Assembly: GCA_903824785.1 (NCBI GenBank)
Contig: CAIJYD010000069.1
Span: 1-64,000 of the forward strand
DNA from: an uncultured Bacteroidota bacterium
Lineage (GTDB): Bacteria; Bacteroidota; Bacteroidia; Bacteroidales; VadinHA17
Length of the DNA stretch: 64,000 bases
Direction: 5' to 3'
Shown: positions 1 to 64,000 of the stretch, piece after piece
How the letters are laid out: every line of letters begins with the position of its first letter
How positions within the stretch are numbered: the stretch's first letter is position 1
The notes under the pieces: model-generated
The model's database searches: none
Told to the model about the DNA's origin: nothing
The model's input: only the letters and a program-made list of their open reading frames with translations
Program-made: the position numbers and the translations under genes

Positions 1-155
1 CAAATAGCCCAAGTGGATTAATGTTTTTCATTTTGCTTATATTTATACTGTAAAACTAAGCAAATATATCTATTATATTATAGTTATGTTATTAACATTC
101 AAATGATTATATTAACAATAGGTTTTTAGAGATGCCCTTAAACAATTAAGTAAAT
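1..155. other. AT-rich intergenic leader
   Basis: This is AT-rich sequence before the first gene. I see no coding sequence, tRNA or convincing hairpin in it. It presumably holds the promoter of the plus-strand amidohydrolase group, but no clean TAnnTTTG element stands out. Confidence 0.5.
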
Positions 156-1457
156 ATGGCAAGACTAAATTCGAAAAAACATGCAGCAGGTTTTCGACCC
201 GCATTTTTGATTCTTTGTTTTTTGTGGCTTATTTCTGCACAGACCGCTATGGCTCAGACGCAGACACAGACTATTGATATCTTGCTAAAGGGTGGTCATG
301 TAATTGATCCGAAAAATAAGATTGATTCAAAGATGGATGTTGCCATTACCGGTGGCAAAATATCACAGGTTGCTCCCGATATTTCTGCTAAAAATGTTAA
401 GAATGTAATTGATGCAACCGGTATGTTTATCTCCCCAGGGCTTATTGATATGCACGTTCATGCCTTTTACGGCACCGACCCTGTTTCCTATATTGCAAAT
501 GGATGGGATGCATTAGCCCCCGACGGATACACATTTCGTGCCGGAGTGACTACTGTTGTTGATGCCGGCTCTGCAGGATGGAGAAATTTCCGCGATTTCA
601 AAAAGCAGACAATCGACCGGTCGCAGACAAGAATTCTGGCATTTCTTAATATAGTCGGTGTCGGAATGTATGGACGATTTGAAGAACAGGATATTACCGA
701 TATGAATCCGCAGATGACGTCATATATGATTACACGTCTGTTCCCTGATGTAATTATTGGTGTTAAATCGGCACATTACTGGGGACCTGATTTTACTCAG
801 GTCGATCGTGCTGTTGAAGCCGGTAATCTGGCAAAGGTTCCCGTAATGGTTGATCTAGGCGAACATCATCCTCCGTTATCTATCGAGGAACTTTTCGCCA
901 AACATCTTCGTCCGGGCGATATCTGGACACATACATATGCCAATGGTCCTAAAGACCGTGAGGTTCCAGTTGATGATAATGGCAAGGTAAAACCATTTAT
1001 TTTTGAAGCTCAGAAAAAAGGGATAATTTTTGATGTCGGCCATGGTGGTGGTGCTTTTCACTGGAGCCAGGCTGTACCTTCAATACAACAGGGGTTTATA
1101 GCTGATGTAATAAGCTCCGACCTCCACACCGGGAGTATGAATAGCGGTATGAAGGATATGACCAACCTCATGTCGAAGTTCCTTGCAATGGGATTGTCTG
1201 TTCAGGATGTTATATTAAGAACAACCTGGAATCCGGCAAGTGTTATTAAAAGACCTGATCTTGGTAACCTAAGTGTAGGAACAGTAGCTGACGTGGCAGT
1301 TTTCAGCGTAAGGAAAGGCGATTTCGGATTTCTTGATGTGCGCGGGAAAAAGCTGAAAGGCACTCAAAAACTTGAAGCTGAACTTACTATCCGTGCCGGA
1401 AGGATTGTATGGAACCTGAACGGTCTCGGTTCGGCGATGTGGGACGCTAAGCCATAG
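156..1457 (+). CDS. Exported COG3964-type amidohydrolase (paralog 1)
   Basis: This is an amidohydrolase-superfamily metallohydrolase of the dihydroorotase-like COG3964 group, whose members are thought to deacylate small amides or esters. A Sec signal peptide (hydrophobic residues about 15-32, likely cut after AMA) puts it in the periplasm. The beta-1 HxH is H100/H102, the candidate carbamylated Lys is K205, a later His is H260, and the Asp in SSDLH is D323. At the place where I expect the beta-5 metal His (usual MVH) the protein has D234. A His at 208 follows K205 in the pattern KxxHY, which all four paralogs here share. It is first in a plus-strand group with a second amidohydrolase, RidA and a SelA-like PLP enzyme, with short gaps suggesting an operon. 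The fold is sure; the substrate is unknown. Confidence 0.9.
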   Translation: MARLNSKKHAAGFRPAFLILCFLWLISAQTAMAQTQTQTIDILLKGGHVIDPKNKIDSKMDVAITGGKISQVAPDISAKNVKNVIDATGMFISPGLIDMHVHAFYGTDPVSYIANGWDALAPDGYTFRAGVTTVVDAGSAGWRNFRDFKKQTIDRSQTRILAFLNIVGVGMYGRFEEQDITDMNPQMTSYMITRLFPDVIIGVKSAHYWGPDFTQVDRAVEAGNLAKVPVMVDLGEHHPPLSIEELFAKHLRPGDIWTHTYANGPKDREVPVDDNGKVKPFIFEAQKKGIIFDVGHGGGAFHWSQAVPSIQQGFIADVISSDLHTGSMNSGMKDMTNLMSKFLAMGLSVQDVILRTTWNPASVIKRPDLGNLSVGTVADVAVFSVRKGDFGFLDVRGKKLKGTQKLEAELTIRAGRIVWNLNGLGSAMWDAKP

Positions 1458-1530
1458 TGACCTCCGGAATGAATTTTAAACGAGTTAACCATTCAGAATA
1501 GTCTTTAAAATATTTCAAATTAAATTTATC

Positions 1531-2811
1531 ATGCAAAAAAATCATCCGTTTATCAGAAATCATGAAGGAAACATATTTCCCAGCTTCACAGCTGTTTTGA
1601 TTCTTGGTTTTTTCTTTCTGCTTTTTCCTGTTTATTCTCAGGCCCAGGAGATAGATATTTTATTGAAAGGTGGTCATCTTATCGACCCCAAAAATAAAAT
1701 TGATACCCAAATGGATGTGGCTATTACTAACGGGAAAATATTTAAAGTTGCAAAGGATATTCCTGTGACAAAAGCCAAAAAGGTTATTGATGCAGGCGGG
1801 ATGTATGTAACACCAGGCCTGATTGATCTTCATACTCATGTTTTTGTGGGAAGCAATCAGGGTTTTGCAGATGGTTTTTCATCCCTGTCTCCTGACGATA
1901 TTACATTCAAAGCCGGCATTACTACTGTTGTAGATGCCGGAACATCCGGATGGAGAAACTTTCCGCAATTTAAGAAACAGGTTATTGACAGGTCGCAGAC
2001 CCGCGTTCTGGCATTTCTGAACATTGCAGGATCAGGAATGACAGGGTTTCCTTCCGAAGAGGATATGAACGATATGGATTCCCGTATGACTTCTCTTGTT
2101 ATTCAGCAATTTCCTGAGGTTATTGTGGGGGTAAAGATCGGGCATTACCGCGGAGTTGAATGGACCCCTTTTGACCGTGCCCTTGAAGCTTGTAATATTG
2201 CAAATGTACCACTGTTTGTTGAGTGTCATCTGCCAAAGTATCCTCTGGAAGAGATTCTCAAAAGGATGCGTCCGGGAGACATTTATACGCACTCTTTCTG
2301 CACAGCCGTTGACAGGGCATGCGTTCTTGATGATCAGGGAATTCTGAGGCCATACGTGATTGACGCGCAGAAAAAAGGTGTCAGGTTTGATGTTGGCCAT
2401 GGAGGTATCATGTTTCACTATTCTGTAGCTGTCCCGGCCATGAAACAGGGGCTGTTACCCAATTCCTTTGGTACTGACCTGCATCGTTCAAGTATGAATT
2501 CAGGAATGAAGAATATGCTCGACCTTATGTCGAAATATTTGAATATGGGTATGAACATTGAAGATATAATATTCCGTGCTACCTGGAATTCGGCCAATTC
2601 AATAAAGCGTGATGATCTGGGTCAACTGAGCGAAGGTGCTGATGCCGACATAGCTGTTTTAAGTATCAGGAAAGGGAGCTTTGGTTTTATAGATGCAGGT
2701 GGTACTAAACTGACCGGAGACCGCCGGCTTGAAGCCGAACTGACCATTCGTGCAGGGAAAGTTGTCTGGGATATGAATGGAATAGCTGCAAAGAGTCAGT
2801 TTAACAAATAG
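1531..2811 (+). CDS. Exported COG3964-type amidohydrolase (paralog 2)
   Basis: This is a second amidohydrolase of the same family, 73 bases after the first and clearly its paralog along the whole length. It has a long N-terminal region with a hydrophobic core at about residues 18-36 ending in SQA, so it should be secreted by Sec. Metal-site residues visible are H101/H103 (HTH), K202, H254 and the Asp in GTDLH (316). The beta-5 position carries E231 instead of His, followed two residues later by H233, and the KxxHY motif is present (K202, H205). It is more diverged from paralog 1 than paralogs 3 and 4 are from each other, which suggests a different substrate rather than simple redundancy. The substrate is unknown. 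Confidence 0.9.
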   Translation: MQKNHPFIRNHEGNIFPSFTAVLILGFFFLLFPVYSQAQEIDILLKGGHLIDPKNKIDTQMDVAITNGKIFKVAKDIPVTKAKKVIDAGGMYVTPGLIDLHTHVFVGSNQGFADGFSSLSPDDITFKAGITTVVDAGTSGWRNFPQFKKQVIDRSQTRVLAFLNIAGSGMTGFPSEEDMNDMDSRMTSLVIQQFPEVIVGVKIGHYRGVEWTPFDRALEACNIANVPLFVECHLPKYPLEEILKRMRPGDIYTHSFCTAVDRACVLDDQGILRPYVIDAQKKGVRFDVGHGGIMFHYSVAVPAMKQGLLPNSFGTDLHRSSMNSGMKNMLDLMSKYLNMGMNIEDIIFRATWNSANSIKRDDLGQLSEGADADIAVLSIRKGSFGFIDAGGTKLTGDRRLEAELTIRAGKVVWDMNGIAAKSQFNK

Positions 2812-2842
2812 GCGATTCAAATTATTATTAATAAATCATGAT

Positions 2843-3304
2843 ATGAAATCTGAAAGAAGAACTGTACTGAAAAAGCTGTTTGCCTCAATAGCAGGGATAA
2901 CAGGATTGGGATTGACAGCAGGGGCAAGAACTGATTCATTTGCTGAAAAGGAAGTTTTTGGTGTTAAAAGTTATCAGGATATACCGATGTTCTCAACTTC
3001 CACTAAACTAGGGAATCTTGTATTTATTTCCGGAAGGGGAGCACGTCTTGAAGGGGATATCAAGGTACATACTGATAATGTCCTTAAAATAATGGAGACT
3101 GAACTTGTTAAAGCAGGATCTTCGATGGAGAAGGTGCTGAAGGTAACAGTTTACCTCGATAGCATGGACGATTACAAAGGGATGAATGAAGTCTATAAGG
3201 GCCGGTTCGGTAAAAATCCGCCAGTTAGGACAACAGTTGCCGTTTCAGGAGGGCTTCCACCAGCTGATGCCTATATTCAGATGGATTGCATTGGATATAT
3301 TTAG
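2843..3304 (+). CDS. RidA (YjgF/UK114) family protein with Tat-like signal
   Basis: RidA proteins hydrolyse reactive enamine/imine intermediates released by PLP enzymes, normally in the cytoplasm. The RidA domain fills residues about 40-153, and the conserved substrate-binding Arg is visible in the PPVRTTVAV segment. In front is an ERRTVLKKLF twin-arginine motif and a Gly/Ala-rich hydrophobic stretch, so the protein is probably exported folded by Tat. It lies 31 bases after an amidohydrolase and 47 before a SelA-like PLP enzyme. That order fits a role in clearing the imine product of the neighbouring enzyme, which is inference. Family assignment is firm; export is likely but predicted by eye. 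Confidence 0.9.
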   Translation: MKSERRTVLKKLFASIAGITGLGLTAGARTDSFAEKEVFGVKSYQDIPMFSTSTKLGNLVFISGRGARLEGDIKVHTDNVLKIMETELVKAGSSMEKVLKVTVYLDSMDDYKGMNEVYKGRFGKNPPVRTTVAVSGGLPPADAYIQMDCIGYI

Positions 3305-3351
3305 GTAGGAATAAGAATTAATTTTATAAATTATAATTTAAAAAAATCATT

Positions 3352-4962
3352 ATGGAACGCAGAGACATAATTAAAAGCTTGACAATCCTGCCATTTGCAG
3401 GAAGTTTACTTCCACTTGAGTCTATCATGGCTGGTCCAAAAGGTCCGCTGGTGACCGGGCCAAATATCTATCAGTCTATCGGTGTGGAGCCTGTAATAAA
3501 TTGCGTTGGTACATACACTATTATCGGAGGTTCACTTGAGCGTCCTGAAGTAGTGCAGGCAATGCACGATGCTTCCGGCTTTTTTGTTCAGTACGATGAG
3601 CTTGCTTTTGGTGTTGGCCAGAGACTGGCAAATATTACGGGAGCAGAATGGGGGATGGTATCAGCCGGCTGTGCTGCAGGAATGAAACATGTTACAGCAG
3701 CTTGTGTAACAGGTGGTAATCCGGAGAAACTTGTCCGTATCCCCGATCTGACAGGTTTTGAAAAGACCGAGGTCGTGATTCCAAGAAATGCCAGAAATGC
3801 ATATGACCATTCAATACGAAATATCGGGGTTAAGATTGTTACAGTTAACACTCCTGAAGAGCTTGGAAAAGCACTGAATTCAAGAACTGCCATGATCTAT
3901 TTGATGGCCAATAATGATCTGTTACCTGATCAGCCTTTTTCTCTGGAATCTGTTGCTGCCATGGCAAAACCTTTAAACATTCCGATACTTGTTGATGCTG
4001 CAGCTGAAGACCTTACCATACCAAACGTACATCTCCAGAGGGGAGCCACGATAGTTGCCTACAGTGGTGGAAAAGCTATTTGCGGTCCGCAGTGTGCAGG
4101 GTTATTAATTGGCAAAAAAGATATTCTTATGTCGGCATGGCAGGCGAGTTCACCACACCATGGTGCCGGCAGGGACAATAAGGTTGGCAAGGAGGAAATG
4201 TTAGGTATGCTTGCAGCGGTTGAAGCATGGGTAAAACGCGATCATGTTGAGAAAATGAATACATGGCACACCTACCTTGGGACTATTTCAAAACGTTTAT
4301 CAACAATAAGCGGAGTGAAAGCAGAAATTAGAGAGCCTCGCGGACTTTCAAACCATAGCCCATCTCTTGTTATAACCTGGGATGCTGAGAAATTAAATAT
4401 TACAGGTCAGGATGTAGCCGAGAATCTGGCTGTTAATAAGCCCAGAATTGCAGTTCACAGCAGTTACAAAGACGAAGCTGGGAACACCTCTATCACCATC
4501 TCATCGGGACAGATGCAGCCGGGAAATGACAAAGTAGTTGCCGACAGAATATTTGGTGTGCTTTCAGTATCTTATCCAAAGCCTAAGGAAATGACTCCCC
4601 CTGTTGCAAACATTGTTGGCCGCTGGGACGTTGATATTGAATTTTTCAGCAGCAAGAGTCAGCATACTTTCTTTGTTGAAGAGCAGGATGGTAACTGGAT
4701 TCAGGGCGCACATAAAGGTGATTTTACAACTCGCGACATGGCTGGCATTCTCGATGGAGATCAGATTAAGCTCAGCAGCGCAGAACGACAGATAGCTGAT
4801 AATGTTCCATTCCTGTTTTATGGTACCGTTGCTGGCGATAAGATGACAGGTCAGATCTATATGGGTGAATATATAACTGCTAAATTTACGGCAGCACGGC
4901 ATTCGCAGAAAGGCCCACGCAGATCCTTACGGGTACCCAAAGGCCAGCCACTATCAAGTTAA
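3352..4962 (+). CDS. Tat-exported SelA-like PLP enzyme with C-terminal beta domain
   Basis: This is a fold-type I PLP enzyme of the SelA/DgaE-like group (COG1921), whose known members include D-glucosaminate-6-phosphate ammonia-lyase. The PLP Lys is K241 in SGGK, followed by GPQCAG, and D215 in VDAAAE should contact the pyridine nitrogen. The N-terminus MERRDIIKSL plus a hydrophobic stretch reads as a twin-arginine signal. Residues about 420-516 form an extra Gly/Trp-rich beta domain (starts IVGRWDV, ends YITAKFTAAR) absent from the two short paralogs at 8639 and 13722 but present in the one at 41307. True selenocysteine synthase is ruled out by export and by the lack of Sec machinery here. 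It is last in the plus-strand group, before a terminator. The reaction is unknown. Confidence 0.88.
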   Translation: MERRDIIKSLTILPFAGSLLPLESIMAGPKGPLVTGPNIYQSIGVEPVINCVGTYTIIGGSLERPEVVQAMHDASGFFVQYDELAFGVGQRLANITGAEWGMVSAGCAAGMKHVTAACVTGGNPEKLVRIPDLTGFEKTEVVIPRNARNAYDHSIRNIGVKIVTVNTPEELGKALNSRTAMIYLMANNDLLPDQPFSLESVAAMAKPLNIPILVDAAAEDLTIPNVHLQRGATIVAYSGGKAICGPQCAGLLIGKKDILMSAWQASSPHHGAGRDNKVGKEEMLGMLAAVEAWVKRDHVEKMNTWHTYLGTISKRLSTISGVKAEIREPRGLSNHSPSLVITWDAEKLNITGQDVAENLAVNKPRIAVHSSYKDEAGNTSITISSGQMQPGNDKVVADRIFGVLSVSYPKPKEMTPPVANIVGRWDVDIEFFSSKSQHTFFVEEQDGNWIQGAHKGDFTTRDMAGILDGDQIKLSSAERQIADNVPFLFYGTVAGDKMTGQIYMGEYITAKFTAARHSQKGPRRSLRVPKGQPLSS

Positions 4963-4987
4963 TTTGGCCTTTAATATACTTATATCT

Positions 4988-5026
4988 TCCGGCACCGGAT
5001 CATGGCGATCAGGTGCCGGATTTTTT
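4988..5026 (+). terminator. Rho-independent terminator after the plus-strand group
   Basis: A 9-bp perfect stem, TCCGGCACC (4988-4996) with GGTGCCGGA (5012-5020), is followed at once by six T. It sits 25 bases after the SelA-like stop codon and closes the amidohydrolase/RidA/SelA-like group before the DUF362 pair. Confidence 0.85.
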
Positions 5027-5142
5027 ACATCTGCGCATCAGGCTGATTATCATTACGTTACTATGTTCATTCAACATTTGCTTGTAGTTTGAAATAAAAA
5101 AATATTTAACAAAAATTAAGTTTATCAAAAACATTCGGAGCA

Positions 5143-5150
5143 TATATTTG
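5143..5150 (+). promoter_or_regulatory. Possible Bacteroidetes -7 element for the DUF362 pair
   Basis: TATATTTG matches the Bacteroidetes -7 consensus TAnnTTTG. A weak -33 candidate (TTTA near 5121) lies about 18 bases upstream. It would leave a leader of about 150 bases before the DUF362 start at 5304. The rest of the 4963-5303 gap is AT-rich, with the terminator at 4988-5026 and no other gene visible. Confidence 0.35.
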
Positions 5151-5303
5151 TTTATTTTTAACAGGTTATATATTTCATTTCTTACCATTATTTTTATTAA
5201 CACCAAAGGATAAAAACCTTTCAGTTCGTGGTTATTAAACCTTAAATTATTGAAAGAAATTTTTCCCGTTCTTTAAAAACAAAAAGATAAAAACCAGAAT
5301 AAG

Positions 5304-6905
5304 ATGAAAAGACGTGACTTTATCAGAGTTTCCTCTGTAGCAGGTATTGCAGGTCTTGTTGGACCAGGGTACAGTGCCATGGAAAATTCTTTTCCGGCAG
5401 GAGGAAAAGGGTTTGATCTTCACCCATTTATCAAAGAGCATCCTGAAGCAGTTTTTATAAACCTTACATCCGTAAAGGAAAAGACAGATGCCGTTGGCAT
5501 AAGTGCAGCAGCAGCCAAGCTGGCCAATGAGATGTTTGTTAAAACAAGCAGCAGAAAAGGGTATCCTTCCACCACAAAAATAAACTGCAAACCCAACTGG
5601 ACCAGCAGCGGTGTCGATAAAAATGACCCGACAGCCAACATGGGCATTACAACAGATAATAATTTTATTGAGGGATTTCTTAATTCTGTTAAAACCAAAG
5701 GACCAACGGATTTTTATCTGAGGGAATGTGCCTCACCGCGTTCATGGACCGCCAGAGGATATGCTCCAATGGCAGAAAGAAACAACTTTAATCTCAGAGA
5801 CCTCTCATCAAAGGATTACTGGGATCTGGGACCGGATGATCTGATTTTTAAGGATGTTACTAATGGAGTGGTATTTAAGAAGATAGCTTATATGGCTCCT
5901 ATGAACGGGCCAGATACGTTCCTAATTAACATGGCCAAATTCAAAGCCCACCAGATGGGAATTACCGGATGTTTAAAGAATCTTCAGGGAACCACTGCCA
6001 GAAAGTTTCACCAGTTTTGCGGTGGACATTTCGATATTTTTAAAACTTACGATAAGCGTTATCATGAGTTTTTTCAACCCGACTACATGGCCCGGATTAC
6101 TGAACTGCATAAAAAGCACCAGGAGGCAGGAATGCCGCGTTGGAACAGTGTTATGGAAAAGCCACCCTATGGAGGAGGTTTCTGGATGGAGCAGTGGGTT
6201 AACAGAACACTTGATAATGTGAGTACTATATCCCAGGGAATAAATATTGTTGAAGGTGTTTATGGTCGTGATGGTGACGGTTTTTCAGGCGGTCCTCATA
6301 ATGGCAAAGGAAAAGACTTCATGTCAAATAATGTTATATTTGGAAAAGATCCTTTCAGAGTTGATATTATAACTCACTGGCTGGCAGGACACGAACCGGG
6401 AAACTTCGGACTATTTCATATCGGGATAGAACGTGGTATGTCGAATGTTCTTAATCCGTTTGATATTCCTGTTTATCTATGGGAAGATGGAAAAGCAAAA
6501 CTGGTAAAACTTGACACTTTTAAAAGAACTCCTTTGCTGACACTCTATCTGAGAAAAAACAGTGATGGAATGAATGAGGACAGGTTTCATATGTGCGACG
6601 AACCTTTTGATTATTCTGCATGGAAAAGTGGTAAAATTGCAAAAAATGAACTCCCTTCTGTAAAAGCACTTGGAACAGATTCAAGCGACAATGTGGTTAT
6701 GGAAGTTTCAGTTCCTGAAAAGGGCGATGTTTTTATGGACATTCTTAATAAAGATGGTGAACTTGTCTGGCGCCTTCATGCCGATGGTCTTGAGCCGGGA
6801 AATCATCAGGTTGTATGGGATGGATTCAATCAGCCCGGACTATACAGCGTTTATGTAAAAGGAATGGGCTGGGATGCTGAGCAGGAGACGGTGATATATT
6901 CCTGA
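5304..6905 (+). CDS. Tat-exported DUF362 protein with FlgD-like C-terminus (copy 1)
   Basis: The central part resembles DUF362 proteins, seen in the KAHQMGITGCLKNLQG segment and the following long conserved region. MKRRDFIRVSS followed by an Ala/Gly-rich stretch is a twin-arginine signal. The last roughly 80 residues (from VVMEVSVPEKGD to the end) look like a FlgD/immunoglobulin-like module with the typical PGNHQVVWDG pattern, common at the C-terminus of secreted Bacteroidetes proteins. No CxxCxxC ferredoxin motif is seen, unlike many DUF362 members. A close paralog follows 33 bases later, so the two are probably cotranscribed. The biochemical role is unknown; its position between two amidohydrolase/SelA-like groups suggests a shared substrate. 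Confidence 0.75.
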   Translation: MKRRDFIRVSSVAGIAGLVGPGYSAMENSFPAGGKGFDLHPFIKEHPEAVFINLTSVKEKTDAVGISAAAAKLANEMFVKTSSRKGYPSTTKINCKPNWTSSGVDKNDPTANMGITTDNNFIEGFLNSVKTKGPTDFYLRECASPRSWTARGYAPMAERNNFNLRDLSSKDYWDLGPDDLIFKDVTNGVVFKKIAYMAPMNGPDTFLINMAKFKAHQMGITGCLKNLQGTTARKFHQFCGGHFDIFKTYDKRYHEFFQPDYMARITELHKKHQEAGMPRWNSVMEKPPYGGGFWMEQWVNRTLDNVSTISQGINIVEGVYGRDGDGFSGGPHNGKGKDFMSNNVIFGKDPFRVDIITHWLAGHEPGNFGLFHIGIERGMSNVLNPFDIPVYLWEDGKAKLVKLDTFKRTPLLTLYLRKNSDGMNEDRFHMCDEPFDYSAWKSGKIAKNELPSVKALGTDSSDNVVMEVSVPEKGDVFMDILNKDGELVWRLHADGLEPGNHQVVWDGFNQPGLYSVYVKGMGWDAEQETVIYS

Positions 6906-6938
6906 CCATTATTATTTTAAGGTTATTCAGAGTTGATA

Positions 6939-8540
6939 ATGAAAAGACGCGATTTTATTAAAGTTTCTTCTGCAGCCGGTATTGCAGGATTAGTGGGACC
7001 GGGATATAGTTCTATGGCTGATAATTATTCATCAGGCGTTGCAGGATTTGACCTACATCCCTTTATCAAAGAGCATCCGGAGGCAGTTTTTATAAATATT
7101 ACGGACGTTAAAGAAAAAACAGATGCAACCGGCATTCATGATGCTGCCTTCAAGCTGGCGAATGAGATGTTTGTTAAAACTTCCAACGGTAAAGGTTATT
7201 CCAATTCGACAAAAATAACATGTAAACCGAACTGGACCTGCAACTCGCCCGATAAAAAGGATCCAACGGCGAACCTGGGGATCACAACTGATAATAATTT
7301 TATTGAAGGATATCTTAAATCGGTAAGAACCAAAGGGCCCCAGGATTTTTACCTTAGGGAATGTGCCTGTTCTTTTCTTTGGCCTGCCAACGGATATACC
7401 CAGATGGCTGATCGAAATAATTTCAATCTAAGAGAACTGTCATCAAAGGATTACTGGAATATGAATCCTGATGATATTATTTTCAAGGAGGTTCCTAATG
7501 GAGTTGTTTTTAGGAAAGTAGCTTATATGGCTCCAATGAATGCCCCCGATACTTTCCTGATAAATATGGCTAAATTCAAGTCCCACCAGATGGGAATTAC
7601 AGCCTCAATAAAAAATCTGCAGGGAATAACCGCAAAAAGGTTTCACAATTTCTGTGCCGGGACTACTGATGTTTTTAAGACATTGGATAAGCGCTATCAT
7701 GAGTTTTTTCATTCAGACTACCTTGCAAAAATTGCAGAACTTCATAAGTTACATGTAGAAAAAGGAATTCCACGATGGAATAATGTTATGGACAGACCTC
7801 CGGATGGAGGAGGCTTCTGGATGGAGCAATGGGTTAACAGGACACTCGATAATGTAAGTGTTACTCCGACAGGAATAAATATTGTTGAGGGAATTTATGG
7901 CCGCGATGGCGATGGTTTCTCAAACGGATCTCATGGGGGAAAGCCACAGGATTTTATGTCGAATAATGTAATTTTTGGAATAGATCCTTTCAGAGTTGAT
8001 ATAATTACTCACTGGCTGGCAGGGCATGAACCGGGAAACTTTGGCCTGTTCCATATAGCAATTGAACGTGGCATGTCGAATGTTCTTGATCCATTCGATA
8101 TTCCTGTTTATCTCTGGAAAGATGGAAAAGCAAAACTCGTTAAACTGGATTCCCTTAAGCGGACTCCTCTTGTTACACTCTATCTGAGAACGAGTATTGA
8201 TGGATTGCTGGAGGATAAATATCATTTGTGTAACGAGCCATTTGATTACAGTAAATGGAAAACAGGAAAAATTTCTGCTAATACTCTTCCTTCAATTAAA
8301 GCACTTGGTACCGATTCAAAGGATCAGGTTGTTATGGAGGTCTCAGTTCCCGATAAAGGTGATGTATTTGTTGATATCATGAACAATAATGGTGAAGTGG
8401 TATGGCGGCTTCAGGCTGAAGGACTTGAACCGGGAAACCATCAGGTGGTGTGGGATGGATTTAACAAACCGGGAATGTACAGTGTTTATGTAAAAGGTAT
8501 GGGCTGGGATGCCGAACAGGAGACAGTTATTTATACCTGA
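6939..8540 (+). CDS. Tat-exported DUF362 protein with FlgD-like C-terminus (copy 2)
   Basis: This is a tandem paralog of the preceding gene, nearly colinear over 533 residues and very similar by eye. The ATG at 6939 (MKRRDFIKVSS) is preferred over the in-frame TTG at 6933 because it places the twin-arginine motif at the very start, as in copy 1. Differences cluster in a few patches, for example the Cys-rich RECACSFLW against RECASPRSW in copy 1, and TASIKNLQG against TGCLKNLQG. These patches may mark a substrate-facing surface. The gene ends at a hairpin shared with the convergent minus-strand group. Function is unknown. Confidence 0.75.
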   Translation: MKRRDFIKVSSAAGIAGLVGPGYSSMADNYSSGVAGFDLHPFIKEHPEAVFINITDVKEKTDATGIHDAAFKLANEMFVKTSNGKGYSNSTKITCKPNWTCNSPDKKDPTANLGITTDNNFIEGYLKSVRTKGPQDFYLRECACSFLWPANGYTQMADRNNFNLRELSSKDYWNMNPDDIIFKEVPNGVVFRKVAYMAPMNAPDTFLINMAKFKSHQMGITASIKNLQGITAKRFHNFCAGTTDVFKTLDKRYHEFFHSDYLAKIAELHKLHVEKGIPRWNNVMDRPPDGGGFWMEQWVNRTLDNVSVTPTGINIVEGIYGRDGDGFSNGSHGGKPQDFMSNNVIFGIDPFRVDIITHWLAGHEPGNFGLFHIAIERGMSNVLDPFDIPVYLWKDGKAKLVKLDSLKRTPLVTLYLRTSIDGLLEDKYHLCNEPFDYSKWKTGKISANTLPSIKALGTDSKDQVVMEVSVPDKGDVFVDIMNNNGEVVWRLQAEGLEPGNHQVVWDGFNKPGMYSVYVKGMGWDAEQETVIYT

Positions 8541-8568
8541 TTGAAACTGAATCATAAATTAAATAAGA

Positions 8569-8602
8569 AAAACCTCACAAATCCTGTGAGGTTTTCCTTT
8601 TT
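8569..8602. terminator. Bidirectional terminator between convergent groups
   Basis: An 11-bp stem pairs AAAACCTCACA (from 8569) with TGTGAGGTTTT (8585-8595) around a 5-base loop, with A-rich sequence on the left and T-rich on the right. It sits between the stop of the second DUF362 gene (8540) and the stop of the minus-strand SelA-like gene (8639), so it can end transcription from both sides. Confidence 0.8.
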
Positions 8603-8638
8603 AAATTCAGAATAAGGAATCAGCCCTTGTGGTGATTA

Positions 8639-9883
8639 TTAAACAGCTTTTTCCAGAATTTCCTTAATACGTTTTGCCACAACATTAACCTGATCGGGTC
8701 TTAACAGAACAACTCCGATATTGAGAGTGTTGCCTCTGCCTCCTCCTGTAATAATGCTTGGAGTACCATCATTCAATGCTTTTACAACTTCCCTTGATGT
8801 TATTTTAACTTTCGACTGGTCCCACGTTACTTTCATTCCCGGAAGGGCATTGGCTGGTCCCGGACTAACAATGGTTTCGTATTTCAGGGTAGGTATTTTC
8901 TCCAGTTGTTTTCCGATTGTTGTAATCCTGTCAAGCCTCTCCTGCCACTCTTTTGCATGGTCTTTTTCAAGATATAATTTGAGAGCAGCATACATGCCAA
9001 AGATCTCCTCCTTATTGACCTTCATCGGACGGCCGATAGGACATTCGTTTGGACTGGCGTTCAACTTGGCAGCCTCAATCAGATCCTTTCGCCCGAACAG
9101 CAATCCTGCACTTTGAGGACCGCGGATCATTTTGCCTCCTGAAAAAGTGACAAGATCGAAACCCATATTCTGGTATTTGAAAAGGTTCTCAACAGGGGGG
9201 ACATCTGCAGCGGCATCAATAAATGTTGGTATATTATGTCGTTTGGCAATTGCAATGAACTCCTCATGTTTTATCTTATCGGGAGGAGCGCCCCATGATT
9301 CGGCGGCATTAAAGTAAAGTGCCATCACCGTATTCTCATTAATCGATTCTTCCATGTGGGCTGCATCATTTACCTCCACAAGTTTCACACCTGTATTGCG
9401 AACCGACTGATCAAATACATACCTGTGAGTCTTCTGAATTATTACCTCCTTCTGTGGACCCGGGAGATTTGGCAGCTGTTCAATTTTTTTTCTGTCAGTA
9501 CCGGTTATAGCTGCTGCAGTACCTAAAACCAAAGCACCTGCTGCCCCTGAAGTCACCATGGCGGCTTCACATTTCAGCATCTCGGCTATTTTTGCACCTG
9601 CTTTGTCCTGCAGTTCGTACATATTTGCAAAGTCGTGGCATGTTGCATTAATGGCATCAAGTACTTCCGGCATCATCAGCGAACCTGATAAAAATGTCAT
9701 GGTTCCGCCGGCATTGATTTTTGGAGTAACCCCAAGTTCTTTAAAAAAATCTCTTTTGGGAGCAGCAGAGACAACTGTGGATGAAGGGGCAGCTAACATT
9801 GATTCAAGGGGAAGTCCACAACCTAATGCAGCTCCTGCCACAGGTATAATTGATAAGTTTCTTATTGCATCTCTGCGTTTCAT
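8639..9883 (-). CDS. Tat-exported SelA-like PLP enzyme, short form
   Basis: This SelA/DgaE-like PLP enzyme has 414 residues and lacks the C-terminal beta domain of the paralog at 3352. The PLP Lys is K251 in FSGGK, followed by GPQSAG, and D223 in FIDAAAD is the expected cofactor-binding Asp. MKRRDAIRNL is a twin-arginine motif; the ALGCG that follows contains a weak lipobox, so membrane anchoring is possible. It is the last gene of the minus-strand group, 19 bases after the CocE-type hydrolase. The family includes ammonia-lyases acting on 2-amino sugar acids, but the substrate here cannot be read from sequence. Confidence 0.88.
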   Translation of the reverse strand: MKRRDAIRNLSIIPVAGAALGCGLPLESMLAAPSSTVVSAAPKRDFFKELGVTPKINAGGTMTFLSGSLMMPEVLDAINATCHDFANMYELQDKAGAKIAEMLKCEAAMVTSGAAGALVLGTAAAITGTDRKKIEQLPNLPGPQKEVIIQKTHRYVFDQSVRNTGVKLVEVNDAAHMEESINENTVMALYFNAAESWGAPPDKIKHEEFIAIAKRHNIPTFIDAAADVPPVENLFKYQNMGFDLVTFSGGKMIRGPQSAGLLFGRKDLIEAAKLNASPNECPIGRPMKVNKEEIFGMYAALKLYLEKDHAKEWQERLDRITTIGKQLEKIPTLKYETIVSPGPANALPGMKVTWDQSKVKITSREVVKALNDGTPSIITGGGRGNTLNIGVVLLRPDQVNVVAKRIKEILEKAV

Positions 9884-9902
9884 GGTTTTATCTTTTAATC
9901 AT

Positions 9903-11777
9903 TTATTTTTCATTCAGATCCCTGACAACCGGAAGAATAATCTGGCTCAGATTAGCTCCGCCATGATGAATGGTCTGTTTGGCGATGCGCGTCTTTGCAC
10001 TGCTTCCGAGCGGATCACCTGTATTTGGATTCCTGTCAAACTGAGGGAAATTACTTGAAGTAATATCTATCCGGATCCGATGTCCGGGCTTAAATACGTT
10101 TGCAGTACCTGTTAATTCAATTTCATATTCATACACCTGGTTTGGTGTAAGCAGCATCATTTTATCGAGTCCATTACGGAACCTGGCTCTGAGAATGCCT
10201 TCAGAAACAGGCATTGAATATCCATTTGGATAGACATCAATTAGTTTTATCATCCAGTCGGTGTCTGTACCATCGGTAGCAGCATGAAGCTTCATTTTAA
10301 CCGGACCGGCAATTGTAAGAGGTTTATCTAAAAATTCACTGGTGTAGACGAGAATATCTTCACGTCTTTCAAGCGGGCGCTGATCAGCAGGGCCGGGGCT
10401 TGTTGGTGTACCGCAACAGTTATTTCCACCTGTTGTGGGGACCGGATTTAGCGGATCGTAGGAATAAGTGTCATTACCGCTTTTCACGGGTTTTGTAAAT
10501 GATAGTGTTCCATCGCCGCGCACCGAATTTGCTGATCCGTTGCTGTTAAGGTATAATTCGCGATAGGTTGTACCCGGTACAGGCCAATCTAATTCACCTC
10601 GCCATTTGTTTTCACCCATATAAAACAGCTGAACCGGCTTATCCAGATCGAGCCCGTTTTTTATTCCTTTAAGATAGAAATCATAGAAGCGCACTTGAGT
10701 ATCAAACATATCAATAAATGCTACCGGAGTAAAGTCCACTCCTCCGAATGACTGTGTTGGTCCATGGCCCCAGGGTCCGATGATCATCCGGGCTCCGGCT
10801 TTGGCTTCAGGAGTTGCACCGTGATTCTTCATACCCACATAGCCGTTTATTGTTCCCATGATAAAGATGTCAAACCAACCGCCAAGGGTGTGAACAGGAA
10901 CGGCAACTTTATCAAAACGTTCCTCGTCACTTATAGCTTTCCAATAGTCATCGTAGCTCTCATGCTTAAGCCAGTCGCGGTAATGCTGTACAACAGATCC
11001 TTCATTTATTACATCTGCGTCTTTCAGTGGAAGGTGCAAAAGAATATTATCATATTTAAGGTTTTCCGGCATATAGTTCTCTGTATGCCAGAACTGAGGG
11101 AGCATAATGCGGTTTGGCATGCGAACAACTCCCCATCCATAATTGAAACTTAACCGGTAAGCGCCACCCATCGTAAGCCAGTTGGCGTAGATATTAGTAG
11201 AAGCAAGTGCAGGGAAAGCCGCGACAAGATGCGGAGGGTTAAGACTTGCAGCAGCCCATTGATTGTGACCAACATAACTACCGCCCTGAGTAGCAACTTT
11301 GCCATTTGAGAATGGCTGCACAGCTGCCCATTCAATTGTAGCGTATCCGTCTTTGGCTTCATCGCGAAAGGGTTCCCATTTTCCATCACTTTCGTAACGG
11401 CCACGAACATCCTGAACCACAACGGCATATCCATGCTGGGCAAATTTCAACATCATTTCATGTACTCCATCACGTTGAACTCCGTAGGGGGTACGGGTTA
11501 CAAGCGTAGGATACCTGCCGGTTTCGGCAGGAAGATATACGTCGGCATATAAAACCACACCGTCGGCCATTGTTACAGGCTTATGACGCTCAATGCGGAT
11601 ATCATTAATATTCGACTCAGATTCAGATACATCAGTAAATGAAAAGAAACTGGCCACCAGTATTAAAAAGCAAACTTTTATTGAATATTTCAGGAAAGCC
11701 TTACGCTTCTCTCCGGAAATATGGGAACCAGCCGGCATTTCCTGACGTCCGGTAAATGCATTATTTGAATGTTTCAT
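9903..11777 (-). CDS. CocE/NonD family alpha/beta hydrolase (S15-like), membrane-anchored or exported
   Basis: This belongs to the X-Pro dipeptidyl-peptidase/cocaine-esterase family (S15), which cleaves acyl esters or amides. It has an alpha/beta hydrolase domain with the nucleophile motif TQGGSYVGHNQ, the GGWFDIF segment expected near the catalytic Asp, the IIGPWGHGP segment with the catalytic His, and a C-terminal jelly-roll domain. A hydrophobic stretch, KVCFLILVASFFSF, about 35 residues in suggests a signal or anchor. I start at the ATG at 11777 because the upstream in-frame TTG (11792) is weaker; a later Met at 11738 is also possible. It lies between RidA and a SelA-like gene in the minus-strand group, where it could release an acyl or amino-acyl group from the substrate. 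Confidence 0.88.
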   Translation of the reverse strand: MKHSNNAFTGRQEMPAGSHISGEKRKAFLKYSIKVCFLILVASFFSFTDVSESESNINDIRIERHKPVTMADGVVLYADVYLPAETGRYPTLVTRTPYGVQRDGVHEMMLKFAQHGYAVVVQDVRGRYESDGKWEPFRDEAKDGYATIEWAAVQPFSNGKVATQGGSYVGHNQWAAASLNPPHLVAAFPALASTNIYANWLTMGGAYRLSFNYGWGVVRMPNRIMLPQFWHTENYMPENLKYDNILLHLPLKDADVINEGSVVQHYRDWLKHESYDDYWKAISDEERFDKVAVPVHTLGGWFDIFIMGTINGYVGMKNHGATPEAKAGARMIIGPWGHGPTQSFGGVDFTPVAFIDMFDTQVRFYDFYLKGIKNGLDLDKPVQLFYMGENKWRGELDWPVPGTTYRELYLNSNGSANSVRGDGTLSFTKPVKSGNDTYSYDPLNPVPTTGGNNCCGTPTSPGPADQRPLERREDILVYTSEFLDKPLTIAGPVKMKLHAATDGTDTDWMIKLIDVYPNGYSMPVSEGILRARFRNGLDKMMLLTPNQVYEYEIELTGTANVFKPGHRIRIDITSSNFPQFDRNPNTGDPLGSSAKTRIAKQTIHHGGANLSQIILPVVRDLNEK

Positions 11778-11846
11778 TTTCAAGCAGTTCAATAAGTTAA
11801 AAATTTCTTATAAAATTGGTGACCAGTTTTGTCAGTATCAGTAAGG

Positions 11847-12311
11847 TTAAATATATGCTATGCAATCCATTTCAACCAGAGAATCGCCAGGTACACCACC
11901 TTTTGCAACTGCTATGGTGGAACGTACAGGAGGAGTCATACCAAATCGGCCTTTGTAAACTTCATTCATACCTTTGTAATCTGCTATATCATTAAGATAA
12001 ACAGTTACTTTAAGTACTTTCTCCATTGATGAGCCTGCTTTTACGAGTTCTTTTTCAAGTTCTTTAAGAACTATTTCAGTATGAGCTGCAATGGTGAAAG
12101 GAGCAACATGAGCGCCTTTTCCGGCAATGAACACAAGGTTTCCAAGTTTGGTTGCACCGGAAAATAATGGAGCATCCTGAAAATTGGTTACATTCATTGC
12201 TTCCTTCTCATCTGATGACAAGCCTTTTGCATTTGCTGCCAGTCCAACTCCGGTAACACCTACCATGGTGGCAAACATCCTTTTAATCATAGATCTTCTT
12301 TCTGTTTTCAT
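11847..12311 (-). CDS. RidA (YjgF/UK114) family protein with Tat-like signal (second copy)
   Basis: This is a second RidA-family protein with the same layout as the one at 2843: an ERRSMIKRMF twin-arginine motif, a short hydrophobic stretch, and a RidA domain from about residue 40. The conserved Arg is in PPVRSTIAV and the acidic residue near the end in VEMDCIAYI. It sits between an amidohydrolase (80 bases upstream on its strand) and the CocE-type hydrolase (69 bases downstream). Two exported RidA copies, one per group of PLP enzymes, suggest that an imine or enamine is produced outside the cytoplasm. That link is inference. Confidence 0.9.
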   Translation of the reverse strand: MKTERRSMIKRMFATMVGVTGVGLAANAKGLSSDEKEAMNVTNFQDAPLFSGATKLGNLVFIAGKGAHVAPFTIAAHTEIVLKELEKELVKAGSSMEKVLKVTVYLNDIADYKGMNEVYKGRFGMTPPVRSTIAVAKGGVPGDSLVEMDCIAYI

Positions 12312-12391
12312 ACTTATCTGTTTTTAAATTGAAATTAATTATTTAAACTTAATTATTATTTCTGAACATTTTCTTTATTCAAAACAACTTG

Positions 12392-13636
12392 CTATTTTTT
12401 GTATTCCTTGGCAGCAAGCCCGTTTAAATCCCATACAACTTTTCCTGCGCGGATTGTAAGTTCAGCAACCAGCTTCTGTTTACCGTACATTTTTACTCCG
12501 CTGATGTCGAGGAATCCAAAATTCCCGTTACTCATGCTGAATACTGCCACATCAGCTTCTGTACCTACACTTAAATTTCCAAGTTCCGGTCTGTGAATGA
12601 TCTGAGCAGGATTCCAGGTAGAACGGAATATAACATCCTGAACAGTCAGTCCCATGCAAAGAAACTTAGACATAAGGTTAGCCATGTCCTTCATTGCGCC
12701 GTTCATGCTCCCGGTATGCAGATCGGAGCTGATAGCATCGGCAACAAATCCCTGCTGAATTGCCGGAATGGCCTGATTCCATCTGAATGACCCACCACCA
12801 TGACCAACATCAAAAATAATGCCTCTTTTTCTTGCTTCGAGAATGAATGGCTTTACTTTGCCGTTTTCATCAACGGGAGCTTCCCTTGAATCAGGAAAAT
12901 AGGCATATACATGGGAAAAGATATCTCCTGGACGGAGGTGTTTCATAAACAGTTCCTCGATGGAGAGTGGGGGAGTGCTTTGGCCAAAATCTACCATAAC
13001 AGGAAGATTTGACAACACACCTGCTTTTGCTGCACTGTCTGTAGGAGCCCATTCGTGCCCGCCATAATGTGCCAGTTTTATACCGACGATTTCATTCGGA
13101 TAATCTTTTGCAACTCTGGCAGTTCTGCGGGGATCCATGTCTTTTGTTGTCTGCTCAAAAGGACCTCCTCTCATACCTTCTCCTGCTATATTAAGAAAAG
13201 CAAGGATTCTTGTCTGCGAGTTGTCGATAATCTTCGTTTTGAATTCCGGAAATGTTCGCCAGCCGGCACTACCGACATCAACTAAAGTTGTAACGCCGGC
13301 ACGAAATGAAAAGGCGTCAGCTGATACAGAGCTCATGCCATCCATTAAAGCCTGCCCGTTTTTTGTTCCATAGTAAACGTGAACATGCATATCAATTATG
13401 CCGGGTGTAACGTACATTCCAGCAGCATTAACAACCGTTTTACCCTCTTTTTCATCAATGTTTTTTGCTATCAGGGCAATCTTGCCTTCTTTGATCCCAA
13501 GATCCATAACAGCATCGATCTTGTTCTTAGGGTCAATAATATGGCCGCCCTTTATAACGATACTGTAGGTCTGAGCCATCCCTAAACCTGAAATCAGGAA
13601 TAGTATTAAGAGTATTAAAAGTGGTTTTTTTCTCAT
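12392..13636 (-). CDS. Exported COG3964-type amidohydrolase (paralog 3)
   Basis: This is an amidohydrolase with a short classical Sec signal (MRKKPLLILLILFLISG, cut near MAQ). Metal-site residues are H84/H86 (HVH), K187, the His in IFSHVYAYF, and the Asp in SSDLHTGSMN. The expected beta-5 His is D216 (PVMVDFG), and H190 follows K187 in the shared KxxHY pattern. The phrase SIEELFMKHLRPGDI near the fifth strand is close to that of paralog 1, so these two may share substrate preference. It lies between a SelA-like gene and RidA in the minus-strand group. Confidence 0.9.
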   Translation of the reverse strand: MRKKPLLILLILFLISGLGMAQTYSIVIKGGHIIDPKNKIDAVMDLGIKEGKIALIAKNIDEKEGKTVVNAAGMYVTPGIIDMHVHVYYGTKNGQALMDGMSSVSADAFSFRAGVTTLVDVGSAGWRTFPEFKTKIIDNSQTRILAFLNIAGEGMRGGPFEQTTKDMDPRRTARVAKDYPNEIVGIKLAHYGGHEWAPTDSAAKAGVLSNLPVMVDFGQSTPPLSIEELFMKHLRPGDIFSHVYAYFPDSREAPVDENGKVKPFILEARKRGIIFDVGHGGGSFRWNQAIPAIQQGFVADAISSDLHTGSMNGAMKDMANLMSKFLCMGLTVQDVIFRSTWNPAQIIHRPELGNLSVGTEADVAVFSMSNGNFGFLDISGVKMYGKQKLVAELTIRAGKVVWDLNGLAAKEYKK

Positions 13637-13721
13637 TGTATAGTTATTTATTAATCGTAATTAACCTTTGTTAAAAAATTAACAACTAAATACTTCAGTA
13701 ACCCAAAGTTAATGAACTTTA

Positions 13722-14945
13722 TTAAACTGCAGCCTTGCTCAGTTCTTCAAATATCCTGCCAGCCACTATTTTTTCCTGACCCGGCTTCAGCATCCATACA
13801 GTAATGGTAACACTGTTATCTTTTCCACCCATCATTTCAATGGAAGGATTGCCCTTGCTGAGTTTTTCCTGAAAGTCTCTGCGTTTAATATTAACTTTAG
13901 CTATATCCCATGAAATTGTAAGGGTAGGAGTACGGTTTGCCACAGGAGGTACTGTAACAGTAGTGGTAACTCCATTTACTTTTTTAGCTGCATTTTCAAT
14001 AACGGCAACACGGTCTTCCCATATCTTCCACTCTTTAGCCTGATCCATATTTATAAAATGCTCAATGGCTACATACATGCCGAGAATCTCCTCCTTGTTT
14101 ACTTTCATTCCGCGGCCAATATTACCACCACGAGGAGGCGCATTTAGCCTGGCTGCAGCAATAAGTTCTTTTTTGCCCATAAGTATTCCTGCACTTTGTG
14201 GACCACGGAGGCCTTTACCACCAGATACACAGACAAGATCAAAGCCCATATCATTGAATTTAGATAGATTTTCCACTGGTGTTGAGTCAGCTGCCATATC
14301 GATCATAGTGGGGACATTGTATTTCTTGCCAAGTGCAACCCATTCTTTATCTTGTATTTGACCATTAGGGCCGGCATAATTCAGAAACCACATTATTGCA
14401 GTTTTTTCATTAACGGCTTTAGCAACATCTTCAACAGTTTCAACTACAACAATTGTGACACCTGTATTGGTAAGAGCGTGAACATATCCCTCGTTATGGG
14501 CTTTTTGTACAATTGCCTCTGATTTCATTCCTGTAAGATTTGGCAGTTGTCCTACTTTTTTCATATCCATACCGGTAAGGGCTCCTGCCATACCAAGTAC
14601 TGAAGCCGACCAGCATCCGGCAGTCACCGTAGCTGCTTCAGCGTGGCAAAGGGCAGCAATTTTTGCACCTACTTTGTCCTGTACTTCATCAATGAAAGCA
14701 AATTCTTTAGCTGAAGCATTGATCGTTTCAACAACTTCATCACGCATTAAGCAGCCTGACATGGCAGTATATGTGCCGGCGGCATTGATGAATGTGCGAA
14801 TGCCGAGCTCGCTGAACAGATCACGTTTTGCAGGAGCTGGAGCAGCAGGGGCAGAAAGTACAGAGCCAAACGGAACAACACTTCCTAAAATTACACCTGA
14901 TACAGGCAGAATGGACAAGTTTTTAATTACATCTCTACGTTTCAT
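13722..14945 (-). CDS. Tat-exported SelA-like PLP enzyme, short form
   Basis: This is a 407-residue SelA/DgaE-like PLP enzyme. The Schiff-base Lys is K244 (VSGGKGLRGPQSAG) and the cofactor Asp is D216 (MIDMAAD). MKRRDVIKNL and a hydrophobic run form a twin-arginine signal, followed by an Ala/Pro-rich linker. Relative to the short paralog at 8639 the active-site frame is kept, but residues around 105-115 differ (TAGCWSASVLG against TSGAAGALVLG), which suggests a changed substrate pocket. It is flanked on both sides by amidohydrolase genes of the same strand (85 and 98 bases away). No function is proven. Confidence 0.88.
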   Translation of the reverse strand: MKRRDVIKNLSILPVSGVILGSVVPFGSVLSAPAAPAPAKRDLFSELGIRTFINAAGTYTAMSGCLMRDEVVETINASAKEFAFIDEVQDKVGAKIAALCHAEAATVTAGCWSASVLGMAGALTGMDMKKVGQLPNLTGMKSEAIVQKAHNEGYVHALTNTGVTIVVVETVEDVAKAVNEKTAIMWFLNYAGPNGQIQDKEWVALGKKYNVPTMIDMAADSTPVENLSKFNDMGFDLVCVSGGKGLRGPQSAGILMGKKELIAAARLNAPPRGGNIGRGMKVNKEEILGMYVAIEHFINMDQAKEWKIWEDRVAVIENAAKKVNGVTTTVTVPPVANRTPTLTISWDIAKVNIKRRDFQEKLSKGNPSIEMMGGKDNSVTITVWMLKPGQEKIVAGRIFEELSKAAV

Positions 14946-15043
14946 TTCAGTTATTTATTATTGTTATTATTATTTGAATATTAGTTTCTTATTACTTTTT
15001 CAGACTCAGAAACATATTGGTTTGTCTTTCCTGAAGATAAACC

Positions 15044-16306
15044 TTAGTTGCCTCTTCTGCGTGTAATAAAGATAGGATTGGCAATACCATTTAGGTCATA
15101 AACAATTCTTCCGGCTCTGATTGTCATTTCGCATTCAAGCTTTTTATCAGCATCAAGTTTTTTACCGGTATAATCGAATAAACCAAACTTGCCACTTCTG
15201 AGGTTAAGTATTGCAATGTCAGCTTCTGAACCTACAGAAAGAGTACCTAGCTCTTCGCGTTTAATTATCTGAGCAGGTTGCCATGTGCTGGCTTTGATTA
15301 CACTTTGGAGATCCATTCCCATTGCCAGAAATTTAGACATTGTTGTAAGCATATCTTTCATTGCACCGTTCATACTGCCGATATGCAGGTCGGTACTGAT
15401 TGCACTTGGAAGCAACCCGCTTTTTACAGCAGGAATTGCTTGTGAATAAGCGAAACTGATGCCACCATACCCAACATCGAAAATAACACCTTTCTTCTGG
15501 GCAACCCATACATACGGTTTGACTTTGCTGGTAACCGGATCAACAAGACATTCCCTGCTTGCGCCAAGCTGGCCAAAACAATGGGTGAAAATATCACCGG
15601 GACGGAAGATCTGACTGAATAATGTGTCGAGTGAGAGAGCAGGATTAGCTCCACCTAAATCTACCATAAATGGAATATTAGCCAGTGTAGCTGCCTCTTC
15701 AGCAAGTTTAACCGGATTCCAGTCGCGGCCACTATAATGAGCCAGTTTTATACCTACAATGTCATTCGCGTTTTTCTTTGCATATTCAGCAGTTATTTTA
15801 GGTTCCATGTCTTTCTGATTCTGTTCAAATGGACCTCCTCTCATACCTTCTCCAACAATATTCAGAAATGCAAGGACTCTTGTCTGTGATTTGTCGATTG
15901 TCTGTTTTTTGAAATCCGGAAATGTTCTCCATCCGGCACATCCTGCATCAACAACTGTGGTAACACCTACCCGAAAAGTAAATCCGTCGGGGGTGATTGA
16001 GCTGAGACCATTCATATACTGCTGATCAATATTAGTTCCCTGATATACATGAACATGAATATCAATTAGGCCGGGTGTAACATACAATCCCTGCGCAGAT
16101 ACAACCTGAACACCCTCTTTTGCATCAATGTTTTCTGCAATAAGGGCTATCTTGCCATCTTTAACAGCAATATCCATTACTTTATCGATATTGTTTTTAG
16201 GGTCAATTATATGTCCCCCTTTAATCACAATACTGTAGGTTTGTGCTTTGATCAGACCAGTCATTAAAAAGCAAATTAAAAACAGCGACAGATAAATTTT
16301 TCTCAT
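15044..16306 (-). CDS. Exported COG3964-type amidohydrolase (paralog 4)
   Basis: This is an amidohydrolase with a Sec signal (MRKIYLSLFLICFLMTG, cut near IKAQ). Residues of the metal site are HVH in GLIDIHVH, K187, the His in IFTHCFGQ, and the Asp in ISTDLHIGSMN. D216 (FMVDLG) replaces the usual beta-5 His, and H190 completes KxxHY. It is closest to paralog 3 in its N-terminal half. It follows the SMP-30 gene by 63 bases and precedes a SelA-like gene by 98 bases on the same strand. The substrate is unknown. Confidence 0.9.
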   Translation of the reverse strand: MRKIYLSLFLICFLMTGLIKAQTYSIVIKGGHIIDPKNNIDKVMDIAVKDGKIALIAENIDAKEGVQVVSAQGLYVTPGLIDIHVHVYQGTNIDQQYMNGLSSITPDGFTFRVGVTTVVDAGCAGWRTFPDFKKQTIDKSQTRVLAFLNIVGEGMRGGPFEQNQKDMEPKITAEYAKKNANDIVGIKLAHYSGRDWNPVKLAEEAATLANIPFMVDLGGANPALSLDTLFSQIFRPGDIFTHCFGQLGASRECLVDPVTSKVKPYVWVAQKKGVIFDVGYGGISFAYSQAIPAVKSGLLPSAISTDLHIGSMNGAMKDMLTTMSKFLAMGMDLQSVIKASTWQPAQIIKREELGTLSVGSEADIAILNLRSGKFGLFDYTGKKLDADKKLECEMTIRAGRIVYDLNGIANPIFITRRRGN

Positions 16307-16369
16307 AGGTTAGGGTTTTAGTAAAAATAAATATTTAAATATCAGATTTATAAGCTTTTCTATAGGGTA

Positions 16370-17281
16370 TTAATGTTTTGCTTTTCTTTGCATTTTCCAT
16401 TCTCTTCCCGGAATATCAGTACGGAACCACTCGAGGTTACCCTGATCCTGAAGTGTTACATAAACAGTGCAGCCATCTTTTCCACCAAATGCAACATTTG
16501 TAGGTCTTTTCCCTGTTAACTGAACCTCGCGTATTAGTTTTCCTTCAGGAGAAACTACTGCTACCACTCCTCTGCCAAACCTGGCTATATTGAGATTCCC
16601 TTTAATATCACACCTCATTCCATCCATCCCACCGTCAGTAAATTCGATCAGCAGCCGTTTGTTGCTGATATCACCGGCAGGTGAGAGATCGTACGCAAAT
16701 AACTTTCGGGATGAATTCACATATAAAATATTTTCTTCCGGATTGAGGTCAATTCCATTTACCGTTCCCATGCTGTCGAGCAGGGTGGTTGATGCATCAG
16801 TATCAATTCGCCAGATTTTTCCTGTTCCGGCTTTCCAGTTAGGATCGCTGGCGTAGATACGGTCTTTACTGTCGATAGCAATATCATTTGGCTGACTCAT
16901 TCGGGATTCATGCGCAAAAACAGTAATCTTTTTGGTAGCCATATCGACCTTTAAGATATTATGTTGTGTATAATCAGCAATAAGCATATTTCCTTTACTG
17001 TCAAAGCGAATACCATTTCCGATACTTCCTTCTGGCAATTCAATAAATAGAGCTGTATCACCATTAGGCGAAATCTGACCTATTGTGCCCTGCCGAACAA
17101 AATTGACATAATAAACGACCCCTTTTTTACTGACGCCGGGCCCTTCAACTCCGACAGTGGAACTGTGAGTAGGTGTCAATATTGATGATTTAAACAATTC
17201 AGGAGGGGAAGTTTTCTGAGAAAAAGCAGTCAGGGATATGCCTGCGAAAAGAAATGTAACGGATAAATTGGAAAATGACAT
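16370..17281 (-). CDS. Exported SMP-30/gluconolactonase-like beta-propeller
   Basis: This is an SMP-30/LRE-family six-bladed propeller of about 303 residues; family members hydrolyse sugar lactones using a bound divalent metal. Repeated blades are visible (GNGIRFDSKGNMLIADY, NDIAIDSKDRIYASDPN, NGIDLNPEENILYVNSS). I use the ATG at 17281, which begins a normal Sec signal (MSFSNLSVTFLFAGIS, cut near AFSQ), rather than an upstream start that adds 38 residues of non-signal sequence. It is the first gene of the minus-strand group. A lactonase in front of deacylases and an ammonia-lyase-like enzyme would fit sugar-acid catabolism, which is inference. Confidence 0.82.
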   Translation of the reverse strand: MSFSNLSVTFLFAGISLTAFSQKTSPPELFKSSILTPTHSSTVGVEGPGVSKKGVVYYVNFVRQGTIGQISPNGDTALFIELPEGSIGNGIRFDSKGNMLIADYTQHNILKVDMATKKITVFAHESRMSQPNDIAIDSKDRIYASDPNWKAGTGKIWRIDTDASTTLLDSMGTVNGIDLNPEENILYVNSSRKLFAYDLSPAGDISNKRLLIEFTDGGMDGMRCDIKGNLNIARFGRGVVAVVSPEGKLIREVQLTGKRPTNVAFGGKDGCTVYVTLQDQGNLEWFRTDIPGREWKMQRKAKH

Positions 17282-17666
17282 GGTTTGTTTCCTGGGTTTA
17301 AGGTGATAATCTGAGTAAAAGTTACAATAGTTTATATAATACCCTTCAGAAAGGCTAATCTCATGTGAAAACAGTTTATTTTTAATAGAAAGCAAATATT
17401 AATTTACCGCCCGGATTTCGCTTTATATGGGAATAAGCGGCTAAAAACAAATTTAGCTAAAAACTTGTTACAGCTGCGAAAATTTAACCTTTTTTAAGGA
17501 TTGGCCTAAGTATGAAGAAACCGGTTACCCGAGTAATCAGTTTCTGAATCAGAACAGCGATAATTAAACAATAATCTGCCCGGCTATTTCCGAAATAAGT
17601 GCGAGCCGGTTACTTGCATCAAAATGATACTTTTTCATACTGATGCACGGGAATGATTAGGAAAGA
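17282..17666. other. Intergenic region between SMP-30 and rnfA
   Basis: This 385-base gap should hold the promoter of the minus-strand SMP-30/amidohydrolase group and the 3' end of the rnf message. A candidate -7 element is at 17448-17455. One 24-codon minus-strand reading frame (17564-17638, beginning MKKYHFDASNRL) is present but has no clear ribosome site. No RNA gene, strong terminator or repeat is evident. Confidence 0.45.
17448..17455 (-). promoter_or_regulatory. Possible -7 element for the minus-strand catabolic group
   Basis: On the minus strand this reads TAAATTTG, matching TAnnTTTG. The -33 region is not a clean TTTG (nearest is TTTCG about 20 bases upstream). It would give a leader of roughly 160 bases to the SMP-30 start. 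Weak support. Confidence 0.3.
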
Positions 17667-18242
17667 TTATTTCACTATACCTGTAAATCCCATAAAAGCC
17701 ATTGCAAGTATGCCGGCAATTACAAGTGAGATGGAAACACCTTTCATACCTTTTGGAATATCAACAAGTTCCAGCTGTTCCCTAATTCCAGCAAGGATGA
17801 CAAGGGCCAGTCCGAAACCGATAGCAGTGGAAGCACCGAATACAACACCTTCGATGAGATTGTATTCTTTTTTAATTACCAGGATTGCAACACCAAGTAC
17901 TGCACAGTTGGTTGTTATTAAAGGGAGAAAAATTCCAAGTGCCTGATATAAAGGCTGACTGACTTTTTTAAGGATGATTTCAACCATCTGCACCAGTGCT
18001 GCGATTACAAGAATGAAAGTAATTGTCTGCATAAAACCTATACCCAGTTTATTCAGAACATAAATCTGGATTAGATATGTTACCATTGTTGCAAGTACGA
18101 TTACGAAGGTGACGGCACCTGCCATGCCCAACGCGGTATTTACTTTATTTGATACCCCCAGGAAAGGACATATACCAAGAAACTGTGCAAGCACAACATT
18201 ATTTATGAAGACAGCTGAAATGATTATTAAAATATATTCCAT
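17667..18242 (-). CDS. rnfA: Rnf electron transport complex subunit A
   Basis: RnfA is one of the integral membrane subunits of the Rnf complex, which couples electron transfer between ferredoxin and NAD to ion movement across the inner membrane. The 191 residues form about six membrane helices and carry the family hallmark LAQFLGICPFLGVSNKV near the N-terminus and NCAVLGVAIL in the middle; the Cys of such motifs holds a membrane Fe-S centre shared with RnfE. It is the last gene of a seven-gene minus-strand operon, 11 bases after rnfE. Length is normal. Confidence 0.95.
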   Translation of the reverse strand: MEYILIIISAVFINNVVLAQFLGICPFLGVSNKVNTALGMAGAVTFVIVLATMVTYLIQIYVLNKLGIGFMQTITFILVIAALVQMVEIILKKVSQPLYQALGIFLPLITTNCAVLGVAILVIKKEYNLIEGVVFGASTAIGFGLALVILAGIREQLELVDIPKGMKGVSISLVIAGILAMAFMGFTGIVK

Positions 18243-18253
18243 TTGAAACTTTT

Positions 18254-18835
18254 TTATGTTCTTTTAAACCTGTTAATGAGAGCAATCAGATATCCAAGCG
18301 CCATAAAAGCACCCGGAGCCAGGATGAAAACGAGAATTCCATCGCCGTTTATGAATTTATGTCCGAAAACAGAGCCGCTGCCGACTAACTCACGAAATGC
18401 TCCCAGAATACCCAATGCCATTGTAAACCCTAACCCCATTCCAAATCCATCTATGAACGAGGAAAAAACTGAATTCTTGCAGGCATATGCCTCGGCACGT
18501 CCCAAAACTATACAGTTAACAACGATCAGGGGAATGAAAATACCGAGTTTTTCGTAAAGCCCGGGTACATAAGCCTGCATTAAAAGGTCAACAATAGTTA
18601 CAAATGAGGCAATTATCACAACAAAAGCCGGGATTCTTACCTTATCGGGAATTACATTTGAAAGCAAAGAAATTACCACATTCGACCCGATCAGGACAAA
18701 GGTAGTGGCAATACCCATGCCCATTCCATTCAGTGAAGAAGAGGTGGTTGCAAGGGTTGGACAAGTGCCAAGCACAAGAACCAGTATGGGATTCTCTTTG
18801 ATAAACCCCTTGGTAAAGTTTTGAAATTGATTCAT
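18254..18835 (-). CDS. rnfE: Rnf electron transport complex subunit E
   Basis: RnfE is a polytopic membrane subunit homologous to RnfA. The 193-residue protein has the conserved VLGTCPTLATTSS segment near the start and VNCIVLGRAEAYA in the middle, each with the Cys expected to bind the membrane Fe-S centre. Its start codon overlaps the rnfG stop (bases 18832-18835), which points to translational coupling. It sits between rnfG and rnfA, the usual order. Confidence 0.95.
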   Translation of the reverse strand: MNQFQNFTKGFIKENPILVLVLGTCPTLATTSSSLNGMGMGIATTFVLIGSNVVISLLSNVIPDKVRIPAFVVIIASFVTIVDLLMQAYVPGLYEKLGIFIPLIVVNCIVLGRAEAYACKNSVFSSFIDGFGMGLGFTMALGILGAFRELVGSGSVFGHKFINGDGILVFILAPGAFMALGYLIALINRFKRT

Positions 18836-19407
18836 TTCTGATTTCCTTTCTGTAAAGTATTATATGCACGTTGAACCGCATCGCAAAAGGCTCTGGAGCT
18901 TATTGTAGCAGCGGTTATTGCATCAACATTTCCTCCGTCTTTCTTTACTTTCATATTGAACAGAGATGGATTTTTATCATTAAACTGGCTTTTAAAAAGA
19001 GGTTCCGTCATTTTGGTCCCGAGACCGGGTGTCTCCTTCTGGTCAAGGACAGTTATATTGACAATTGTGCCATCAGGTTTAAAACCGGCCATAAGGCTGA
19101 TAACACCGCTAAACCCCTTTTTTGTATATGTGTTTACCGCATATCCGACTACCAGGCTGTCTTTTATGGCAGGGTAGATATCGAGACTGTCTCCATCACC
19201 TGTTGGCAAACGGTACATCTCATCATTCGGATTATTGTTGAATTCCGGAACAACCTGTTTTATTGCAGAGAGTTTCTTATTCAGCACCGAAAGTTCAATA
19301 GGCTCTTTTGTCATCTGATAAACAAAGCCAAGGCAAGCCGAAGCTCCCAGCGATATCAATGTTAATGACAGCACCATATTTCTGAATGTTGATTCAGTCT
19401 TAGCCAT
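18832..19407 (-). CDS. rnfG: Rnf electron transport complex subunit G
   Basis: RnfG is a membrane-anchored periplasmic flavoprotein that carries covalently bound FMN. One N-terminal helix (about residues 10-31) anchors it. The FMN-domain signature ETPGLGTKM is at about 125-133, and the flavinylation region NVDAITAATISS places the acceptor at T168. A flavin transferase (ApbE) would be needed and is not encoded in this window. The gene overlaps rnfD by 8 bases and rnfE by 4. Confidence 0.94.
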   Translation of the reverse strand: MAKTESTFRNMVLSLTLISLGASACLGFVYQMTKEPIELSVLNKKLSAIKQVVPEFNNNPNDEMYRLPTGDGDSLDIYPAIKDSLVVGYAVNTYTKKGFSGVISLMAGFKPDGTIVNITVLDQKETPGLGTKMTEPLFKSQFNDKNPSLFNMKVKKDGGNVDAITAATISSRAFCDAVQRAYNTLQKGNQK

Positions 19408-20401
19408 TCTTCACCTCCTCACCAAATCGTTTTGGTTTAATATAAGTATTCATAAGCGGGACAAAAGCGTTCATAATAAGTATTGCAAATGAGACTCCTT
19501 CCGGATATGCTCCCCATACTCTGATAATGACTGTCAGGATACCGATACCACATCCGTAAATAATCATTGATTTTGGATTCATAGGGGAGGTGACATAATC
19601 TGTTGCCATGAAGATAGCTCCAAGGAGAACTCCTCCGGCAAGTATATGAAAGAGAGGATCAGCATTTAGCTCAGGATTTACTAACCATAAGATGGATGTA
19701 AAAAGTGCAATGGAGCCGATTACTGAAACAGGTATGTGCCATGTAATTATCTTTTTATAAAGCATATATACAAATCCGATTAATAAGGCAAAGGCTGCAA
19801 CTTCTCCCATTGATCCGCCCATTTTCCCCATAAACATCTGAAATGCTGAGGGAATTTTTTCCATCAGCCCGGACAATGATTCACCGTTCTTTAAACCCTC
19901 TTTGATTATTGCCAGAGGAGTTGCCCCTGTTACAGCATCTAGATAACCGGTACCAAAGCCGGCAGGAACAGGCCAGCTCGTCATCTGGACAGGAAAGGAG
20001 ATAAGCATGAAAACACGTCCCACAAGTGCAGGATTGAAAGGATTGTTTCCTAATCCGCCAAAGGTCATTTTTGCAACACCAATTGCGATTAAGCTTCCGA
20101 TGATTATTATTGCAACCGGAATATTTGACGGCAGGTTGAAGGCAAGAAGAAGGCCGGTTACAATTGCTGATCCGTCGGTAATTGATATTGGCTTTTTAAG
20201 AATGAACCTTTGAATAAGGTATTCAAAGGTTATGCAGGAGATAACAGAGGTCAATGTAACTATTACAGCCCCTGTTCCGAAATAAAATACGGATGTGAAC
20301 AGAGCGGGCATCAGAGCAAGAACTACCCCGTACATCAGCTTTTTTGTTGTATCCTTTCCGTGTGTATGAGGCGACGGTGATATATTTAGCAGATTACTCA
20401 T
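19400..20401 (-). CDS. rnfD: Rnf electron transport complex subunit D
   Basis: RnfD is a polytopic membrane subunit related to NqrB that holds covalent FMN. The 333-residue protein starts with the typical SPSPHTHGKDTTKKLMYGV segment, has many membrane helices, and contains the flavinylation motif DAVTGATPLA with T161 as the likely FMN acceptor. It starts 5 bases after rnfC ends and overlaps rnfG. Length and order are normal for the complex. Confidence 0.95.
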   Translation of the reverse strand: MSNLLNISPSPHTHGKDTTKKLMYGVVLALMPALFTSVFYFGTGAVIVTLTSVISCITFEYLIQRFILKKPISITDGSAIVTGLLLAFNLPSNIPVAIIIIGSLIAIGVAKMTFGGLGNNPFNPALVGRVFMLISFPVQMTSWPVPAGFGTGYLDAVTGATPLAIIKEGLKNGESLSGLMEKIPSAFQMFMGKMGGSMGEVAAFALLIGFVYMLYKKIITWHIPVSVIGSIALFTSILWLVNPELNADPLFHILAGGVLLGAIFMATDYVTSPMNPKSMIIYGCGIGILTVIIRVWGAYPEGVSFAILIMNAFVPLMNTYIKPKRFGEEVKNG

Positions 20402-20406
20402 AAATA

Positions 20407-21753
20407 TTAATTTGTTGCTGTTTGTTGCATTTTTCGTTCCTGTGCCAATCTGTTAACAGTTGCTTTTCCAAGCCTGACATAATCAAGTATTGGTCGTCCG
20501 GCAGGACACGAATAACTGCACGAACCACATTCCATACAATTTGTAATTCCCTCTTGTTCAGCTCTCTCAAACATGTTTTTTTCAGAGAGTGTCATAAGAA
20601 GAAATGGTTCGAGTTTAAGAGCGCATACTGAGATGCACCTGGCACATCTGATACACGGGTTAATTTCTGCTCTCTCTGATTCATTAGCGGGAAACAATAT
20701 TATACCTGAAGTTCCCTTCACAACCGGAACATCAATGTTATTAATTGCTTTCCCCATCATGGGGCCACCGTTCACTATTTTTCCTGTATCAGCCGGCAAA
20801 CCTCCTGCAGCCTCAATAAGCTTTCTTACCGGTGTACCTGTTCTTACTAAAAAGTTTCCCGGCCGGGTCATCGTTTTTCCTGTTATTGTAACCACTCTTT
20901 CGAAAAGCGGCTTATTCTTCTGAACAGCTTCATAAACCGCAAAGGCAGTACCTGCATTATGAACAACTGCACCCACGTCCACAGGAAGATGACCAGCTGG
21001 TACTTCCCGGTTTATCAGTGCCTTGATCAGCTGTTTTTCCGCACCCTGAGGATATTTGACTTTAAGAGCATGAATCGAAATCCCTTTAAACTTTTTTGAA
21101 AGCTCTGTAAGATGTTTTATTGCAGCAGGTTTATTATTCTCAATTCCGAACATAGCTTTATCGACACCCAGCGCTTTCATGAGTATAGTAACCCCGATAA
21201 GGATCTCTTCTCCTTTTTCAACCATCAGACGATAGTCGGATGTAAGAAACGGCTCGCACTCTACTCCGTTAATAATTAGAAAATCACATTTTTTACCCGC
21301 AGGAACCTTAAGTTTAATGTGTGAGGGAAATGTTGCTCCACCAAGACCAACAATACCCGACTCAAGACATTTTTCTATAATCTCGTCGGAAGATAGCTTT
21401 ATCTCTGAAACAATTTCATCACTTCTGTCTATTGTCTCTATCCATTCATCACCTTCAACATCAATAAAAACGGCAGTCTGCTTATATCCTGTTGTGTCGA
21501 TTACAGTATCTGTTTTATTTACCTTTCCGGATACTGAAGAATGAATATTTGACGATACAAAGCCTTTGCTTGTGGCAATAATCTGTCCTGTTTTTACATA
21601 ATCACCCTTATTTACAATTATTGTCGCAGGAGCGCCTATGTGCTGAGAAACAGGAATTGTAACGCTTTCAGGAGCAGGAAGAGAGGCAATTGCCATCTCA
21701 GCTGTCAGTTTGTTTTCGGGCGGGTGAATACCTCCGCTTGGAAATGTTTTCAA
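20407..21753 (-). CDS. rnfC: Rnf electron transport complex subunit C
   Basis: RnfC is the cytoplasmic subunit that holds the NADH/FMN site, related to the NuoF family. It begins with FPSGGIHPPENK, contains the Gly-rich nucleotide region GIVGLGGATFPSHIK, and ends with two [4Fe-4S] motifs, CIRCARCISVCALKLEP and CMECGSCSYSCPAGRP. Its 448 residues make it a compact RnfC without the long C-terminal repeats of some proteobacterial forms. It begins 28 bases after rnfB. Confidence 0.95.
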   Translation of the reverse strand: MKTFPSGGIHPPENKLTAEMAIASLPAPESVTIPVSQHIGAPATIIVNKGDYVKTGQIIATSKGFVSSNIHSSVSGKVNKTDTVIDTTGYKQTAVFIDVEGDEWIETIDRSDEIVSEIKLSSDEIIEKCLESGIVGLGGATFPSHIKLKVPAGKKCDFLIINGVECEPFLTSDYRLMVEKGEEILIGVTILMKALGVDKAMFGIENNKPAAIKHLTELSKKFKGISIHALKVKYPQGAEKQLIKALINREVPAGHLPVDVGAVVHNAGTAFAVYEAVQKNKPLFERVVTITGKTMTRPGNFLVRTGTPVRKLIEAAGGLPADTGKIVNGGPMMGKAINNIDVPVVKGTSGIILFPANESERAEINPCIRCARCISVCALKLEPFLLMTLSEKNMFERAEQEGITNCMECGSCSYSCPAGRPILDYVRLGKATVNRLAQERKMQQTATN

Positions 21754-21781
21754 TTTCTTATCCTTTAGATTATTAATTATG

Positions 21782-22645
21782 TTATCCGTTAACCGACTCA
21801 GCTAAAACTTCAGCTTTTGGTTTTTTTGACGGAAAGTTAATCTCGATTATTGAGCTGGTAGCGCATTCTGATACACATTTTCTGCAGAATGTACATTTTG
21901 TCGCATCGATGTATGCAAGATTATTTTCGATGGTTATTGCTCCGAATTCACAAACCTTCAGGCATTTGGTGCAGCCGGTACAGGCAACACTGCAGGCTCT
22001 TTTAGCTGGTCCTCCCTTATCACAATTAGAGCAGGCAACATATAGTTTTCTCTCTTTCTTCGCCTTTTTTCTCAGTTCTATCAGATTACGTGGACATGCT
22101 TTCACACAGGCGCCACATGCAACACATTTATCATCGGTAATCACAGGCAATTCAGTTGCGTTATTCATATACATTGCATCAAAGGTACAAGCTCTGACGC
22201 AATCGCCATTTCCCAGGCATCCATAGCTGCAATCTGTTTCGCCAATATACAGGTTGTGAGATATCCTGCAATCTGAAGCTCCGTTGTATATTGAAGTACG
22301 GGGTCGGAATTCAGGAGTTCCGTTGCATAACAGAACTGCTGTAAGCGGATCAACAAAAGGAGCAACTTTCCCGAGTATTTTAGCAGCCAGTCCCATTGCT
22401 TCAGCACCTCCGACCGGACAATTCAGCCCATCAAAGGTTTCAGCCTGAACAAGTGCCTCTGCGAAATTACGGCATCCGGCAAACCCGCAGCCACCACAAT
22501 TGGCAGCAGGCAGAATAGCCTGTACTTCGTCAATCCGGGCATCTTCGGAAATTTTAAACTTTTGTGCAACGAAATAAAGTATTACAGCTGATATCAGGGC
22601 AAGAAGGCTCAGACTTATAATTGTAATCAGAATCGTAGAACTCAT
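21782..22645 (-). CDS. rnfB: Rnf electron transport complex subunit B
   Basis: RnfB is the ferredoxin-like subunit thought to take electrons from soluble ferredoxin. It has one N-terminal membrane helix, then a CGGCGFAGC four-Cys Fe-S motif, a further Cys-rich segment, and tandem ferredoxin motifs (CVACGACVKACP, CTGCTKCLKVCE, CTFCRKCVSECA). The 287 residues match the Bacteroidetes type with extra Fe-S motifs. It is 3 bases downstream of the RseC-family gene, so they are cotranscribed. Confidence 0.95.
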   Translation of the reverse strand: MSSTILITIISLSLLALISAVILYFVAQKFKISEDARIDEVQAILPAANCGGCGFAGCRNFAEALVQAETFDGLNCPVGGAEAMGLAAKILGKVAPFVDPLTAVLLCNGTPEFRPRTSIYNGASDCRISHNLYIGETDCSYGCLGNGDCVRACTFDAMYMNNATELPVITDDKCVACGACVKACPRNLIELRKKAKKERKLYVACSNCDKGGPAKRACSVACTGCTKCLKVCEFGAITIENNLAYIDATKCTFCRKCVSECATSSIIEINFPSKKPKAEVLAESVNG

Positions 22646-22648
22646 TGG

Positions 22649-23071
22649 TTAAACTTTTAGCGTAAATGTAAATTTCTCATTAATCCGTTTTCTGAAAAGC
22701 CAGAGGATAATATAATAAGGAATAAGAAACGTCAGGGAAGCCAGACCGGCAATTAATTCCGGAACCCTGGCCGAAATAAGAATTAGAAGACTCAGTATAA
22801 CTGTTGCCAGCGGAAAAATATAACCTAAAACGAGAGCAGTGTAACCCATTGACAGGTCCATCAGTACAGTAACTGAGTCGCCTGGTTTTACGTTATAAGT
22901 TCCTGCGACGTCGACGATTTTTTCTTCTTTTCCCGACAAAGTACAAGACCCTTCTGCATGGCATCCTGAGCAGGCTGATACGGCAGTTATTATTACCGTA
23001 ACAGTTTTGTTATCAACCTTCTGTACAACACCTGTATGATGAATGGTCCCCGGATTATCTGAATTCTTCAT
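22649..23071 (-). CDS. RseC/MucC family protein, first gene of the rnf operon
   Basis: This is a small membrane protein of the SoxR-reducing/RseC family (140 residues). The N-terminal half is cytoplasmic with a Cys cluster, CSGCHAEGSC, that may bind a metal or Fe-S centre, followed by two membrane helices (about 78-98 and 102-125). In many Bacteroidetes this gene heads the rnf operon, as here, and it may help assemble or tune the complex. The promoter should lie in the 115 bases before it; I see no clear element. Confidence 0.88.
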   Translation of the reverse strand: MKNSDNPGTIHHTGVVQKVDNKTVTVIITAVSACSGCHAEGSCTLSGKEEKIVDVAGTYNVKPGDSVTVLMDLSMGYTALVLGYIFPLATVILSLLILISARVPELIAGLASLTFLIPYYIILWLFRKRINEKFTFTLKV

Positions 23072-23186
23072 TAACTATTCTGGAAATTTCAAGGTGTAAA
23101 ATTTATCATAATAGGTGAATTCTATGCTGCTTTTTGTCACTATTTCGAATCATTCTGTAATTTATTCTTATTTTAAATAGTCAGTT

Positions 23187-25298
23187 CTAACTTATGTTGC
23201 TCCACGACTGCAGCTTGCTGAAAAGCCTTTTTAGTTCAGTTATAAGAATCTGGTTCTGATTTTTTTCAAGCAGTGGATCATCTGTAAGAATCCCTTCGGC
23301 AATATGTCTTGCATATTCAATTATGCGGCCATCTTTGCTCAGGTTGGCTATCTTAAGGTCAAATGGGATTCCGCTCTGTTGCGTACCTTCAATATCTCCG
23401 GGGCCTCTCAGCTGGAGATCGGTTTCAGCAATTTCAAAACCATCGTTGGTTCTTATCATAACCTCAATTCTTTTGGCTGCCTCTTTTGATAATTTTTCAG
23501 AGCTCATAAGAATACAATACGACTGGTCAGCCCCTCGTCCAACGCGCCCTCTAAGCTGATGCAACTGTGAGAGGCCAAATCTTTCCGCACTTTCGATGAT
23601 CATTACAGTGGCATTCGGAATATCAACACCAACCTCAATAACCGTTGTGGCGATAAGAATATGAGCATGGCCATCTTTGAACAATTTCATAGAAACCTCC
23701 TTGTTGGCCGGGGTCATTTTCCCATGAACAATGCTGATGCAGTATTTTGGTGCAGGAAAGACTCTTGAGAAGGTATCCCATCCATCCTCAAGGTCTTTAT
23801 AATCCATTGTTTCAGATTCCTTGATAAGAGGGTAGACAACATAGATCTGTCGATGTTCGGCAATCTGATTCCGGATGAACCCAAATACTTTATTCCTTTC
23901 TGAATCAGTAAAATGCATTGTTTTAACAGGAACCCGACCCGGGGGTAGTTCATCTATTACGGAAACATCAAGGTCACCGTAAAGTGTCATTGCCAGTGTT
24001 CTGGGAATGGGGGTAGCTGTCATTACCAGAATATGGGGAGGATTAAGGTTTTTCTGCCAGAGCCGCCCTCTCTGGGCAACTCCAAACCTGTGCTGTTCAT
24101 CTATTATTACGAGTCCTAGATTGCTGAACTGAACATTGTCTTCAAGAAGTGCATGAGTGCCAATCAGAATGTTGAGAGAGCTGTCGAGAAGCGATTCTGC
24201 TATTGATTTGCGTGAGGCTTTTTTTGAAGAACCGGTAAGAAGAGAGATTTTAAGATTGATCCCTTCAAGCAGCCGGGTTATTGTCTGAAAGTGCTGGTTG
24301 GCAAGAATCTCGGTTGGAGCCATAATGCAGGCCTGATAGCCATTATCTATCGCTATTAGCATGCTCATAAGGGCAACCAGTGTTTTGCCGCTTCCTACAT
24401 CGCCCTGCAGCAGCCTGTTCATCTGTCTCCCTGATCCAAGATCTTTCCGGATCTCTTTTATTACCCGCTTTTGTGCTTCAGTAAGGGTGAAAGGCAGATT
24501 GTTATAATAGAAATTATTGAAATTATCGCCCACACTTGAAAACACAAACCCCTTTAATTTAAGATTCCTGTTGGTCTTAAATCTTAAAAGGTTCAATTGA
24601 ATATAGAAAAGTTCTTCGAATTTAAGACGATATCTGGCTTTTTCCAGTTCAGCGGGATCAGACGGAAAATGGATCTTATGGATTGAATCGTGAAGATCCA
24701 TAAGTTTATACTTTGAAACAAGATATTCAGGCAGGTTGTCAGGCAGCCTCGACTTTAACTGATTCAGAAGGGTACCTGTAAATTTGCTTATTGTTTTGGA
24801 TGTTATGAACTGGTTCTTGAGTTTTTCAGTAGTACTGTACTGTGCCTGAAGGGCAGAGTTCAGCCTTTCCGCCATTTTATTGACTGCTTCAATTTCGGGG
24901 TGGATAATATTTATGGTTCCGTTGAATACACCCGGTTTTCCGAAAACAATAAACTCTACTCCCGGGATGTAGTTTCCGGTTATCCATTTTCCTCCTTTAA
25001 ACCAGATCAGTTTAACCGATCCTGTTTCATCCTTAAATTCAGCAACAAGCCTTTTACCCGGTCCCTGACCTTCTGTGGAATAGCCCTTAATTACCCCTTT
25101 AATCTGGACAAAAGGAAGATCAGGATCCAGTTCATTGATTTTATAAAACTTTGTCCGGTCAATATATCTGTAAGGAAAGTTATAAAGAAGATCTCTGTAA
25201 GTAAAGATATTCAGCTCCTTGTTAAGCAGTTCAGCTCTTACCGGGCCAACTCCTGACAGATATGTAATGTTGGTATCGAGAAAATCCTGAATAACCAT
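23187..25298 (-). CDS. recG: ATP-dependent DNA helicase RecG
   Basis: RecG remodels stalled replication forks and Holliday junctions. The 703-residue protein has the N-terminal wedge/OB domain (residues about 60-150), Walker A GDVGSGKT at 299-306, the RecG-specific DEQHRFGV box at 400-407, and C-terminal motifs such as QLRGRVGRGADQSYC. The family's TRG-type C-terminal part is present. It is monocistronic by position, upstream of the rnf operon on the same strand but separated by 115 bases. Confidence 0.96.
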   Translation of the reverse strand: MVIQDFLDTNITYLSGVGPVRAELLNKELNIFTYRDLLYNFPYRYIDRTKFYKINELDPDLPFVQIKGVIKGYSTEGQGPGKRLVAEFKDETGSVKLIWFKGGKWITGNYIPGVEFIVFGKPGVFNGTINIIHPEIEAVNKMAERLNSALQAQYSTTEKLKNQFITSKTISKFTGTLLNQLKSRLPDNLPEYLVSKYKLMDLHDSIHKIHFPSDPAELEKARYRLKFEELFYIQLNLLRFKTNRNLKLKGFVFSSVGDNFNNFYYNNLPFTLTEAQKRVIKEIRKDLGSGRQMNRLLQGDVGSGKTLVALMSMLIAIDNGYQACIMAPTEILANQHFQTITRLLEGINLKISLLTGSSKKASRKSIAESLLDSSLNILIGTHALLEDNVQFSNLGLVIIDEQHRFGVAQRGRLWQKNLNPPHILVMTATPIPRTLAMTLYGDLDVSVIDELPPGRVPVKTMHFTDSERNKVFGFIRNQIAEHRQIYVVYPLIKESETMDYKDLEDGWDTFSRVFPAPKYCISIVHGKMTPANKEVSMKLFKDGHAHILIATTVIEVGVDIPNATVMIIESAERFGLSQLHQLRGRVGRGADQSYCILMSSEKLSKEAAKRIEVMIRTNDGFEIAETDLQLRGPGDIEGTQQSGIPFDLKIANLSKDGRIIEYARHIAEGILTDDPLLEKNQNQILITELKRLFSKLQSWSNIS

Positions 25299-25485
25299 TC
25301 CGGGAAAAACTGATTAATAAATAACCTGTAATAATGTAAAAAATATTTTTTAGGTGCCATATCTCAGAAGCCTGTACATTTTCCCTCTTCACTTTAATAT
25401 GATAGATAAGAAAACCGGTGAAAATAATTTCCGGTCCTTCATTGATACGACGAATCCTGATTCTAAAATGTTGACCGAAAATAAC

Positions 25486-25493
25486 TATTTTTG
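25486..25493 (+). promoter_or_regulatory. Possible -7 element for the methyltransferase gene
   Basis: TATTTTTG matches TAnnTTTG and lies 34 bases before the ATG at 25528. No TTTG is found at the correct -33 distance. The rest of the 25299-25527 gap, between divergent recG and the methyltransferase gene, shows nothing else. Confidence 0.3.
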
Positions 25494-25527
25494 AAAAGCT
25501 GTCCTAATTATACTTACCAATAGTGAA

Positions 25528-26313
25528 ATGATTTTTATTAGGGTTTTTAAATATCTGAAATACATACTTTTATCCGATAACAGGAAGGGGCATGGAATTC
25601 ATAGTCCTTTCGTTTATGATCTTGTTTCAAGGATCTTCCGGAATAAAATTGATGGTGACATTGTCTTTAGAATTGAGAAGATAAGAAAGAAGCTGATTGC
25701 TGATGGCAGGAGCATAGTTGTAAATGATCTTGGAACAGGGCAGGAGAGGATGAAAACGAATCTGAGAAAAGTATCAGGAATTGCGGGAAATTCACCGGTA
25801 CCCCGGAAGTATGGGGTTTTACTTTCCAACCTTGCCTCAGAATTTGGGAATCCATTCATTGCGGAACTGGGTACCTCTTTTGGAATAAGTACAATGTATA
25901 TGGCAGCAGCAAAAGATACGAAAGTTAAAACAGTAGAAGGATCTTCTGTCTGCGCAAATATTTCCATTGAAAATTTTTCGGAGGCGGGAATAGATAACAT
26001 AGAAGTATTTACCGGGCCCTTCGCTGAGATCCTGCCTCTTATAATAAATCCGGATAATAAACCGGGGATGGTCTTTATTGATGGTGACCACAGGAAGAGA
26101 CCACTGCTTGATTATTTCTACTATATAGCTGGCGTATGTGACAGCAAATCAGTGATAGTGATTGATGATATAAATTATTCTGAGGAGATGGAAGAGGCAT
26201 GGAAGGAGATAAAAAGCTATGAAAAGGTCACATTTACAATTGATTTATTCAGAATGGGTATGGTCTTTTTCAGGGAAGGAATGACTCATAATGACTATAT
26301 AATCAGGTATTAA
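25528..26313 (+). CDS. Class I SAM-dependent methyltransferase, unknown substrate
   Basis: This 261-residue protein has a Rossmann-type SAM-binding motif I in PFIAELGTSFGISTMYMAAA (residues about 109-128), an acidic motif II near VKTVEGS, and a GMVFIDGDHRKR segment typical of O-methyltransferase-like proteins (Methyltransf_24 type). The N-terminal KGHGIHSPFVYDLV phrase is common in Bacteroidetes members. No substrate is known. It stands 72 bases before an ABC ATPase gene; whether they share a transcript is unclear. Confidence 0.85.
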   Translation: MIFIRVFKYLKYILLSDNRKGHGIHSPFVYDLVSRIFRNKIDGDIVFRIEKIRKKLIADGRSIVVNDLGTGQERMKTNLRKVSGIAGNSPVPRKYGVLLSNLASEFGNPFIAELGTSFGISTMYMAAAKDTKVKTVEGSSVCANISIENFSEAGIDNIEVFTGPFAEILPLIINPDNKPGMVFIDGDHRKRPLLDYFYYIAGVCDSKSVIVIDDINYSEEMEEAWKEIKSYEKVTFTIDLFRMGMVFFREGMTHNDYIIRY

Positions 26314-26385
26314 CAAATATTAAGTGTTTATTATTTCTAAATTGACTTATTTAATATAATTTCGGAAATTCAAATTTCAAGTGTT

Positions 26386-27087
26386 ATGGACAAAGTAATT
26401 GAGATTCACAATATTGTCAAAAATTATCAGGTAGGATCAGTGATAGTCAGGGCTTTACGGTCGGTATCTATTAATATTGAAAGGAATGAGTATGTTGCCA
26501 TTATGGGGCCATCAGGATCAGGAAAATCTACTCTCATGAACCTTCTTGGCTGCCTCGACACTCCCTCAAGCGGCAGCTATATTCTTAACGGTACTGATGT
26601 AAGCAAAATGGAGGATGATTATCTTGCGGAAATAAGAAATAAGGAGATAGGTTTTGTCTTTCAGACTTTTAATCTTCTTCCGCGCTATTCTGCTTTGGAG
26701 AATGTAACCCTTCCTCTGATATATGCCGGTGTAGCTAAAGCCGAAAGAGAAAAAGTAGCAATCGAAACCCTTGTGCAGGTGGGACTTGCTGACCGTATGA
26801 CCCATAAGCCAAATGAATTATCAGGAGGCCAGCGTCAGCGTGTTGCAATTGCCCGTGCTCTTGTAAATAAACCGTCAATTATTCTTGCCGATGAACCAAC
26901 AGGTAACCTCGATAGTAAGACTTCAATAGATATAATGGGGCTGCTTGATGAAATTCACAGACAGGGAAATACTGTTATTGTTGTAACACATGAAGAGGAC
27001 ATAGCCAAGCATGCTGCCCGCATAATAAGACTCTTTGACGGCGAGGTATCTCAGGATTACCGCAATGAAAAATATGTAAAAGCATAG
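26386..27087 (+). CDS. ABC transporter ATP-binding protein (LolD/MacB type)
   Basis: This is an ATPase subunit of the MacB/LolD class, which powers export or lipoprotein-release systems with a FtsX-like permease. It has Walker [10 protein letters not shown] at 41-49, Q-loop FQTFNLL near 92-98, signature LSGGQ at 145-149, Walker [13 protein letters not shown] around 165-176, and the H-loop VVTHEED. The 233 residues are a normal single-domain length. No permease gene is next to it, so its partner must be encoded elsewhere. Confidence 0.93.
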
Positions 27088-27128
27088 TGCTCATTTTCAG
27101 TCGTTTTTCAGAAAATCAAATTTAATAA

Positions 27129-27671
27129 ATGAAGATCTATACCCTGACAGGTGATGATGGAACTACCTCCTTATCGGGAGGGCGAAGGGTCAAAAAACAT
27201 TCCATTCGTGTGGAAGCCTATGGATCTGTTGATGAACTTATTGCCTGGATTGGTTTATTAAGGGATCATAAAGAAAACCATCAACGAAGAGAATTGCTTA
27301 TCTATATCCAGAATCAGCTTATGATTTGTGCTGCTGCACTGGCTTACGACCGTGAAAACAGCAACAGCAGAAAGTATTTACCCGCTGCTGACTGTATCTC
27401 AATAATTGAAGAAGAAATAGATAAAATGGAGGAGTCATTACCTCCATTGACAAACTTTATTTTGTCCGGAGGAAATACCCTTGTATCATATTGTCATATA
27501 GCCCGATGTGTATGCCGCAGGGCCGAACGGGCAGTATTACGACTTAATGAAGCAGAAGAAACACCTGAATTAGTTAATAAATTCCTTAACCGATTGTCTG
27601 ATTTTCTATTCGTCTTATCAAGAAAAGTAGGTTTAGAGCTTGATATTGAGGAAATTAAGTGGTCTGTTTGA
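27129..27671 (+). CDS. Cob(I)yrinic acid a,c-diamide/cobalamin adenosyltransferase (PduO type)
   Basis: This enzyme transfers adenosyl from ATP to cob(I)alamin to make coenzyme B12. The PduO-type fold is supported by the N-terminal TGDDGTTSLSGGRRVKK ATP-binding segment, YGSVDELIAWIG, FILSGG, the CVCRRAER helix with conserved Arg residues, and LNRLSDFLFVLSR near the end. It is 180 residues, a normal length. It begins 41 bases after the ABC gene. No cobalamin riboswitch fits in that space. A B12-dependent enzyme such as methylmalonyl-CoA mutase is expected elsewhere in the genome. Confidence 0.94.
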   Translation: MKIYTLTGDDGTTSLSGGRRVKKHSIRVEAYGSVDELIAWIGLLRDHKENHQRRELLIYIQNQLMICAAALAYDRENSNSRKYLPAADCISIIEEEIDKMEESLPPLTNFILSGGNTLVSYCHIARCVCRRAERAVLRLNEAEETPELVNKFLNRLSDFLFVLSRKVGLELDIEEIKWSV

Positions 27672-27696
27672 AATGTTAAAATACTTTAAAATGATA

Positions 27697-27728
27697 TTGT
27701 TTTATAAATAAAATAATATATATATTTG
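27697..27728 (+). promoter_or_regulatory. Bacteroidetes-type promoter for the DUF2795 gene
   Basis: A -33 TTG (27697-27699) is followed after 21 bases by TATATTTG (27721-27728), an exact match to TAnnTTTG. Transcription would begin near 27736, giving a leader of about 30 bases before the ATG at 27765. This is among the best promoter matches in the window. Confidence 0.6.
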
Positions 27729-27764
27729 CAGACTTTGTATAAAGGTTAACTTAATCAGGAAAAT

Positions 27765-27986
27765 ATGTATTGGACTCTTGAACTGGCATCAAAACTTGAG
27801 GATGCTCCATGGCCTGCAACTAAGGATGAGCTGATTGATTTTGCAATCAGGTCAGGTGCACCGATGGAAGTTATTGAGAATCTGCAGGAAATTGAGGATG
27901 AGGGTGATATATATGAGAGTATCGAAGATATCTGGCCTGATTATCCAAGTAAAGATGACTTCTTTTTTAATGAGGATGAATATTAA
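27765..27986 (+). CDS. Small acidic DUF2795 protein
   Basis: This 73-residue acidic protein is of a type widely conserved in Bacteroidetes. The segment DAPWPATKDELIDFAIRSG is the recognisable core, followed by an acidic tail ending FFFNEDEY. No signal peptide or membrane helix is present, so it is cytoplasmic. It has its own promoter and a strong terminator, so it is expressed as a single short transcript. Function is unknown. Confidence 0.88.
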   Translation: MYWTLELASKLEDAPWPATKDELIDFAIRSGAPMEVIENLQEIEDEGDIYESIEDIWPDYPSKDDFFFNEDEY

Positions 27987-28023
27987 AAAAGAGGCTGACT
28001 CTCATGAGATCAGCCTCTTTTTT
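27985..28023. terminator. Strong bidirectional terminator overlapping both stops
   Basis: A perfect 14-bp stem (27985-27998 with 28010-28023) has the core AAAAAAGAGGCTGA and its complement, an 11-base loop, an A-run on the left and a T-run on the right. It lies between the convergent DUF2795 and OstA-like genes. The left arm touches the end of the DUF2795 stop region and the right arm includes the stop codon of the OstA-like gene. Confidence 0.92.
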
Positions 28024-29614
28024 AATTTTTAAAGATATCAGACATCTGTTTTGGTCTCAGACTGTCGAACCAGTTAAACCCTGGCAGTCGTAACTCTTTG
28101 GGAACTAAAGGTTCCGGCGGATCAGTAAAACCTTCAGGACTTTGATTCTGAAATATCTCAGAGACCTTTCCCTTATCCAGATTCACAACAATATTGGCAC
28201 TTTTGGTCTGATCTATTCCTGCTATATCTTCCCCGTCAAGAAGATAATAAATTGTCTCTCCATTACCCTTTATATCGATTTTATAGATCTCATTATTCTT
28301 AAAAAAACCTGTAAGGTTTTTGCCTTTGATCTGATTAAATCTTATTGTATCTATCTTGCTTGTTATGAATGCAGAATTATATAATTCGAGTCTCTCTGTC
28401 TGGCGGTTTTTCGTAAATACTGCCATTGAGTCGGATGTCAGCTGATTTTCATCAGACCAAATAACCGGCGATTTGTAAAGTCTTATTACCGAATCCTGAA
28501 ATGAATAGGAGAGTGAGTCGCATTTGGCCTGCATGTTATTGCTGAAAACACGACATCCATAATATATTCTCATCAATCTGTAAGCAATAGATGATGTGTC
28601 AGTTACTGTAATCGCGCTGATTGTATCGCCATGTACAAAAGTGGAATCTCCTTTTGAAACCTGAATAAACATTGCCATATCAGTTACCATGAACTTTTCC
28701 GGTTGTTTAAAATACCAGGCGTAATTTCCCTTTACAATAAGGTTATTTGTAGTGTCTTCAATAACTACATTTCGAAATGACTCGCCAAAGCCTGTTTTGT
28801 CATCAAAAAACAGAGAATCACCGTGGATGATCTGTTTTTTGTTATCAATCATAGCTTTTTTCCAGATAGATGTAATATCGTTTTTAGTATCGTACCACCC
28901 TTTTTCACAATAAAGATATATACTGTCGCCTTTAAGTTCCGAGGGACCAGTAAAAAATGCAGTTTCAGTATCTGTATTGTAATCCATTGTATCCGCAGTC
29001 ATTACGTATTCAGGATTTACAATTTTGACTGAGTCCTTGAAATGGAAAAGACTCTCGGAAACATAATATACACCAATTACGCTTGTCAGAGTATTGTCGG
29101 CATTTATTATCCGTCCTTTATTATTATATCTGGCAATTTTATTTTTTACATCATAATCTATTTTATCGGTAAATAGGTGAGTCTCCTTGTCAATGAGTTC
29201 TACATTTCCGGTAACAAGGGCTATTTCGCTTTTTCCGTCGTAAAAGAGGTAATCTCCATATAGATCGAGCGTATCGCCTTGTTCAATATGTATTTTACTG
29301 AAGGCATTTACCACGTTTTTGTTCTTGTAATAATAGGCACTATCGCAATACATTGTAACCTCTTTATGCTTTAAGATAACATTGCCCAACAGGCGCTGAA
29401 GATCCTTATCAGTATTTTCGTTTACCTCCCAGCTTTCAGCATTGAGGATTTCGATTTTTGTGACGCCTTTTTCGGAAGGTGTCTTATCCTGAGATTGAAT
29501 ATTTGAAGGAATAACCAACAAGATCAAAACATATAAGAGATGCCTGAGTTCAGTTAAATTCAGAAGATGCCCAAAAAGTTTTATTTCAGCCATACTTTTT
29601 TCAAAAAGTTGCAT
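28022..29614 (-). CDS. OstA/LptA-like outer-membrane biogenesis protein
   Basis: This is a Bacteroidetes OstA-like protein, related to LptA, which forms the periplasmic bridge that carries lipopolysaccharide to the outer membrane. After a hydrophobic N-terminus (HLLYVLILLVIP) come repeated beta-strand units such as ALVTGNVELIDKETHLFTDKI typical of the OstA fold. The start is either the ATG at 29614, overlapping the upstream SurA-like gene by 34 bases, or the ATG at 29593 (overlap 13), which has a more purine-rich sequence before it. It is last in an operon with three PPIase-like genes and guaB. Confidence 0.85.
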   Translation of the reverse strand: MQLFEKSMAEIKLFGHLLNLTELRHLLYVLILLVIPSNIQSQDKTPSEKGVTKIEILNAESWEVNENTDKDLQRLLGNVILKHKEVTMYCDSAYYYKNKNVVNAFSKIHIEQGDTLDLYGDYLFYDGKSEIALVTGNVELIDKETHLFTDKIDYDVKNKIARYNNKGRIINADNTLTSVIGVYYVSESLFHFKDSVKIVNPEYVMTADTMDYNTDTETAFFTGPSELKGDSIYLYCEKGWYDTKNDITSIWKKAMIDNKKQIIHGDSLFFDDKTGFGESFRNVVIEDTTNNLIVKGNYAWYFKQPEKFMVTDMAMFIQVSKGDSTFVHGDTISAITVTDTSSIAYRLMRIYYGCRVFSNNMQAKCDSLSYSFQDSVIRLYKSPVIWSDENQLTSDSMAVFTKNRQTERLELYNSAFITSKIDTIRFNQIKGKNLTGFFKNNEIYKIDIKGNGETIYYLLDGEDIAGIDQTKSANIVVNLDKGKVSEIFQNQSPEGFTDPPEPLVPKELRLPGFNWFDSLRPKQMSDIFKN

Positions 29615-30942
29615 GATTTGTATTCATCACTTATTTTAAGATATGTGATTTCAATTTTATCTTTAATCCATTTATCATAAATCTTTGTACGTGATTCACC
29701 CAAAGCTGCATTATACATAATCTGATAGTCATCTTTCAGATTTGCTGAGTGTGCCGGTAATTCATTATCAAGTCTGACAATCCTGAATACCACATTATTA
29801 ATCTCATCAGTTGTTCTGAAAGGGTCGGAGATCTCACCAACTTTCATATCTCTGATTTTGACATACATCTCTGTATTTAATTCTTCGAGCGTAAACCAGG
29901 TGATTCTCTCTGACGGATTTGCACTTACGAGTTTTCCGCCATTAATTCTGCTGTCTTTATGTGTCGAAAACCTTAAAGCTGCATCTTTGAATTTCAGACT
30001 GTCAATTCTTATTAGTCTGGCCAGACTATCAAGTTTTGCAATAGCTTTTTCTGACTGTTCCGGTTTGACCTGTGGCCTGATAAGAATGTGCCGGGTATTT
30101 ACCATTTCACCTTTTCGGTCAATCAGCTGAATGATATGGAATCCAAATTTTGTTTCAACAATTTTAGAGACGGTATTTTTAGTCAGACTGAATGCTGCAT
30201 CTGCGTACTGTTTTTCAAGTTCACCTCTGGTAAGGAATCCGATTTCCCCGCCTCTTTTTGCCGATTCGGTATCTTCTGAGTACATAATTGAAAGCACATT
30301 AAAGCTTTTCCCTCCAAGAATCTGAGCTCTTATGTCAAGTAGTTTCTGACGCGCAACGGCCTTATTGTCTTCATTATCAGGTGGATCAATCTGGATTATA
30401 CTTATCTCATATTTTGCAGGAATTACAGGAAGGCTGTCTTTTTCAATTGATGAATAGAATTTTTTTAAGGCAGCAGGAGTTATGGATAAGTTTTCAGCAA
30501 TTTTGCCTTGTACCTCTCTGACTACCTCCTGTTCAAGCATAGTCTTTTTTATGTCCCTGCGGATTTCCACCATGCTCTTCTTGAAATATGCTACAAGGGC
30601 CTCTTCACTGCCTGATCGTCTGATAGCGTCATTCATTCTCATATTAAGTTCGCCTTCAACTGCATCATCAGTAACTGTGATACTATCAATTCTTGCCTGA
30701 TCAAGAAATAGTTTTGAAATAAGCATCTCCTCAAACACATTGCATCTGAGCTGATCCATACTGGTTTTATTACCGCCCCGTTTAAGATCGGTGATGGTAC
30801 TCTCAAGGTCTGAAAGATAGACAACTTCATTTCCTACAATTGCTGCAATTGATTCTACCAGAGTCTGAGCGTTTACAGTTAATACACCAGGGAGAAACAA
30901 ACTTATCAGGACCAGGCCGAATCTTAAATTTTTCATCATCAT
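29581..30942 (-). CDS. SurA-like periplasmic peptidylprolyl isomerase
   Basis: This periplasmic chaperone/PPIase of the SurA type helps fold outer-membrane proteins. It has a Sec signal (cut near VNAQ), an N-terminal chaperone domain starting IAAIVGNEVVYLSDLE, then two parvulin-like regions; the first is clear (YSEDTESAKRGGEIGFLTRGEL, KTKFGFHIIQL-type end). The 453-residue length fits SurA. It starts just 2 bases after the preceding lipoprotein gene, so the genes are cotranscribed. Confidence 0.9.
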   Translation of the reverse strand: MMMKNLRFGLVLISLFLPGVLTVNAQTLVESIAAIVGNEVVYLSDLESTITDLKRGGNKTSMDQLRCNVFEEMLISKLFLDQARIDSITVTDDAVEGELNMRMNDAIRRSGSEEALVAYFKKSMVEIRRDIKKTMLEQEVVREVQGKIAENLSITPAALKKFYSSIEKDSLPVIPAKYEISIIQIDPPDNEDNKAVARQKLLDIRAQILGGKSFNVLSIMYSEDTESAKRGGEIGFLTRGELEKQYADAAFSLTKNTVSKIVETKFGFHIIQLIDRKGEMVNTRHILIRPQVKPEQSEKAIAKLDSLARLIRIDSLKFKDAALRFSTHKDSRINGGKLVSANPSERITWFTLEELNTEMYVKIRDMKVGEISDPFRTTDEINNVVFRIVRLDNELPAHSANLKDDYQIMYNAALGESRTKIYDKWIKDKIEITYLKISDEYKSCNFLKKVWLK

Positions 30943-30944
30943 TA

Positions 30945-31793
30945 TCAGTATATCTTAAAACTATTTTCTTTAAGTGCTTCATTATATATTCCATTCTCGA
31001 GAGACTGGATAAATTGGAACCTTCTGGTATTCCAGATGATTCTTTTTATATCATTTCTTACATATTCGTAGGGGGCAGGAGCAGAGCGGAGCCTGAAATC
31101 TCTGATTGCTACCAGGCAGACAGATGCTGAATCTCTGGTTTCTAAAAAGGTATTATACTTCAGAAAATTTTCTTCATTTTCAATCTCCTGCTTTAATTCA
31201 ACTGAAAGTCTGTCCATTGGTACCCATTCTTCATTGAAATCATCAAATATATCTGCAACCTGATAACAGTAACTTTCAAGTTGCTGAAGATCTTTCTGCT
31301 GATTTGAGCGGGCGAGGGCTCTTATCTTGTAAAGGTCAGGTGTTGAAACAGGCAATTTAATAAACAGAGCTTTAACAATGTTCGAACCAAGAACAAAACT
31401 TTTACCATTAGAAGCATAATATTTTTCAAGTTCTGCTTCAGTGAGGATAGTATCCATCTTTTCCAGCATTATCTGCCTCTGATACTGATAAATAACTAAG
31501 TTGGTTCTAGTCTCTTCCAGTTGCCCGGCTATTTCATTTTTTAAATCAGCTGATATATTTGCTTCAGCTTTCTGCAGCAGAAGCTTTCTTTTCGCCCATT
31601 TGTTTATATAATTCTGAATTATGGCAATACTGTCAGCATCATTTACACCATGCTGAATAAGCTGGGGCATTTCATCATAATAGAGGATGACTTTTCCCAC
31701 TTCTGCAACCGGAATTCTTTTGATTGTGTTGTTTTTCTTGCTGCAAGCGGCAAAAAAAACGATAGCTGATAGTAAAATTATGATTTTATTCAT
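30945..31793 (-). CDS. Lipoprotein related to PpiC/SurA chaperones, degenerate parvulin
   Basis: The protein begins with a lipobox (FFAAC, Cys at about 17), so it is a lipoprotein. The N-terminal half resembles the SurA chaperone helices, including the region AELEKYYASNGKSF, but I see no intact parvulin domain in its 282 residues. It sits between two PPIase genes in the same operon, overlapping the upstream one by 8 bases. It is probably an inactive chaperone partner; that role is inference. Confidence 0.75.
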   Translation of the reverse strand: MNKIIILLSAIVFFAACSKKNNTIKRIPVAEVGKVILYYDEMPQLIQHGVNDADSIAIIQNYINKWAKRKLLLQKAEANISADLKNEIAGQLEETRTNLVIYQYQRQIMLEKMDTILTEAELEKYYASNGKSFVLGSNIVKALFIKLPVSTPDLYKIRALARSNQQKDLQQLESYCYQVADIFDDFNEEWVPMDRLSVELKQEIENEENFLKYNTFLETRDSASVCLVAIRDFRLRSAPAPYEYVRNDIKRIIWNTRRFQFIQSLENGIYNEALKENSFKIY

Positions 31794-33753
31794 TTTTCAA
31801 CTTATTCTCTGCTTCTTCAAAAACTGAATTGTTTACTTTAACGCTAAATTTTTCCTTTAATTGTTTTATCCATTCACTCTCGAGCTGTTCCTGATAACCT
31901 GTAAACATTTCTCCTTTCACTTCCTCAAATTTCAGAGGTGCAGGTTCGAGGACTTTGTTAACCAGAACCATCGACGGAAAGCCCTGTATGTTAATTGATT
32001 GAATACCTGTATTCCATTGCATTCCATCAATATCGCGATCGTCTCCTTTAAACCATTTACCCTCTTTAATAATCAGCAAAGTATCTGTTCCTTCATTAAA
32101 TTTCTGAAGAAGCTGTTTGTCGGTATCCGGTTTCTTTGAAAATTTCTTATATGCTTCTGACAATAATTTTTCACCATTGGCTGATCTGAGGGTATAAATT
32201 TTTGCCTCAATTGAGCGGGGCGTAAGGTAGGTATTTTTATGATCTTCGTAATAACTTCTCAGTCCAATAGAATCTTCTGTTATCCTGTTCCATACCTTTT
32301 CACCTGATATCTCAAAAAGAAGCATCCCATCGTGAAATTCATTCATCAGATAGCGGAATTCCGGATATTTCGTTTCAAGCCGGGAGTTTTCATAGCTTAT
32401 TATTTGATCGGAGAGAATCGATTCTATGGAGAGACTGATAAATAGCGACGAATCATCAGTAACAATGCCCGAAGCACGCTTCTCAATATAATCTGCAAAC
32501 TGATTGGTTGAGGTATGCTGGTCTGCAAATGAATAAATATTTCCTGATGGCAATGCAGTGGGGTCATATTTCTTAAGCCCGTGAATTATTAGTGAATCGG
32601 TATTTGCTATAAACCAGTTATATACATTTTGGCTGAGCCTGAATTTATACTCTTTTTTCAGTTTTTCAACAAATGACTTGCGGCTGACAGAATTGAGATA
32701 TGACTGGTTGATCTTGCTTTCCAGAAATGATTTTGATTCTTCAAAAGTACCGGGCGGTTTTCTGTCGAGTAGCTTTATTATGTGCCAACCATAAATAGTA
32801 CGGACAGGTTTGGAATAATTACCTGTATCTGCAATAGAAAATGCAGCTTCTGAAAAATCGCTTATAATCTCTCCTGCTCCGAACCAGTCAAGTTCACCTC
32901 CCTTTACAGCGGATTCCTTATGGTCGGAATATTCTTTTGCAAGCTCTCCGAATGGGGTCTTCTCCTGTAACTTTTTATAAATATCAAATATTTCCTGTTC
33001 TGCTTTTGATTCATCTAATTCACTCATCCCGGGAGGGGCAGCTTTCATAATGTGAGCCACCTTAATTTTGCCTTTTGAGGGGCGCTTATCGGCTACTTTA
33101 ATAATATGGTAGCCGTAGGGTGTTCTTACAGGTTTTGAAACCGCACCGGTCTTAAGATTATAAGCTGCATCCTCAAATGATTTTACCATCTGGAATACAG
33201 TAAAATAGCCTAAATTTCCTCCATTAACCTTAACAGACTGATCGTCGGAAGTACTCCTTGCAACCTGTTCAAATGATTCACCATTAACTATTCGTTCTCT
33301 GATGTCAGAAGATTTTTGCCATGCTTTAAGTGTATCTTCAGGTGTATTATCCTGAGGCATGGTAATTAATATATGCCATCCGTTTATTTCGGAAAGAGAT
33401 CTCTGCCAGGCCTTTTTTAGTAATTTATCTTTTGTTTCTGTGTCGGTTAAATAGGCTTGGGCGAGCTGGCTTCTGTATCCGTTCAGTTCAGTTCTGAAAG
33501 TTGTAGTAGTATCATATCCTTTATCAAGTGCATCAGCTACTTTTAGTTTAAAAAGAATATATTGCTGCAGGTAGTCATTGATATTAACCGGTTTTCCCGG
33601 CTCCATATTTTTTTTATACATCCTGATAAACTCTCCCGACTCAATTTTGCTGTCGCCAACAGTCATTATTATCTTATTATCCGTTGTCTGAGGCTGACAA
33701 ATTACCTGCAAACGGAATACAATAAGGATTAATAAAACTGATTTTATCTTCAT
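31786..33753 (-). CDS. Periplasmic peptidylprolyl isomerase with two parvulin domains
   Basis: This exported PPIase has two clear rotamase domains: the first around SLSEINGWHILITM through RTPYGYHIIKV, the second around GKIKVAHIMKAAPPG through RTIYGWHIIKL. A long C-terminal region of unknown fold follows. I use the ATG at 33753, which starts a signal peptide (MKIKSVLLILIVFRLQVIC), in place of a TTG nine codons upstream that overlaps guaB. It begins 19 bases after guaB, in an arrangement often seen in Bacteroidales. Confidence 0.88.
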   Translation of the reverse strand: MKIKSVLLILIVFRLQVICQPQTTDNKIIMTVGDSKIESGEFIRMYKKNMEPGKPVNINDYLQQYILFKLKVADALDKGYDTTTTFRTELNGYRSQLAQAYLTDTETKDKLLKKAWQRSLSEINGWHILITMPQDNTPEDTLKAWQKSSDIRERIVNGESFEQVARSTSDDQSVKVNGGNLGYFTVFQMVKSFEDAAYNLKTGAVSKPVRTPYGYHIIKVADKRPSKGKIKVAHIMKAAPPGMSELDESKAEQEIFDIYKKLQEKTPFGELAKEYSDHKESAVKGGELDWFGAGEIISDFSEAAFSIADTGNYSKPVRTIYGWHIIKLLDRKPPGTFEESKSFLESKINQSYLNSVSRKSFVEKLKKEYKFRLSQNVYNWFIANTDSLIIHGLKKYDPTALPSGNIYSFADQHTSTNQFADYIEKRASGIVTDDSSLFISLSIESILSDQIISYENSRLETKYPEFRYLMNEFHDGMLLFEISGEKVWNRITEDSIGLRSYYEDHKNTYLTPRSIEAKIYTLRSANGEKLLSEAYKKFSKKPDTDKQLLQKFNEGTDTLLIIKEGKWFKGDDRDIDGMQWNTGIQSINIQGFPSMVLVNKVLEPAPLKFEEVKGEMFTGYQEQLESEWIKQLKEKFSVKVNNSVFEEAENKLKNE

Positions 33754-33772
33754 CAGGAATATCTGATACCTT

Positions 33773-35254
33773 TTATTCAAATGATTTTCTGCTGTAGTTT
33801 GGGGCCTCGCGGGTTATCGACACATCGTGAGGGTGACTTTCAATAATTCCGGAGTTGGTAATGCGTACAAATTTACCGTCACGTTTCAGCGTAGCAATAT
33901 CTTTTGCTCCGAGATAACCCATTCCGGCTCTTAATCCGCCTGTCATCTGGTAGATAACTTCGGCAAGATTTCCTTTAAAAGGCACCCTTGCAGCAATACC
34001 TTCAGGAACAAGTTTTTTGATATCATCCTCAATATCCTGAAAATAGCGATCCTTTGAACCCTGCTGCATGGCTTCAATAGAGCCCATACCTCTGTAGGCC
34101 TTAAACTTACGTCCGTTATAGATGATCGTTTCACCCGGCGATTCTTCAACTCCGGCAAAGAGTGAACCTGCCATAATCGAATCAGCTCCAGCTGCAATTG
34201 CTTTGATTATATCGCCTGAATACCTGATACCGCCATCGGCTATCACAGGAACTCCTGAACCTTCAATAGCTTTTGCAACATTGTATATTGCCGAGAGCTG
34301 TGGAATACCCACGCCTGCAATAACTCTTGTAGTGCAGATTGAGCCCGGTCCGATACCGACTTTTACAGCATCGGCACCTTCTTTCACAAGCATTTTAGCT
34401 GCCTCTGCAGTACCAATATTTCCTGCAACAACATCTATTCCCGGGTAATTTCTTTTTATGTCCCTTAATATGTTAATAACGCTTTTTGTATGTGCATGAG
34501 CAGTATCTATAGATATAACATCGACGCTTGCATTGATAAGTGCTTCAACACGATCCAGAGTATCTGCCGCAATGCCAACAGCACCGGCTACTCGGAGTCT
34601 TCCTTTATCATCCTTGCATGAATTAGGCCTGTCTTTGGTTTTTGTTATGTCTTTGTAGGTTATAAGGCCACATAGTTTGCCCGATTCATCAATCATTGGC
34701 AGTTTTTCAATCTTGTGTTTCTGAAGGATCCTTGCTGCTGCCTCGAGGTTCGTCTGGTGAGTTGTTGTTATCAGACTGGTTGTCATAACCTCGGTTATCT
34801 TTCGTGCGCGATTGTTTTCGAATCGCAGGTCCCTGTTGGTGACAATTCCTTTCAGAATTCCATCTTTATCAATAACCGGGATGCCTCCGATCTTGTACTC
34901 ACTCATCAGATTCATAGCATCAGCAACGGTAGCATCGAGGTTGATGGTGATAGGATCAAATATCATAACATTCTCTGCCCTTTTCACTCGTTTTATCTGA
35001 GCTGCCTGTTTCTCGATCGACATGTTTTTATGGATAACGCCGATCCCTCCTTCACGCGCGATGGCAATTGCGAGGTCATCTTCAGTTACCGTGTCCATAG
35101 CTGCCGAAACAACAGGGGTATTTAAACGGATGTTTCTTGTGAACATTGAGCTGAGATCGACTTCTCTTGGAAGTACCTCGGAATATGAAGGAACAAGAAG
35201 AACATCATCAAAAGTTAATCCTTCAAACAGTATCTTATCGGTTAAAAATGACAT
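33773..35254 (-). CDS. guaB: Inosine-5'-monophosphate dehydrogenase
   Basis: GuaB oxidises IMP to XMP with NAD, the committed step of guanine nucleotide synthesis. The catalytic Cys is C307 in GPGSICTTR; two CBS domains lie at about 95-215; the mobile flap and C-terminal phosphate-binding regions are present. I use the ATG at 35254 (MSFLTDKILFEGLTFDD), which matches the family's N-terminus, not the extended start at 35320. It heads the operon that continues with periplasmic chaperones and is divergent from recQ. Confidence 0.97.
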   Translation of the reverse strand: MSFLTDKILFEGLTFDDVLLVPSYSEVLPREVDLSSMFTRNIRLNTPVVSAAMDTVTEDDLAIAIAREGGIGVIHKNMSIEKQAAQIKRVKRAENVMIFDPITINLDATVADAMNLMSEYKIGGIPVIDKDGILKGIVTNRDLRFENNRARKITEVMTTSLITTTHQTNLEAAARILQKHKIEKLPMIDESGKLCGLITYKDITKTKDRPNSCKDDKGRLRVAGAVGIAADTLDRVEALINASVDVISIDTAHAHTKSVINILRDIKRNYPGIDVVAGNIGTAEAAKMLVKEGADAVKVGIGPGSICTTRVIAGVGIPQLSAIYNVAKAIEGSGVPVIADGGIRYSGDIIKAIAAGADSIMAGSLFAGVEESPGETIIYNGRKFKAYRGMGSIEAMQQGSKDRYFQDIEDDIKKLVPEGIAARVPFKGNLAEVIYQMTGGLRAGMGYLGAKDIATLKRDGKFVRITNSGIIESHPHDVSITREAPNYSRKSFE

Positions 35255-35357
35255 CAGATGAGCTTTTAAGTTTTTGCTGGCGCAAATTACGAAAAAATCA
35301 GCACTCTTAAAACAACTCATTAATTAAAACCTTCATAAAAAATTGAATTACAGTTAT

Positions 35358-35365
35358 TACATTTG
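35358..35365 (+). promoter_or_regulatory. Possible -7 element directly before recQ
   Basis: TACATTTG matches TAnnTTTG. The GTG start of recQ is only 5 bases further on (35371), so if this element is used the message would begin at or very near the start codon. The -33 region is not a clear TTTG. Confidence 0.35.
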
Positions 35366-35370
35366 TATAA

Positions 35371-37293
35371 GTGCAACCAGCCTTTAATATCGAACCTTAT
35401 AAACAGATCCTGACTAAGTATTGGGGATTTGCTTCATTCAAACCTCTCCAGGAGGAGATTATTAAATCTGTTGCCGGAGGAAGGGATACTCTCGGACTCA
35501 TGCCCACAGGGGGCGGAAAATCACTCACTTTTCAGGTTCCGGCTCTAGCTCATGAAGGAATATGTCTGGTTATCACTCCCCTTATTGCACTGATGAAGGA
35601 TCAGATCAGCAGATTGAATAGTCTTGAGATAAAGTCTATAGCTATCCATTCCGGGATGTCGGGAGAGGAGATTGACATAGCTCTTGAGAATGCAATTTAT
35701 GGTGATTATAAATTTCTTTATGTATCGCCTGAGAGAATTTCAACAAGGATGTTTCAGGGTAAGGCAGGAAGGTTAAACCTTTCTCTGGTAGCAATTGATG
35801 AGGCTCATTGCATCTCTCAATGGGGGTACGATTTCAGACCTTCTTATCTCAAAATAGCATCACTCAGGGACCATATTTCCGCGAAAGTTCCTTTCATTGC
35901 CCTTACAGCATCAGCAACTCCCCAGGTTATTGAGGATATTATGCTGAAGCTGGCTTTCAGAGAAAAAAATGTTCTCAGAACCAGTTTCGACAGGAAAAAC
36001 ATTTCATATCTGGTTCGGAAGGTTGAAGATAAGAGCGCCTACCTTATAAAAACACTCCTGAAGGCAAAGGGAAGCGGCATCGTATATGTCCGAAGCAGGA
36101 AAAGATGCAAAGAGGTTGCAGAACTTCTTGTTTCAAACGGCATCAGCGCAGATTTTTATCATGCAGGACTGACGGATGAGCTTCGCGATAAAAAGCAGGC
36201 CTCATGGACCATTGGAGAGACCCGCGTAATTGTTTCGACGAATGCTTTCGGAATGGGTATTGATAAATCTGAGGTTCGGTTTGTAATTCATTGGGATATA
36301 CCTGATTCGATAGAAAACTATTTTCAGGAGAGCGGGAGGGCGGGCCGCGATAACAAGCCTGCATTTGCCGTACTTCTATATTCGCCGGCGGATAAAAGCA
36401 GGCTTACAGATACAATAAGGAAGAAGTTTCCTCCGGTTGAAAAGATAAAAGATACCTATGAGGCGTTATGTAATTTCCTTCAGGTACCCCTTGGCTCAGG
36501 AAAAGACAATGTTTTTGATTTTAATATGTCTGATTTTGTTTCAAAATTCCGGTTACCTGTTATTGAAACTTTTAACAGCCTTCAGTTCCTTCAGCGGGAA
36601 GGTTATGTGGAAATAACCGAGGAGATAAATAATCCATCGAGGGTACATTTTATTGTAAGCCGTGATGATCTTTATAAATTTCAGGTGGCGAATGAATCGT
36701 TTGACGGATTTATAAAACTTCTTCTCAGATCATATACCGGGATGTTCTCCGAATTTGTTCCGATTAATGAAGAGACACTTTCAAGAAAATCAGCTGCCTC
36801 GCGTAACACTATCTACCAGTATCTCATGAAATTGTCTTCGTACAAAATCATTCGATATATTCCAGGTAAAAAGACGGCTCTTGTGATCTTTACTGAGGAG
36901 CGGCTTGAACGTAAGGCATTATTGATATCGCCTGATAATTATCTTCACGTAAAAGAAAAATATGAGGTCAGACTTAACAGGATGATCGAATATGCAGATT
37001 CTGATAACCGTTGCAGGTCGGTAACCCTTCTCGATTATTTTGGTGAAGAGTCTGACCGGTGTGGTATCTGTGATGTATGCCGCGACAGAAATGAGCTGGA
37101 TCTCAGCAAATATGAGTTCGACCTGATTCTTGAAGAGATTAAAACAATACTTGCAGATAAAAATCCTGATGCGGAAGAGCTTGTAAAATTAATCGGTCAT
37201 TCGGAAGATAAAGTAATTAAAGTACTACGCTGGCTGCTCGACCATGATAAAATATTAAAGGATGATGAGATGAAACTCTTCTGGAAGAGTTGA
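35371..37293 (+). CDS. recQ: ATP-dependent DNA helicase RecQ
   Basis: This is a RecQ-family 3'-5' helicase. It has Walker A PTGGGKS at 45-51, DEAHCISQWGYDFRPSY from 143, the motif VI segment ESGRAGRDNKPA, and four zinc Cys residues near the end (NRCRSVT, RCGICDVC). The C-terminus after the zinc site is a short helical region; I do not recognise a typical HRDC domain. The GTG start is the only one compatible with the family's N-terminus. It is transcribed away from guaB. Confidence 0.95.
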   Translation: MQPAFNIEPYKQILTKYWGFASFKPLQEEIIKSVAGGRDTLGLMPTGGGKSLTFQVPALAHEGICLVITPLIALMKDQISRLNSLEIKSIAIHSGMSGEEIDIALENAIYGDYKFLYVSPERISTRMFQGKAGRLNLSLVAIDEAHCISQWGYDFRPSYLKIASLRDHISAKVPFIALTASATPQVIEDIMLKLAFREKNVLRTSFDRKNISYLVRKVEDKSAYLIKTLLKAKGSGIVYVRSRKRCKEVAELLVSNGISADFYHAGLTDELRDKKQASWTIGETRVIVSTNAFGMGIDKSEVRFVIHWDIPDSIENYFQESGRAGRDNKPAFAVLLYSPADKSRLTDTIRKKFPPVEKIKDTYEALCNFLQVPLGSGKDNVFDFNMSDFVSKFRLPVIETFNSLQFLQREGYVEITEEINNPSRVHFIVSRDDLYKFQVANESFDGFIKLLLRSYTGMFSEFVPINEETLSRKSAASRNTIYQYLMKLSSYKIIRYIPGKKTALVIFTEERLERKALLISPDNYLHVKEKYEVRLNRMIEYADSDNRCRSVTLLDYFGEESDRCGICDVCRDRNELDLSKYEFDLILEEIKTILADKNPDAEELVKLIGHSEDKVIKVLRWLLDHDKILKDDEMKLFWKS

Positions 37294-37300
37294 TTGGTCA

Positions 37301-38269
37301 TTAACGCAATATCTTTCTGCTGGAAATTACCGGAGTAATTTTGTCATTCTCAGGCCGCTCAGGTATTCCTAATTCATCAGGACCCGGTCCGATAAATGAG
37401 CTTTTTCTTCCTTTAATTATTATAGCTTTATCGTTGATCTCCACAAAAGCATAGAGTGGGTCTTTGTAAGGAATCGTAAATTTTATCCAGGGAAATTTAC
37501 TGTCAATTTCTTTACTGTACCTAATGGTCCCGTACTTTTCACCAACCCACGAATACGACATACTGTTGATCTGGATATAATTGATCCCGTTGATCTTTGT
37601 GGCATAATCAGTATGATGATGCCCGCTAAAACAGGCAATTATTTTTGTGAATCCGGCTGAGCTGTTCTCATCTTCAAGAATAGTCCGTATCTCTTGCCTG
37701 TTTTCAATCCCCTCGCTCTCGAGTGACTGGTGCGAGAAGATGATAACCGGAAGTTTAGTGGATTTAAGATCGGCAGCCAACCATTTTTTTTGTTCACTGC
37801 CGATGTAGCGTGCATAACCGGAAGCTTTATCAGGTGAAGGGTTCAGATCATTTCCGTCTAGCACGATAAAATGAAAACTATTTTTATCGTAAGAATAATA
37901 TCTGGAGGGAGAATTGAAGAAAGTGGTTACCTGTTCTCTCGTGAAACCGCCATCCATCTCGTGGTTCCCTATTACATGATATTTTGCTCCCGGAAAATTG
38001 TTCCAGATCTTCAGGAAATCAAGGTTGTAATCGTATGGTCTGCAGAAATCTCCGAGCTCTATAATAAAGTCTGGTTTCAATTTGGATGCTTCCATGATAA
38101 ATTCAGTCAGACGGGCATCTGAATCGTGCATAATGTCTTTATGGACATCAGTACAAATTCCGAAGCGGACAGGTTGTGCTGATGTTTTCTCATTCCCTGT
38201 TAAAATGAATGAAATAAGGAAAGCAGTTATCAATATTGAAGTTTGCTTTCTGAAGTCTCTTCCCGCCAT
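37301..38269 (-). CDS. Exported calcineurin-like metallophosphoesterase
   Basis: This 322-residue protein is a calcineurin-like phosphoesterase with the metal-site motifs CTDVHKD, ELGDFCRP, VIGNHEMDG, FSHQS and SGHHHTDY. A Sec signal (hydrophobic residues about 11-26, end TSAQ) sends it to the periplasm. It follows the FAD oxidoreductase gene by 61 bases and ends the minus-strand catabolic locus, tail to tail with recQ. It may remove phosphate from the imported substrate; the true substrate is unknown. Confidence 0.85.
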   Translation of the reverse strand: MAGRDFRKQTSILITAFLISFILTGNEKTSAQPVRFGICTDVHKDIMHDSDARLTEFIMEASKLKPDFIIELGDFCRPYDYNLDFLKIWNNFPGAKYHVIGNHEMDGGFTREQVTTFFNSPSRYYSYDKNSFHFIVLDGNDLNPSPDKASGYARYIGSEQKKWLAADLKSTKLPVIIFSHQSLESEGIENRQEIRTILEDENSSAGFTKIIACFSGHHHTDYATKINGINYIQINSMSYSWVGEKYGTIRYSKEIDSKFPWIKFTIPYKDPLYAFVEINDKAIIIKGRKSSFIGPGPDELGIPERPENDKITPVISSRKILR

Positions 38270-38330
38270 TGCTATACAGATTTTAAATTAATAGGTAATT
38301 GATTATCAAAAGAGATATTTCTGATTCTCT

Positions 38331-40232
38331 TTATTGGCTTTTGGAAGGAACACCTTCCGTCATGAGTTTCTTCAGATCATTCAGGTAATTCTGGTAGACA
38401 TCGCGTGGAGAAGCATTGTTTTTAGTACATATTGATGCCGCCATACCCACAACTTCACCCATCATTCCTCCGGTTCTCATTACTCTTACTGTGCCCAGCA
38501 CAACATGAGTTACGCTTATATTACGTCCTGCCATAAACAGATTGCTGACATTTCGTGAATACAGACACCGGTAGGGTACTGAATATGGCTGAATATCTTT
38601 AATATCGGCTGTAGAGCGGAAAGCTTCTCCTGAAAAGTCTTTAGGTTTTGTAGGATAATGAAGATCAATTCCCCAGGTTGTGGTAAAGGATGCATCGGGG
38701 AAAAGGGTCTGATTAAGAACATCCTGTTCCATAAGGATTACGTCGCCCATAAGACGTCGCGATTCACGTTTTCCTCCTATATAGGCAACCCATGCTAATT
38801 TCTGATGGGCAAATTTTATTTTGTCAATACTTTTGTTTTTCACGAAATCCCAGTTCCCGTAAGTAACACGGAAAGCATAGTCGCGAATGAATTCAACCTC
38901 AGAAATCTGATCGCGGTTAAGTCCTGTTTCCCAATCCCAGTCGCCGCGGGTAACTTTGTGAGCTGTCGTTTCATCGAATTGAACTGCCCAGGGACAGTCG
39001 GGAAACTCTGAAATCTCATCCTGTCTTTCTGCAAACCATTGCACAGATGTTCCCATCACGAGATTATCCTTTATTTCAGGGGCCCGCGACTCTCCGGTCT
39101 CTGCTCTTGCTTCCCTTCCTTCTTTGAAATCGGCGCCTGACAGGTACCCGAGATTTCCATCGCCGGTACAATCAGCAAATAATTTTCCTTTGAATTTAAA
39201 CTCCTTTCCCGAGACAATATTCTTGGCTGTAACAGAAATTATCCGGTCTCCTTCTTTCTCAGCCTGAAAAACATGCGTGTTGAGAAAAAGTTTGATATTA
39301 GGTTCATTTTCAATAACTTCAATTTTCTTAACGTCGTCATAATTACTTGCTGGTCCGGCGTTATGAACCTTTTTCTCGGGGTTGGCGGCAATAATTTCGA
39401 GGATCCTCTTTCCTCTCGGAGAATCCGGATCGCGGTAAGCTTCCCATAACTCCCAATATCCGACTGGCCCTATTTCGTCAACCATTAGACCCAGTTTTGG
39501 ATATGGGGACTGAAATATTAAACCCGACAACCCGACGCGTACCTCAGAGCTATTGTTCCCACCGAGCACAGGTCTGTTTTGTATTAATGCTACTTTGCAA
39601 CCGAGTCGTGCAGCGCTTAATGCCGCACAACTGCCTGCCATACCGCCACCTACAACGACAAGGTCAAATTCGCCGGCATCACCGGGTTCGGATGCAAGTC
39701 CGGAGTTCTTATGGCGGAAATCATTTAATGCTTTTTTTTCAGTGGGAGGTATAAACCGGAGATCTTCTGCGAAAATTATGGCATCACATCTACCTTCAAA
39801 GCCTGTAAGGTCGTGCAAGGAGACTTCATTTCCTCCTTTTTTCAACTGAACTATTCCGCCATCCTGCCAGTGCCAATCAGCACCTTCTGTTCCGAAGGTG
39901 GTATTAAGAGGAACGCCTGCGATCAATAGCTGAAATTTTCCCGGGGTACCTTCTGCACCCCATGGGGCTACCCAGTCACGTGTCCTTACCCAAACCCGAT
40001 AATTATTCTTTGAAGGAATATTAATTGAAGTTTTTGCATCATTTACAGGAATTCCATTTCCATGAGCAAGAATATATGGTGACCCCATTACATCCATTGC
40101 TTGCTGATCGAGTACCCACCCGCCGGGTTCAGAGAAGTTTTCAGCTTCAATGAATATTAATCCCTTAGGATTACTAAATGATGTGCAAAGTGCAATTACA
40201 AAAAGGGCAGCAATTTTTCCGGTCAGTTTCAT
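38331..40232 (-). CDS. Exported FAD-dependent oxidoreductase with N-terminal carbohydrate-binding-like domain
   Basis: This protein of about 633 residues has two parts. Residues about 24-160 (from FIEAENFSEPGGWVLDQQ) resemble a CBM6/35-like beta-sandwich. The rest is an FAD-dependent oxidoreductase of the FAD_oxidored type with the dinucleotide motif VVGGGMAGSCAALSAARLG from about 192 and a second flavin region GADFKEGREARAETGES. I use the ATG at 40232, which starts a signal peptide (MKLTGKIAALFVIALCTSF); the longer start at 40316 overlaps the upstream gene. It is downstream of the PIG-L gene. Substrate is unknown, probably a glycan or sugar derivative. Confidence 0.82.
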   Translation of the reverse strand: MKLTGKIAALFVIALCTSFSNPKGLIFIEAENFSEPGGWVLDQQAMDVMGSPYILAHGNGIPVNDAKTSINIPSKNNYRVWVRTRDWVAPWGAEGTPGKFQLLIAGVPLNTTFGTEGADWHWQDGGIVQLKKGGNEVSLHDLTGFEGRCDAIIFAEDLRFIPPTEKKALNDFRHKNSGLASEPGDAGEFDLVVVGGGMAGSCAALSAARLGCKVALIQNRPVLGGNNSSEVRVGLSGLIFQSPYPKLGLMVDEIGPVGYWELWEAYRDPDSPRGKRILEIIAANPEKKVHNAGPASNYDDVKKIEVIENEPNIKLFLNTHVFQAEKEGDRIISVTAKNIVSGKEFKFKGKLFADCTGDGNLGYLSGADFKEGREARAETGESRAPEIKDNLVMGTSVQWFAERQDEISEFPDCPWAVQFDETTAHKVTRGDWDWETGLNRDQISEVEFIRDYAFRVTYGNWDFVKNKSIDKIKFAHQKLAWVAYIGGKRESRRLMGDVILMEQDVLNQTLFPDASFTTTWGIDLHYPTKPKDFSGEAFRSTADIKDIQPYSVPYRCLYSRNVSNLFMAGRNISVTHVVLGTVRVMRTGGMMGEVVGMAASICTKNNASPRDVYQNYLNDLKKLMTEGVPSKSQ

Positions 40233-40281
40233 ACAGTTATGTTTTACTTTTAACAATGGTCGTTTAAGGTCTGAAAACGGT

Positions 40282-41259
40282 TTAAAGAGGAACGGCATTC
40301 TTAAGTATATATTCATTTAACACAGAAGGAGCAGGGCCAATGTAATGAAAACATTCAGCCCATTCCAGACCGTATTTCGTGCCATTTGCCTTATCAAGAT
40401 CAAGTACAAATTCTTTTATGTAATTAAAGTTGGCTGTCTTATCGTCGTTACCAAGAATTGGCAATTTTTTTCCTTCAGCTGCAAGGCTTTTTCTTAGTCT
40501 CGCGCCGGTATCTCCACCCGGTCCCTGTGTTTTGCAAACGATATTGCTTTCTACCTTTTTATCTATGAATTTGCTGATATCCACAACCCTGTTCACAATC
40601 TGAGGACCTCTGGCGAAATAGTACATTTCAGTAACAGTATGAGGTTTTACAACTTCCAGCTGTTCAGGGTAATCGGTTCCCATACCTGCCATCCAGCGAG
40701 CTGCTTCAACTGCCCTTGCTGTAACATAATGGTCGGGATTTTCTTCATATTGTCCGTATGGATCGTAACAGATCAGAGTATCTATTTTCAGCAGCCTGAA
40801 AAGAAAAATCAGCCTTCCTTTAATCTCCTGAATATTATATTCGTCCATCCTATGGTTGCTGTAATTCAGGTCATAAGTCTTTTCAAGGCCTAAAACTTTT
40901 GCAACAGCCTCATTGTCTTTTTCATTATTTAAAAATCTTTCACCTGTAGTTGCTCCGGAGCCGGCTGCTTCATCGTTTGAAGTTCTGATCAGATACCCGG
41001 TATAACCTTCATAAATAAGTTTAGCCACGGTACCGGCAGCATAAATAGGTATGTCGTCGCAATGGGGTTGTATAACCGCAAGTACTTTTCCCTTATGAGG
41101 TTTACCTTCTGAGAATCTTTCAATTACTACATCAGAAACCTTCTCGGCGGGAGCTTTTTTGTTATCGTTTTTCTGATCTGAAAAGGCCATGGAACCATAG
41201 GCAGCAGGAATAATTGCTCCTAAGGCTAAATTCTTTGAAATAAAATTTCTTCGTTTCAT
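40282..41259 (-). CDS. Tat-exported PIG-L family deacetylase
   Basis: PIG-L/LmbE proteins are zinc-dependent N-deacetylases of amino-sugar derivatives. The metal-binding motif reads PHCDDIP (H66, D68, D69), a variant of the usual PHPDD, and a later His is in the YSNHRMDEY segment. MKRRNFISKNLALGAIIPAA is a twin-arginine signal. The gene lies between the long SelA-like PLP enzyme (47 bases upstream) and the FAD oxidoreductase, so deacetylation could feed the PLP enzyme with a free amine; that is inference. Confidence 0.87.
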   Translation of the reverse strand: MKRRNFISKNLALGAIIPAAYGSMAFSDQKNDNKKAPAEKVSDVVIERFSEGKPHKGKVLAVIQPHCDDIPIYAAGTVAKLIYEGYTGYLIRTSNDEAAGSGATTGERFLNNEKDNEAVAKVLGLEKTYDLNYSNHRMDEYNIQEIKGRLIFLFRLLKIDTLICYDPYGQYEENPDHYVTARAVEAARWMAGMGTDYPEQLEVVKPHTVTEMYYFARGPQIVNRVVDISKFIDKKVESNIVCKTQGPGGDTGARLRKSLAAEGKKLPILGNDDKTANFNYIKEFVLDLDKANGTKYGLEWAECFHYIGPAPSVLNEYILKNAVPL

Positions 41260-41306
41260 AGCTGAATTATTTTTACATGTAAATATAACTTAAAAAGTAA
41301 AAAAAA

Positions 41307-42989
41307 TTACCAGGCATTGCCATTTCTTCGGCCATTATCAGGAATAGCGACAGGTATATTTCTGGTCTTTGAAGAAGATCGCTTTGCTGAGAATTTTGCA
41401 GAGCGGTATTCACCCATATAGAGGATTCCTGAAATAACATCATCAGCAATGGTTCCGGCAAAAGTAAAGAGAATTGAATCACCAGGAGCGTTATAAGTGC
41501 TTAGCATTTTTATCTGATCTCCTTCAATAGTTCCGGCAATATCCTGCATTGAAAAACTGCTTTTATACGATCCCTGAAGCCATTTGCCTTCCTGTTTTTC
41601 GATAAAGAACTGGTGTTCACCTTTACCTGTATAATATTCAACGCTTACATTCCAATGACCTGTAATGTTTGTGGAAGGAACTTTTGTCTCAATATTTTTT
41701 GGTGCCCTTTTCCGTGAAAGTATTTCATAAATTCGTTCAGCAACTGTTTTGTCATCACCGGGCGACATCATATGAGCGCTTAATGAAAGGGAAGTTGTTC
41801 CTGCTTTTTCATCGCTGCGGCAACCAAGGGCAATTCTTGGTTTGTTTTTGGCGAAATCTTCTGCGACCTCTTCAGAGGTAATGTTAAGCTGAGCCGGATC
41901 CCAGGTTATCGTTAGCAAAGCGCTTCTGTTATCGAGACCGGTGGGCTCCTGTAGTTTCGTATTAACGCTTTTTACTGTTTTAATTCTGTCGGAGATATTG
42001 TTGAGCCAGGCGACCCAGTTTTTTTCTTCGCCGGCATGATCGCGCTTTATCCATGCCTCAACGGCAGCGAGCATACCGATATGTTCCTCCTTACCTAATT
42101 TGTTATCGCGACCGGGACCGTGGTGAGGAGAGCTTGCCTGCCAGGCACCCAGAAGAATATCCTTGCGTCCCAGCATAAGTCCTGCACACTGAGGACCGCG
42201 GATTGCTTTCCCTCCACTGTAAGCAACAATTGTAGCGCCACGCTGCAGATGTATATTGGGAATGGAAAGGGTTTCTGCGGCTGCATCTACCAGGACAGGT
42301 ATATTCCTTTGTCTTGCAACAGCGGAGATACTTTCTATTGACAGCGGGCCAATTTCGTATGATGGATGAGCTGATAAGAGATAAATCATTGCTGTACGGG
42401 AAGAGATTGCATCCTGTAGCTCTTCAATAGTATCAACGGTAATAATTCTGACTCCGATATTTCGTATTGCATGGTCATACTGGTTACGTGAATATCCTGG
42501 TGAAATGACTTCGGTTTTTGCGAACCCTTCCAGATTTGGAATACGGATAAGTTTTTCCGGATCTCCATCTGTTACACAGGCTGCTGTAATATGTTTCATA
42601 CCTGCCGAACAGCCTGCAGATACCATACCCCATTCAGCACCTGTCAGATCAGCTAAGCGCTTACCTACTGCCATCGCCAGCTCATCGAGCTGAACAAAAT
42701 TCTGGGCAGCGAAGTCCATTGCCTTTCGTACTTCAGGCAACTCTAAGGAACCACCGATAGCAGTAATGGTACCTCTGCAATTGATAACCGGCTCAACGCC
42801 GATAGACTGATATATCTGGGGACCGGCAATGAGAGGGCCTTCCTGCCCTGGAGTTATTGAGCTGACTGGTAATTCGAAAGGATCAATTCCATTTTCTTTA
42901 AGCGAATTGGAAAAGATAGGTTCCATTGAGAGAAAACTGCCGGCTAATGGTAATGCTGATAACCTTTTAATAATTTCCCTGCGTTTCAT
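41307..42989 (-). CDS. Tat-exported SelA-like PLP enzyme with C-terminal beta domain
   Basis: This is the fourth SelA/DgaE-like PLP enzyme, with the PLP Lys at K261 (AYSGGKAIRGPQCAG) and cofactor Asp at 235 (VDAAAE). It shares with the protein at 3352 the QSIGVEPVINC opening and a C-terminal beta domain of about 100 residues (from NITGHWNVSVEYY). I start at the ATG at 42989 (MKRREIIKRL, twin-arginine motif); an upstream ATG at 43028 lies inside a terminator-like hairpin and would bury the signal. It follows susD and precedes the PIG-L gene. Confidence 0.88.
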   Translation of the reverse strand: MKRREIIKRLSALPLAGSFLSMEPIFSNSLKENGIDPFELPVSSITPGQEGPLIAGPQIYQSIGVEPVINCRGTITAIGGSLELPEVRKAMDFAAQNFVQLDELAMAVGKRLADLTGAEWGMVSAGCSAGMKHITAACVTDGDPEKLIRIPNLEGFAKTEVISPGYSRNQYDHAIRNIGVRIITVDTIEELQDAISSRTAMIYLLSAHPSYEIGPLSIESISAVARQRNIPVLVDAAAETLSIPNIHLQRGATIVAYSGGKAIRGPQCAGLMLGRKDILLGAWQASSPHHGPGRDNKLGKEEHIGMLAAVEAWIKRDHAGEEKNWVAWLNNISDRIKTVKSVNTKLQEPTGLDNRSALLTITWDPAQLNITSEEVAEDFAKNKPRIALGCRSDEKAGTTSLSLSAHMMSPGDDKTVAERIYEILSRKRAPKNIETKVPSTNITGHWNVSVEYYTGKGEHQFFIEKQEGKWLQGSYKSSFSMQDIAGTIEGDQIKMLSTYNAPGDSILFTFAGTIADDVISGILYMGEYRSAKFSAKRSSSKTRNIPVAIPDNGRRNGNAW

Positions 42990-43025
42990 TTTATTGATTA
43001 TTTGTTTATTCATATACAAAAATAA

Positions 43026-43055
43026 CAAAAGGAGATCGTTGTCAATCTCCTTTTG
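43026..43055 (-). terminator. Terminator-like hairpin after susD
   Basis: A 10-bp perfect stem, CAAAAGGAGA with TCTCCTTTTG, has a 10-base loop and is followed on the minus strand by TTATTTTTG. It sits 79 bases after the SusD stop and 36 before the SelA-like start, so it may attenuate transcription between susCD and the downstream enzymes. Confidence 0.7.
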
Positions 43056-43134
43056 CTGTTAAATCAGTGATACAGCTGATATCCTTATAGTGTTAATGTT
43101 TGATTGCGGAGATCAGCTATATCATAAAAGTTTA

Positions 43135-44733
43135 TTAATTCTGACCTGTGCCAGGACCAACATCCCACCACATTCTGCCCTGAAGCAGGTCTACTGTCTC
43201 TTCTGAAAAGCCCTGTCGTGCAATTGCTGCATAGTAATTATCAGGATTTACATTTCGTTCGGCGATTGGAAGAGAGAATCTTCTCCACATTTTTCCTGCA
43301 GTTACATTGCCGGGATAGGAAACTTTTACCCCGAGGGTATTAGTCCAGTTGGCATAATTAAAGACAGGGTATTTAGTGCGTCTCCAGTTGGAATATACTT
43401 CATAATCATTTCCAACCATAGATACCCATTTCTGGGTTGAGATCTGTTCAAGTTGTTGAGCGAACGTTCCTCCTGAAAGATAAGGATTAAGTGCAAGGTA
43501 AGCATCAACAGCAGCAGTGGAGATAACACCTGAGTGAGGCGTTACGGCAGGCCACAATTTCCAATGATCCATAGCTGCGCGAACGCCACTATTATAAGCT
43601 GCTTCTGCAGTAGTACCTACACTCCATCCTCTCAATGCTGCTTCTGCTATTATAAAATAGGCTTCTGCAGGTTCCATGGTTATAATCGGAGCGCCACGGT
43701 CAATAAAAAGGAGAGAAGGTTCAGAGTAAGTATCGAAATCAGTTGGTTTTGAATTGATACTTCCACTTAACATACCTCTCTGTGTTGCAGGGGTATTATT
43801 TGCCGTATAGGTACTTCCGGAAGGCACCCAAACAACAGAAATAACAGGTAAACGAGGATCCTGAGTAGTTTTCAGATAGTCAATGAACTTTGCTGCCCAT
43901 TTGCCACCTTCAACATTATCACCACCCGGGCTTGCATAGTTTCCACTGATCATACCACTTGAATTTGGATTCATCTGGCCTGTAATATTTGCATATTTAA
44001 GATAAGCAATATCAGTACTAGCTGTCATAACACCTCCGGTAACAGCTCTTTCAACCCAGATCTTAGCCTGTGCAGGCTGAACATCTGAAAGACGCATTCC
44101 GAGACGAAGCATCAGGGTATAGCCAAATTTTTTCCATTTTGCTATACTGCCTGCAAAGTATGGATCAGCCGTTCCAAAAACATTTGGCTGGTTGTCATCC
44201 ATAGAAAGAAGAGCGGCACTAAGCTCATTTAACATAGCCGTATAGATACTTTCCTGGGTATCATAAACCGGTTTCAGTACGGTGTTACCTTTCATTGCCT
44301 CGGTATAAGGCAAGTCGCCCATTAAGTCAGTTTGCACATGGAAAGCAAGAATCCTGAGGATTTCACATGCAGCTCTTTTATTCACGTTTTCTGCACCCAG
44401 GATCTGGGTATTTAACTGTAAAATCCTGTTTAATTGATTGTTGTATACATTGAAATCACCGGCTGTACCACCAAAAGCATAGAATTTATCTCCAATTGCG
44501 GGAACTTCCTTGTAAGAAGAATAATACTGAAGGCCCTGGGCAATTGCACCATAGTTTTGAGCTGGTGCGCTAGCCATAACAGCTGCAGTAAAAGAATACT
44601 GAGGGATAACATATTCGATCTGATTTGGATTTTTGTTCAGATCGGCCAGCTCCTGTGTATCGCACGACGGCATAATGGAACCAATGAAAACTGCTCCGGC
44701 CGCATATATAATTTTTAAGAATGTCTTTTTCAT
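43135..44733 (-). CDS. SusD/RagB-type nutrient-binding lipoprotein
   Basis: SusD-like lipoproteins cap a SusC channel and bind the glycan or peptide substrate at the outer surface. The signal ends in MPSC with the lipid Cys at residue 24. The 532 residues show tetratricopeptide-like helices (for example CEILRILAFHVQTDLMGDLPYTEA), matching the SusD-like group 2 pattern. It starts 17 bases after the SusC stop and is translationally linked to it. The substrate specificity cannot be read from sequence. Confidence 0.93.
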   Translation of the reverse strand: MKKTFLKIIYAAGAVFIGSIMPSCDTQELADLNKNPNQIEYVIPQYSFTAAVMASAPAQNYGAIAQGLQYYSSYKEVPAIGDKFYAFGGTAGDFNVYNNQLNRILQLNTQILGAENVNKRAACEILRILAFHVQTDLMGDLPYTEAMKGNTVLKPVYDTQESIYTAMLNELSAALLSMDDNQPNVFGTADPYFAGSIAKWKKFGYTLMLRLGMRLSDVQPAQAKIWVERAVTGGVMTASTDIAYLKYANITGQMNPNSSGMISGNYASPGGDNVEGGKWAAKFIDYLKTTQDPRLPVISVVWVPSGSTYTANNTPATQRGMLSGSINSKPTDFDTYSEPSLLFIDRGAPIITMEPAEAYFIIAEAALRGWSVGTTAEAAYNSGVRAAMDHWKLWPAVTPHSGVISTAAVDAYLALNPYLSGGTFAQQLEQISTQKWVSMVGNDYEVYSNWRRTKYPVFNYANWTNTLGVKVSYPGNVTAGKMWRRFSLPIAERNVNPDNYYAAIARQGFSEETVDLLQGRMWWDVGPGTGQN

Positions 44734-44750
44734 GCTAGTAGATTTTAATA

Positions 44751-47700
44751 TTAGAATCTTAAATTCAGGTTAAAACCGATATTTCTTGTTATCGGCATAG
44801 CAACTCCCTGGCTGCCTTGTGCATTACCAACAGTCTGTTGCATTTCAGGATCTATACCTGCATCCTTAACACGTTTATCCTGATAAAGAGTAAAGAGATT
44901 CAGACCAGTTACAGCAACTGAAGCACCCTGGATTTTCAGGAATGACAGAACACTTGAAGGGATCTCATATTTCAGAATCATACGGCGCAGTTTAATAAAG
45001 TCTGTTTTATAGACAAATTGGCCGGGATAAAAACTTCCAAAATTGTTATAGTAAGTGTCAAGATCGACAACATTCCATAGTTTTGTATAAGGAGCACCTG
45101 TCTGATCAACTCCGGTAACTGTAAGACCTGCATCTCTTCCGGGAAGTGTAGCCGGAGTAAGACCGAATCGGGTAGCGTACTGAATAGCATTACTGTAACC
45201 TACAGCTCCAAATTTGGAATCTAAGTCAATTGTTAAAGAAAAACGCTTGTATCTGAAGCTATTTCCCAATCCCATAAGTAATGGAGGGTTTCCAACGCCT
45301 AAATCAGAAAGAACCCTGTCTTCGTAACCTGTTGCGGCATTATAAATCAAAGTGCCGTTTGCATCTCTTTTCATAACATATGCACGAACAGTTGAATAAG
45401 GAAGGCCTACTGCATTGATAATTGTTGGTCCACCGATTGCACTACCCAATGTAAGAACATCGATTCCTTCAGCCAGTTCAACAATCTTACTCTTATTATA
45501 TCCAAAGTTAAAACTTACATCCCAGCTGAAATTATCCCTTTTTACAGGTGTGCCGGTCAAACTGATCTCCCATCCTTTGTTGGTTATAAGTCCAAGGTTT
45601 CTTGGTCCTGCCGAATAACCTGTTGCCTGTGAAATAGGCGGATAGAGGATATCATCTTCTGTTTTCTTTGAATAATAGTTCACATCTAAACCGATGCGGT
45701 TATCGAGAATCTGAACCTGAAATCCACCTTCTGTTGTTGTTGCAGTAATAGGGCGGATATTAGGATTGAGCAGGGAGTTTGGATTACTAAGTGTTGGAAG
45801 GGAATATGCGTTTACTGTGCTGATAGTATATGTCTGATTGATACTTCCGGCACCTACAGTAGCGCTGCCAACCTGTGCCCAGGAGGCACGAATTTTTGCA
45901 AAATTGAATAATTTAGGAAGTTTAACAACTTCTGAAAGGATAAAGCTTCCTCCCACAGAAGGATAGAAGATAGCATTATACCCTGGGTTGAGAACAGAAA
46001 ACCAATCCTGTCTACCCGTGAAAGTTAAATATGCGAAATTTTTATAGTCGATATTTGCCTCTCCAAAAACAGAGTTTGTACCTGATGAGCTCTGACTTTG
46101 ATTTACAAGATCCCTGTTTTTCAGGTTAGAAAGACTATAGAAATCTGGAATAACCCATTCTGTTCCGTTAGCTGTACTGGCTGTGCCAAAATCTCTTTCC
46201 CTGTTTGCACCCACCATTAAATTAAGTCCAAATGCATCTGCAAGGAACTTGGTTTTATAATTGGCAAGAACCTGGAAGTTAGTTTTGTCAGAAATATCCT
46301 GAGATGAATTGAAATAGCCTAATGGAGTAAATGCATTAGTTTTAGGAACATAGTTAAGGTCCTTGTAAGTACTGAAATCTTTTGCCATGGTTCCTTTGAT
46401 AAAGAGATTAGGCAACAGATTAAACTGAACGCTTGATCTGGAAATAAATCTCTGTCTGTGGTCTTCGTTATGCAAACTGTAGGAGGCATAATAAGGGTTA
46501 ACTGCTGCAGGCACCGGATTCCATTCCAGTTCTCTGCCGGTTGCAGCATTGATACCTGGTAGTGCAGGATCAGTACCTCTCATGTTTCTTACATCCACCA
46601 CATTAGCTGCCAGATATACAGGCCATGCTGCATTTAATTCTGCATAACCAACGTTTGGTCTGTTACTGCCATCAACAAGGTTATACTGGACACTTGATTC
46701 AATAACAATAAAATCGTTCTTTCCCAAAGTACCTCTGACATTAAGGTTGGCTGTTTTTTTGAAATATTCAGAATTGGGCTGCTGATCTTTTGCACGTGTG
46801 TCACTTACAGATAATCTCATTTGCATATTCTGGTTACCTGCATTGAAGGCAACTGTATTGGAAAAATTCTGAGATGGCTGGTAAAAATTCTTAATGTTCT
46901 GTTTTACATTAACAGCTGAATAGGGACGTTCAACACCGTCGAACTGCATAACCATCGATCCATCCAGTTTTGCACCATATGATAAACGACCGGAACTAAG
47001 GGCAGCTGCAGCAGTTGCTGGCTTAACGCCATCATTTCCCTGACCGTAAACATACTGATAGTTCGGAAATACAGCAGGTGTTCCAAAATTTGCGTCGGAA
47101 GTTATTTCAACACCAATTCCTTTTTGAATTGTACCCTTTTTAGTAGTTATAAGTATAACACCATTAGCTGCCTGGCTGCCATAAAGAGCTGCCGCAGCAC
47201 CACCTTTAAGTACAGATATTGAAGCAATATCATCGGGGTTCATACTTGAGATGCCGTCGCCACGGTCAACGTTAAGAGCAGAAGAACTGGTAACTGGGCC
47301 TCGGTTTGTGTTGTTAATAGGCATACCATCAACTACATAAAGAGGCTGCTGGTTTCCGTTGAGGGATGTGTTTCCTCTGACGATAACACGGCTGGAAGCA
47401 CCGGCACCTGAGTTAACCTGTGTAGCTTCAACTCCGGCAATTTTACCGGTGAGTGATGTGGCTACGTTATTCATACGAGCTTCGGTAAAAGCTTCTCCAC
47501 GAACTTCCTGAACGGCATAAGCAAGTGCTTTTTTCTCTTTCTTAATACCGAAGGCTGTAACAACAACCTCATCCATCTGAAGCATGCTTTCAGCAAGGGC
47601 AACGTTTACGACAGTCTGACTTCCAACGACTATTTCCTGTGGGGTATAGCCTATAAAGGAAAACTGCAGTGTAGCCTGGTTATTAGGGACATCGATAGAG

Positions 47701-48203
47701 AAGTTACCATTAATGTCGCTGTTAATCCCGGTGGTGGTTCCTTTTATTGTTACATTCACACCTGGCAGAGCCTCGCCGGTATTGCTGGTAATTTTACCTG
47801 TAATTCTGATCTGCTGAGGCACCGGGGCTTCTGTCAGATATTCAGGTGCAAGGATTATTTTGCGGTCGATGATGGTATACTTAACATCAGTACCTGCAAA
47901 CAGATCATCAAGTATAACATTAATTGACTGGTCGTTTGCTGAGATATCCACTTTACGGTCGATATCAAGCAATTTTTCGTTGTACAGAAAGAAGAATTCA
48001 CTTTCCGCTTCAATTTTATCAAGAACACTGACAAGCTGTGTACCTGAGAAATTGACTGACAGTCTCGTTTTCTGCGAATATGCGTCAACAGCATGAGCCT
48101 GCAGAACTCCGAGAATCAATAGAATAGTAGCAATTCGCATGATTAGTAGGGTTTTTTTCAGAGAATGTAAAAACAATTCCCTAAAAGGTTTGTTTTTTTT
48201 CAT
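44751..48203 (-). CDS. SusC/RagA TonB-dependent receptor with STN signalling domain
   Basis: This outer-membrane channel imports the SusD-bound ligand using TonB energy. The 1150-residue protein has a signal peptide, a secretin/TonB short N-terminal (STN) domain at about 65-116, a carboxypeptidase-regulatory-like domain at about 131-215, a plug domain (about 225-345, including GASSRVIVRGNTSLNG), and a beta-barrel ending in NIGFNLNLRF. The STN domain is the part that contacts a FecR-type anti-sigma factor, matching the fecR and fecI genes just upstream. Confidence 0.95.
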   Translation of the reverse strand: MKKNKPFRELFLHSLKKTLLIMRIATILLILGVLQAHAVDAYSQKTRLSVNFSGTQLVSVLDKIEAESEFFFLYNEKLLDIDRKVDISANDQSINVILDDLFAGTDVKYTIIDRKIILAPEYLTEAPVPQQIRITGKITSNTGEALPGVNVTIKGTTTGINSDINGNFSIDVPNNQATLQFSFIGYTPQEIVVGSQTVVNVALAESMLQMDEVVVTAFGIKKEKKALAYAVQEVRGEAFTEARMNNVATSLTGKIAGVEATQVNSGAGASSRVIVRGNTSLNGNQQPLYVVDGMPINNTNRGPVTSSSALNVDRGDGISSMNPDDIASISVLKGGAAAALYGSQAANGVILITTKKGTIQKGIGVEITSDANFGTPAVFPNYQYVYGQGNDGVKPATAAAALSSGRLSYGAKLDGSMVMQFDGVERPYSAVNVKQNIKNFYQPSQNFSNTVAFNAGNQNMQMRLSVSDTRAKDQQPNSEYFKKTANLNVRGTLGKNDFIVIESSVQYNLVDGSNRPNVGYAELNAAWPVYLAANVVDVRNMRGTDPALPGINAATGRELEWNPVPAAVNPYYASYSLHNEDHRQRFISRSSVQFNLLPNLFIKGTMAKDFSTYKDLNYVPKTNAFTPLGYFNSSQDISDKTNFQVLANYKTKFLADAFGLNLMVGANRERDFGTASTANGTEWVIPDFYSLSNLKNRDLVNQSQSSSGTNSVFGEANIDYKNFAYLTFTGRQDWFSVLNPGYNAIFYPSVGGSFILSEVVKLPKLFNFAKIRASWAQVGSATVGAGSINQTYTISTVNAYSLPTLSNPNSLLNPNIRPITATTTEGGFQVQILDNRIGLDVNYYSKKTEDDILYPPISQATGYSAGPRNLGLITNKGWEISLTGTPVKRDNFSWDVSFNFGYNKSKIVELAEGIDVLTLGSAIGGPTIINAVGLPYSTVRAYVMKRDANGTLIYNAATGYEDRVLSDLGVGNPPLLMGLGNSFRYKRFSLTIDLDSKFGAVGYSNAIQYATRFGLTPATLPGRDAGLTVTGVDQTGAPYTKLWNVVDLDTYYNNFGSFYPGQFVYKTDFIKLRRMILKYEIPSSVLSFLKIQGASVAVTGLNLFTLYQDKRVKDAGIDPEMQQTVGNAQGSQGVAMPITRNIGFNLNLRF

Positions 48204-48249
48204 AGATTTGATGTGTTTTAAGTTAAAAATATCAGAATGATGTTTTTGG

Positions 48250-48280
48250 GGAAATCGTTGGCGCGATTTCCTTTTTTTTT
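48250..48280 (+). other. Terminator-shaped hairpin, plus-strand orientation, in the susC leader
   Basis: GGAAATCG (48250-48257) pairs with CGATTTCC (48264-48271) around a 6-base loop, and nine T follow on the plus strand (48272-48280). Both flanking genes are on the minus strand, so as a terminator it would act only on antisense transcription; in the sense direction it is a hairpin preceded by an A-run in the fecR-susC gap. Confidence 0.6.
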
Positions 48281-48339
48281 GTTCTGGTTAAGGTCCTTTG
48301 GTTCTTTTCATAGATAGATGAGTTAGTTAATAATGGTTG

Positions 48340-49404
48340 TCAGTTTTTAAGATAGATAGTAACTTTTTCTTTATCGTAAGTGCCGTTGGATAGTATTTTA
48401 CGCGGTGAAATAGAGTATCTGATAGGGGAGGTCATTGACAAAAACCTGAGAACCTCTTCAATTTTATCATCCTCAAATGTTGCCCTGAATGAATATTTCT
48501 CAAGCTCTTTGTCGGCAATAACAACGTTTACATTATACCATCGCTCCAGACGTCTGCCTACTTCAGCCATAAGGTCTCCCCTGAAAACAAGCTTACCCTC
48601 CGTCCATGCATTGTATTTTGACGGATCGGTAATCGACTTGCTTATATTTCCATTATGAAAAACAAGTCTTTCCAGAGGGCGCATGATAACTTTTTCTTCA
48701 TTCTTATTATTTTTAAACTCCACTTTGCCATTAAGAAGGACCACTTCAACGTAATTTTCTGCGGGATAAGCGCTTAGATTGAAATTGGTTCCAAGTACAT
48801 TAACAGTTGAATTTCCGGTACTTATCTCGAATGGATGCTTTTCATCATGGGTCACGTCAAACCAGGCCTCGCCTTCAAGTTTAATCTGCCTTTTATCGCT
48901 GAATGGCAGTGAATAGCTGAGCCTTGAACCACTGTTAAGCATACCATTTGTTCCATCCGGAAGGTTAAATGAGACTCTGGAGCCCATCGGAGCAAAGATT
49001 GTGGTTAGAACAGGTTGGTCGGTGGTTGTAATAACTGCCTCATTAACATTAGCCTGTGAATCAGTATTTAGATGTCTGTATCCAATGATTCCGGCTAAAA
49101 GGAGGGGTAAAAGAAGAATTGCTGCAACCTTCATGTAACCTTTAGTGAACTTTTGCAGAATGGACCTCTTCTTCTTATCCTCATTAGTTCTTATTGTATG
49201 GTGAACACGGTCAAGAAGGTGAGTGAGGTCATAATCGGAAGTTGAAGGATTCTTCAGCATATTATTCCAGTCTTTTTCGACCATTTGCCGAAGAGTATAG
49301 TTTTCCTCTCCCTGTAAAAAAAGAGATTCTACCCACTCTTTTTCATTATTGTCGGCTTTGCCATCAATATACCGTTCAATTTTTTCTGAATCTTTCTGTG
49401 CCAA
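48340..49404 (-). CDS. FecR-type anti-sigma factor
   Basis: This membrane anti-sigma factor holds the ECF sigma factor until the STN domain of the SusC partner signals. It has a cytoplasmic N-terminal part (about 1-90), one membrane helix (about 93-112, VAAILLLPLLLAGIIGY), the periplasmic FecR domain, and a C-terminal DUF4974/STN-like region (WYNVNVVIADKELEKYSF). The only plausible start is a TTG at 49404; an in-frame stop follows a few codons upstream and no nearer ATG exists. It precedes susC by 136 bases. Confidence 0.92.
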   Translation of the reverse strand: MAQKDSEKIERYIDGKADNNEKEWVESLFLQGEENYTLRQMVEKDWNNMLKNPSTSDYDLTHLLDRVHHTIRTNEDKKKRSILQKFTKGYMKVAAILLLPLLLAGIIGYRHLNTDSQANVNEAVITTTDQPVLTTIFAPMGSRVSFNLPDGTNGMLNSGSRLSYSLPFSDKRQIKLEGEAWFDVTHDEKHPFEISTGNSTVNVLGTNFNLSAYPAENYVEVVLLNGKVEFKNNKNEEKVIMRPLERLVFHNGNISKSITDPSKYNAWTEGKLVFRGDLMAEVGRRLERWYNVNVVIADKELEKYSFRATFEDDKIEEVLRFLSMTSPIRYSISPRKILSNGTYDKEKVTIYLKN

Positions 49405-49462
49405 GCTTGTGCTTTTTTAAAGTTTGTATTATGATAAAACAGGATTTCCCGTTAGTTTATAT

Positions 49463-49526
49463 TATACCCTCAAGGGTGGTATATCTCATGTGAAAAATGA
49501 TATTTATTACCGTGATATGGTAATAA
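49463..49526. promoter_or_regulatory. Two inverted repeats in the fecI-fecR gap, possible operators
   Basis: Dyad 1 is TATACC (49463-49468), 9 bases, GGTATA (49478-49483), with an inner CCCT-ca-AGGG. Dyad 2 is TTATTACC (49504-49511), 7 bases, GGTAATAA (49519-49526), a perfect 8-bp inverted repeat. Both share TACC/GGTA half-sites and their centres are 42 bases apart, which is four helical turns. They lie 59-122 bases before the fecR start. The remainder of the 49405-49605 gap is AT-rich. Confidence 0.45.
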
Positions 49527-49605
49527 TCGTTGAGAAATAAATATAATCTGGCTTTAATGTGTTATTGCAGAGTATATTATAAAAATAAAATAATTGGTTT
49601 TTATT

Positions 49606-50190
49606 TCAGGTGAAGAAGAATGAAAACAAAAGAAGAAAAGCGAAATCTTCATTTCGCAGGTGGCTACGGATAAACTTCAGGCTTTCCGAAATATAATTAT
49701 CTATTGTGCCCGGTGAAAGACCAAGCTCTGCAGCAATTTCTTTGGTAGATTTTCCCTCCTCCCGGCTTTTCATAAAGATAATCTTTTGCCTTTCAGGGAG
49801 TTTCGTTATTATTATCTGTACCTGATCGAGAACAGACTTATAATCAATTCCTTCTCCTATTTCAAAAGAAGAGAGCGGATTACCCGCGATTGTGTCTGTA
49901 ATGAATTTTTGTCTGTAGCTGTTTTTTCGAAATATATTGCAGATACTGTTGTATGCTATAGTGAAAAGATATGATTTAAATGATGATTCTTTTTCAAGGA
50001 TCCTGTAGTTTTCCCAGACCTTCAGAAAAACAGACTGTACAAGTTCCTCTGCTTCAGCGGCCGACCGGAGATATTTCAACCCAAAAGCATAAAGTTGCTT
50101 CGAATATTTGAGGTAAATAAGGTCGAATGCTTCGATGTCACCTTTTTGCAGTCTCTCTACTAATTCCTTATCGTCAGTGACTATTTTCAA
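49606..50190 (-). CDS. FecI-type ECF sigma factor
   Basis: This 194-residue ECF sigma factor has region 2 (FDLIYLKYSKQLYAFGLKY and following AEELVQSVFLKVWE) and region 4 (LPERQKIIFM to the helix-turn-helix STKEIAAELGLSPGTIDNYI). It ends with a short hydrophobic tail. The start is TTG at 50190; no ATG fits and an in-frame stop lies close upstream. Together with FecR and the STN-bearing SusC it forms a surface-to-nucleus type signalling route for turning on the locus. Confidence 0.93.
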   Translation of the reverse strand: MKIVTDDKELVERLQKGDIEAFDLIYLKYSKQLYAFGLKYLRSAAEAEELVQSVFLKVWENYRILEKESSFKSYLFTIAYNSICNIFRKNSYRQKFITDTIAGNPLSSFEIGEGIDYKSVLDQVQIIITKLPERQKIIFMKSREEGKSTKEIAAELGLSPGTIDNYISESLKFIRSHLRNEDFAFLLLFSFFFT

Positions 50191-50211
50191 ATTTCTGCTA
50201 ATTTATATTTG

Positions 50212-50242
50212 TAAAGATATCTTTTAAAACATCATTTATCAA
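50212..50242 (-). promoter_or_regulatory. Possible promoter of the fecI gene
   Basis: On the minus strand a -33 TTG (plus-strand 50240-50242) is followed after 20 bases by TATCTTTA (50212-50219), one mismatch from TAnnTTTG. It would give a leader of about 15 bases before the TTG start. Confidence 0.45.
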
Positions 50243-50259
50243 TAGAATAAAGTTAAAAT

Positions 50260-53091
50260 TTACATATCTATTCCGGAACTGCTTACCCGATCCGCAAGGT
50301 ACACTATTGATTTATGTGAAATTCCTGTATGCAGGCTTAAACCGATTTCGCAGGTCCGGCTTGTTGAATAACCATGTTTAACTTCATCCGGCAATTGCAT
50401 TCTTAAATTCCGTAATCCGTGTTTATTAAGTTCCGGATATGTGAACCCGCGGTCTCCGGCAAACCCACAGCAATTTGTATCTGCAACAATTACTTTTGAG
50501 GCACAGATCCTTGCCAGGTCTGCCAGTTTTGTCTCCAGCCCCATTTTTTTCATACTGCAAACAGGAAACACAGTTACCGTTTCATCAGATCTGTTTATAG
50601 TTAAATTGGGCATAAGGTATGTTAATATGAACTCAACCGGCTCATAAAGTCTGAGTTGCTGATTCATGTTTTCCTTCATCGTATATAAGCAGGGGCTCAT
50701 ATCGCAAAGCACAGGATATTCTCCATTCCTGCTGGCTTTCATCAGGACAGCTTCCAGCTCCTTCGATTTTTTTCCACCGGCATTACCATAACCTTTACTG
50801 GAAAAGGCCATTCCACAGCAGAGATTATTCATGTTTTCAGGGTAGATCACTTCATAACCGCCTTTATTTATAAGGTTTTTAAGAGATTCCGAAAGCTGCT
50901 TTTCTTCGCAGTGATCGCGCGATACGCCCATGGAGCGGTTAATGCATGAGGGGAAATAAACTACTTTCTGAAGGTTTTCAGGGAAGCTGTTTATACCTTC
51001 TTTTATTCTTTTTGCACCTCCCGGCATATAGGGATTCCAAAAAGGAATGGTGTTGCCCGACAATTTTCGAAGTGCGCCTGAAATGCCTTTCATTACAGCT
51101 GTGCCGAGTATCAGGTGAAAAATACTTACAACTGAGAGAGCTGTTCTGGCTGCGGAAGTAATAAAACTCATCCTGCCGGCTATCAGGTTTGAAATTTTCT
51201 GTTCTTTGCCGATCTGTTCTGAACGGAGGTTCTTTATTAGTTTTCCTGTATCTATTTTTACTGGGCAACTGACGGCACACAGGCTGTCGGCAGCACAGGT
51301 ATTGTTACCAGAATATGAAAAGGATTTTACCAGAGAAGCTGCAATGTGCGGCTGATGTCCGCTTTTTGAAAGAGATACAATTTCCCTGTGGACAACAATG
51401 CGCTGACGCGGGGTGAGTGTTAGCCCGGCAGAGACACAGGCAGGTTCACAAAACCCGCATTCTGTGCATTTATCAATAACCTCGCTGGCAGCAGGAATCG
51501 GTTTTAGATTTTGAAGGTGAACCTCTTTGTCGGGGTTGAGTATTACACCGGGATTAAGAATGTTGAGTGGGTCGAAAATATGCTTTATCTCCTTCATAAG
51601 CTGAAAGGCCTCTTTACCCCATTCCATTTCAACAAATGGTGCCATGTTACGGCCTGTTCCGTGCTCAGCTTTCAGGGAGCCGTCATATTTATGGACAACC
51701 AGTTCAGAAACTTCAGCCATTAATTTCCCATATCTGTCGATCTCTGCCTGCGTGCTAAAGTCCTGGGTGAAAACAAAATGCAGATTTCCTTCAAGGGCAT
51801 GGCCAAAAATAACCGCTTCGTCGTACCTGAATTTCCTGAGAATTTCCTGAAGGTCAGATGTTGCCTCAGCAAGTGATGGGACAGGAAAAGCGACATCTTC
51901 AATTATAACGGTAGTTCCCGTTTTACGCATGGCACCTACTGACGGAAACAGACCCTTGCGGATTTTCCACAGAAGCTCATATTCGGCAGGTATATCTGTA
52001 AAACTAATATCCATGACGACAGCTATGGAGCTGACTGATTCCTTCAGTATTTCAATGTTTTTGTGCAGGGCATAATGGTCAGAAGCTACTGTTTCAACAA
52101 GAAGGGCACAAACATTTTCATCAAGTAATTTCAGATACTCCGGCATCCCTGCCTGATTTTCAACAGACCGCAGTCCTGCACGGTCAATAAGTTCGACTGC
52201 GGAGACAGGATTGGATTTCAGGATAGTAACAGCCCTACACGCTTTTTCAATATCAGGAAAAATCATCAGGGAGCTAGCTCTGAACGGATGTTCGATAACG
52301 GTATTGAATTTAATTTCTGAAATGAACCCGAGAGTTCCTTCCGAGCCAATCATCAGGTGTTCAATAATATCTGCAGAGTCGGAGAAATCGATAAGGGCAT
52401 TAAGGCTATAGCCTGTAGTGTTCTTCATCTTATATTTTCTGCTGATCCTCTCAGCAAGAACAGGATTCTCTCTGGCCGATTTCGCAAGGCGCTCAATACC
52501 GGAAAGGATTTCAGGATGTATTTTGCGGAATGCCTCTATACTCTCTTTATTACGGGTTTCGAGAATGGTTCCGTCTGAAAGGATTATCCTCATGCCTGCA
52601 ACTGTTTTATAGGAATTTTCGGCAGTTCCGCAACACATTCCACTTGCATTGTTTGCCGCTATCCCGCCGATCATGGCAGCATTTATCGATGCCGGATCGG
52701 GTCCTATTTTTCTCCCGTAAGGTGCCAGCAGTGCATTGGCTTTGCCTCCTGTTATTCCGGGCTCAAGAGTTATTTCAGTACCATTTTCGCTGATATTGAA
52801 TTTTTTCCAGTAGCTTCCAGCAATAACGAGTACAGAATCGGTAATTGCCTGACCTGAAAGACTGGTGCCTGCTGCTCTGAAAGTTACAGGAATAGCCATT
52901 TTTGAAGACTCCTGCAGAATAAGCGAAACCTCATTTTCATTCTTTGCCCTTATCACTAGCTTAGGTATGAGCCTGTAAAAACTTGCATCGGTTCCGAAAG
53001 CCAGAGTATGAAGAGGATCATGAAAAATTCTTTTATGGTCGATCGATTCAATAAGACGGTTATAAAGAACCTTATAATTTCCGTAAAGCAT
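50260..53091 (-). CDS. Fused FAD-linked oxidase and Fe-S protein (GlcD-GlcF/Dld-like)
   Basis: This large protein (943 residues) joins an FAD-binding PCMH dehydrogenase domain (about 40-220) and its FAD-linked oxidase C-terminal domain (about 240-520) to an iron-sulfur part. The Fe-S part has CTECGFCEPACVSAG and CAADSLCAVSCP motifs and two CCG-type domains (CCGMAFSSKGYG, CCGFAGDRGF). Such fused proteins oxidise D-2-hydroxy acids such as D-lactate or glycolate and pass electrons to the membrane. No signal peptide is seen, so it acts in the cytoplasm. It is a separate unit from the fecI locus. Confidence 0.92.
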   Translation of the reverse strand: MLYGNYKVLYNRLIESIDHKRIFHDPLHTLAFGTDASFYRLIPKLVIRAKNENEVSLILQESSKMAIPVTFRAAGTSLSGQAITDSVLVIAGSYWKKFNISENGTEITLEPGITGGKANALLAPYGRKIGPDPASINAAMIGGIAANNASGMCCGTAENSYKTVAGMRIILSDGTILETRNKESIEAFRKIHPEILSGIERLAKSARENPVLAERISRKYKMKNTTGYSLNALIDFSDSADIIEHLMIGSEGTLGFISEIKFNTVIEHPFRASSLMIFPDIEKACRAVTILKSNPVSAVELIDRAGLRSVENQAGMPEYLKLLDENVCALLVETVASDHYALHKNIEILKESVSSIAVVMDISFTDIPAEYELLWKIRKGLFPSVGAMRKTGTTVIIEDVAFPVPSLAEATSDLQEILRKFRYDEAVIFGHALEGNLHFVFTQDFSTQAEIDRYGKLMAEVSELVVHKYDGSLKAEHGTGRNMAPFVEMEWGKEAFQLMKEIKHIFDPLNILNPGVILNPDKEVHLQNLKPIPAASEVIDKCTECGFCEPACVSAGLTLTPRQRIVVHREIVSLSKSGHQPHIAASLVKSFSYSGNNTCAADSLCAVSCPVKIDTGKLIKNLRSEQIGKEQKISNLIAGRMSFITSAARTALSVVSIFHLILGTAVMKGISGALRKLSGNTIPFWNPYMPGGAKRIKEGINSFPENLQKVVYFPSCINRSMGVSRDHCEEKQLSESLKNLINKGGYEVIYPENMNNLCCGMAFSSKGYGNAGGKKSKELEAVLMKASRNGEYPVLCDMSPCLYTMKENMNQQLRLYEPVEFILTYLMPNLTINRSDETVTVFPVCSMKKMGLETKLADLARICASKVIVADTNCCGFAGDRGFTYPELNKHGLRNLRMQLPDEVKHGYSTSRTCEIGLSLHTGISHKSIVYLADRVSSSGIDM

Positions 53092-53188
53092 AATTCAGTT
53101 TTGTTAGATTATCGGTCACTAAAAGTAAGTATATAATTCAGTCCTTACAAAAAAAAGAGGATGCTAACCAATCCTAACCGTAAATGTC

Positions 53189-53196
53189 TAATTTTG
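53189..53196 (+). promoter_or_regulatory. -7 element before the DUF5063 gene
   Basis: TAATTTTG is an exact match to TAnnTTTG and lies 22 bases before the ATG at 53218. The -33 region is not TTTG-like. It supports the short start at 53218 because a longer start at 53161 would place this promoter inside the coding sequence. Confidence 0.45.
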
Positions 53197-53217
53197 TACC
53201 ACAATAAAAAAAAGACT

Positions 53218-53841
53218 ATGGATACCACTCCAGATCCGGTTTATTCAAGAAATGTTATTGAATTTGTGGCTGTTGCAAACGAATACTGCAAATATTCAGA
53301 ACATGCTTCCGAGCTGAAAGGGGATGAGTTGCTGAAGATTATGCAACGAATTATGCCTTTAATGTATCTGAAAGCATCATTGTTACCCGACTTAACTCCC
53401 TTTTTTGAGGATGGAAATGAAAAATTCGTTCTTGAATCTGACTGGATCAGAATTGAGGAGATCCTTAAAGAGAAATTCGGAACAGCAAATGATTTTCCTG
53501 AAGTATTTGATGAAAAGATTAACGAAACTGATGGACATGTTATTTCAAGTATCTCTGAGAATATGGCTGATATCTACCAGGACATGAAAGATTTTCTTCT
53601 CCTGTATCAGACAGGCACTGTAGAGGTTATGAATGATGCCGTATGGGAATGCCGAATGAATTTTGAGAACTTCTGGGGTCAGAAGCTCGTGAATTCAATG
53701 AGAGCAATTCATAAGTTTATATATTCGGGGGAAGAGATGGGAAAAGTTGAAACTGATTTAGATGGAAATGATGAAAGAAGAAACACTTCAGACTGGTTTA
53801 TTACAAGAAGACAAAAAGATTTCAGAGGAGAAATTGAATAG
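53218..53841 (+). CDS. DUF5063 family protein
   Basis: This 207-residue cytoplasmic protein belongs to DUF5063, commonly located before the 3'-5' exonuclease gene in Bacteroidetes. It begins MDTTPDPVYSRNVIEFV; the earlier ATG at 53161 is rejected since a -7 promoter element lies between them. It is alpha-helical and acidic (residues such as DIYQDMKDFLLLYQTG), with no recognised motif. The downstream exonuclease gene overlaps its end, which implies translational coupling. The role is unknown. Confidence 0.85.
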   Translation: MDTTPDPVYSRNVIEFVAVANEYCKYSEHASELKGDELLKIMQRIMPLMYLKASLLPDLTPFFEDGNEKFVLESDWIRIEEILKEKFGTANDFPEVFDEKINETDGHVISSISENMADIYQDMKDFLLLYQTGTVEVMNDAVWECRMNFENFWGQKLVNSMRAIHKFIYSGEEMGKVETDLDGNDERRNTSDWFITRRQKDFRGEIE

Positions 53842-54421
53842 TTTGTATAGGGAAAACATTACTGTTGAGGAACTTGCAGAATGTGAGCTATCGTGGTTCA
53901 AAGGAGAAATTGTGCTTGTAGATAACCTTGAAACCTTTTATAAAGTAATTCCGAGGCTTTTAGGTTCGGATCTGCTTGGCTTTGATACTGAAACCAGACC
54001 TACATTCACAAAAGGGAAAAAAAATTCCGTTTCGCTTATTCAGCTTTCCACTGATAAACTTGCATGCCTGTTTCGTATCAATAAGATTGGTTTTCCTGAT
54101 GAGCTTATCCGTTTGCTCTCCGATCCTACTGTTATTAAAGCCGGGGTAGCTGTTCACGACGACATCAGGTTTCTTAAGGGTGTAAAGAAGTTCTCTCCTG
54201 CCGGTTTCGTTGATCTTCAGCTTTTTGTAAGAGACTTTGGCATACTGAGTTCAGGATTGAAAAAGCTATCTGCCATTGTTCTGGGTTTCAGAATATCCAA
54301 AAGGCAACAGGTTACAGACTGGGAAGCAGTCGAACTCACTGAAGCTCAGCAGATATATGCAGCAACAGATGCATGGGTGTGTTATGAGATTTATTCTAAA
54401 TTAATTTCACAAAAAAACTAA
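53762..54421 (+). CDS. 3'-5' exonuclease (DnaQ/RNase D-like fold)
   Basis: This DEDD-type 3'-5' exonuclease shows Exo I FDTETRP (residues about 77-83), a second acidic motif in AVHDDIRFLKG, and the Exo III region around YAATDAWVCYEIY. Written from the ATG at 53762 it overlaps DUF5063 by 80 bases; a TTG at 53843, just after the DUF5063 stop and with GAGGAG upstream, gives LYRENITVEELAE, closer to the N-terminus of relatives, and is the more likely true start. Both reading frames end at the same stop. Confidence 0.86.
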   Translation: MEMMKEETLQTGLLQEDKKISEEKLNSLYRENITVEELAECELSWFKGEIVLVDNLETFYKVIPRLLGSDLLGFDTETRPTFTKGKKNSVSLIQLSTDKLACLFRINKIGFPDELIRLLSDPTVIKAGVAVHDDIRFLKGVKKFSPAGFVDLQLFVRDFGILSSGLKKLSAIVLGFRISKRQQVTDWEAVELTEAQQIYAATDAWVCYEIYSKLISQKN

Positions 54422-54427
54422 ATATAA

Positions 54428-55609
54428 GTGGAACGTATAAAAATAGTACTCAAATCAGGAAAAGAGCAGTCAGTACGCAGATACCATCCGTGGATTTTCT
54501 CAGGGGCAATAAAGAAAACCTATGGTGATCCTGTTGAAGGAGATCTGGTGGATGTATATGACAATAAAGATACTTTTCTCGCTGTCGGACATTATCAGCC
54601 CAGTTCTATTGCGGTAAGGATCCTCTCTTTTGAACAGGTTACTCCTGATATAGGTTTTTTCAGAGATAAAATCAGAAAAGCCATCGAATACAGGAAAGCT
54701 ATTGGGATAATCGGGAACCCTGAAATAAATGTATACAGACTTATACATGCAGAAGGCGATGGTTTACCAGGTCTCATCATTGACTTCTATAATGGAGTGG
54801 CTGTGATGCAAATGCATTCCATAGGGTTCTACCGTATAAGGCAGGAGATTGCCGATATTCTTAAAGAGCTTCTGAAAGATCAGATTGTGGCTGTTTACGA
54901 CAAAAGTGAAACAACCATACCTCATATGGCTGAGATAACCGGTGTAAATGAATTTTTGTTTGGAAATTCAGCCCCGTTAGTGGTTACTGAATATGGTTAT
55001 AAATTTAAGATTGACTGGACAACAGGACAAAAGACCGGTTTTTTTATTGATCAGAGGGAAAACAGGAAACTGCTTGAGCAGTTTACTGAAGGGAAGAGTG
55101 TCCTTAATATGTTTGGTTATACAGGTGCATTCTCTGTTTATGCAATGAAAAATGCGGCTTTGGTTCATACTGTTGACAGCTCTTTTCCTGCAATTGAACT
55201 GGCAAAAGAGAATATTAAAATGAATTATGGTGACGATCCCCGGCATGAATCATTTCAGGTTGATGCCTTTGATTATCTGAATCACATTAAAAATCAGTAT
55301 GACGTTATTATTCTGGACCCTCCTGCTTTTGCCAAGCACCATAATGTTCTGTCGAATGCTCTGCAGGGATACAAGAGGCTTAATATGAAAGCAATTGAAC
55401 AGGTTAAGCCGGGAGGTATCATTTTTACCTTTTCCTGCTCGCAGGTAGTTTCAAAAGAGAATTTCAGGAAATCAGTTTTTGCTGCTGCTGCCAATACCGG
55501 TCGCAGTGTAAGGATCATTCACCAGATAAGCCAGCCACCTGACCATCCTGTGAATATATATCATCCCGAGAGCGAATATCTGAAAGGTCTGGTTATTTAT
55601 GTTGAATAG
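54428..55609 (+). CDS. RlmI-like 23S rRNA cytosine C5-methyltransferase
   Basis: This is a class I rRNA large-subunit methyltransferase of the RlmI/RlmK type. It has an N-terminal PUA domain (about 1-75; HPWIFSGAIKK), a central domain, and the SAM-binding catalytic domain with VLNMFGYTGAFSVYA and DVIILDPPAFAKHH (DPPAF motif). A GTG at 54428 is the start. It follows the exonuclease gene by 6 bases and ends 8 bases before the favoured tex start, so the genes are tightly packed. Confidence 0.93.
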   Translation: MERIKIVLKSGKEQSVRRYHPWIFSGAIKKTYGDPVEGDLVDVYDNKDTFLAVGHYQPSSIAVRILSFEQVTPDIGFFRDKIRKAIEYRKAIGIIGNPEINVYRLIHAEGDGLPGLIIDFYNGVAVMQMHSIGFYRIRQEIADILKELLKDQIVAVYDKSETTIPHMAEITGVNEFLFGNSAPLVVTEYGYKFKIDWTTGQKTGFFIDQRENRKLLEQFTEGKSVLNMFGYTGAFSVYAMKNAALVHTVDSSFPAIELAKENIKMNYGDDPRHESFQVDAFDYLNHIKNQYDVIILDPPAFAKHHNVLSNALQGYKRLNMKAIEQVKPGGIIFTFSCSQVVSKENFRKSVFAAAANTGRSVRIIHQISQPPDHPVNIYHPESEYLKGLVIYVE

Positions 55610-55616
55610 CATTATT

Positions 55617-57758
55617 ATGAGCACAAACAGGAATATTTTACTTGTATCAAAAAAACTCGGACTTCACGAGTGGCAGGTAGAAAACACAATACGGCTGATG
55701 GATGGAGGAGCTACAATTCCATTTATAAGCAGGTACAGAAAAGAGATGACCGGAAGTCTTGATGAAGTACAGTTAATGAATATCAAGGAGGAGTATGATC
55801 GTCTCAAAGAACTTGATTCGCGTAAGGAGGCTGTAATAAAGTCAATCGAGGAACAGGAAAAGATGACACCTGAACTCAGGAAAAGGATTGAGGCAGCCGT
55901 GTCGATGGCCGAGCTTGAGGATATTTATCTGCCTTACCGGCCAAAGCGGCGTACCCGTGCAACTATTGCAAAGGAAAAAGGGCTGGAGCCACTGGCTGTT
56001 ATTATTATGGATCAGAAAGAGAGTGATCCGGCACTGAAAGCAGAAGGTTTTCTCACCGATGATGTGCCAACCGTGGAAGATGCTATTGCAGGTGCCTCGG
56101 ATATTATTGCGGAATGGGTGAGTGAAGACGAAAAAGCAAGAAAACAGCTAAGATATCTTTTTGAAAAAGAGGCGGTTATCTATTCGAAAGTTATAAAGGG
56201 AAAAGAGGCGGAAGGCATTAAGTTCAGCGATTATTATGACTGGTCAGAGCCTCTTAAAAAGTGCCCTTCGCACCGGCTTCTGGCAATGAGAAGAGGGGAG
56301 GAAGAGGGTTTCCTCAGACTATCTCTGGAACCGGTCGAAGAGAATGCTCTCGACATGTTAAAAGCAATTTTTATTAAAGGAAGGAATGCTTCTTCCGATA
56401 TAGTTTCGGGTGCAACCAGAGATAGCTGGAAAAGATTATTATCCTCTTCCATGGAGACAGAATTCAGAAATGTGTCGAAAGAAAAAGCAGATGTCGAGGC
56501 CATTTCAGTTTTTGCTGAAAACCTACGTCAGCTTCTTCTTGGTTCACCTCTGGGAGAGAAAAATGTACTGGCTATTGATCCGGGTTTCAGAACAGGTTGC
56601 AAGGTTGTTTGTCTCGACCGGCAGGGGAGTTTTATCCATAATGAAACAATCTATCCGCATCCTCCGCAAAATGAGACTGCATTGTCTGTAAAGAAAATTC
56701 TGAACCTTGTAAGTGCCTATAAAATTGAGGCTATTGCAATCGGTAACGGAACAGCGAGCCGCGAGACCGAAGATTTTATTAAATGGGTCAAGTTTGAGAA
56801 TGAGATTCAGGTTTTTGTTGTCAGCGAGGCCGGTGCTTCAATATATTCTGCTTCAAAAACTGCCCGCGAGGAGTTCCCTGAGTACGATGTAACTGTAAGG
56901 GGTGCTATTTCTATTGGGAGGAGGCTTATGGATCCTCTGGCCGAACTGGTAAAAATCGATCCTAAGTCAATTGGTGTAGGACAGTATCAGCACGATGTTG
57001 ATCAGGCCAAACTGCAGAAGTCGCTCGATGATGTTGTAATGAGCTGTGTTAATGCAGTTGGTGTTGAGGTAAATACGGCCAGCAAGCATCTTTTGACATA
57101 TGTTTCAGGACTTGGGCCACAGCTGGCACAGAATATTATTGATTATCGCACCGAAAACGGACCATTCAAAGCGCGTAAAGAGCTTCTTAAAGTTAAGAGA
57201 ATGGGAGAGAAGGCTTTTGAGCAGAGTGCCGGCTTTCTGAGAATAAGGAATGCCGGAAATCCTCTCGATACAAGTGCAGTTCACCCTGAAAGTTATCATG
57301 TCGTGGAGAAAATGTCGAAAGATATTGGTTGTGATGTTAAGGAGCTTATACTGGACGAAAAGAAGAGAAAAGAGATTGTACTGGAACGTTATGTTACCCC
57401 GGTAACAGGTCTTCCGACTTTGAAGGATATAATGGATGAACTTTCCAAACCCGGACGCGACCCGAGGTCAAAGATCAGGGAATTCAGTTTTGCTGATGTG
57501 CGTACGATGGAGGACCTCAGAGAGGGGATGGTTATTCCGGGAATTGTAACAAATATTACAAAATTTGGTGCTTTTGTGGATATAGGAATAAAACAGGATG
57601 GCCTGGTACATATTTCAAATATGAGCAAGACATATATAACCGATCCGTCAACAGTTGTAAAACTTCATCAGCAACTGATGGTCAGAGTTCTGGCTGTAGA
57701 TATTGAAAGACGACGTATTCAGCTATCAATGAAGGATGTTGATACAAAAAAACCTTAG
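55617..57758 (+). CDS. tex: Tex family RNA-binding transcription accessory protein
   Basis: Tex is a broadly conserved cytoplasmic RNA-binding protein that influences transcription and stress survival. The protein has the Tex N-terminal helical domain, a YqgF-type nuclease-like domain (NVLAIDPGFRTGCKVVC), a helix-hairpin-helix region (ISYVSGLGPQLAQNIIDY-like segment), and a C-terminal S1 domain (GIVTNITKFGAFVDIG). I use the ATG at 55617 (MSTNRNILLVSKKLGL); the in-frame ATG at 55599 overlaps the upstream gene. About 713 residues, normal length. Confidence 0.94.
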   Translation: MSTNRNILLVSKKLGLHEWQVENTIRLMDGGATIPFISRYRKEMTGSLDEVQLMNIKEEYDRLKELDSRKEAVIKSIEEQEKMTPELRKRIEAAVSMAELEDIYLPYRPKRRTRATIAKEKGLEPLAVIIMDQKESDPALKAEGFLTDDVPTVEDAIAGASDIIAEWVSEDEKARKQLRYLFEKEAVIYSKVIKGKEAEGIKFSDYYDWSEPLKKCPSHRLLAMRRGEEEGFLRLSLEPVEENALDMLKAIFIKGRNASSDIVSGATRDSWKRLLSSSMETEFRNVSKEKADVEAISVFAENLRQLLLGSPLGEKNVLAIDPGFRTGCKVVCLDRQGSFIHNETIYPHPPQNETALSVKKILNLVSAYKIEAIAIGNGTASRETEDFIKWVKFENEIQVFVVSEAGASIYSASKTAREEFPEYDVTVRGAISIGRRLMDPLAELVKIDPKSIGVGQYQHDVDQAKLQKSLDDVVMSCVNAVGVEVNTASKHLLTYVSGLGPQLAQNIIDYRTENGPFKARKELLKVKRMGEKAFEQSAGFLRIRNAGNPLDTSAVHPESYHVVEKMSKDIGCDVKELILDEKKRKEIVLERYVTPVTGLPTLKDIMDELSKPGRDPRSKIREFSFADVRTMEDLREGMVIPGIVTNITKFGAFVDIGIKQDGLVHISNMSKTYITDPSTVVKLHQQLMVRVLAVDIERRRIQLSMKDVDTKKP

Positions 57759-57776
57759 CCCCTTTTCGTTCTAAGG
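57746..57776 (-). terminator. Minus-strand terminator at the tex/M28 junction
   Basis: On the minus strand CCTTAG (57771-57776) pairs with CTAAGG (57753-57758), followed by a run of seven T (57746-57752). The hairpin overlaps the stop codons of both convergent genes. It ends the M28 peptidase message. Confidence 0.6.
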
Positions 57777-59336
57777 CATCCTTTGTCCGGCTCCGGTTGT
57801 TTCCCTCGGTTTCATAACAGGTTTTCCGGGTAATTTCGTGTTCCTCATCGCAGCATTGTAAACGAAAGAAGCAGTAATTACTGCATTTTGTTTAAGGTCA
57901 GCCATTACAAGCCTTTCATAAGTATCCATTACAGTATGGTATCCACGGCCGTATTCTATTTCGTCCTGTATAAACTGAAAGCCGGGCAGTCCTATCCGGT
58001 CAAACGACAGATGGTCAGTTCCGGAGGTATTTCTAATAGTAATTGTTGAAACTCCCAGGTCGGCAAATGGTTTCATCCACTCTTCAAAGATTGGTCGGAC
58101 AAGTTCATTTTCCTGAAGATATATTCCCCTGTATTTGCCTGAGCCATTATCCATATTAAAGTAACCTGCAAATTTGTCATAGTCAGGTTTGTGTTCATTT
58201 GTTATTGGATCGGCAAGATATTTATTGACATAACCTGCAGAGCCGAAATATCCCTGTTCTTCTCCTCCCCAGAGTGCAATTCTTATTGTTCTCCTGGGTG
58301 CAACATCGAGATTTTTAAGGATCCTAAGGGCCTCCAGCATTACAATACATCCAGAGGCATTATCGGCAGCACCTGTACCTCCATGCCATGAGTCAATATG
58401 AGCTCCCAGCATAACAACTTCATTTTTAAGGAGTTTGTCAGTGCCCGGTATTTCACCTATTACATTATAAACTTTCGGGCTGTCAAAAAATTTGTTGGTA
58501 ATTTCAACTTCCATCTCAACAGGGAGCTTATGACGCAGAATTCTCTCCATTCTGCCATGGTCCTCAACAGGAAGGTTCAGTTCAGCAATTGGTTCAGGAG
58601 AGCCGGTTGTATAATTCGCTCCGTTTGATCTTGGAACATTGAACGTTCCTGAGCTGTTGATAATGAGTGAAGCCCCTTCACTTTTCAGAAAATCAGAGAT
58701 TTTTGTGCGCAGGGCTCTCTGGGCCATCATTGCAGCACGGTCGAAGGGTTGTCTTCTTCCTGGTGACTGGGCAGAGGCCATAGACATATCTTTAAGCTGC
58801 GCATCGGTAAGGCGGCTTGCAAGAGGTTCGAAATTCACTTCGTATGCAGCTGCAGATGGCAACAAAACTATTTTTCCTGAGATTTTACCCTTATAATTCT
58901 CAAGATCAGCTTCAGTCTTAACATCAACAAGAACGACTGCCCCTTTGATCAAACCACTGGTGCTCCCTGTCCATGCAACAGGATTACATGCAAAGCTGAC
59001 ATAGTACGGAACTGTCATGGCTGCATAAGTCTTCAGGTTATCCCATCCGCCGCGGTTGAAATCATTTGCAGCTTCAATTCTTACATTTTGAAAACCAAGT
59101 TCTTCCATCTTTTTCTTAGCCCACTCATTCCCTCTGTTGTTGCCCGTGGAGCCTGTAAGCCTTGGACCGGTAAGATCTGTTAAACCGAAGGCAAGTTCTT
59201 CAATACCTGAATTTTTTAACCCCTCCTGCTTGATTTTGTAAATCATGCTGAGGTCAACATTTTCATTCTGGGACATTAAGTATAGAGGAACAAAAAACAG
59301 GAACAAAAAGGCGGATAAGATTTTCTTGATTTTCAT
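57771..59336 (-). CDS. Exported M28-family metallopeptidase with PA domain
   Basis: This zinc aminopeptidase or carboxypeptidase has a Sec signal (hydrophobic residues about 6-21, cut near MSQ), a protease-associated domain in the middle, and the M28 motifs GAHIDSWHGGTGAADNASG (zinc His and Asp), LWGGEEQGYFGS (catalytic Glu) and SGTDHLSFDRIGLPG further on. The 521-residue length fits. It is placed in the periplasm and would digest peptides or modified amino acids. It is convergent with tex. Confidence 0.92.
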   Translation of the reverse strand: MKIKKILSAFLFLFFVPLYLMSQNENVDLSMIYKIKQEGLKNSGIEELAFGLTDLTGPRLTGSTGNNRGNEWAKKKMEELGFQNVRIEAANDFNRGGWDNLKTYAAMTVPYYVSFACNPVAWTGSTSGLIKGAVVLVDVKTEADLENYKGKISGKIVLLPSAAAYEVNFEPLASRLTDAQLKDMSMASAQSPGRRQPFDRAAMMAQRALRTKISDFLKSEGASLIINSSGTFNVPRSNGANYTTGSPEPIAELNLPVEDHGRMERILRHKLPVEMEVEITNKFFDSPKVYNVIGEIPGTDKLLKNEVVMLGAHIDSWHGGTGAADNASGCIVMLEALRILKNLDVAPRRTIRIALWGGEEQGYFGSAGYVNKYLADPITNEHKPDYDKFAGYFNMDNGSGKYRGIYLQENELVRPIFEEWMKPFADLGVSTITIRNTSGTDHLSFDRIGLPGFQFIQDEIEYGRGYHTVMDTYERLVMADLKQNAVITASFVYNAAMRNTKLPGKPVMKPRETTGAGQRMP

Positions 59337-59368
59337 TAAATTATTTTTTTAGGTTATTTCGGAACTTT

Positions 59369-59376
59369 CAAATGTA
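59369..59376 (-). promoter_or_regulatory. Possible -7 element for the M28 gene
   Basis: On the minus strand TACATTTG matches TAnnTTTG and lies 33 bases before the ATG at 59336. No TTTG is found at the expected -33 position. Confidence 0.3.
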
Positions 59377-59476
59377 GATATTAATGCGACTTATTATCAT
59401 GACCATGCAGAATCATTTAACAATAATTAACAATGATCCGCTAAATTCTGTTTGCAGGCCTTCTCTAATGGTCTTT

Positions 59477-62302
59477 CTATTTTTTCATCACAAAAATCAA
59501 TGACGGATCAACAGGGTATCTGCCAAACCTTTCGCCGTAAATTGCCACTCCTCCGGCTATTGATTCATCCACTTCAAACCTGATCTTAAGAGATTTGTTT
59601 GTTGCATTCTGTATCAAACGCAGAGGAACAGAAGCCCTGATAAGGTATCCATATGATCCGGCCTCATTTAATTTTTTGTTTTGTGGCTGCGAAAACCAGG
59701 ATAAAATACCGCGGTGATCAGCAGGATCATCTTCCAGAACAAAAGTTCCTACCGATTCACCATCAACTCTGATTCTTACCATGGAAGGGTATTTCTGTGT
59801 ATCAGTCATTGGATAGGAATTTGGATTCCTGGAGGGATCATTTGTTCCTTTCCCAAGCATATAATCACCCTCAGGAAGAGTTGCATCTTTCCTGTCTTTA
59901 CCAAATAACTGTTTTGCAGACAGCTCGGCAACAATAGTAATCTCATCGGTATTTCCGTTTGAAACTCCCTCAGGAATCGGAATCTCATATTCGAAATATC
60001 CCGACCCGGTTCCGTTAACTTTCAGTCCATCGAAAACATTCCATTGTTTCACGCTCCATTTCTGGGACTTAAAACTACCCGGGGCAAACCGGACAATCTT
60101 CAGGGTCTGGCCGTCGGTATTTATTGTCTCCTGACGATCAGAAGCTCCCGTACCGATATAAAAAGTTGTAAAGTTGCGGTGGAGTACGTTGCCTGATGCA
60201 TCTTCAGTAACTATTGATAAAATGGCCAGTCCGCGTACTGCCGGCATTTGTATCTCAATTGGCTGTAAATCTTTTGCGCTCCACGGGCTATATGGAACGG
60301 ATCTGGAAGAGTTTGAATATACCTTATAGTTTCCCAGCTGATCCCAGCCATACAGAGATGTCTTAAGGATAAGATTGCTGCCAAGTTCTTGGCCTGTCAT
60401 AAAAGATGCAAACAGTGGCAGCTGGATTTTCTCAAGAGGATTAACCTCACGGCAGAGAGGTCCGGCCGGGGCAATGTAAATATTGCTGTGCATGTCGTTA
60501 ATAGTCATCTGAGGAACCAGGCCGTCTAATCCGGTATATTTTTCAGATCTGTCAAACCGGTAGTATCCATTCCATTCGTTAATGACATCGTGATGTTCGG
60601 TATATAACCAGCCACAAACTTTGGGATGGCTCCGGAACTCATTCATCATAAGGTGATAATCCCATGAAAAGTCCACATCGCCGGTGCTCCCGGTATAACC
60701 CCATACATTACCGCATTCGCTGTTAAAAAGCGGCTGGTTGCCCTGTATCCTGTCGCCGGTATAATTCCATTTCGAGCCGGGAAAGGTATTGGCACACACT
60801 TCATCAAGATGTTTTTTCCATTCATAGCCGGGGATATAAACATGCCAGCTGTTAACATCTGTTATTACGTGGTCGTTATTGCAGGGTGAATTATCTTCTA
60901 TAATCCTGGTCTGATCGAGCTGTTTTGCCAGTTTATACACATTTTCAACCCACGTTTGTGTTTCAGGAAGGTAAACTCTTTTCTCTTCAGCTCCGGCTGT
61001 TTTGGTAAATAACCCCCAGGTTTCATTGAATAGAACCCATTGAAAAATTGAAGGGTGATTGTAATCCCTTTCAACCATTCCTTTCATTGCAACCATGTAT
61101 TCTTTCTGAGCCTCTGCACCCGGTTCACCCCAGAAGTTTGGAACATCTGCCATAATCAGAAAACCCAGTTTATCGGCCCAGTACAGTTTACGGGGTACTT
61201 CTACCTTTATATGTATTCTGTTGGCATTTAATCCTATACGTTTTGAACGAAGGATCTCTTCTCTCATAAATTCATCAGAAGGAAAAGTATAAAACCCATC
61301 AGGATTATAAGACTGATCTAAACACATCTGCAAGTATAATGGATTGTTATTCAGAGATATGTATTGAAAATTTGTTCCCGGCAGAACTATTGTGCTTATT
61401 TTCCGCATTCCAAAATAGCTTTTAATCCGGTCGGTTACTGCCTCTTTTTCCAGAACGGATGCTTCAATATCGTATAAAAAGGGATTGTCTAAATCCCACA
61501 ATTTCATCTTTTCTATCTGAATCTGAAAAGTTATATCCGTTTGCCCTTTCTTCAATTTTTGTACTATTTCAGATTTGCTCTGATCTCCGTTGAGAAAAAT
61601 TAATTTAAACGAGGTATTGGCTGTTGCAGGCTCACTAATGGCGGCTTTGACAATAACTTTCTGCTGATTTATATCGGGTGTGAAATGCAGGGATCTGATA
61701 AACGATTGTCCGCGTGCGTCGAGATATACTGTTTGCCATATCCCTTTTGCCTGACCATATCCCTGTTTTCCTTCCAGTTTATATGGGAAAGGGGAGTCAT
61801 CGACCCTTACTACCAGTTGCTGTTTCTGACCTTTCTTAACAAATTGAGTAATGTCGAATTCGAAAGGAGTGTAACCGCCCTGGAAAGTTCCCAGCACCTG
61901 GCCATCGAGCCATGCTGTTGTAATCCAGTCGCTTGCCCCGAAAACAATAAATATTTTTTTATTTTCCCAGTTTCCGGGAATTTCTATTTGCCGGCTATAC
62001 CATCCAATTTCTGCTTCATTGTTAACGCCGGATAGTTTTGAGCCCCACGGAAAGGGGACAACTATTTTTTTATTGAAACTGCCGGGTTTATTAAACCATT
62101 TTTCAGCTTCTCCGACATTCTTACTATCGAACATAAAATCCCAGGACCCGTTCAGATTAAGCCACATCTCCCTCTGAAAGTCAGGACGCGGATGCTCCAT
62201 CAACGGGATCGGTTGTGTTGCCTGGCTATTAGCTTTAAAACATGAAGAGATTAAAAAGAACAGAGAAAAAATTGAGATAATTGTGATTTGATTCTTTTTC
62301 AT
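59477..62302 (-). CDS. Glycoside hydrolase family 2 protein, probable lipoprotein
   Basis: This 941-residue GH2-type glycosidase has the sugar-binding domain (NGSWDFMFD, about 47-200), an immunoglobulin-like domain, and the TIM-barrel catalytic domain. The expected acid/base is E427 in FNETWG and the likely nucleophile is E529 in FNSECG. The signal LISSC has a lipobox, Cys at 21, so it is probably lipid-anchored. Family members include beta-galactosidase, beta-glucuronidase and beta-mannosidase; which activity applies cannot be told. No SusCD pair is adjacent. Confidence 0.9.
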   Translation of the reverse strand: MKKNQITIISIFSLFFLISSCFKANSQATQPIPLMEHPRPDFQREMWLNLNGSWDFMFDSKNVGEAEKWFNKPGSFNKKIVVPFPWGSKLSGVNNEAEIGWYSRQIEIPGNWENKKIFIVFGASDWITTAWLDGQVLGTFQGGYTPFEFDITQFVKKGQKQQLVVRVDDSPFPYKLEGKQGYGQAKGIWQTVYLDARGQSFIRSLHFTPDINQQKVIVKAAISEPATANTSFKLIFLNGDQSKSEIVQKLKKGQTDITFQIQIEKMKLWDLDNPFLYDIEASVLEKEAVTDRIKSYFGMRKISTIVLPGTNFQYISLNNNPLYLQMCLDQSYNPDGFYTFPSDEFMREEILRSKRIGLNANRIHIKVEVPRKLYWADKLGFLIMADVPNFWGEPGAEAQKEYMVAMKGMVERDYNHPSIFQWVLFNETWGLFTKTAGAEEKRVYLPETQTWVENVYKLAKQLDQTRIIEDNSPCNNDHVITDVNSWHVYIPGYEWKKHLDEVCANTFPGSKWNYTGDRIQGNQPLFNSECGNVWGYTGSTGDVDFSWDYHLMMNEFRSHPKVCGWLYTEHHDVINEWNGYYRFDRSEKYTGLDGLVPQMTINDMHSNIYIAPAGPLCREVNPLEKIQLPLFASFMTGQELGSNLILKTSLYGWDQLGNYKVYSNSSRSVPYSPWSAKDLQPIEIQMPAVRGLAILSIVTEDASGNVLHRNFTTFYIGTGASDRQETINTDGQTLKIVRFAPGSFKSQKWSVKQWNVFDGLKVNGTGSGYFEYEIPIPEGVSNGNTDEITIVAELSAKQLFGKDRKDATLPEGDYMLGKGTNDPSRNPNSYPMTDTQKYPSMVRIRVDGESVGTFVLEDDPADHRGILSWFSQPQNKKLNEAGSYGYLIRASVPLRLIQNATNKSLKIRFEVDESIAGGVAIYGERFGRYPVDPSLIFVMKK

Positions 62303-62645
62303 TATTTATAAATTATGAGTTTTAAACATTCTGTTACAGGTTTTTACCATTAATAATCATCATTGTATACTGTTACAAGATAAGGTTTTCTGTTTTTAAT
62401 TATACTATTTTTTACTGAGATTATCAATCAGATGTCTTTTGCTGCAGCACACCGTAATTTCCATATCGTCATTGTTCTTTTTACATTTTTCTTTATACTT
62501 TCGCCTTTTTAATTCTCATTTTAAACTTTTGACCCCGACGAATCTTTATTCTTCAGATAATAAGGCTTGCTCAGCCAGGCAAAGTTTCATCTGCGGTCTT
62601 TAACTTATAACTTTAAACTTTACACTCTAAACTCCGGACTTTTAA
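62303..62645. other. Divergent promoter region between GH2 and mutS2
   Basis: This 343-base AT-rich region must hold the promoters of both divergent genes. I see a pair of CTGTTACA copies about 38 bases apart near 62330-62375 and the heptamer repeat at 62601-62642 described separately. No small gene or RNA is supported. Confidence 0.5.
62601..62642 (+). repeat. Degenerate heptamer tandem repeat before mutS2
   Basis: Six successive 7-base units, TAACTTA, TAACTTT, AAACTTT, ACACTCT, AAACTCC, GGACTTT, all have ACT at positions 3-5. The array ends 3 bases before the mutS2 ATG at 62646. Confidence 0.6.
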
Positions 62646-64000
62646 ATGATTTATCCTGAAAACTTTGAAAATAAGATCGGTTTTGACCGGATACGAACAC
62701 TTCTGAGTGAAAAGTGCCTGAGCCCGATGGGGCTGGAAAAGGTTGAGGATATTGATTTTATTGATGACTTTAATTTGTTGTCACGCAAGTTATCGGGTAC
62801 ATATGAATTCCAGCAGATATTGCAGTTTGAGGATTATTTCCCCTCGGAGAACTACCATGAAATTTCTGATTGTCTTAACAAGATCCGGATTGAAGGAACT
62901 TTTCCGGAAGTTCAGGAGGTGTTTGACCTGAAGCGCACCCTGGAGACAATAAAAACCATTCTTAATTTCTTCAGGAGCAAAGATTCAGCCAAATATCCTG
63001 TTCTGAGTTCCTTATGCAGTTCGGTAAAAACATATCCCTATGTGCTTGAGGCAATTGACAGGATAATTGACAGACGGGGGGTAATAAAAGATAATGCGTC
63101 CACAAGATTAAAGGAGATAAGAGCTGAGCTGACAGGGAAAAGTATTCAGGTTTCCAAAAGGCTTAATGCGATTCTTAAACAGGCGCAGGCTGATGGATAT
63201 GTTGATTCAGATACCTCTGTTTCTATCAGGAACGGGAGGGGGGTAATACCTGTCAGCACTTACGACAAAAGGAAAATTAAAGGCCTGATTCATGATCAGT
63301 CGGCTTCGGGTAAAACTGTTTTTATTGAGCCTGAGGAGATTGTTGAGATGAACAATGATATCGTAGAGCTTGAGTATGAAGAGAAACGTGAGATAGTGAG
63401 GATACTGACTGCCTTTGCCGATAATGTCAGGCCCTATATTGACGATCTCCTCGAATCAAATCTTTTTCTTGGTGAAATTGATTTTATCAGGGCAAAAGCC
63501 CTTCTTGGCAATCACCTTCATTCAATTAAGCCGGTTTTAATAAATAAGCCCTTTATATCGTGGAGAAAGGCAATTCATCCGCTGCTTTCCCTGGCATTTG
63601 AAAAGCTGCCGGGCAGGAAAGTTGTTCCGCTTGAAATTGTTCTCGATGAAAAGGATAGGATTTTACTTATCTCCGGACCCAATGCAGGTGGAAAGTCAGT
63701 TTGTCTGAAGAGTGTCGGTCTCCTTCAGTATATGCTTCAGTGCGGACTTACAATTCCGGTGGCAGAGGGGTCGGAAACGGGAATCTTCAGTAACCTGCTT
63801 ATTGACATTGGTGATGAACAAAGTATTGATAATGACTTAAGTACATATAGTTCTCACCTCATAAACATGAAATTCTTCATTAAGAACGGAAATGAAAAGA
63901 CTCTGGTGCTTATTGATGAGTTCGGAACAGGTACGGAACCTATGCTCGGAGGCTCCATTGCCGAGGCAATACTGGGTGAACTGAACAGGAAAAAGGTTTT
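62646..64000 (+). CDS. mutS2: Endonuclease MutS2, partial (N-terminal 451 codons)
   Basis: MutS2 is an ABC-type ATPase of the MutS family that in many bacteria acts on recombination intermediates or collided ribosomes and carries a C-terminal Smr nuclease domain. The visible part begins MIYPENFENKIGFDRI, continues with the helical core, and includes Walker A GPNAGGKS at residues 344-351 and Walker B with the LIDEFGTGTEP signature. The gene runs off the window end, so the Smr domain is not seen. The start ATG at 62646 directly follows the heptamer repeat. Confidence 0.92.
   Translation, partial: MIYPENFENKIGFDRIRTLLSEKCLSPMGLEKVEDIDFIDDFNLLSRKLSGTYEFQQILQFEDYFPSENYHEISDCLNKIRIEGTFPEVQEVFDLKRTLETIKTILNFFRSKDSAKYPVLSSLCSSVKTYPYVLEAIDRIIDRRGVIKDNASTRLKEIRAELTGKSIQVSKRLNAILKQAQADGYVDSDTSVSIRNGRGVIPVSTYDKRKIKGLIHDQSASGKTVFIEPEEIVEMNNDIVELEYEEKREIVRILTAFADNVRPYIDDLLESNLFLGEIDFIRAKALLGNHLHSIKPVLINKPFISWRKAIHPLLSLAFEKLPGRKVVPLEIVLDEKDRILLISGPNAGGKSVCLKSVGLLQYMLQCGLTIPVAEGSETGIFSNLLIDIGDEQSIDNDLSTYSSHLINMKFFIKNGNEKTLVLIDEFGTGTEPMLGGSIAEAILGELNRKKV

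Follow-up and report, generated by a model that had tools for sequence, protein, structure and literature searches.

Gene content and layout of the cluster

The window analysed here, namely the whole stretch of 64,000 nucleotides from an uncultured Bacteroidota bacterium, opens at the first base of its contig, and hence the left border of the cluster in question is cut. The cluster of ~17 kilobases contains 13 genes, all of which were confirmed at the positions in Table 1. They form two convergent groups (156-8540 on the plus strand and 8639-17281 on the minus strand) and encode four COG3964 amidohydrolases (AH1-4), three SelA/DgaE-like PLP enzymes (Sel1-3), two RidA proteins, a DUF362 pair, a CocE-type hydrolase and an SMP-30 protein. 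This content, together with the arrangement in two opposed groups, had been proposed in a first-pass annotation and was confirmed by the profile matches. All four full-length COG3964 proteins of the genome (4.69 Mb) and two of its six RidA-family genes are located in this cluster, and the clustering is therefore beyond chance. As to the layout, RidA2 and Sel2 are separated by the CocE gene, and the SMP-30 reading frame opens at 17395 with TTG. A promoter scan gave 54 matches against 45.1 (sd 8.5) in shuffled sequences, and the region has 17 terminator-like sites, where shuffled versions have 15.3; the stem-loop between the two groups is thus given as a consensus match only. An Rnf-type operon adjoins the cluster both here and in a related locus (L070), which would fit low-oxygen life.

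Table 1. Positions of the genes and other features in the window, with the evidence for each
Feature	Position	Strand	Evidence
AH1, COG3964 amidohydrolase/deacetylase, Sec-type start	156..1457	+	NF006689 439.7 bits; HxH, Lys, His, Asp positions present
AH2, COG3964 amidohydrolase/deacetylase, Sec-type start	1531..2811	+	NF006689 426 bits
RidA1, RidA/YjgF, Tat-type start	2843..3304	+	PF01042 61.1 bits; PPVR motif; 48 bp from Sel1
Sel1, long-form SelA/DgaE-like PLP enzyme, Tat-type start	3352..4962	+	TIGR01437 161.6 bits; structure model
DUF362 protein 1, Tat-type start	5304..6905	+	PF04015 53.4 bits
DUF362 protein 2, Tat-type start	6933..8540 (likely ATG at 6939)	+	PF04015 53.7 bits
Stem-loop between convergent groups, terminator-like on both strands	8565..8599	.	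16 pairs (-), 11 pairs (+)
Sel2, short-form SelA/DgaE-like PLP enzyme, Tat-type start	8639..9883	-	PF03841 50.9 bits; TIGR01437 210.2 bits
CocE/NonD-type hydrolase, Sec-like start, start codon uncertain	9903..11792	-	TIGR00976 464.5 bits
RidA2, RidA/YjgF, Tat-type start	11847..12311	-	PF01042 70.6 bits
AH3, COG3964 amidohydrolase/deacetylase, Sec-type start	12392..13636	-	NF006689 435.2 bits
Sel3, short-form SelA/DgaE-like PLP enzyme, Tat-type start	13722..14945	-	TIGR01437 140.5 bits; PF03841 34.8 bits
AH4, COG3964 amidohydrolase/deacetylase, Sec-type start	15044..16306	-	NF006689 447.1 bits
SMP-30/gluconolactonase-like protein, Sec-like start from ATG at 17281	16370..17281	-	PF08450 132.8 bits
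FAD oxidoreductase, in the locus of the fourth SelA-like protein	38331-40316	-	
PIG-L deacetylase, in the locus of the fourth SelA-like protein	40282-41259	-	
Fourth SelA-like protein, Tat-type start, separate SusC/SusD locus	41307..43028	-	

Family membership, active-site residues and export-type starts

The amidohydrolases, the RidA and DUF362 proteins, the CocE-type hydrolase and the SMP-30 protein all score above the respective profile cut-offs (NF006689, 371 bits; PF01042, 27.3; PF04015, 24; TIGR00976, 66.3; PF08450, 26.3), as do Sel2 and Sel3 for PF03841 (22.8). Sel1 remains below the PF03841 cut-off (16.6 bits) and is assigned by a sub-threshold match to TIGR01437 (161.6 bits) and by its structure model (pLDDT 89.6), which has the SelA/DgaE fold with an extra C-terminal beta domain at residues about 423-516; in a Foldseek search, the best match was Cap15 (8t7j, E 1.5e-27) and the next was DGL (7lc0, 2.3e-27; TM-score by target 0.87). 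The cut-offs of narrower subfamilies were not reached: the four SelA-like proteins of the window reached 140.5-210.2 bits for TIGR01437 (cut-off, 385.3) and 106.8-146.6 bits for NF047797, the profile of DgaE, a D-glucosaminate-6-P ammonia lyase (cut-off, 600), and RidA1 reached 58.6 bits for TIGR00004 (cut-off, 106.25).

In the amidohydrolases, H100, H102, H259 and D322 are present in 165 of 165 sequences and K204 in 146, including all four of the window; we take the HxH, the later His and the Asp to be active-site positions. The PPVR motif, the Arg of which is presumably catalytic, is shared by 90% or more of the 15 RidA proteins. All of the 79 SelA-like proteins compared have the PLP Lys. 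At the phosphate-binding positions of DGL (301/332/346), however, Arg was found in only 5, 3 and 0 of the 79, with an alignment that is gappy near 332. Also, His is aligned to position 163 in four proteins, none of them among the four of the window (in the fourth SelA-like protein, a His falls at 162 instead), and occurs somewhere in the 163 loop, where the alignment is uncertain, in 10. In published work on DGL, the enzyme without His163 is described to release a free enamine, and RidA is named by the authors as the kind of protein removing such enamines (PMC9529869). A strict rule by which a SelA-like protein without His163 would be accompanied by RidA is nonetheless refuted by the plasmid loci and by the many SelA-like loci having no RidA: four plasmid loci lack both the His pair and RidA, while the His pair is retained in the SelA-like proteins of R. 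etli, Salipiger, Phyllobacterium and Aminobacter, which adjoin RidA all the same. Among 17 SelA-like proteins of named plasmids, the full Arg triad was confined to three operons with a KDGP aldolase, as in DGL.

Export signals were judged from sequence, by our own heuristic together with reading of the protein starts, and nearly all proteins of the cluster were found to have the RR-type or hydrophobic starts that the first-pass annotation had read as twin-arginine or Sec signals; judged in this way, they did not look cytoplasmic. The starts are of the twin-arginine type in the RidA, SelA-like and DUF362 proteins and of the Sec type in the amidohydrolases. A lenient rule (RR plus an uncharged stretch) held for 74 of 76 complete SelA-like, 15 of 15 RidA and 11 of 11 DUF362 proteins, those of the window included in each set, compared with 11 of the 165 amidohydrolases and, among the other reading frames of the loci with a length of at least 200 aa, 60 of 543; under a stricter hydrophobicity rule, just 41 of 76 SelA-like and 5 of 11 DUF362 proteins remained. 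For the amidohydrolases, a hydrophobic start was seen in 156/165 (background, 359/563) and a cleavage-like motif before Gln in 146/165 (background, 147/563). TatC is present in the genome.

Gene linkage in relatives and on plasmids

We then compared 78 loci, the top-ranking ones among at least 557 relatives by likeness to the amidohydrolases of the window; many lie on short contigs, 43 are flanked by 5 kb or more on each side, and the counts are not independent (two loci, L006 and L150, each with 390790 bases, probably represent one contig). In 56 of the 78 loci, and in 30 of the 43 with such flanks, a SelA-like gene lies no farther than 10 kb from the amidohydrolase, and the expected co-occurrence across genomes was hence found for this pair. 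RidA as a constant third member, on the other hand, is refuted, since 18 of the 78 loci (11 of the 43) have an exported RidA, counting both kinds. Where RidA does occur, it is mostly beside the SelA-like gene: for 11 of 15 RidA genes, a SelA-like gene lies no more than 71 bp away on the same strand, and for 8 of 12 genes of another exported Rid family, of the PF14588 type, the distance to one is at most 115 bp.

Other neighbours of these relatives include sugar dehydrogenase-like proteins, lactonases, RraA-like proteins and SusC/D; with each family named from one member and many left unnamed, the counts within 10 kb are 35 loci for GSDH/cytochrome c, 16 for SusC, 15 for RraA, 12 for an SBF transporter and two for CocE. 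The order of the window is repeated in L070, minus CocE, one DUF362 gene and one amidohydrolase, and a shorter convergent version is present in three of the five other same-genus genomes with strong amidohydrolase matches. In L151, one short-form SelA-like gene reads as two frames. No PIG-L, BBE, UxuA or MR/MLE protein was found in the 78 loci, and links to these families therefore rest on the own genome, where other Tat-type SelA-like proteins lie away from COG3964 and near UxuA-, RraA-, PIG-L- and MR/MLE-type proteins and SusC/D, and on plasmid records. Ubiquity across the phylum is refuted: 65 of 80 genomes (the own one included) have some match at E 0.001 or better, but none outside the own genome exceeds 44.7 bits. 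Of 25 same-genus genomes, six gave strong amidohydrolase matches; the 16 other genomes yielded a single match, a partial one at the edge of a contig.

Furthermore, 15 SelA-like neighbourhoods on plasmids were picked for spread from 233 records with a match; in the PLSDB gene tables, which are incomplete, RidA was annotated nearby in eight and COG3964 in seven. Plasmids of Salipiger, Phyllobacterium and Aminobacter have COG3964, RidA and SelA-like genes beside ABC transporters with no signal seen at the protein starts, and the triad is thus not special to export, contrary to the first-pass annotation. On a Granulicella plasmid, genes for RraA, a short SelA-like protein, RidA, a long SelA-like protein, COG3964, a lactonase, a BBE-type FAD protein and GH35 are on one strand. 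PIG-L, SelA-like, Rid and glucose 1-dehydrogenase genes are together in three of six haloarchaeal plasmid neighbourhoods, one of them with a lactonase. In Priestia, Bartonella and Klebsiella, COG3964, DgaE and KDGP aldolase are in a row, with no RidA annotated within about 5 kb. Neither partner was annotated in the Thermomicrobium and Mesorhizobium plasmid regions found via the amidohydrolase.

A candidate pathway for N-acetylated amino-sugar acids and its alternatives

Deacylation, PLP-dependent elimination and imine hydrolysis are plausible as the chemistry of the cluster. From the computed export-type starts, gene linkage and residue changes we infer the substrates, the reactions and the tasks of the individual enzymes, and we lean modestly toward a pathway outside the cytoplasm, in the periplasm or at the surface, by which N-acetylated 2-amino-2-deoxy sugar acids would be broken down, with N-acetyl-D-glucosaminate or a close isomer as the best candidate. 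The amino sugar would be oxidised at C1 elsewhere, and the SMP-30 protein would open the lactone; a COG3964 amidohydrolase would take off the acetyl group to give a free 2-amino-3-hydroxy sugar acid, from which a SelA/DgaE-like enzyme, predicted to be Tat-exported, would eliminate the C3 hydroxyl and release an enamine/imine. RidA, also predicted to be Tat-exported, would hydrolyse it to a 2-keto-3-deoxy sugar acid and ammonia, and the keto acid would be imported or, in relatives having one, split by an exported RraA-like protein. The overall products would be acetate, ammonia and the 2-keto-3-deoxy sugar acid. The multiple amidohydrolases and PLP enzymes perhaps serve stereoisomers, or the short and long forms perhaps have separate tasks. 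Several findings count against this scheme, nonetheless: most loci with a SelA-like gene have no RidA; the residue at the Arg226 position varies (K in 24, R in 16, N in 15 and D in 14 of 79); GSDH has no match in the own genome; the Granulicella BBE protein, the proposed oxidase, shows no signal at its start; and three of the six haloarchaeal neighbourhoods have neither Rid nor glucose dehydrogenase.

The closest precedent is the ong pathway of Pseudoalteromonas prydzensis for N-acetylglucosaminate (PMC9537276). There, as in the window, a deacetylase, a PLP deaminase and a RidA are encoded in one cluster. The substrate of the ong pathway is an unphosphorylated N-acetyl-2-amino-2-deoxy sugar acid, as proposed for the window; its product is 2-keto-3-deoxygluconate, and its RidA protein, OngD, is essential for N-acetylglucosaminate use. 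In contrast to the window proteins with export-type starts, however, the ong enzymes are predicted to be cytoplasmic by the authors, OngB is of the D-aminoacylase type instead of COG3964, and OngC is a fold-type III PLP enzyme, whereas the SelA-like proteins are of fold-type I. DGL and DgaE share the fold and the PLP lysine with the latter, and DgaE-type enzymes adjoin COG3964 as described above, but they differ in the phosphorylated substrate, in having His163 and Arg301/332/346, and in that no signal was seen. The alphaproteobacterial clusters have the same three families close together, but with ABC uptake, with no signal seen and with the His pair and two of the three Arg kept. The haloarchaeal SelA-like proteins resemble those of the window in having neither the His pair nor the Arg triad and in their association with Rid, a sugar dehydrogenase and a deacetylase (PMC12343721); PIG-L replaces COG3964 there, and no signal was seen on the SelA-like and Rid proteins of the two clusters examined. 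In the openly licensed literature, we found nothing on cog3964 enzymes by name, on RidA with a twin-arginine signal or, of relevance, on exported RidA, and only the ong paper, among the titles listed, bears on the combination of SelA-like protein, amidohydrolase and RidA. The exported form thus seems new, while the kind of pathway is already known and not wholly new, because Alphaproteobacteria hold the triad without export signals and a cytoplasmic N-acetylglucosaminate pathway with RidA has been published.

More tentatively, it is possible that at least two phyla, Bacteroidota and Acidobacteriota, have relocated an amino-sugar-acid pathway, made up of a deacetylase, a PLP ammonia-lyase and RidA, to the extracytoplasmic space; its exported lyase would have lost the proton-donor His and would pass the free enamine to the co-exported RidA, so that neither the reactive intermediate nor ammonia forms in the cytoplasm. 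If so, RidA would have a testable role as a dedicated partner of an enamine-releasing lyase, which may explain the essential OngD, and PLP-dependent amino-sugar catabolism would be placed outside the inner membrane. Many genes annotated merely as amidohydrolase/deacetylase, class-V aminotransferase or RidA would then gain a candidate substrate class.

Among the substrates suggested in the first-pass annotation, amino-sugar acids have the most support, and hydantoin-like compounds are rejected, since they are backed solely by matches at superfamily level that score far below cut-off. In a rival reading, which we consider rather unlikely, the same three exported steps would scavenge N-acyl-D-amino acids that bear a 3-hydroxyl, of the D-serine or D-threonine type, derived from peptidoglycan or modified peptides for instance. 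The ABC-transporter context of the alphaproteobacterial triads, with an IclR regulator in two of three and with glycine C-acetyltransferase and threonine dehydrogenase beside that of Phyllobacterium, points to amino acids; also, RidA and the SelA-like gene of R. etli are near an amino acid permease and asparaginase, and a carbon-nitrogen hydrolase family is present in 11 loci, mostly Dyadobacter loci with no SelA-like gene. Enzymes of the cog3964 group are reported to be weak on N-acetyl-D-serine and strong on acetyl-(R)-mandelate. Several of the identified neighbour families are, however, sugar-, lactone- or SusC-related, and the peptidase-like neighbours among them comprise two families, an M19 dipeptidase (7 of 78 loci) and one with a beta-lactamase fold (six loci).

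It is less likely still that the cluster is merely a co-regulated collection of parallel exported toolkits, with each amidohydrolase/SelA-like pair serving an unrelated substrate class. Such divergence might be read from the identities (51-61% of AH2-4 to AH1, and 35-36% of Sel2-3 to Sel1), from the short and long SelA-like forms being separate clades in the tree and from the genome's other SelA-like proteins, which lie away from COG3964; the layout recurs within the genus, nonetheless, and in Granulicella the short form, long form, amidohydrolase and RidA are in one row. That the SelA-like proteins are oxygen- and PLP-dependent oxidases like Cap15, with RidA clearing the imine from oxidation, is very improbable despite Cap15 being the top match of Sel1, given that the score of DGL is practically equal, that the exported proteins stand apart in the tree from Cap15 and DGL, which group together, and that the adjoining Rnf-type operon would fit low-oxygen life.

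In the favoured scheme for amino-sugar acids, CocE and DUF362 are given no role. The DUF362 structure model is poor (pLDDT 53.3); DUF362 protein 1 has a weak FlgD-Ig-like match, below cut-off, at its C-terminus, and the two DUF362 proteins are 77% identical.

Layout and predicted export of the cluster

The first-pass annotation had noticed an exported-type cluster of amidohydrolase, RidA and SelA-like proteins, and this observation was right: 13 genes form two convergent groups near the start of contig C69 (93,290 bases, the first 64 kb being the window) in a draft genome of 4.69 Mb, which its relatives place in Bacteroidota. An Rnf/Nqr-type operon lies to the right, in which an RnfD-type protein was confirmed and the other genes were assigned by eye. 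The closest relative found, a Bacteroidales bin (L070), has the same gene order and adjoining operon and is without CocE, one DUF362 and one amidohydrolase.

Features of the window and of related loci (AH, amidohydrolase; Sel, SelA-like PLP enzyme)
Feature	Position	Strand	Basis
Plus-strand group, AH1-AH2-RidA1-Sel1-DUF362-DUF362		+	gene order
Minus-strand group, SMP30-AH4-Sel3-AH3-RidA2-CocE-Sel2		-	gene order
Terminator-like stem-loop	8565-8599, between the convergent groups	both	terminator score
Long-form SelA-like	window 3352-4962		
Separate SusC/SusD locus	window 37301-50190		
RR-start protein	L149 2343-3218; L150 2747-3622; L153 8999-9868		
Split short-form SelA-like	L151, about 10.1-11.2 kb		
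SelA-like locus on C51	L094 17570-18790; L095 194-10270		
SelA-like locus on C87	L128 856-13782		

An RR pair followed by an uncharged stretch was found in 74 of the 76 complete SelA-like proteins, 15/15 RidA and 11/11 DUF362 proteins, the background for this rule being 60/543 ORFs; a stricter hydrophobicity rule was passed by 41/76, 14/15 and 5/11, respectively. TatC is encoded in the genome of the window. The amidohydrolases are predicted to be Sec-type: 156/165 have a hydrophobic start (359/563 in background ORFs) and 146/165 a cleavage-like motif ahead of Gln (147/563 in background ORFs), and a passage of PMC5837995 describes Gln directly past the signal cleavage site as a habit of Bacteroidetes. 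In the amidohydrolase alignment, Lys204 is replaced by Arg in 18/165 and Cys in 1/165, and His324 by Tyr in 18/165; these variants possibly represent a non-classical sub-group. Lys204 is kept in all four amidohydrolases of the window.

Distribution and placement of RidA

Among 78 loci picked through their amidohydrolases (the best of at least 557 relatives), SelA-like was found at no more than 10 kb from the match in 56 loci and a second amidohydrolase in 55, followed by GSDH/cytochrome c (35), one or the other of two kinds of exported RidA (18), SusC (16), an RraA-like protein (15), an SBF transporter (12), DUF362 (7), SMP-30 (6) and CocE (2). When only those of the best 78 with at least 5 kb on either side are considered (n = 43), SelA-like was present in 30 and RidA in 11; SelA-like was not found in 13 of these 43, eight of them Dyadobacter. 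Within the genus, strong amidohydrolase matches occur in 6/25 genomes. Three of the five others hold, on a single contig, a shorter convergent version that lacks CocE and has a single RidA: AH-AH-long SelA-like-DUF362 on one side and, opposed to it, short SelA-like-RidA-AH. In the remaining two, the genes are split between contigs. A strong SelA-like match in the phylum sample was limited to the own genome (1/80). The distribution of the cluster is patchy.

Three same-genus loci have an RR-start protein just beyond the amidohydrolase end of the cluster (a xylose-isomerase-like TIM barrel in L150), and the contig of the window stops short of this place. In L151, also of this genus, the short-form SelA-like is split across two frames.

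RidA is usually placed next to SelA-like: 11 of the 15 window-type RidA genes have one within 71 bp on the same strand, and the remaining four have it at 494 bp, 1.4 kb (RidA2 of the window, with CocE in between) or 2.8 kb, or have none on the contig piece. For the second Rid kind (PF14588), SelA-like is within 115 bp in 8/12, and four loci have SelA-like flanked by both kinds. Either kind is present in 10/14 loci with short-form SelA-like versus 7/38 with the long form only.

PLP enzymes and the probable substrate

In a tree of 43 rows (rooted for drawing only, with some long branches), the exported SelA-like proteins form a supported group (100/99), containing a short and a long clade, that is separate from D-glucosaminate-6-phosphate ammonia lyase (DGL, DgaE), the O2/PLP-dependent enzyme Cap15, and the rhizobial and haloarchaeal members. 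The model of Sel1 (pLDDT 89.6) matched Cap15 and DGL best and has an extra beta domain at residues about 423-516; long-form proteins end in this C-terminal all-beta domain. A stretch resembling it was matched by itself in the genome G076 (44.7 bits).

When aligned with DGL (numbered by chain 7lc0, where the PLP lysine named 217 in the paper falls at 213), the PLP lysine is kept in 79/79 SelA-like proteins and His163 in 4/79, and Arg occurs at 301 in 5/79, at 332 in 3/79 and at 346 in 0/79. Among 17 SelA-like proteins encoded on named plasmids, the complete Arg triad is limited to Priestia, Bartonella and Klebsiella, the operons of which contain KDGP aldolase. This pattern fits phosphorylated substrates in those operons and unphosphorylated ones for the exported proteins. 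A strict coupling of the His pair to RidA was considered and rejected, with four alphaproteobacterial proteins having both and four plasmid loci neither.

Three settings in other genomes point to 2-amino-2-deoxy sugar acids as the substrate. One is the operon of COG3964, DgaE and KDGP aldolase, to which Priestia adds a sugar kinase and a gluconate symporter, and Klebsiella a lactonase. Another is haloarchaeal plasmids, where PIG-L, SelA-like, Rid and glucose dehydrogenase are combined in three of six neighbourhoods, the full combination being missing from the other three; a passage of PMC12343721 describes comparable haloarchaeal clusters with chitinases. The third is a Granulicella row of an outer-membrane barrel protein, RraA, both SelA forms, RidA, COG3964, lactonase, a BBE protein and GH35, in which RR-type starts are present in both SelA forms, in RidA and in the lactonase, hydrophobic starts in COG3964 and in RraA, and no export-type start was seen in the BBE protein. 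Against sugar acids, alphaproteobacterial triads look like amino-acid loci, and GSDH had no match in the own genome.

On balance, we somewhat favor an exported N-acetyl-amino-sugar-acid pathway, and the chemistry proposed in the first-pass annotation (deacylation, PLP-dependent elimination and imine hydrolysis) is plausible. Such a pathway would not be wholly new, because relatives are known: the N-acetylglucosaminate (ong) pathway of Pseudoalteromonas, which is predicted to be cytoplasmic, DgaE, and unexported triads. The openly licensed literature searched yielded no description of a Tat-type lyase exported together with RidA.

Other SelA-like loci of the genome

The separate SusC/SusD locus in the window (sigma factor, FecR, SusC, SusD) holds a fourth Tat-type SelA-like protein beside an RR-start PIG-L deacetylase, an FAD oxidoreductase and a metallophosphatase. 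On contig C51, a Tat-type SelA-like protein is accompanied by UxuA-like, RraA-like and Gfo/Idh/MocA proteins, an aldo-keto reductase, SusC/D and a sugar transporter, and at a distance of about 9 kb there is a RidA in which no signal was seen. On contig C87, another is near an RR-start MR/MLE (enolase-superfamily) protein, an MFS transporter, arabinose isomerase and an FGGY sugar kinase.
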